Positions 1-20,908 of a stretch of DNA of 20,908 nt are shown one piece after another. Source of the DNA: a candidate division TA06 bacterium DG_78 (GTDB lineage Bacteria > Hydrothermota > Tepidihabitantia > SM23-42); contig LJNI01000013.1 of assembly GCA_001303225.1 (NCBI GenBank), positions 1 to 20,908 of the forward strand, given 5' to 3'. A program made the translations under genes and the position numbers. Within the stretch, counting starts at the first letter, position 1, and every line of letters begins with the position of its first letter. The notes beneath the pieces were generated by a model. It made no database searches. It was not told the origin of the DNA and was given only the letters and a program-made list of their open reading frames with translations.

Positions 1-213
1 GATCGCGATTTTAGGACGTTCATCTCGTGGTGGTTCTTCGAATTTATCCATTTGGGAAGAAATTTCCTCAACCATTGTGATAACTTCTCCTCTCAATTCG
101 TACGGCTCTACCTCTATCGTCGGCACGAAGAGAAAAGCAAGGATAATAAGGGTGAGCGAGACGAACATACTCGAACGGAGATATATGCCGTACAGTTCTT
201 TATGGTCTCTCAT
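1..213 (-). CDS. tonB: TonB energy transducer, N-terminal part (runs off the window)
   Basis: The visible 71 residues show a short basic cytoplasmic tail, one hydrophobic membrane segment (about residues 15-31), then a periplasmic stretch that becomes acidic and proline-rich (EEPPRDERPK). This is the usual start of TonB, which anchors in the inner membrane with ExbB/ExbD and passes proton-motive force to outer-membrane receptors. The C-terminal receptor-binding domain lies outside the window, so the call rests on the N-terminal layout. The start is fixed by a strong AGGAGG Shine-Dalgarno a few bases upstream, unlike the leaderless starts common elsewhere here. A probable TonB-dependent receptor tail and its transporter sit at the other end of the window, giving TonB a plausible partner. 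An unrelated proline-rich anchored protein is the alternative. Confidence 0.62.
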   Translation of the reverse strand, partial: MRDHKELYGIYLRSSMFVSLTLIILAFLFVPTIEVEPYELRGEVITMVEEISSQMDKFEEPPRDERPKIAI

Positions 214-386
214 GATTCCTCCTTCTACTTATATATACAAGAGAGGCACAAAAATATTCCCAAAAATAAAATATATCTTTACCCCGTTGGAATATCTCGA
301 CGTATTATAGATTGCCACAGCTTTCACCCTTCGTCTTCTAAGAGATTATAGGTTTTACGAAATGAATTGGGGTCTTCCTACGGGGC

Positions 387-414
387 TTTACAATTTTAAA
401 AAACTATATATAAT
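387..414 (+). promoter_or_regulatory. deoB promoter, near-leaderless
   Basis: TTTACA at 387-392, a 16-nt spacer, and a perfect TATAAT at 409-414. The -10 box ends 8 nt before the deoB ATG at 423 and no Shine-Dalgarno lies between, so transcription should begin within about 0-2 nt of the start codon. Confidence 0.7.
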
Positions 415-422
415 TTTGCAAT

Positions 423-1589
423 ATGAAGCGGGCAATTGTGCTCATCCTTGATGGAGTAGGTATTGGTGAGCTTCCTGATGCAGCGCAGTACCATGACCAG
501 GGGAGCAATACTCTCGTTAATTTAGCCCGCGTTTGTGGCGGTTTAGACCTTCCTGTGCTCGAACGACTCGGTTTAGGCAATATCAGTGCTATCAGGGGCG
601 TTAAAAAAGCCCCAAATCCCCTCGCGTGCTTTGGCAAAATGGCAGAGAAATCTCCTGGTAAGGATTCTACATCTGGACACTGGGAACTCTTTGGTATTAT
701 CTTAGAAAAACCGTTCCCAACGTATCCGCATGGCTTTCCTGATGAAATTGTTACTGAATTCGAATCGAGGATTGGATACAAAATTCTTGGTAATATTCCT
801 GCTTCAGGGACTGAAATCATACAGCGGTTAGGCGAAGAACATATGCGAAAAAAAGCGCCGATTGTCTACACGTCTGCTGATAGTGTTTTCCAAATTGCCT
901 GTCACATCGACATTTTCAGTTTAGACGAACTGTATACATTCTGCACAATCGCACGAGAAATGCTTCAGGGAAAACATGGTGTTGCCCGGGTTATTGCCCG
1001 ACCATTTGCTGGTGAGGTAAATAATTTCTACCGCACAAAAGACCGTCGAGACTATTCGCTACAGCCACCTGAACCGACGCTCTTGGATAGAACAAAAGAA
1101 CAGGGGCTTGCAGTGATTGTCATTGGAAAGGTCGATGATCTTTTTGGTGGCCGTGGTTACACAAAATCGTACCACTCGGTGAGTGATACGGAATGTGGAG
1201 ATTTTGTTTTAAGGGTGATGGATGACGTTGATGAAGGATTGATTGTCGCGAATTTTGTACAGTTTGATATGGATTGGGGACATCGTAATGATGTTAATGG
1301 TTTTAAGAATGGGCTCGTTGAAATTGACGAGATCATCGGTACGATAGTAGAAAAGGTCGATGAGGGTGACTTTCTCTTTATCACTGCAGATCATGGTAAT
1401 GACCCAACCACACCATCGACTGACCATTCACGTGAATACGTACCGGTGTTAGCCTACACCACGAAGAAGATGAGCAGAGATCTCGGCGTACGTCGGTCTT
1501 TTGCTGATTTGGGGAAAACTATTGCACGATACTTTAATATTGAAGGAATGAAGAATGGAGAGGATTTCTTCGATGCCTGTGTCTCGTAA
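423..1589 (+). CDS. deoB: Phosphopentomutase
   Basis: DeoB interconverts (deoxy)ribose-1-phosphate and (deoxy)ribose-5-phosphate, linking nucleoside breakdown and salvage to central metabolism. The 388-residue length is that of the family. Metal-site motifs of the alkaline-phosphatase superfamily are all visible: LDGVGIG with D10, the catalytic threonine region STSGHWE (about T83), the D282/H287 region (FDMDWGHRND), ADHGND (D322, H323) and STDHSRE (H335). It opens an operon: cdd overlaps its 3' end, followed by the ATPase/TPR gene and lptD. No Shine-Dalgarno precedes the ATG, but a promoter ends 8 nt before it. Identification is firm. Confidence 0.96.
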   Translation: MKRAIVLILDGVGIGELPDAAQYHDQGSNTLVNLARVCGGLDLPVLERLGLGNISAIRGVKKAPNPLACFGKMAEKSPGKDSTSGHWELFGIILEKPFPTYPHGFPDEIVTEFESRIGYKILGNIPASGTEIIQRLGEEHMRKKAPIVYTSADSVFQIACHIDIFSLDELYTFCTIAREMLQGKHGVARVIARPFAGEVNNFYRTKDRRDYSLQPPEPTLLDRTKEQGLAVIVIGKVDDLFGGRGYTKSYHSVSDTECGDFVLRVMDDVDEGLIVANFVQFDMDWGHRNDVNGFKNGLVEIDEIIGTIVEKVDEGDFLFITADHGNDPTTPSTDHSREYVPVLAYTTKKMSRDLGVRRSFADLGKTIARYFNIEGMKNGEDFFDACVS

Positions 1590-1974
1590 AAAAAACATAT
1601 CAAAACAATTGGTTAATGCGGTGAAAAAAACTGTGAAGGCAGCCTATGCTCCATATTCCAAGATCGTGGTTGGTGCTGGAGTTTACTGTGCAAGCGGTAA
1701 TATTTATACAGGAGTCAACATTGAAAATAGTTCATATTCACTGACTATGTGTGCTGAGCGGGTTGCTCTATTCAAGGCAATTTCTGAGGGCGAAAAGAAG
1801 ATACTCTTGCTCCTCGTATACTCTCCCCAGGTTAATTTTATTACACCGTGCGGTGCCTGTTTGCAAGTCCTCAATGAACTCGCACCTCATGTAATGGTCG
1901 TGACTATGAATAAGAAAGAAGAATTTAAATTTTATTCACTGCAGACACTGTTGCCGAAGCCATTTAAAATATGA
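1573..1974 (+). CDS. cdd: Cytidine deaminase
   Basis: This is a zinc cytidine deaminase converting cytidine or deoxycytidine to the uridine nucleosides, a pyrimidine-salvage step that pairs logically with DeoB. The family motifs are present: NIENSSY for substrate binding, CAE with the zinc cysteine and catalytic glutamate, and PCGACLQ supplying the other two zinc cysteines. An in-frame ATG exists at 1555, but I prefer 1573: GGAGAGG at 1557-1563 lies 9 nt upstream, and starting at 1573 gives 133 residues, the normal length of the small tetrameric class. The start lies inside the last codons of deoB, so translational coupling is likely. Confidence 0.93.
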   Translation: MPVSRKKNISKQLVNAVKKTVKAAYAPYSKIVVGAGVYCASGNIYTGVNIENSSYSLTMCAERVALFKAISEGEKKILLLLVYSPQVNFITPCGACLQVLNELAPHVMVVTMNKKEEFKFYSLQTLLPKPFKI

Positions 1975-2034
1975 CGAGAGATGAGATATTTTATGTGATA
2001 GTGGTACTACTATGAAATATTTTGTGGAGAGAGT

Positions 2035-3816
2035 ATGGATTACTATGTAGCTATCTCAATTCGTGATCTCAATAATGACAAGTTCAACGACCTTGTTGAA
2101 ACAGTACACAAATTTTCAGGCCATATCGAACAGACTGAAAAGGATTTGATTCTGTCACATACTGATGAACTCAATATGCTCTCGTGTCTTTTCCAGATGA
2201 GAGAGAATTATCCTGAAGCACACTATGGATTCTCTCAGTACCTCGGTATTGCCAAGGGGCTTGCAAAGATTGCAAAGGCAACAGAAATACTGATATCTGA
2301 AGAAATAGAGAAGAAAGTGATCGAAAACTTTGAGATAATGTCGCTCGGTATGCTGTCGATTGAAGGCATGTCGAGCCAGATACTTGTCTATCGCATTGAT
2401 ATACCGACTAAAAAATTACAGTTTCCGAAGCCGAAGCCACAGGTTCTGTCTATACCGCGCAGAAATGAGATTGTCTCGTTACAAAATTTGTTGAGGGTTT
2501 CAAAAGTGGTGTTGATCACCAAACCTTTAGGAAGCGGTACCACGACGTTCTTAGACCAAGTAGTAGAACAGTGGCAGGACAGGGAGATTTATAGGACAAC
2601 TTGTACGTCATATGGTATGGGTCTTACACTGAAACCGATTAACCAGATCGTTGCCCAAATCCTTGGAATTGCTAACCTCCGAAGTATTGAAGAACGGCAA
2701 AAGACCATTGAACGCAGGTTAAAAGAATTAGATATTGCTGATATCGGAACGTCGTATTTAGCACTCCTTGATTTCCTTGATTTGGGGGAAGAAGAGTCGA
2801 TTTTAGAGAAATTAGAACTCACAATGAGGGTCGAGGTTATTACCTCAACAATTGCTGACATTATTAAACGTATTTCATGGATCAAACCAGTGGTGATAAT
2901 TATCGAAGATGTAGAGAATATGGATGCGTCATCGGTTAACTTTATTCAGCACCTAAAGGATCAATTAATTGAAGAAGATATTTGTTTTATTTTATCCTCT
3001 ACACTACCACAAATTAATATATCTGGTATAAAAGAATTTGAATTGAGAGATATTGAGAAAGCACAATTGATAAGTATGATTCAAGAAGTAACTGGCGAAG
3101 AGATGGCATTGCCACCCACAACACCGTTCCATGTTGCACAATATCTCTGTCTGTATCGAGAAGAGATGATGTCGTACCTCTACCGCCAGTACTGTGGTCA
3201 AACAACCATCGCTGACTACGGTCTCTCCTTCTACGATATCAAGACAATCATAAAACGGCGTCTTGAGTTACTGGACGAAGAGAAGGAATTTATCTTCAAG
3301 CTTGCGGTTGCTGGTGCTGAATTGGATCCTGATGAACTGCCCATTGATGAGAAAGAACACTATTTGTTCAATTATTTTGTAAAGCAGAATTATTTGAAAC
3401 ATTATTTTAATCACTATATATTTGTAAACCCTCTTTTACAACAGGAAATCTATAATCTCGTACCTGATAAAGAGAAACAACATCAGCGGCTCGCAGATTA
3501 CTATAGCCGAATCGCAGGTTTTGAAGAACAGGCTGCATACCATTATCGTGAAGCAAGGAACTACAAAAAGGCAATCGAATTCATGATAAAATCCGGTGAT
3601 AGTGCCATTAAAAGAGGAGGTTATGAGGCAGGTATCCATTACTACCACCAAACCCTTGAGTTGTGTCAGAGACAGAAAGAGTCGGTTAATTTGGAATTAT
3701 TAATCACCTTGAACGAAGCACTTGCAGATATATACCGAGCATTGGGTGATGAACAGAATGCTCTAAAATACTACAAAGTTGTATTGGATAGCTACAAAGA
3801 AATACTGAAGGAATGA
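2035..3816 (+). CDS. Degenerate cyclase-homology / AAA-type ATPase / TPR protein
   Basis: I see three regions. Residues about 1-122 resemble the end of a class III nucleotide cyclase domain (the TEILISEEI and LGMLSIEG...LVYRID pattern), but no catalytic metal aspartates stand out, so it is probably not a cyclase. Residues about 140-350 resemble the ATPase module often fused to such cyclases: a P-loop-like GSGTTT (166-171) in which the Walker A lysine is threonine, and a Walker B-like VVIIIEDVE (286-294). Residues about 480-593 are TPR-like helices (YREARNYKKAIEFMIKSG). GGAGAG precedes the ATG. Its stop overlaps the lptD start as ATGA, so the two are translationally coupled. A regulatory or scaffold role is inference and the function is unknown. 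Confidence 0.72.
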   Translation: MDYYVAISIRDLNNDKFNDLVETVHKFSGHIEQTEKDLILSHTDELNMLSCLFQMRENYPEAHYGFSQYLGIAKGLAKIAKATEILISEEIEKKVIENFEIMSLGMLSIEGMSSQILVYRIDIPTKKLQFPKPKPQVLSIPRRNEIVSLQNLLRVSKVVLITKPLGSGTTTFLDQVVEQWQDREIYRTTCTSYGMGLTLKPINQIVAQILGIANLRSIEERQKTIERRLKELDIADIGTSYLALLDFLDLGEEESILEKLELTMRVEVITSTIADIIKRISWIKPVVIIIEDVENMDASSVNFIQHLKDQLIEEDICFILSSTLPQINISGIKEFELRDIEKAQLISMIQEVTGEEMALPPTTPFHVAQYLCLYREEMMSYLYRQYCGQTTIADYGLSFYDIKTIIKRRLELLDEEKEFIFKLAVAGAELDPDELPIDEKEHYLFNYFVKQNYLKHYFNHYIFVNPLLQQEIYNLVPDKEKQHQRLADYYSRIAGFEEQAAYHYREARNYKKAIEFMIKSGDSAIKRGGYEAGIHYYHQTLELCQRQKESVNLELLITLNEALADIYRALGDEQNALKYYKVVLDSYKEILKE

Positions 3817-5822
3817 TACTCCTTTTACTCCTGGGTTTTCTACAAGATACAACCCAGAGCGATACTGTTAATATTGTCCATTATAGCGCCATGCAAATAA
3901 CCTATGACCTCGAGAAATCTCTGATAATTTTACATGACTCCGCATATATCGTGTATCAAGATATCACGTTGTTCTCTGATAGTGCCTATTATCACGTTGA
4001 TAAAAACCTCTTAGAAGCGTTCGGTACGTGTGATTTACGACAGTTAGATGATTCGATTAAAGGAAACTATCTTGTGTATAATATCGAAACAAAGAAGGCA
4101 CTGATGACATCAGGCAAAACTCAAATCGAAAGTGGTTTTCTCGAAGGCGAACGAATCTACTGGATTGATGAGAATACGGTCAATGTCTATGATGGCAAGT
4201 ACACGACCTGCAGCGATTCGCCACCTCACTTCTATTTTTACTCACCAAAGATGAAGGTCTATTTAGGTGATATGGTAATTGCCCGTCCGATAGTATTATA
4301 TGTACAAGATTTGCCAATTATTGCAGCACCTTTCTGGTTTGTTCCAATTTCGACAAAGCGTAAATCCGGTTTGTTGCCATTCAGGGCAGGGAATTCCAGT
4401 ACGTATGGCAAATACATTAGAGGGTTTTCCTATTATTGGGTGATATCAGACTACGCAGATGTAACGCTTCAAGTTGATGCGTATGAGAAAAAAGGCATCA
4501 TGCCTCACCTCGAGACGGTGTGGGATTACGCACCATTTACAAAAGGAGCAGCACACTTCTCATACATAAGAGAGACAGATACAAAGATTGAGCGCTATAG
4601 TATTGAGGCGCGTAATAATTCAGACTACTTTGTCCTTGGATCGAGTTTTAACTGTGACGTAAAGTATTTGAGTGATAATACATACCACCAAGATTATGCC
4701 GAGACGACAGCACTCTGGTTGGAGAAAGAGATTACTTCGCAAGCAACGGTCAGCCGTGACATATTCGATGTTAGAAATACTGTCACCATCGAACGCAGGG
4801 AATATTTTGCTGATTCTCTTATTCTGAAATTACCATACTACACAATGACAACGCCATCACAGATGCTATTTTCTGCAGTCAACTATTCTGTTTCAGGACA
4901 TATTAGTCGTGACCGTACTACAACGCCGTACGATACGAACGATGTTACTGGTGCAAATCTTCACACCGCACCATCGTTGCAACAAAATATATTTAATCTC
5001 TTTACTGTATCACCAAAACTGAATCTCGATGCAGCGGTGTACGATGAAGATACGCTCGGTAACAAAATGCCAACGCGATTCGGCTACTCATTTGGTGCCA
5101 CTGCCAGCACAAATTTATACCGGGTGTTTCATATTGGACTGTTTGGTATTCAGGGTGTACTCCATAAACTGTCACCGAGGATAACATACTCGTACACTCC
5201 TGATTTTGATTTTGGGAGATTCCCAACAGTTGCTGGCATACCGACTTTTTCCAAAACACATACTATTAGGTTTGGGCTCGATCAGGAGCTTGAGGCGAAG
5301 GTCGGTGAAGAGGGACAAAAGCACCGTATCGCGCGCTTAAGTTTGGGTAGTGGATATAACTTGATTACCGATTCGCTCACTGCAGTGACATTTTCACTTC
5401 AACTGCCGTTCGATCCGTTTCCCCAACCAATAACGACCTTTTCATCACAGATTGATGGTTCAGTTGATCCCTACACAAGAGAATATACCTATACACTCAC
5501 GAATACATCGGCGATAGAAACACATTTCTTTTCGCTCACATTGAACCAGAGCTATACCAAAGGAGGTGTTTATCAGATGTGGTTTAATGGCAAGATTAAG
5601 CCGACAGAACATTGGTCACTCACGTATTCAGGCCGTTATGACTGGGAGTCGAAAGAACTCGTTGATTACAGCATTGGGTTGAATCGTGATTTACACTGCT
5701 GGGCAGCAGCCTTCAGCTTCAATCAATTAGGCGATGCCTGGCGCTACGATTTTAAGGTGTATATAAAAGAAATCCCTGAAGTGTCAATTGGAAAAGGGCT
5801 GTTAGGATATATTTTAGAGTAG
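3813..5822 (+). CDS. lptD: LPS-assembly outer membrane protein LptD (OstA-like)
   Basis: LptD forms the outer-membrane beta-barrel that inserts lipopolysaccharide at the cell surface. At 669 residues it is shorter than the E. coli protein but within range for other phyla. It has a short hydrophobic N-terminus (MILLLLLGFL), an OstA-like beta-rich region (about 20-130), then the conserved block with YTTCSDSPPHFYFYSPKMKV (about 130-149) and DLPII..PFWFVPISTKRKSGLLPF (about 166-190), typical of the start of the LptD barrel. The rest alternates beta strands with aromatic residues. Cysteines C73 and C133 are visible; whether they form disulfides is unknown. The ATG overlaps the previous stop, with AAGGA just upstream. 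No lptA/B/C/F/G is nearby. Confidence 0.88.
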   Translation: MILLLLLGFLQDTTQSDTVNIVHYSAMQITYDLEKSLIILHDSAYIVYQDITLFSDSAYYHVDKNLLEAFGTCDLRQLDDSIKGNYLVYNIETKKALMTSGKTQIESGFLEGERIYWIDENTVNVYDGKYTTCSDSPPHFYFYSPKMKVYLGDMVIARPIVLYVQDLPIIAAPFWFVPISTKRKSGLLPFRAGNSSTYGKYIRGFSYYWVISDYADVTLQVDAYEKKGIMPHLETVWDYAPFTKGAAHFSYIRETDTKIERYSIEARNNSDYFVLGSSFNCDVKYLSDNTYHQDYAETTALWLEKEITSQATVSRDIFDVRNTVTIERREYFADSLILKLPYYTMTTPSQMLFSAVNYSVSGHISRDRTTTPYDTNDVTGANLHTAPSLQQNIFNLFTVSPKLNLDAAVYDEDTLGNKMPTRFGYSFGATASTNLYRVFHIGLFGIQGVLHKLSPRITYSYTPDFDFGRFPTVAGIPTFSKTHTIRFGLDQELEAKVGEEGQKHRIARLSLGSGYNLITDSLTAVTFSLQLPFDPFPQPITTFSSQIDGSVDPYTREYTYTLTNTSAIETHFFSLTLNQSYTKGGVYQMWFNGKIKPTEHWSLTYSGRYDWESKELVDYSIGLNRDLHCWAAAFSFNQLGDAWRYDFKVYIKEIPEVSIGKGLLGYILE

Positions 5823-5852
5823 TAAATTGTTATACCTGATAATTCACTACTC

Positions 5853-5910
5853 TAATGCCAAATGTTAAATTTCAAATACCAATTGACGCTTTGGCATTAA
5901 TTTGACATTT
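5853..5910 (+). other. Overlapping inverted repeats downstream of lptD
   Basis: TAATGCCAAA (5853-5862) is the exact reverse complement of TTTGGCATTA (5890-5899). A second stem, 5860-5871 with 5899-5910, also pairs over 12 bp with one U-G wobble on the + strand. The two stems share bases, so they are alternatives. The right arm contains two near-identical units, TTTGGCATT and TTTGACATT. It starts 30 nt after the lptD stop and may shape the 3' end of that mRNA. No U-run follows. Confidence 0.5.
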
Positions 5911-5917
5911 TATCGTA

Positions 5918-6008
5918 TTGGAATTTCAATAAATTGAAATCCCAACAGCACCTTTGCAAAAGGTACTGTCCCGAAGGGAAGATAGCACGAGCGAAGCGAG
6001 TGCTTATC
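5918..6008 (-). repeat. Four back-to-back hairpins between lptD and the PpiD-like gene
   Basis: H1 spans 5918-5945 (loop TAAA), H2 5945-5969 (loop GCA), H3 5969-5979 (TCCC-GAA-GGGA) and H4 5981-6008 (GATA and GCAC arms around GCGAAGC, with a tandem GA/GA mismatch and one bulged T). H1 and H2 each hold one A-C mismatch on the + strand that becomes a G-U pair on the - strand, giving uninterrupted 12-bp and 11-bp stems. The minus-strand transcript would be the 3' end of the chaperone mRNA. It could be a REP-like dispersed element, a 3'-end stabiliser or a terminator. No protein frame runs through it. Confidence 0.6.
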
Positions 6009-6027
6009 TGGATTTTGTAATTTGTTA

Positions 6028-7734
6028 CTATTCAAAGAATTCATCCCGATAGTCTTCAATTTCTTTAGGTGTGAATATGTTCTGCGACAGTTGCTGTAGT
6101 CGCGTCTGTCGTTTTGCCTGGAGGTAAACAATCATTGTAGAATCGAAGAGGGTTGGACTCTTCTGGTCGCAGCGAATGATATATCCTGCCCAATCCGTGA
6201 GTAAGGGGGCTGATACCTGTTGAGGTTCTAATCGAGCTACAGTACCAGCAAATTTGTCGCCATAACTTCCTACCATATCGGCTAAGGTGATATTCTTTAA
6301 ATCGTTTCGAAAGATAATGAAGGTATCTGTCGCCGCGATTGCCTCCATTGTCTGATCACCCTGTAATTGATACCGTAGGTCACCAAGATACTGAGCCATT
6401 GCCTCGTTCAATCTTTCTCTTTCGAGATTTGCTCTTATATTCGAGACAATGTCTTCGAATATTGGTTTTGATTCAGGTATAATCGAGTCGACTACAAATA
6501 TATAGTAGCTTTCGAAACCGGCGAGCGGACCGAAAACCTCGCCTTTTTTGGTCCGTGATACATGTTCTGCCAAAACGGCAGGATTGCGTACTGGAAAGTT
6601 TGTCTTATTTGTGGTGAGTGGAGGTGTCTTTCGAACGAGTATACCGAACTCCGCTCCAGCTGAATCGAATCCGATTTCTTGGGATGTCTCTTTAAATGAC
6701 ATAATTTGATCATGGATTTCACCGAGTGTCGTTGGTGAAATATAGACATTCGCTTTTGCGCGATAGAGTAATCCAGAATGAACTTTTTGTACGACCTCAA
6801 AACCTCCGGGCACTTCTACGATACCTGATAGTTCACCATTTTTTAGCTCTCTGTATACTTTTTGCAGATAGGAAGGAAGCTCGCTGACATCGTCAAAACG
6901 ATATTCAATGATAGAATCATCTGAAACCTCCTTCGCGACCTCAAGAAAATCTTCTTCATCTTCTTTAATTCGCATAATGAAATCTTCCATCGTTTCTCGG
7001 GTTTCTACAGTATCATCGTATGATGGAACTTTTTCAAATATGATATACTTGAGAATCTTTGCCGGTGGATTTATAAACTCGGTGGCGTGTTTTGCGAAGT
7101 ACTCTTCTAGTTCTTCTTCAGATATCTGTATCGAACGACGGAGGCGGAATAGTGGTATGCTGATAAGTGATATATCGTATTTTGTTGTTTGTAATGCGAC
7201 AAGGATACTGTCCTCAAAAGGAGACACCCACGTCATTGTTGCTATGAGAGAACGAAGTTTTTCTTTTGGTAGTTGCTCGCGCACGTTATATTCATACTGG
7301 AGGAGCCACTGGCGACTCTGGGGCGATCTTAATAACTCGAGGTACTTATTAAAATCAAACTCACCGTTCGCGTCTTTCAGATATTCAGACTCATAGAGTT
7401 CCTGCGGAGGGTTATTGCGAATGATTGTCCATATTTCTTCATCGGTTACCCGTATTTTCTCCTTTTGGAGTAATTGTGACCACATGATTTCGTTAATCAT
7501 CTCAGCCCATAATTCCTCACGGCTTATGTTTCTCTGTTCGCGCTCCCGGATTTGCATAAACCTTATGTAATCTCTGTAGGGTATAGGAATACCGTCAATT
7601 TTTACAATGTCTGTTTTTTGCTCAGTTCTAATGCCGGTTATATTAATTCCCCATTGGAAAAAGATTAACAGAGCAAACCCTGCAAGGGCAATAAATAGTA
7701 CTAATCTCGTTTGTTTCCTTAGTTTCTGCATCAT
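6028..7734 (-). CDS. PpiD/SurA-type periplasmic peptidyl-prolyl isomerase, membrane-anchored
   Basis: A 568-residue protein with a basic N-terminus and one membrane anchor (about residues 11-30), followed by a SurA/PpiD-type N-terminal chaperone region (about 40-200, beginning VKIDGIPIPYRDYIRFM). A parvulin-like domain follows (about 215-320, from FINPPAKILKYIIF to GGFEVVQKV), with a second, weaker parvulin-like stretch further on (about 345-440). It should help fold envelope proteins, and LptD ends just across the convergent gap. AAGGAGGT at 7739-7746 precedes two consecutive ATGs (7734 and 7731); the second has the better spacing. It lies 81 nt downstream of larA on the same strand and is probably co-transcribed. 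Confidence 0.85.
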   Translation of the reverse strand: MMQKLRKQTRLVLFIALAGFALLIFFQWGINITGIRTEQKTDIVKIDGIPIPYRDYIRFMQIREREQRNISREELWAEMINEIMWSQLLQKEKIRVTDEEIWTIIRNNPPQELYESEYLKDANGEFDFNKYLELLRSPQSRQWLLQYEYNVREQLPKEKLRSLIATMTWVSPFEDSILVALQTTKYDISLISIPLFRLRRSIQISEEELEEYFAKHATEFINPPAKILKYIIFEKVPSYDDTVETRETMEDFIMRIKEDEEDFLEVAKEVSDDSIIEYRFDDVSELPSYLQKVYRELKNGELSGIVEVPGGFEVVQKVHSGLLYRAKANVYISPTTLGEIHDQIMSFKETSQEIGFDSAGAEFGILVRKTPPLTTNKTNFPVRNPAVLAEHVSRTKKGEVFGPLAGFESYYIFVVDSIIPESKPIFEDIVSNIRANLERERLNEAMAQYLGDLRYQLQGDQTMEAIAATDTFIIFRNDLKNITLADMVGSYGDKFAGTVARLEPQQVSAPLLTDWAGYIIRCDQKSPTLFDSTMIVYLQAKRQTRLQQLSQNIFTPKEIEDYRDEFFE

Positions 7735-7757
7735 TTCAACCTCCTTGCGTAAAAGTC

Positions 7758-7778
7758 CCCCAATTTTTCGGGATGGGG
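7758..7778 (-). other. Small G+C hairpin between larA and the PpiD-like gene
   Basis: CCCCA and TGGGG form a 5-bp stem around an 11-nt loop. On the minus strand it is followed closely by ACTTTT. It could act as a weak terminator or attenuator for larA, but the stem is short and the U-run poor. It lies just upstream of the chaperone's Shine-Dalgarno. Confidence 0.3.
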
Positions 7779-7815
7779 CAAAATACCTAACATCTATTAA
7801 ATCCTTCGTTACTAT

Positions 7816-9066
7816 TCATCCTTGATTTAGCATTGGTAACACCGCTTTACCATCTGGTATAATATATGCTTTAAATTCTTCGCCATGTTCTTTTTTCATT
7901 ATGGTCAGTGCTTCGTCTGAATTCCTAACCGGTAAAAATTTCATTTGTTTGAGGATTTGTGGCTCTAGATCAGTGAGTACGTAAACCTTGTGGTTTTTAA
8001 GTATCTTTGCTGTTACAAAAGCGCGATGTCCTCCAACCTGAATATTCTTCTCAGGATAATTTACAAGATCATTGAGGGTATGTGTGAGCATATAGTTCAA
8101 AAAATTTTCGTTCCCGAACCCTTCACAACACTGCCCAATTATAATAATGCTGCCGTGAGGCTTGATTGCATGTGTAGCTGTGTTCAGCGATTTGTGGCTC
8201 GTAAAAAAATTTTTGTCCTGTGGATAGCCGCCTGCAGAAACGATCACACAATCTGCCTTTTCACGAATAGTGGTCATGCGCATTGATTTAAAGGATTGCA
8301 CTCCTTCGGTAAATGCGTATTCAGGATGTCCACAAAAAATCGCAGTGGTCTGCCGATGCGGTGTTTCAATAACATTGAAGAGATAATTGACATCGAACAT
8401 ACGGCAGGCTTCGTTCATCTCTTGAGCAATAATATTATGGTTGATTTCTCCGACATCGACATCATTACGTTTTAACTTGCAGTGATTATCTCTGATAGTT
8501 TCATAGGAAGAAATGCCAGGCAGAATTGATTTCCTGCCGCCGGAGTAGCCTGCTAAATAATGAAAATCAATCTTCCCGGTTGTTATGACAAAATCTGCCT
8601 CTCTGGCTCTTTTATTAACCTGAACTTCCAAACCGGTACTCGTTTTGCCGAGGGAAATGAGGTTAGTATGACAGTCATGTTGCGAAAATCGAAAGCGGTG
8701 GGTGAGGTCTTTGTAAAGCATGTTGTTTTCTTCTTCTGTATGTTGACGATGGGTCCCTAGTGCGATAATAAATTCAATATTTTTTTCATCGATTCCGGCA
8801 TCGACTATTTCAGCTACCAGAAATTTTAAAATCTCCGCATAATTCGCTATGGAACGAGTTATATCCGAAACAATAATGATGATATCGCCTGGTTTATTAT
8901 GTCGTAATACGTTACTCAGGCGTGGTTTACCAATAGGATTCAGAATGCTATTTTTTAGCAGCATATCGAGTGGCTTAGCTGAAGTATTATTGATTTCTAA
9001 TATCCCGAGCATATTCTTTGACAAAATGTCAAAGTTAATAATATTCTTACCGTATTTCAGATCCAT
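7816..9066 (-). CDS. larA: Nickel-pincer lactate racemase family protein (LarA, DUF2088)
   Basis: LarA enzymes use a covalently bound nickel-pincer nucleotide to racemise or epimerise 2-hydroxy acids, classically D-/L-lactate. The 416-residue protein has the family's key positions: SDITR (R71), LGTHR (H106), FHYLAGYSGGRKSILPG (H169 and the cofactor-anchoring lysine K179) and RDNH (H195). Spacing closely matches R75, H108, H174, K184 and H200 of the Lactobacillus enzyme as I remember them. Cofactor-making genes larB, larC and larE are not in this window. The substrate cannot be assigned, since the family includes malate and other racemases. A leaderless-type promoter precedes the ATG. Confidence 0.88.
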   Translation of the reverse strand: MDLKYGKNIINFDILSKNMLGILEINNTSAKPLDMLLKNSILNPIGKPRLSNVLRHNKPGDIIIIVSDITRSIANYAEILKFLVAEIVDAGIDEKNIEFIIALGTHRQHTEEENNMLYKDLTHRFRFSQHDCHTNLISLGKTSTGLEVQVNKRAREADFVITTGKIDFHYLAGYSGGRKSILPGISSYETIRDNHCKLKRNDVDVGEINHNIIAQEMNEACRMFDVNYLFNVIETPHRQTTAIFCGHPEYAFTEGVQSFKSMRMTTIREKADCVIVSAGGYPQDKNFFTSHKSLNTATHAIKPHGSIIIIGQCCEGFGNENFLNYMLTHTLNDLVNYPEKNIQVGGHRAFVTAKILKNHKVYVLTDLEPQILKQMKFLPVRNSDEALTIMKKEHGEEFKAYIIPDGKAVLPMLNQG

Positions 9067-9071
9067 AGACT

Positions 9072-9099
9072 ATTTTACTTAAATGTGAAGCCCTGTCAA
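9072..9099 (-). promoter_or_regulatory. larA promoter, leaderless type
   Basis: On the minus strand: TTGACA (9099-9094), 16-nt spacer, TAAAAT (9077-9072), then 5 nt to the ATG at 9066. No Shine-Dalgarno. It is divergent from the serS promoter about 100 bp away. Confidence 0.72.
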
Positions 9100-9195
9100 T
9101 GACTCCGGTTCTTCAGTTTTTCCACTATAGAGGACAAATATCCGCAGAGAATTGCTCATTATGGTAGTTACCGTGACGACAGCAGGCTAATTGGG

Positions 9196-9223
9196 TTGAC
9201 TTCTTATGTAAAAAGACTATAAT
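9196..9223 (+). promoter_or_regulatory. serS promoter, leaderless type
   Basis: TTGACT (9196-9201), 16-nt spacer, TATAAT (9218-9223), then 6 nt to the ATG at 9230. Transcription starting 7 nt after the -10 would begin on the A of the start codon. This leaves no room for a T-box or other leader control. Confidence 0.78.
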
Positions 9224-9229
9224 ACCCGG

Positions 9230-10498
9230 ATGATTGATTTAAAATTATTAAAGGAAAATCCAGATAGTATTCGCGAAGCACTACAAAAGAGAGGCGAAAC
9301 ACTTGATTTCGAAAAGATTATTGCGTTTGATAAAAAAAGAAGAGAGATGATAACCACACTTCAGGATCTCAATAGAGAACGTAATAAACTCTCAGAGGAA
9401 ATTGGAGAACTGAGGCGTCAGCATAAAGAGCATCGAGATCTCATGCACAAGGCGAAGACAATGTCTGATCACATAAAAGAACTGGAGAAAAAGCAGAATG
9501 AGATCGAGCGCGAATTTGCTGAACTCATTCAGTGGGTTCCTAATATTCCTCACAAATCTGTGCCGGTCGGTAGAGAAAGTGGAGCGAACAAATTTGTGCG
9601 TGGTTTGAAAGAACCACCACAATTTGAATTTGAAGTTCTTCCCCATTGGGAAATATGTGAGGCACTGGATATTCTCGATATGAAGAGAACACCAAAGATT
9701 TCGGGGTCGCGATTTATTTTATATAAAGGACTCGGTGCTTTGCTGGAACGTGCATTGATAAATTTCTTTTTAGACATACATACGAATAACCATAATTATA
9801 TCGAAATCTTTCCTCCGGTACTGAATCCAACCAATTGTCTCTACGGTACTGGTCAATTACCGAAATTGGAAGCCGATTCCTATAAATGTCGTGATGATGA
9901 CCTCTATTTAGCACCGACAGCAGAAGTTCCTCTGACCAATATGCACCGTGACGAGATCATTGCTGAAAAAGACCTGCCAATTTATTATACGGCGTACTCA
10001 CCGTGTTTCCGTAGAGAAGCAGGGTCGTACGGCAAGGAGGTGCGAGGTATAAAGCGGGTACACCAATTCAATAAGGTTGAGTTAGTCAAATATGTAACAC
10101 CCGAGAGAGGTTATTCAGAATTTGAATTATTACTCAGTGATGCCGAAGAGGTTGTAAAATTACTTGAGCTTCCCTATCGGATCATGCTCTTGTGTACTGG
10201 TGACATGACGTATGCTGCTGCAAAAACGTATGACATTGAAGTTTATGCAGCGGGAGTCGGTGAATGGTTAGAAGTTTCTTCAGTGAGTTGCTATGAGCAG
10301 TATCAAGCGCGCAGGGCAAATATTCGTTACCGTAAATCAACAGGTAGCGTAGATTATGTGTACACAATGAATGGTTCTGGTCTCGCGACGCCACGGACAT
10401 TCATTGCGATTGTAGAGAATTACCAAACAAAAGATGGGAGAATCACCATACCCAAGGTTTTGAGAAAGTATATGGGTAATAAGGAGTCTATTGGATGA
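9230..10498 (+). CDS. serS: Seryl-tRNA synthetase
   Basis: SerS attaches serine to tRNA-Ser (and tRNA-Sec). The 422-residue length is standard for the bacterial enzyme. Residues about 25-100 form the charged helical coiled-coil arm that grips the tRNA long variable arm. The class II core follows, with motif 2 around residue 258 (CFRREAGSYGKEVRGIKRVHQF) and motif 3 around residue 380 (NGSGLATPRTFIAIVENYQ). The serine-binding TAEVPLTN is also visible. The following aldolase-like gene overlaps its stop codon by ATGA. Identification is firm. Confidence 0.97.
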   Translation: MIDLKLLKENPDSIREALQKRGETLDFEKIIAFDKKRREMITTLQDLNRERNKLSEEIGELRRQHKEHRDLMHKAKTMSDHIKELEKKQNEIEREFAELIQWVPNIPHKSVPVGRESGANKFVRGLKEPPQFEFEVLPHWEICEALDILDMKRTPKISGSRFILYKGLGALLERALINFFLDIHTNNHNYIEIFPPVLNPTNCLYGTGQLPKLEADSYKCRDDDLYLAPTAEVPLTNMHRDEIIAEKDLPIYYTAYSPCFRREAGSYGKEVRGIKRVHQFNKVELVKYVTPERGYSEFELLLSDAEEVVKLLELPYRIMLLCTGDMTYAAAKTYDIEVYAAGVGEWLEVSSVSCYEQYQARRANIRYRKSTGSVDYVYTMNGSGLATPRTFIAIVENYQTKDGRITIPKVLRKYMGNKESIG

Positions 10499-11058
10499 GA
10501 CAAAATACTATTGTTGAGGATATTATCAATATAGGTAAGGTGCTATATCAGAAAGATTTCATCTATGCGACCAATGGAAATTTGAGCGTGAGAAAAGGAA
10601 GTACGGTTTACATAACATCAACTGGGTTGTGCAAGGGAGAGCTGAAAACTAAGGACATACTCGAGGTGACATTGGATGGTAAGGTGAGAAAAGGCGAACC
10701 CTCAATCGAACTCCAGATGCACCTCGGTATATACAAAAATAGAAAGGATATCAATGCAGTTATTCTTGCCCACCCATTTTTTACAAACCTTATCGGCATT
10801 CAGCCTGGCGCGCTGAATCTGAGTTCCCTTCCAAATATGGAAGAGCATTTAAAAAAGATTGAATTTATTCCGAATATTGCGCCCGGCTCACAAGAACTAG
10901 CGAATGCTGTAGTTGAGGCAATGAAGAAAAGTAATATTGTCGTCATCCATAGATATGGTACAGTAACTACTGGTTCTGATTTACTCGATGCACGATATAA
11001 ACTTGAGCGATTAGAGTATCTCGCCCGGTTTCTTGTTTTTAAGCAGATCATCTTTTAA
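10495..11058 (+). CDS. Class II aldolase/adducin-family protein with altered zinc site
   Basis: The 187-residue fold matches the FucA/AraD/adducin family: ATNGNLSVR, ITSTGLCKG, LDGKVRKGEPSIELQMHLGIY (E72 at the catalytic-glutamate position) and AVILAHPFF. Active members bind zinc with three histidines, H92, H94 and H155 in E. coli FucA. Here only the second is kept (H93). The first is L91 (LAHP in place of HxH), and the third appears to be Y154 (IHRYG in place of xxHHG). It may be inactive as an aldolase or use different chemistry, and no substrate can be assigned. AAGGAG (10481-10486) lies 8 nt before the ATG, which overlaps the serS stop, so it is translated with serS. Confidence 0.8.
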   Translation: MRQNTIVEDIINIGKVLYQKDFIYATNGNLSVRKGSTVYITSTGLCKGELKTKDILEVTLDGKVRKGEPSIELQMHLGIYKNRKDINAVILAHPFFTNLIGIQPGALNLSSLPNMEEHLKKIEFIPNIAPGSQELANAVVEAMKKSNIVVIHRYGTVTTGSDLLDARYKLERLEYLARFLVFKQIIF

Positions 11059-11113
11059 ATTTTTTGTTTTATAGTTTACGCGTGTGATAATTGTGTAGTC
11101 TCAAATGTGACAT

Positions 11114-11437
11114 ATGTTTGAATACTTTAAAAATTGGCTCGCCGACATTCATAGAAACTATGGTGTCAATCCTGTAATTTTTGCTATTATATACTTTACT
11201 GGCGTTATTCCCTTCTGGCTCTCAATTTACAAAATTATTGCTGGCCTCAAGAATAAAAATTTTGGTCAGGTAAGAACGTTTAGTATTATCCTCGGTATTA
11301 TCATTATTGCGCCATTTACCTATGTCGCCATTTTTGGCCACAACCTTCCCCTGTGGTTCTGGATTGTTGCTGCCGTAGTTATTGCGTATAGTATTTTCTC
11401 AGTCATTCGTAAAATAAGGGCAATAAAGAGTAATTGA
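11114..11437 (+). CDS. Small hypothetical inner-membrane protein, three helices
   Basis: I do not recognise this 107-residue protein. It has an amphipathic N-terminal stretch and three hydrophobic segments at about residues 19-40, 55-75 and 79-98, with a basic C-terminal tail (RKIRAIKSN). The codon use and intact frame look genuine. It starts 55 nt after the aldolase-like gene on the same strand. I see no clear Shine-Dalgarno and no promoter matching the leaderless pattern. A GATAAT-like element at 11086-11091 preceded by TG could be an extended -10, but there is no convincing -35. Function unknown. Confidence 0.62.
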   Translation: MFEYFKNWLADIHRNYGVNPVIFAIIYFTGVIPFWLSIYKIIAGLKNKNFGQVRTFSIILGIIIIAPFTYVAIFGHNLPLWFWIVAAVVIAYSIFSVIRKIRAIKSN

Positions 11438-11476
11438 GAAAATCGTATATCCGACTCGTTTTTACACTCCGCACAA

Positions 11477-11504
11477 TTGACATTACTAAAAAATAGTATA
11501 TAAT
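11477..11504 (+). promoter_or_regulatory. queF promoter, leaderless type
   Basis: Perfect TTGACA (11477-11482), 16-nt spacer, perfect TATAAT (11499-11504), then 5 nt to the ATG at 11510. A leader preQ1 riboswitch, common for queF elsewhere, cannot fit. Confidence 0.82.
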
Positions 11505-11509
11505 GAAGT

Positions 11510-11899
11510 ATGCCACGCTATACAAAGAAACACGCTAAAGCTGGATTAACGGAGAAGTTACCGAAACTCGAGGTTCTGCCGAATCAGTTCAGGAGATATA
11601 CAATTACTATTGTTATCCCGGAATACACTTCTCTCTGTCCACGTACCCGACTGCCTGATGCAGGTACAATTACGATTGAGTACGAACCTGCTAAGGTTTT
11701 TGTTGAATTGAAGTCGCTTAAATACTACATTTTGGCATACCGTAACCTTGCTATATTTTACGAAAATGCTGTTAATCGTATTTTGAAAGATTTTGTTGCG
11801 ATGGTAAAACCACGGTGGGCAGTTGTGCGTGGAGAATTCAATCCACGGGGTGGCATTACATCAATAATCGAAGCACAATTTGGTAGAGCAAAAAAGTAA
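11510..11899 (+). CDS. queF: 7-cyano-7-deazaguanine (preQ0) reductase QueF, short type
   Basis: QueF reduces the preQ0 nitrile to preQ1 with NADPH in queuosine synthesis for tRNA wobble modification. The 129-residue protein is the short, single-domain (B. subtilis-like) form. Catalytic C43 sits in EYTSLCPRTRLPDAGTI with the partner aspartate D50. The NADPH-binding motif ELKSLKYY begins at E66, and a substrate-binding FYE (E85) follows. It appears to be its own transcription unit. No other queuosine gene is nearby, so whether preQ0 is made or imported cannot be said from this window. Confidence 0.93.
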   Translation: MPRYTKKHAKAGLTEKLPKLEVLPNQFRRYTITIVIPEYTSLCPRTRLPDAGTITIEYEPAKVFVELKSLKYYILAYRNLAIFYENAVNRILKDFVAMVKPRWAVVRGEFNPRGGITSIIEAQFGRAKK

Positions 11900-12003
11900 A
11901 TTCGAATAGTATATAATATAACTCAAAAATAGCTATTTTCTCAGAAATCATCATTATAATCGAAAGAACAAAGATTCTTTTTCAGAGCTCTCGCTCAAAA
12001 ACA

Positions 12004-12031
12004 TTGACAAAGAAGGCTTTTTAGGTATAAT
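12004..12031 (+). promoter_or_regulatory. TPR-dksA-lspA operon promoter, leaderless type
   Basis: Perfect TTGACA (12004-12009), 16-nt spacer, perfect TATAAT (12026-12031), then 7 nt to the ATG at 12039. No Shine-Dalgarno. Confidence 0.82.
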
Positions 12032-12038
12032 AACGCCT

Positions 12039-12743
12039 ATGGATAAGGAAATTCAGAGACTCTATGATGAAGCATTGCAGCAGTATGAAAAAGGGGAGCT
12101 TGAGGATTCGATAGAGAATTTTAAGAAGGTCCTCGATGCCTGCCCGGGTTATCCTGATGTTCATAATGCCCTCGGTCTCGCATATTCAGTTGCCGGTAAT
12201 AATAAGGAGGCGATCGAGAGTTTCAAAAGGGCATGTGAATTAAATCCAAATTATATCGAAGCGTATCTCAACATGGCAATCATTTATAATGAACAGTGTC
12301 AATTTGAGGATGCGATAGAAGCATTTAAAAGAGCTGCAGCTCTTGAAACTCGAGAAAAAGGATTTTCACCTCAGTTGAGGGCGCAACTTGCCCAGACATA
12401 TGCTCAGTTGGGCGATACATACTATGAATTGCAGGAGTACCGCAAAGCAAGAGATGAATATGAGAGGGCAATAAATCTCGTTCATGATTTCCTTGATATA
12501 AAATTAAAGTTGGCAAGGACATATCTCCAATTGACGGATTCTCGAAGGGCAGAAAAATTACTTCTCGATATTCTCCAACACAATCCTAAATATTTAGAGG
12601 CACGGACAACGTTGGGACTCTGCTATTACCAAAAGAAAAAATTCGACAGGGCAAAAAAAGAATGGCAGGAAGTTCTGAGTACTGATCCAGCCAATATAAA
12701 GGCAAAATCGTATTTACATATGTTGAGGGAGAAGAAAAAATGA
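12039..12743 (+). CDS. Tetratricopeptide repeat protein
   Basis: A 234-residue soluble protein made almost entirely of TPR units, with typical pairs such as YEKGELEDSIENFKKVL, YPDVHNALGLAYSVAGNNKEAIESF and PNYIEAYLNMAIIYNEQ, giving about six repeats. There is no signal peptide or membrane segment, so it is probably a cytoplasmic protein-interaction scaffold. It leads the operon with the DksA/TraR gene and lspA; the next ATG overlaps its stop (ATGA). The partner is unknown. Confidence 0.85.
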   Translation: MDKEIQRLYDEALQQYEKGELEDSIENFKKVLDACPGYPDVHNALGLAYSVAGNNKEAIESFKRACELNPNYIEAYLNMAIIYNEQCQFEDAIEAFKRAAALETREKGFSPQLRAQLAQTYAQLGDTYYELQEYRKARDEYERAINLVHDFLDIKLKLARTYLQLTDSRRAEKLLLDILQHNPKYLEARTTLGLCYYQKKKFDRAKKEWQEVLSTDPANIKAKSYLHMLREKKK

Positions 12744-13102
12744 TGAAAAAATTAAAGAAGGCAGAACTGAAACGATACGAGAAGATGTTGATTGAAGAAA
12801 GAGAAAAGATATTAAAGGAACTACAATATGAAGGTGACCAAATTGCAAAAACTCAACTCGAGACATCTGGCGATCTCTCAGCGTATTCCAATCATATGGC
12901 TGATCAGGGAACTGAGACTGAGAGGAGAGAGATTACATCACAGATTCTTTCATCACGTCGTCAGGCACTCTTTGAAATTGACCTCGCTCTGGGGAAAGTC
13001 TCCAAGGGTACCTATGGAATATGTGAGCGTTGTGGAAAACCAATAGCCAAAAGGAGGTTAAAGTTTCTGCCTCAGGCACGAGTTTGTATGAAGTGTTCCT
13101 AA
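12740..13102 (+). CDS. DksA/TraR-family zinc-finger protein
   Basis: A 120-residue protein with a charged helical coiled-coil N-terminus and a C-terminal C4 zinc finger, CxxC-17-CxxC (CERCGKPIAKRR... and CMKC at the very end). DksA/TraR proteins enter the RNA polymerase secondary channel and tune initiation, often with ppGpp. The coiled-coil tip here lacks an obvious DxxDxA signature; the nearest stretch is NHMADQGTETE. I therefore assign the family rather than DksA itself. The ATG overlaps the preceding stop and a second ATG follows at once. lspA begins 16 nt downstream, and I recall dksA-lspA adjacency from some other bacteria. Confidence 0.87.
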   Translation: MMKKLKKAELKRYEKMLIEEREKILKELQYEGDQIAKTQLETSGDLSAYSNHMADQGTETERREITSQILSSRRQALFEIDLALGKVSKGTYGICERCGKPIAKRRLKFLPQARVCMKCS

Positions 13103-13118
13103 CCATAGATATACTTTA

Positions 13119-13589
13119 ATGATTCGTAAGAAAAATATTCGCTCCTTTTTAATATTTATAATCATTGCCCTACTCATTGACCAAATCAGTAAATTACTTA
13201 TCGTAAATTTTTTATCACCACTGGACCCACCTACAGAACTAATCGGGTCGCTGTTGCGCCTTAAACTTACATACAATCCTTATGGTGTTTTCGGCATCGC
13301 CTTTGGCCCTGATATCCTGTACTATATTCTGTCATTAGCTGGTATAGTTGTTCTTATCTATGTCGGTCTTTCCTTGCAGGAAAAAATTGGTGTCATTGTT
13401 TTTGGATTTATCGTTGGTGGTGCAATCGGCAATGTAATCGATCGCCTCAGGTTGGAATATGTCATAGATTTTATCGATATGGGGATTGGCGATGTCCGGT
13501 GGTTTACCTATAATTTTGCCGATGCTTTTATTACAGTAGGAGCGATTTTCCTTCTTGTGCGAGAACTCTTTGCCAAAAAGAGTCGATAG
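13119..13589 (+). CDS. lspA: Lipoprotein signal peptidase (signal peptidase II)
   Basis: LspA cleaves diacylglyceryl-modified prolipoproteins in the inner membrane. The 156-residue protein has four hydrophobic segments and both catalytic aspartate motifs: GNVIDRLRLEYVIDFID (D117) and YNFADAFI (D135). The early LIDQISK and the NPYGVFGI block are also family features. Clients in this window would be the transglycosylase, the nuclease and the binding protein, all with lipobox-like cysteines. No Shine-Dalgarno is visible in the 16 nt before the ATG. A TATACT lies 3 nt upstream but has no -35, so how translation starts is unclear. Confidence 0.95.
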   Translation: MIRKKNIRSFLIFIIIALLIDQISKLLIVNFLSPLDPPTELIGSLLRLKLTYNPYGVFGIAFGPDILYYILSLAGIVVLIYVGLSLQEKIGVIVFGFIVGGAIGNVIDRLRLEYVIDFIDMGIGDVRWFTYNFADAFITVGAIFLLVRELFAKKSR

Positions 13590-13593
13590 TGTA

Positions 13594-13624
13594 TGAGAGC
13601 TCTGAAAAAATATTCATCCTCTCA
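13594..13624 (+). repeat. 31-bp inverted-repeat element, copy 1
   Basis: Outer arms TGAGAG and CTCTCA and inner arms TGAA and TTCA form a nested hairpin. It matches the element at 15979-16009 at 28 of 31 positions, and no difference falls in the arms. It begins 4 nt after the lspA stop codon. Confidence 0.7.
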
Positions 13625-13630
13625 CAATTA

Positions 13631-13656
13631 CCCCATAAGTTTAACAACTTACGGGG
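13631..13656 (-). other. Hairpin with a minus-strand G-U pair
   Basis: CCCCATAAGTT (13631-13641) and AACTTACGGGG (13646-13656) pair over 11 bp around a 4-nt loop. The single A-C mismatch on the + strand is a G-U pair on the - strand, so the RNA downstream of the transglycosylase gene would form it fully. A terminator role is possible, but no U-run follows directly. Confidence 0.5.
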
Positions 13657-13679
13657 CAGGCATAGATGTCAGAATGATG

Positions 13680-13730
13680 ACAGTGATATTTCAGCAGTTA
13701 TCATCATCGTCATCGTTAGGAAATCACTGT
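13680..13730. other. Long-loop inverted repeat
   Basis: ACAGTGA plus TTTC (13680-13692, with a 2-nt bulge) pairs with GAAATCACTGT (13720-13730) over 11 bp around a 27-nt loop rich in TCATC units. Its right arm overlaps the 13-mer shared with 16011-16023. Confidence 0.45.
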
Positions 13731-13754
13731 AATCTCCCTAGAGTCTATGGACGA

Positions 13755-13780
13755 AGATTTCTGAACTTTTTCAGAAATCT
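13755..13780 (-). terminator. Perfect 11-bp hairpin at the 3' end of the transglycosylase gene
   Basis: AGATTTCTGAA and TTCAGAAATCT pair perfectly around a 4-nt loop, 5 nt beyond the transglycosylase stop. The position suits a terminator or 3'-end stabiliser for convergent transcripts, but a canonical U-tract is lacking. On the minus strand it shares the 12-mer TTCTGAAAAAGT with the repeat copy at 15979-16009. Confidence 0.5.
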
Positions 13781-13785
13781 CTGTA

Positions 13786-15933
13786 TCAATTGTCTTTTGT
13801 AGAACTTCCTTCAGTTGAATCAGTCATTAATCTATTTTTCTCCAAGAGTGTTTTGTAAATTACCTGGCGGGCTAAAACTGATTTAACATAATTTCTCGTT
13901 TCATTATAGGGGATTAATTCAATAAATTCGTCAATTTCAGAATCTGAGTTGTTTGTAATCCACCGTTTGACTCTATGGGGACCAGCATTATATCCAGCAA
14001 GAGAGAAAGGAATCGAATTAAATTCTTTCAACATATTTGAAAAATAGTACCAGCCGAATTTAATCGATGTTGATGCATCGTGTACTGAATATGATGAAAC
14101 ACCTAATTCACGTGCAATCTGCTTCGCTGTTGCGGGAATAATTTGCATTAATCCTTTTGCATTTGCCGGCGATACTGCTTGGGGTTGAAATAGACTCTCT
14201 TGCCAAATCATTGCGAGGCAGAGACTCATGTCGCATTGTTCGTCCATCATAGTGAATGCATACCGTATTGGATACACTAATTTATAAAGCTCAGCAGGCA
14301 TTGATTGTATATTTTTCTTCTCAGCTAAATTTTTTAATTTCAAAGCATAGCGTATTGATTGACCATCAGCACCATACTGTGCACAGAGTCTGCAAAGGTA
14401 GAGGAGTGTTTGTGGGTTTGTTATATCAATCATACTTAACTCTTCGGCTGCATATTCTAATTCATTTAAATTAAAGAACCGTATTGCATTCTCTACGCGC
14501 ACCGAATCACCACAACTTAATAATCGTGTACTGTCTCCTAACTGGAGCATCCACTGGTCGAGAGATGTCGTATCGAAAATAATCGCAGTATCAATTCTTA
14601 CGAGAGAGTAGTAAGACAAGGGATGTTCACGGACGAGATAGCTCTTTAAATCGTCAGTTGTTTTGCCTAATTGCTCATTAATTCGCGCTCGCCAGTAGAC
14701 AAATTCAGGTGATGTGCTGGTACCCAGTATCTCACCTGCTTCTTCTAACTTACCAACCTTAAATAATTGTATTGCTGCTCTAAATTTAGTGTTTTTTTCA
14801 TCGATGAGCAAGAACGCTTCCACTGCCTTTAGTGTATCACCGACATCTTCTAAGAGAAAGGCCATTCGTTTATATCCCCGGGTAGCGTAGTCAGTACCTT
14901 TACGCATCGTGTATAGTGAATCGTAGACCAGTATTGCCCTGCCGAATTGCTCGAGCACTTCATAAATCCTACCACGGTAATAGTACGCCGCAGCCCAATC
15001 ACTCTTCGAAAGGTACTTAAGAGCTTTTGTATAATCACTCGTATTGTAGTATATTCTTCCTAGATAATAATTTACCTCGCTGTTAGATGCCGACGTGGTG
15101 AAATGTACGATTGCGCTGTCGTATTGGTTATGATAGTAATACACTTTGCCACATAATTTATGTTCTAATTTTGTCGTTGGCTGCACTTTTCGTAGTGCGT
15201 GGTAAGCTCCTGCAGATTCAGGATACATTTTGATGAGCTCCCATGCAGTTACTTTCACATTTTTTTCGTCTTTCGCTTTTTCATATTTTCTGAGCAGCAC
15301 ATATGCCCTCAGTGCTGGGTCGTTTAATTTGTCCAATTCCCGTTCAATTATTACAATATCTTCGATGTTAAATAATATTTTAAAAAGGAGATTTTGGTAT
15401 TCTTGAGCAAGATAGGAGCTGATTGAATCGATTCCGAGTAGGGTAATGAGGGAGTTTTCATAATCTTTGAGTTGAGTGTATGCCTTTGCGAGATAAAACA
15501 TTCGATAATCCTCAGGGTGAGATGGTTTTGATAAGTACTCTACTGCAGGCTGGTATGCTTCAAGGTGGTAATACGCCAATCCTTTCAGTAGGGCGTCATT
15601 CGTTATTTCAATGAGCTTATTCCAGTTCTCTGTCTTCACGAGAATAGTTTCGAGTTGATTTTGCTCTACATCTAAAGACCAGTTTAAACTATCGAATAAA
15701 TATGCTGCGCGTTTATATTCACGTTGATCAATGTACATAGTTACTAACAGGTGGGCACCCTCACGTGTATATTCTGGACTCGTAACGTACTTTGTGAGCA
15801 GGTTGTACGCGTATAGTGGATTATCCTGGTAATATCTTTCTGCTTCTTTTAAATAATCGAGTTCATATAATTTTGTAATACTTGGTTTTGGACAGGAAAT
15901 AACTAAAAATATGATGAAAAAAATTTTTTTCAT
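13786..15933 (-). CDS. Soluble-lytic-transglycosylase-type lipoprotein with TPR superhelix
   Basis: This should cleave peptidoglycan glycan strands to 1,6-anhydro products in the periplasm. The 715-residue protein starts with a lipoprotein signal (MKKIFFIIFLVISC, lipid-accepting C14), then a long TPR-like helical region (about 30-540). The SLT domain follows (about 560-700), with the catalytic glutamate in MIWQES (about E579), the GLMQIIPATAKQIA motif and AGYNAGPHRVKRW. This is the Slt70 layout with the helical ring replaced by TPRs. Because the N-terminal cysteine is followed by PKP, anchoring to the outer membrane is likely but not certain. A leaderless-type promoter precedes the ATG. Confidence 0.92.
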   Translation of the reverse strand: MKKIFFIIFLVISCPKPSITKLYELDYLKEAERYYQDNPLYAYNLLTKYVTSPEYTREGAHLLVTMYIDQREYKRAAYLFDSLNWSLDVEQNQLETILVKTENWNKLIEITNDALLKGLAYYHLEAYQPAVEYLSKPSHPEDYRMFYLAKAYTQLKDYENSLITLLGIDSISSYLAQEYQNLLFKILFNIEDIVIIERELDKLNDPALRAYVLLRKYEKAKDEKNVKVTAWELIKMYPESAGAYHALRKVQPTTKLEHKLCGKVYYYHNQYDSAIVHFTTSASNSEVNYYLGRIYYNTSDYTKALKYLSKSDWAAAYYYRGRIYEVLEQFGRAILVYDSLYTMRKGTDYATRGYKRMAFLLEDVGDTLKAVEAFLLIDEKNTKFRAAIQLFKVGKLEEAGEILGTSTSPEFVYWRARINEQLGKTTDDLKSYLVREHPLSYYSLVRIDTAIIFDTTSLDQWMLQLGDSTRLLSCGDSVRVENAIRFFNLNELEYAAEELSMIDITNPQTLLYLCRLCAQYGADGQSIRYALKLKNLAEKKNIQSMPAELYKLVYPIRYAFTMMDEQCDMSLCLAMIWQESLFQPQAVSPANAKGLMQIIPATAKQIARELGVSSYSVHDASTSIKFGWYYFSNMLKEFNSIPFSLAGYNAGPHRVKRWITNNSDSEIDEFIELIPYNETRNYVKSVLARQVIYKTLLEKNRLMTDSTEGSSTKDN

Positions 15934-15940
15934 ATACTAC

Positions 15941-15968
15941 ATTGTAACCACAAATAAATTTACGTCAA
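15941..15968 (-). promoter_or_regulatory. Transglycosylase promoter, leaderless type
   Basis: On the minus strand: TTGACG (15968-15963), 16-nt spacer, TACAAT (15946-15941), then 7 nt to the ATG at 15933. The gene therefore need not be read from ndk upstream. Confidence 0.7.
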
Positions 15969-15978
15969 GAGAAACGTG

Positions 15979-16009
15979 TGAGAGTTCTGAAAAAGTATTC
16001 ATGCTCTCA
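15979..16009 (+). repeat. 31-bp inverted-repeat element, copy 2
   Basis: Same arms as copy 1 (TGAGAG/CTCTCA and TGAA/TTCA), with three differences, all outside the arms. A 13-mer, ATCACTGTAATCT (16011-16023), follows directly; in copy 1 the same 13-mer lies 99 nt away at 13723-13735. This copy lies between the ndk stop and the transglycosylase promoter. Confidence 0.7.
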
Positions 16010-16042
16010 TATCACTGTAATCTTTTTCGCGTTGCTATGATA

Positions 16043-16465
16043 TTAAGAGTGGTCGAATAGCTCTTCTTCCATAAAGAAAAATTGTATCTCATGGTGCGGA
16101 TCTTCGTCGGGCGCTGAAGCATGAACGACATTTTCTCCAACCGATGTTCCATAGAGATTTCTGACCGTACCGTGGGCTGCTTTCTTGGGATCGGTTGCGC
16201 CAACGACTTCTCGTAATTTCGTCGGTGCATTCGGAAATTGGAGGCAACAAGCAACAATTGGACCGGATGATATGAAATCAACGAGCCAATTGTAAAAATC
16301 CTTTCCTTTATGGATCTCATAAAATGTCTCGCCTCGTTCCTTGGTGAGCCATACCATCTTCATGCCGACGATTCTAAATCCTGCATCAACAATCTGTTTT
16401 AAAATAGTACCGATGAGATTTCTCTTTACGGCATCGGGTTTGATGATGAGTAGTGTTCTATTCAT
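16043..16465 (-). CDS. ndk: Nucleoside diphosphate kinase
   Basis: Ndk balances (d)NTP pools by moving the gamma phosphate of ATP to NDPs through a phosphohistidine. With the start at 16465 the protein has 140 residues and begins MNRTLLIIKPDAVKRNLIG, the usual family N-terminus. The catalytic histidine is H115 in ENVVHASAPD, where most homologues have HGSDS, a mild variation. The GATDPKKAAHGTVRNLYG block binds nucleotide. An in-frame ATG at 16483 would add six residues, but it lies inside the promoter spacer and is rejected. The -10 box ends 7 nt before the chosen ATG. Confidence 0.95.
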   Translation of the reverse strand: MNRTLLIIKPDAVKRNLIGTILKQIVDAGFRIVGMKMVWLTKERGETFYEIHKGKDFYNWLVDFISSGPIVACCLQFPNAPTKLREVVGATDPKKAAHGTVRNLYGTSVGENVVHASAPDEDPHHEIQFFFMEEELFDHS

Positions 16466-16472
16466 AGCAGTG

Positions 16473-16500
16473 AGTATACTCATTTTTTTCCACTTGTCAA
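16473..16500 (-). promoter_or_regulatory. ndk promoter, leaderless type
   Basis: On the minus strand: perfect TTGACA (16500-16495), 16-nt spacer, TATACT (16478-16473), then 7 nt to the ATG at 16465. It settles the ndk start codon. Confidence 0.76.
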
Positions 16501-16539
16501 TGATACCCCACTAATTATCTCATATGCGCAAAAAATAAT

Positions 16540-16567
16540 TTGACAATACGTGTTAATTTATTATAAT
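16540..16567 (+). promoter_or_regulatory. SNase lipoprotein promoter, leaderless type
   Basis: Perfect TTGACA (16540-16545), 16-nt spacer, perfect TATAAT (16562-16567), then 5 nt to the ATG at 16573. It is divergent from the ndk promoter with 39 bp between the two -35 boxes. Confidence 0.82.
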
Positions 16568-16572
16568 ACAGT

Positions 16573-17352
16573 ATGGTGAGGCCTGTTACGTATTGTATGC
16601 TGATGTTTCTTGTGCTTATTTCTTGTGTAAATACTGAAAAAGTTACCGGAGTGGTCGATGGAGATACGTTTACAATAAAGGATGGTATGTCTGTTCGGCT
16701 GCTGGGAATCAATGCTCCAGAGCTGAACGAACCAGGAGGGGATATTGCCAAAGATATCCTCACCTCTTTGATTTTAAATAGAAATGTGCGTTTAGAAAAA
16801 GATATTACCGACAAAGATAATTATGGGAGATTACTGCGCTATGTATACCAAGGAAATACTTTTGTCAATGCAGAGATTGTCAGAAATGGATATGCCGAGA
16901 CAAGATTTTATCCACCAGACACACTGTATAAAAGGTATGTCGAAGAATTAGAGAAAATGGCAGTAAGGAATGGCAGAGGATTGTGGTCTTTTTCAGTCTT
17001 CCAGACACCTGATACAACCTATGCTGATGTAAAACCGCTTCTTGAGAAAAAGATAACTGTAGCAATTATCTCTTGGCGCGAAGCAGCAGAATATTATGGC
17101 CAAACAAAAACAGTTGAAGGTAAAATTGTCATGTCTAATAATACAGGTAAGGTTTGCTTTTTAAATTTCCACGAAAATTGGCGTAAATATTTTACTGCAG
17201 TGATTTTTTCGAGCGATTTTGAAAAATTTCCACCACATCCTGAAGACTACTATATACACCGTGCGGTGAGGGTAACAGGGTTAATCAAAGAATATAAGGG
17301 TAAACCAGAAATTATCGTAAAGAGTCCAAGCCAAATTGAAATAATTGAATAG
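16573..17352 (+). CDS. Staphylococcal-nuclease-like lipoprotein with C-terminal OB-fold-like domain
   Basis: A secreted nuclease is likely. The signal ends in a lipobox, FLVLISC, with C18. The SNase domain (about 22-140) has VVDGDT, RLLGINAPE (R42, E50) and DNYGRLLRY (R86), matching R35, E43 and R87 of the S. aureus enzyme. The calcium-ligand aspartate (D40 there) is N47 here, so metal use may differ. Residues about 160-258 (ISWREAAEYYGQTKTVEGKIV, VCFLNFHENW, YYIHRAVRVTGLIKEYKGKPEIIV) resemble the OB-fold nucleic-acid-binding domain seen in some extracellular nucleases such as YhcR. A role in using external DNA or RNA would fit with Cdd, DeoB and Ndk nearby, but that is inference. Confidence 0.88.
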   Translation: MVRPVTYCMLMFLVLISCVNTEKVTGVVDGDTFTIKDGMSVRLLGINAPELNEPGGDIAKDILTSLILNRNVRLEKDITDKDNYGRLLRYVYQGNTFVNAEIVRNGYAETRFYPPDTLYKRYVEELEKMAVRNGRGLWSFSVFQTPDTTYADVKPLLEKKITVAIISWREAAEYYGQTKTVEGKIVMSNNTGKVCFLNFHENWRKYFTAVIFSSDFEKFPPHPEDYYIHRAVRVTGLIKEYKGKPEIIVKSPSQIEIIE

Positions 17353-17404
17353 CAATTAGTAGAGTAATTGTCAGCTCCTTGAAAATATTCACTGGGAATT
17401 CATT

Positions 17405-17441
17405 ATTCGAAAGTTTTAGAATACTAGAATTGTGGAATTAT
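17405..17441. repeat. 37-bp direct repeat, upstream copy (candidate operator)
   Basis: 31 of 37 positions match 17779-17815, and the last 14 bases are identical (AATTGTGGAATTAT). It contains three successive 8-bp units, TAGAATAC, TAGAATTG and TGGAATTA. A possible weak promoter (TTGAAA at 17379-17384, 16-nt spacer, CATTAT at 17401-17406) would place the repeat over the -10/start region of the regulator gene. Confidence 0.65.
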
Positions 17442-17458
17442 AAAAAAGAGGAGGTGGG

Positions 17459-17776
17459 ATGCAAATTGTTGAAAAAAGATTCAGGGGTTCGTTGATATGT
17501 AGAGTACTTGGTTACCCAATATCATATGCCATTGTAAAGATGATGCTAGAGCATGGGCAGTTGTGTTTAAACGACATAGTAAAAGAGGTTAAGAGATCTA
17601 AATCAACAGTTTGTTTTCATTTGACAAAGTTGCGTATGAACAATGTTGTGCGTTACGAGAAAAAAGGCAATGTCACAATTTATTGGATAAAGTATCCGAA
17701 AGAAGTAAACGCTATTATGGATGCCTGTGAATCCATGGTTAAAAGGACTACTCAACGGGTAGAAACAGATTTTTGA
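17459..17776 (+). CDS. ArsR-type winged-helix transcriptional regulator
   Basis: A 105-residue single-domain regulator. The winged helix-turn-helix covers about residues 18-80: GQLCLNDIVKEVKRSKSTVCFHLTKLRMNNVVRYEKKGNVTIYWIKYP. In metal-sensing ArsR proteins the matching helix carries ELCVCD; here it reads QLCLND, so one of the two thiolate ligands is missing and the signal may not be a metal or metalloid. Other cysteines are C14, C52 and C90. The start has a strong AGGAGGT (17449-17455), only 3 nt before the ATG. 37-bp direct repeats flank the gene on both sides, suggesting autoregulation. No obvious target gene is adjacent; the nuclease is upstream on the same strand. Confidence 0.85.
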   Translation: MQIVEKRFRGSLICRVLGYPISYAIVKMMLEHGQLCLNDIVKEVKRSKSTVCFHLTKLRMNNVVRYEKKGNVTIYWIKYPKEVNAIMDACESMVKRTTQRVETDF

Positions 17777-17778
17777 CC

Positions 17779-17815
17779 ATTCGATAATTCTAAAATAATA
17801 AAATTGTGGAATTAT
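17779..17815. repeat. 37-bp direct repeat, downstream copy
   Basis: Starts 2 nt after the regulator's stop codon and matches 17405-17441 at 31 of 37 positions, with 8-bp units TAAAATAA, TAAAATTG and TGGAATTA. It ends 45 bp from the 3' end of yjbQ. It may be a second operator or the other end of a small duplicated cassette. Confidence 0.62.
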
Positions 17816-17860
17816 GAACCAGCAGTATACTTAGTGTTATAATGAAGAAAATTGAATACA

Positions 17861-18280
17861 CTACTCCCCGATTATTTGGACTATGATGTGGCGTTTTCGT
17901 GGTTTGTTATCAAATTCAGCAAGCACTATTTGTTGCCAGGTCCCGAGTAGGAGCTCGGCATCATCAAATGGTATTGTCATAGAGGGCCCTTGAAGTGCAG
18001 CTCTCAGATGACTAAAACCATTAGCATCACCCCAGGTTTCATCATGATGATACTTTTTATTAGGGGGGATGAGTTCTTCAAAGAAATTTTGTACATCCTG
18101 TATTAACCCCGACTCGTATTCGAAAGAGGTAATTGCAGCTGTCGAACCGATGACAAAAACTGTGAGGTTACCTTTTCTCATCATTGAGGTCTGTAGGAAC
18201 TGAGTGATCTCTGGTGTTATGTTGATTAAATCTCCACACCCGTTCGTTTTCAATTCGATTTTTTCATTTATTACTTTCAT
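17861..18280 (-). CDS. yjbQ: YjbQ / UPF0047 family protein
   Basis: A 139-residue member of the widespread UPF0047 family. Weak thiamine-phosphate-synthase activity has been reported for this family, and databases call it 'secondary thiamine-phosphate synthase'; its real role is unsettled. Conserved parts are GSTAAITSFEYESGLIQD (about 45-62; many members have HTTA where this has GSTA), YHHDETWGDANGFSHLRAALQGPS, the LLGTWQQIVLAEFD block and PRKRHIIVQIIG. A longer frame starts at 18307, but the ATG at 18280 has AAGGAG 8 nt upstream and is preferred. It follows the ABC ATPase by 80 nt on the same strand and may be the last gene of the uptake operon. Confidence 0.9.
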   Translation of the reverse strand: MKVINEKIELKTNGCGDLINITPEITQFLQTSMMRKGNLTVFVIGSTAAITSFEYESGLIQDVQNFFEELIPPNKKYHHDETWGDANGFSHLRAALQGPSMTIPFDDAELLLGTWQQIVLAEFDNKPRKRHIIVQIIGE

Positions 18281-18360
18281 AAGTACTCCTTTGTACCCTA
18301 TCAGCACTTTTTCTATCTGAACAAATACGAGCTTTATTGTTTTTCGACCAGCTCATTTAT

Positions 18361-19131
18361 TTACTTTAAAAGAATTTGTGGTATCTTTTTCTCGGGATGG
18401 ATAATTATTTCGACGTCGGTATGGTACACCTCCTGCAACGTCTCTCGATTGAGTAGGGATTGTGGTGGTCCTTCAGCATACAGTTCTCCTCGGTGCATGA
18501 GGATGAGGCGTTGACAATAGAGTCCAGCAAGATTTAAATCATGATTGACAATAATAATAGACATCCCCTGACCATTAAGTTTCTTGAGAAGCTCCATTAT
18601 GGCACTCTGATGATACAGATCAAGGTGGCTTGTTGGTTCGTCGAGCAAGAGTACTTTTGGTTCCTGAGCGAGCGTACGAGCAATCACAACTCGCTGTCGT
18701 TCGCCTGAAGAAAGCGAATTGATTGGCCGCTTTCTGAACTGAGAAACATCAGCCGCCTCACATGCGTCATCAACTGCTTTATGATCTTGTTTACTCTGTT
18801 TCTGAAACGCACGGAGATAGGGATATCGACCCATATGTACAATATCTTCGACCAAAAAATTCAGAGAAAAGTGGGTTTCTTGACAGACAAAGCCAATGTG
18901 CTGGGCAATACGTTTTGAATGTATATGTTTAATATTTTGATCGAAAATACGTACAATTCCGTATCGAGGCTGTAGAATTCCACAGAGAATCCTCAAGAGT
19001 GTTGATTTACCTGCACCATTTGGACCGATGATACCGAGAAACTCTCCTTGTTCGATAGTGAGTGAGACATTCTTTATGACCTCATCAGTTACATAAGAGA
19101 ATGTTATCTGCTGTGCCTCAATTGCCATCAT
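18361..19131 (-). CDS. btuD: ABC transporter ATPase, BtuD/FecE type
   Basis: The 256-residue ATPase powers import of B12, haem or ferric siderophores. All nucleotide-binding motifs are intact: Walker A GPNGAGKST (36-44), Q-loop Q84, signature LSSGE (140-144), Walker B LLLDEP (D164, E165) and H-loop H197. The sequence through DLYHQSAIMELLKKL resembles the vitamin B12/Fe-siderophore subfamily. Two ATGs stand next to each other at the start. It begins 18 nt after the permease stop with only a weak Shine-Dalgarno. Substrate cannot be fixed from the ATPase, so the symbol is a family label. Confidence 0.92.
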   Translation of the reverse strand: MMAIEAQQITFSYVTDEVIKNVSLTIEQGEFLGIIGPNGAGKSTLLRILCGILQPRYGIVRIFDQNIKHIHSKRIAQHIGFVCQETHFSLNFLVEDIVHMGRYPYLRAFQKQSKQDHKAVDDACEAADVSQFRKRPINSLSSGERQRVVIARTLAQEPKVLLLDEPTSHLDLYHQSAIMELLKKLNGQGMSIIIVNHDLNLAGLYCQRLILMHRGELYAEGPPQSLLNRETLQEVYHTDVEIIIHPEKKIPQILLK

Positions 19132-19149
19132 GAGTGTACTCTTATTACA

Positions 19150-20055
19150 TTATTTTTTATAGAGATAGATAAAAAATGGTACGCCAACGAGGGATGTGAC
19201 AACGCCAACTGGAAGTTCATATACCGTAATTGTACGTGACACAGTGTCAGCAATCAGAAGAAACGTTGCCCCGAGAATAAATGAAGCAGGAAGATTATTG
19301 AGATGTTTTGGGCCGAAGAGAAGTTTTGAAATGTGTGGTACAATGAGCCCAACAAAACCAATAGCACCAACAATAGATACCGTAAATCCAATGAGGAGCG
19401 AAGTGGTGAAGAAAATAATGATAGAAAATTTCTGAATGTTAATGCCTAATCCCGAAGCGGTTTCTAATCCCTGGGATATAATATCTAACTCTCGAGAATA
19501 ACGGTATAAGAAAACGACGAGGACGAAGGAAACGATAATGAGAGTAGCTATCAATAGTCGATTTGATGAATCGACAATAACGCCAAGATACCCCATCAGG
19601 AGATAGAGAATTTCATAGAGTTCTCTTCCACCAATTACCATAATCACCATGACGAGTGAAGAACAGAGAAAACTCATCACTACTCCTGCAAGGATTAACC
19701 GGTCGCGTAATAATCCACCTTCAATCCGGGCGATTGTGTAAACAAATAGTCCTACACCGAGTGAGCCGAGAAATGCAAACACCGGGTTGATTGTACCGAA
19801 GAGGAGTATCCCAATCGAGCCACCCAAGGCAGCGCCAGAAGCTGAACCCAATGTATAGGGCTCAACGAGGGGATTACCAAAGAGCCCTTGTAATATTCCT
19901 CCACAAAATGCTAAAATGCCTCCGGCAAATACTCCGAGGATTACCCTCGATAATCTGAGCTGAAAGATTTCTCCATTCAAAGCGGTTGGACCAATTAAGA
20001 TACCCATCAGTGCCGCGGCGATAAAGAGAACAGAGACGAGGAGCAGTTTATTCAC
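19150..20055 (-). CDS. btuC: FecCD/BtuC-family ABC permease
   Basis: An integral inner-membrane permease with many hydrophobic helices. It carries the family signatures RLSRVILGVFAGGILAFCGGILQGLFGNPLVEPYTLGSASGAALG near the N-terminus and GAIGFVGLIVPHISKLLFG, the coupling region facing the ATPase, near the C-terminus. At 301 residues it is a little short for the family (about 320-350), mainly at the N-terminus. The start is a GTG at 20055, overlapping the binding-protein stop by 8 nt with GAGGG just upstream, so translation is coupled. Substrate is B12, haem or siderophore and is not resolved. Confidence 0.92.
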   Translation of the reverse strand: MNKLLLVSVLFIAAALMGILIGPTALNGEIFQLRLSRVILGVFAGGILAFCGGILQGLFGNPLVEPYTLGSASGAALGGSIGILLFGTINPVFAFLGSLGVGLFVYTIARIEGGLLRDRLILAGVVMSFLCSSLVMVIMVIGGRELYEILYLLMGYLGVIVDSSNRLLIATLIIVSFVLVVFLYRYSRELDIISQGLETASGLGINIQKFSIIIFFTTSLLIGFTVSIVGAIGFVGLIVPHISKLLFGPKHLNNLPASFILGATFLLIADTVSRTITVYELPVGVVTSLVGVPFFIYLYKK

Positions 20056-20857
20056 TGAGTACCCTCTTTAATTCATTAAAGCCATTGACGAGTCTTGGTC
20101 CTGGCCGTAAAAGGTGGTCCTGATTAAGATTTTTTATAATAGTGCGGTTTTTTATTGCGGTAATTTCTTGCCAACCTACACGATCACCAATATCCTTAGG
20201 GTGTAATACGATAATAATCTCAGGATTTCGTTCGATTATTACTTCCTGGGACACGATCGGATAGTCTCTTTCTAAATCAGAAAAAATATTTTTGCCACCA
20301 GCGAGTTCGAGTAGGTCATTAAGAAAATTCGAGGCACCTATAGTAACAATCGGTCGTGGAGCAAGTTCAACATATACCCTCTTTATCCTTTTATATTCAG
20401 ATGGTTTAATGTTTGTCTTCATATATTGAATAAGTGATTCAGCCGCAGCATTTCTATCGATGAGTTCGCCCAGTGCAGCAATTTCTTCGTAGATATCACT
20501 GAGCGATTGAGGTGATGATACAAAAACGTTGATTTCTAATTTTTCGAGTGCCTCTTTGATTCTCAGTTGTTCGGGTAAGTTTACGATGACGATATCAGGT
20601 TTCAGTCCCACAATCCTCTCGACAGAAGGGTGAGAGAAATCCCCTACTTTGTGAATACGTTTCGCTTCTTCAGGATAGTCGCAAAATGTTGTTACACCCA
20701 CGAGGTTATCTCGTGCGCCGAGTGAAAATAAAATTTCAGTCATTGCCGGTGAGAGTGACACAATTCGTTGCCCTGTTTTTTGTGGTGTTTGTGAACAGGT
20801 AAACATGACAATAAGAACCATGTACATGAAGGAATAGATAGTTCTTCTGTTATACAT
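20048..20857 (-). CDS. btuF: BtuF/FepB-type substrate-binding lipoprotein
   Basis: The solute-binding partner of the permease and ATPase. After a hydrophobic signal a cysteine lies in VMFTC (C21 from the ATG start used here); the lipobox is imperfect but anchoring is likely. The mature part has the helical-backbone layout: RIVSLSPAMTEILFSLGARDNLVGVTTFCDYP, VGDFSHPSVERIVGLKPDIVI, a connecting long helix, then IGASNFLNDLLELAGGKNIF and the C-terminal lobe. These motifs are those of cobalamin/ferric-chelate binders and look most like BtuF. I chose the ATG at 20857; a TTG at 20863 is also in frame. It starts 21 nt after the upstream receptor-like stop. Confidence 0.9.
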   Translation of the reverse strand: MYNRRTIYSFMYMVLIVMFTCSQTPQKTGQRIVSLSPAMTEILFSLGARDNLVGVTTFCDYPEEAKRIHKVGDFSHPSVERIVGLKPDIVIVNLPEQLRIKEALEKLEINVFVSSPQSLSDIYEEIAALGELIDRNAAAESLIQYMKTNIKPSEYKRIKRVYVELAPRPIVTIGASNFLNDLLELAGGKNIFSDLERDYPIVSQEVIIERNPEIIIVLHPKDIGDRVGWQEITAIKNRTIIKNLNQDHLLRPGPRLVNGFNELKRVLSE

Positions 20858-20878
20858 ACTCAACCAGTGTGAATATTA

Positions 20879-20908
20879 TTACAGTTCGTAGTAACGCCCG
20901 GGAATCAC
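20879..20908 (-). CDS. C-terminal end of a probable TonB-dependent receptor (partial)
   Basis: Reading the minus strand from the window edge gives VIPGRYYEL followed by a TAA stop. A proline-glycine-arginine-aromatic ending before the last barrel strand is common at the C-terminus of BtuB-type receptors (patterns like MPGR.F). Position supports this: a receptor gene directly upstream of BtuF/BtuC/BtuD-type genes is a usual order. Only nine residues are visible, so this is a context-based call. Confidence 0.5.
   Translation of the reverse strand: MIPGRYYEL

Follow-up and report, generated by a model that had tools for sequence, protein, structure and literature searches.

Leaderless bacterial genes are already known. 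A leaderless-gene survey counted 207 of 953 bacterial genomes in this category, with about 20% of genes in Actinobacteria and about 40% in Deinococcus-Thermus (PMC3160421), and 21.6% of bacterial species have been predicted to use leaderless transcription (PMC9581028). For Deinococcus-Thermus, a phylum-wide mode of leaderless expression with the -10 region adjacent to the ORF is reported for about 30% of ORFs, and the two native promoters described as tested there gained from a -35 element added at 17 bp, not at 22 bp (PMC12340547). The -35 of these two promoters themselves thus seems weak or absent. Native E. coli sigma70 promoters, as reported, most commonly have a spacer of 17, then 18, in a range of 15 to 21, and in synthetic E. 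coli libraries promoters with 16-bp spacers equal those with 17 bp in mean strength (PMC8695583). Our search of the open-licence literature, mostly among the best of many hits, found no report of leaderless genes or of spacer length in WOR-3/Stahlbacteria, an absence that is not proof; the new part of the present work is the class-wide preference for 16 bp.

The window, by which we mean the whole stretch of 20,908 nucleotides that was analysed, comes from an uncultured member of candidate phylum WOR-3 (the host) that, judged from its sequence, appears to begin many of its messages at the start codon itself. The first-pass annotation had listed eight promoters with a 16-nt spacer close to an ATG, and had claimed that no Shine-Dalgarno (SD) site precedes the eight genes. 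All coordinates and strands were confirmed in the sequence (Table 1), and inspection of the eight upstream regions revealed no SD site. Each element is exactly 28 nt long, with 16 nt between the hexamers and 5-8 nt from the -10 box to the ATG (this last distance is d, the number of nucleotides between the -10 box and the start codon). The match to the consensus is at least 11/12 in seven of the eight and 10/12 for slt. When the window was scanned independently of this list for pairs of at least 11/12 at spacers of 15-18, we obtained seven pairs at spacer 16, all of them promoters noted earlier, and one spacer-18 pair on the minus strand within the TPR gene (12250-12279).

Table 1. Promoters, ndk start codon and repeated element; positions are those of the window.
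Feature	Sequence or description	Position	Strand	d (nt)	Start codon
deoB promoter	TTTACA-N16-TATAAT	387-414	+	8	ATG at 423
larA promoter	TTGACA-N16-TAAAAT	9072-9099	-	5	ATG 9064-9066
serS promoter	TTGACT-N16-TATAAT	9196-9223	+	6	ATG at 9230
queF promoter	TTGACA-N16-TATAAT	11477-11504	+	5	ATG at 11510
TPR-gene promoter	TTGACA-N16-TATAAT	12004-12031	+	7	ATG at 12039
slt (lytic transglycosylase, SLT) promoter	TTGACG-N16-TACAAT	15941-15968	-	7	ATG 15931-15933
ndk promoter	TTGACA-N16-TATACT	16473-16500	-	7	ATG 16463-16465
SNase-gene promoter	TTGACA-N16-TATAAT	16540-16567	+	5	ATG at 16573
Probable ndk start codon	18 nt inside the longest ORF (ORF start 16483)	16463-16465	-
Repeated element, window copy	TTTTTCAGA(A/G)CTCTC	11978-11992	+
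Repeated element, window copy	TTTTTCAGA(A/G)CTCTC	15980-15994	-
Repeated element, window copy	TTTTTCAGA(A/G)CTCTC	13595-13609	-
Repeated element, copies outside the window	TTTTTCAGA(A/G)CTCTC; L012, L016, L019, L120

Three further features of the window were observed. The ndk and SNase genes diverge from one compact region, in which each has a spacer-16 promoter facing outward (16463-16500 on the minus strand, 16540-16567 on the plus strand). The longest ORF of cdd begins within deoB (1555-1590), and by eye the ATG at 1573, which follows GGAGAGG, is the likelier start. The repeated element of Table 1 is present in seven copies in 592 kb, against none in the reversed control; at four places, which fit the TPR-gene and slt promoters and the L012 and L016 copies, the distance from the TTTCAGA of the repeat to the beginning of a TTGAC-N17-TANNNT promoter is 24 nt. 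From its sequence context, the element could serve as an operator, or could be a small dispersed repeat found in front of certain promoters.

Promoter spacing and start codons in the host

The host genome comprises 2.09 Mb in 173 contigs and is 79.5% complete, with 40% GC. The genome-wide motif search proposed in the first-pass annotation was run against a reversed control and showed enrichment: TTGACN-N15/16-TANNNT-N3-9-ATG occurred 232 times (107 + 125) versus 19 times (9 + 10) in the control, and a strict form (spacer 16, TATAAT, d 4-8 to the ATG) occurred 86 times versus 0. Spacing and gene context were determined in a host sample of 40 stretches, together 571,205 bases with 429 genes called from ORFs and 112 kb between genes; gene starts were taken from a home-made ORF caller. 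Intergenic pairs of at least 11/12 numbered 6 at spacer 14, 2 at 15, 104 at 16, 14 at 17, 1 at 18 and 15 at 19, and at most 9 at each of the other spacers within 10-25; shuffles of the same DNA gave 1.4-2.1 at spacers 14-19 (2.1 for spacer 16). The counts at spacers 14 and 19 could reflect the spacer-16 sites read in a shifted register.

The boxes are those of sigma70 (group 1) promoters, TTGACA at -35 and TATAAT at -10, but the mode of the spacer is a sharp 16 and not the 17 of that group. The preferred spacer is the sole difference: the host elements still behave as sigma70 promoters, and 16 lies within the E. coli range of 17 +/- 1. A promoter of at least 10/12 was found at 73 of the 90 divergent first genes of the sample, with spacer 16 at 63 of the 73; this tally considered spacers 15-18 only and broke ties towards 16 and is hence biased, a bias of which the intergenic count is free. 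A spacer-16 promoter matching the consensus at 12/12 lies some 190 nt before the 16S gene. Of 12 tRNAs (sample and window), three have a spacer-16 promoter and one a spacer-17 promoter at a distance of up to 100 nt, by the threshold of 10/12, and eight have none.

A spacer-16 promoter of at least 10/12 precedes 133 genes of the sample. Their in-frame ATGs numbered 14 at d 5, 21 at d 6, 5 at d 7 and 6 at d 8, versus off-frame counts of 3, 0, 1 and 1, and in-frame ATGs showed a second, broad rise at d 15-21. The commonest distance was 6 nt; when the -10 box lies at -12 to -7, a d of 6 sets the A of the ATG at +1. Past the strict spacer-16 sites of the sample, 40 of the 44 ATGs at 4-8 nt were in frame and 4 were off frame. 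Three marks of leaderless genes were found in the host. A -10 box directly upstream of the start codon occurs more often than expected by chance. There is no SD before the start in the great majority of cases, an SD-like match being seen at 2 of 50 leaderless-type starts versus 62 of 164 operon-internal genes, with a background of 641 in 10385 ATGs. AUG is preferred, in that d 4-8 held 46 ATG, 12 GTG and 0 TTG codons in frame, and 6 ATG, 6 GTG and 3 TTG codons off frame or before the ORF; since GTG is found 12 times in frame versus 6 times elsewhere, some leaderless starts at GTG are possible. In-frame leaderless-type sites precede 32 of the 90 divergent genes versus 5 of the 164 internal genes. 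The sequence data support the view that a large group of genes has its ATG where a sigma70-type RNA polymerase should start transcription.

The 133 genes divide into 50 of leaderless type (d 4-9), 51 with an SD leader, of which 24 have leaders of 9-15 nt, and 32 in neither class. At the 73 promoter-bearing divergent genes the first in-frame start lies at 3-9 nt in 31, at 10 nt or more in 39 and at 0-1 nt in 3. The earlier suggestion that leaderless translation is the default for first genes does not survive this count; leaderless-type starts are common, as one of two start modes beside SD leaders. The companion suggestion of a rigid promoter spacing in the lineage fared better and is supported by sequence inference, with the sharp mode in the host and the preference for 16 in its class. 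Because SD-leadered genes and the 16S gene carry the 16-nt spacer too, it is not specific to leaderless genes and is instead a rule of housekeeping promoters. All four full-length 16S genes examined in the class (those of G001, G008, G031 and G039, with both strands read) carry the anti-SD tail CCTCCTTTC (CCTCC), and therefore an SD route exists beside the leaderless one; the tail was read from these class relatives, the host's own 16S match being incomplete, and no 16S match was found in CP070664.1 (G147).

Conservation across the class, the phylum and outgroups

Loci of ndk, compared by tblastn, were detected in 26 of 30 genomes. All 21 loci in families f1 and f2 keep the spacer of 16 and a d of 5-7 (d 5 in five, d 6 in nine, d 7 in seven), and the bases between the boxes vary widely among genera. 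With that of the host, these loci represent 20 distinct genomes: G003 and G147, which agree in their coordinates and have an identical ndk locus, are the same genome and were counted once. Some of the other f1/f2 genomes are close kin. The five class loci in families f3, f4 and f8 are without this geometry, four of them without any pair of at least 9/12 and the remaining one with a 9/12 pair at d 10. The ndk starts of relatives align with the ATG given in Table 1, not with the start of the longest ORF, and the Pfam NDK model matches from residue 2 of this proposed start.

Among the best 80 of 157 SerS loci, the relatives at 66-75% identity (eight loci) belong to candidate division WOR-3 and Candidatus Stahlbacteria, and the next matches, in WOR-3 and other groups, drop to 56% or less. 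We inspected the upstream regions of serS at 10 of the 80 loci. The eight relatives with 66% identity or more all carry TTGACT-N16-TATAAT at d 6, one of them with TATACT as its -10 box; the locus L039 (54% identity) is without such a box pair and has an SD-like GGAGG instead. At L051 (49%; WOR-3 isolate SKYB27), TTGACT and TAAAAT stand 14 nt apart and 6 nt before the ATG, which is either a leaderless-type position with another spacing or chance.

In each of the 41 genomes searched, namely the host plus 40 class members, the motif TTGACN-N15/16-TANNNT-N3-9-ATG was more frequent than in the control. The strict form was present in 120 of 147 phylum genomes, with at least one site in all 65 class genomes searched; it is weak in class family f6, with 2-15 sites per genome, and families f17-f27 gave 0-2 matches. 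A survey of 48 genomes for TTGACN-N16 or N17-TATAAT found more sites at spacer 16 than at 17 in all 15 sampled class genomes, with 233 versus 42 in the host and 76 versus 44 in G035, the least marked, and likewise in the close relative CP070664.1 (324 versus 48). Among 22 other phylum genomes, 8 favoured 16, 13 favoured 17 and 1 was tied. Spacer 17 exceeded 16 in nine of ten genomes from other groups, narrowly in two (8 versus 7, 4 versus 3); the exception, G148, had 11 sites at 16 and 8 at 17, both equal to its controls. By the intergenic method (pairs of at least 11/12), Litchfieldia gave 2 pairs at spacer 16 and 5 at 17, Natronincola gave 2 and 16, and G142 gave 3 and 31. The class member G028, with 48 and 15, keeps to spacer 16 less strictly than the host does. 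The WOR-3/Stahlbacteria class prefers spacer 16, and the host holds to it tightly.

The phylum family f37 (G142-G144) is like the host in having one strongly preferred spacing together with a leaderless-type subset, but the spacer that dominates in G142 is 17 (332 sites versus 7 at 16), not the 16 of the host. Each of the three genomes has 41-53 leaderless-type spacer-17 sites, although few genes in the G142 sample had a nearby promoter (15 at spacer 17, with two in-frame ATGs at d 4-8), a slender basis for its leaderless share. Because f37 combines spacer 17 with leaderless-type sites, spacer 16 and leaderless starts are separable.

Proposed mechanism, rival explanations and candidate causes

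We consider it highly probable that the primary sigma factor uses the eight elements as ordinary housekeeping promoters, in a class that prefers 16 bp, and that d decides between a leaderless message and an SD leader. This reading is supported by the enrichment of the sites, the rigidity of the spacer, the agreement in reading frame, the scarcity of SD sites at leaderless-type starts and the conservation between genomes. Counting against it are the small strict signal in f6, the 32 genes in neither class, the five ndk loci that lack the geometry and the few tRNAs with a spacer-16 promoter. We hypothesize that the primary-sigma RNA polymerase of WOR-3/Stahlbacteria would use 16 bp, not 17 bp, as its preferred spacer, the optimum presumably being set by the RpoD holoenzyme of the class, and that it would start 6-8 nt past the -10 box. 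An ATG at the start point would then yield a leaderless mRNA translated from its 5'-terminal AUG, and an ATG about 15 nt or more away would yield an mRNA with a short leader and an SD site.

If the true starts were downstream in-frame codons with SD sites, the messages would have short leaders and the 5'-proximal ATG would be incidental. SD leaders of 9-15 nt do exist in the host (24 of the 51 leadered genes), but ATGs at d 5-7 are strongly favoured, with 40 in frame versus 4 off frame, and the strict sites agree (40 of 44). The ATG also stays at d 5-7 for ndk in 20 genomes and at d 6 for serS in eight relatives, and the Pfam NDK match beginning at residue 2 of the proposed start speaks against downstream starts as well; we judge it very improbable that the downstream codons are the starts. 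We hold it to be very improbable that the rigid 16-nt promoters belong to an alternative sigma factor of their own, one whose regulon would consist solely of leaderless genes, even though the host has eight places encoding sigma70 region 2, because leadered genes and the 16S gene use the same boxes and spacer and because the spacer-16 form predominates (63 of the 73 promoters at divergent genes, ties favouring 16) and has consensus housekeeping boxes.

The 40% GC of the host would suit an origin by chance and base composition, with AT-rich upstream DNA giving such boxes near ATGs, but counts are about 12 times lower in reversed controls and about 50 times lower in shuffled ones. In the samples of the AT-richer Litchfieldia (37% GC) and Natronincola (36% GC), no promoter of spacer 16 or 17 was followed by an in-frame ATG at d 4-8, and a class member of 53% GC carries the signal too. 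Chance is excluded at genome scale, and the probability we leave to it is negligible.

Beyond the reading of the eight elements as housekeeping promoters, we lean, with some reserve, towards the view that the RNA polymerase of the class has been retuned: an inherited shift from 17 to 16 bp, strict in the host and near relatives, for which region 3.0 of sigma is a candidate cause, accompanied throughout the class by leaderless translation as one of its two regular ways of starting. The presumed direction of this shift is read from the outgroups. Spacer 16 by itself requires no changed polymerase, since 16-bp spacers in synthetic E. coli promoters are reported to average as strong as those of 17 (PMC8695583).

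The host has one RpoD match at E <= 1e-60, which is also one of the eight sigma70 region 2 places. It is canonical: regions 2-4 align to E. coli RpoD, and the region 2-to-4 length is the same. Of 39 fetched loci, 37 could be parsed, and we compared 12 sequences from 16-preferring genomes with 12 from 17-preferring ones. WWI and TLEEVG lie 136 residues apart in 10 sequences of each set of 12, 137 apart in two of the 16-preferring and 135 apart in two of the 17-preferring sequences; the region 2-to-4 length shows no group difference and was rejected as the cause of the 16-bp spacer.

At E. coli positions 454 and 458 in region 3.0, which we take to be the region reading the extended -10, the class has A and D versus V/I and E. 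These residues separate the spacer groups in 11 of 12, and because the 11 matching sequences are one class, the correlation is confounded with ancestry. The groups are also separated at several other positions, with two other sets scoring as high, and G041, the sole 16-preferring sequence from outside the class, keeps V and E. In keeping with such a role of region 3.0, an extended -10 (TGn) was not seen in the host (T-15 0.26, G-14 0.30; n=81) and is present in G142, which has E458 (T-15 0.78, G-14 0.74; n=23). The changes from V to A at 454 and from E to D at 458 are, on this sequence comparison, a lead only as to the cause of the 16-bp preference. T at -16, frequent in the host (0.74; n=81), was considered as a hallmark of spacer 16 and rejected as a class rule: it is absent in G041 (0.42, with other positions from -20 to -13 at 0.32-0.49; n=59) and weak in the class member G028 (0.37, n=90; 0.44, n=18).

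These results offer a usable promoter and start-codon rule for an uncultured phylum, one that would correct gene starts such as that of ndk and aid operon prediction. A single phylum with spacer-17, mixed and spacer-16 genomes is also a natural series for what sets the distance between -35 and -10.

Compared with known systems, the host resembles Deinococcus-Thermus, as described, in that a considerable fraction of genes have their -10 box right in front of the ORF, and differs in having a strong -35 at 16 bp (PMC12340547). With the Actinobacteria and Mycobacterium tuberculosis it shares a TA-like box about 10 bp before the start and the presence of SD-led genes alongside; the actinobacterial boxes, as the survey presents them, are TAnnnT, poorly informative at the middle positions, and belong to high-GC genomes, whereas those of the host are near-consensus TTGACA/TATAAT at 40% GC (PMC3160421). 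With E. coli sigma70 it shares the TTGACA/TATAAT boxes and a canonical RpoD, but unlike in the E. coli promoters reported, spacer 16 dominates and there is almost nothing at 15 or 18 (PMC8695583).
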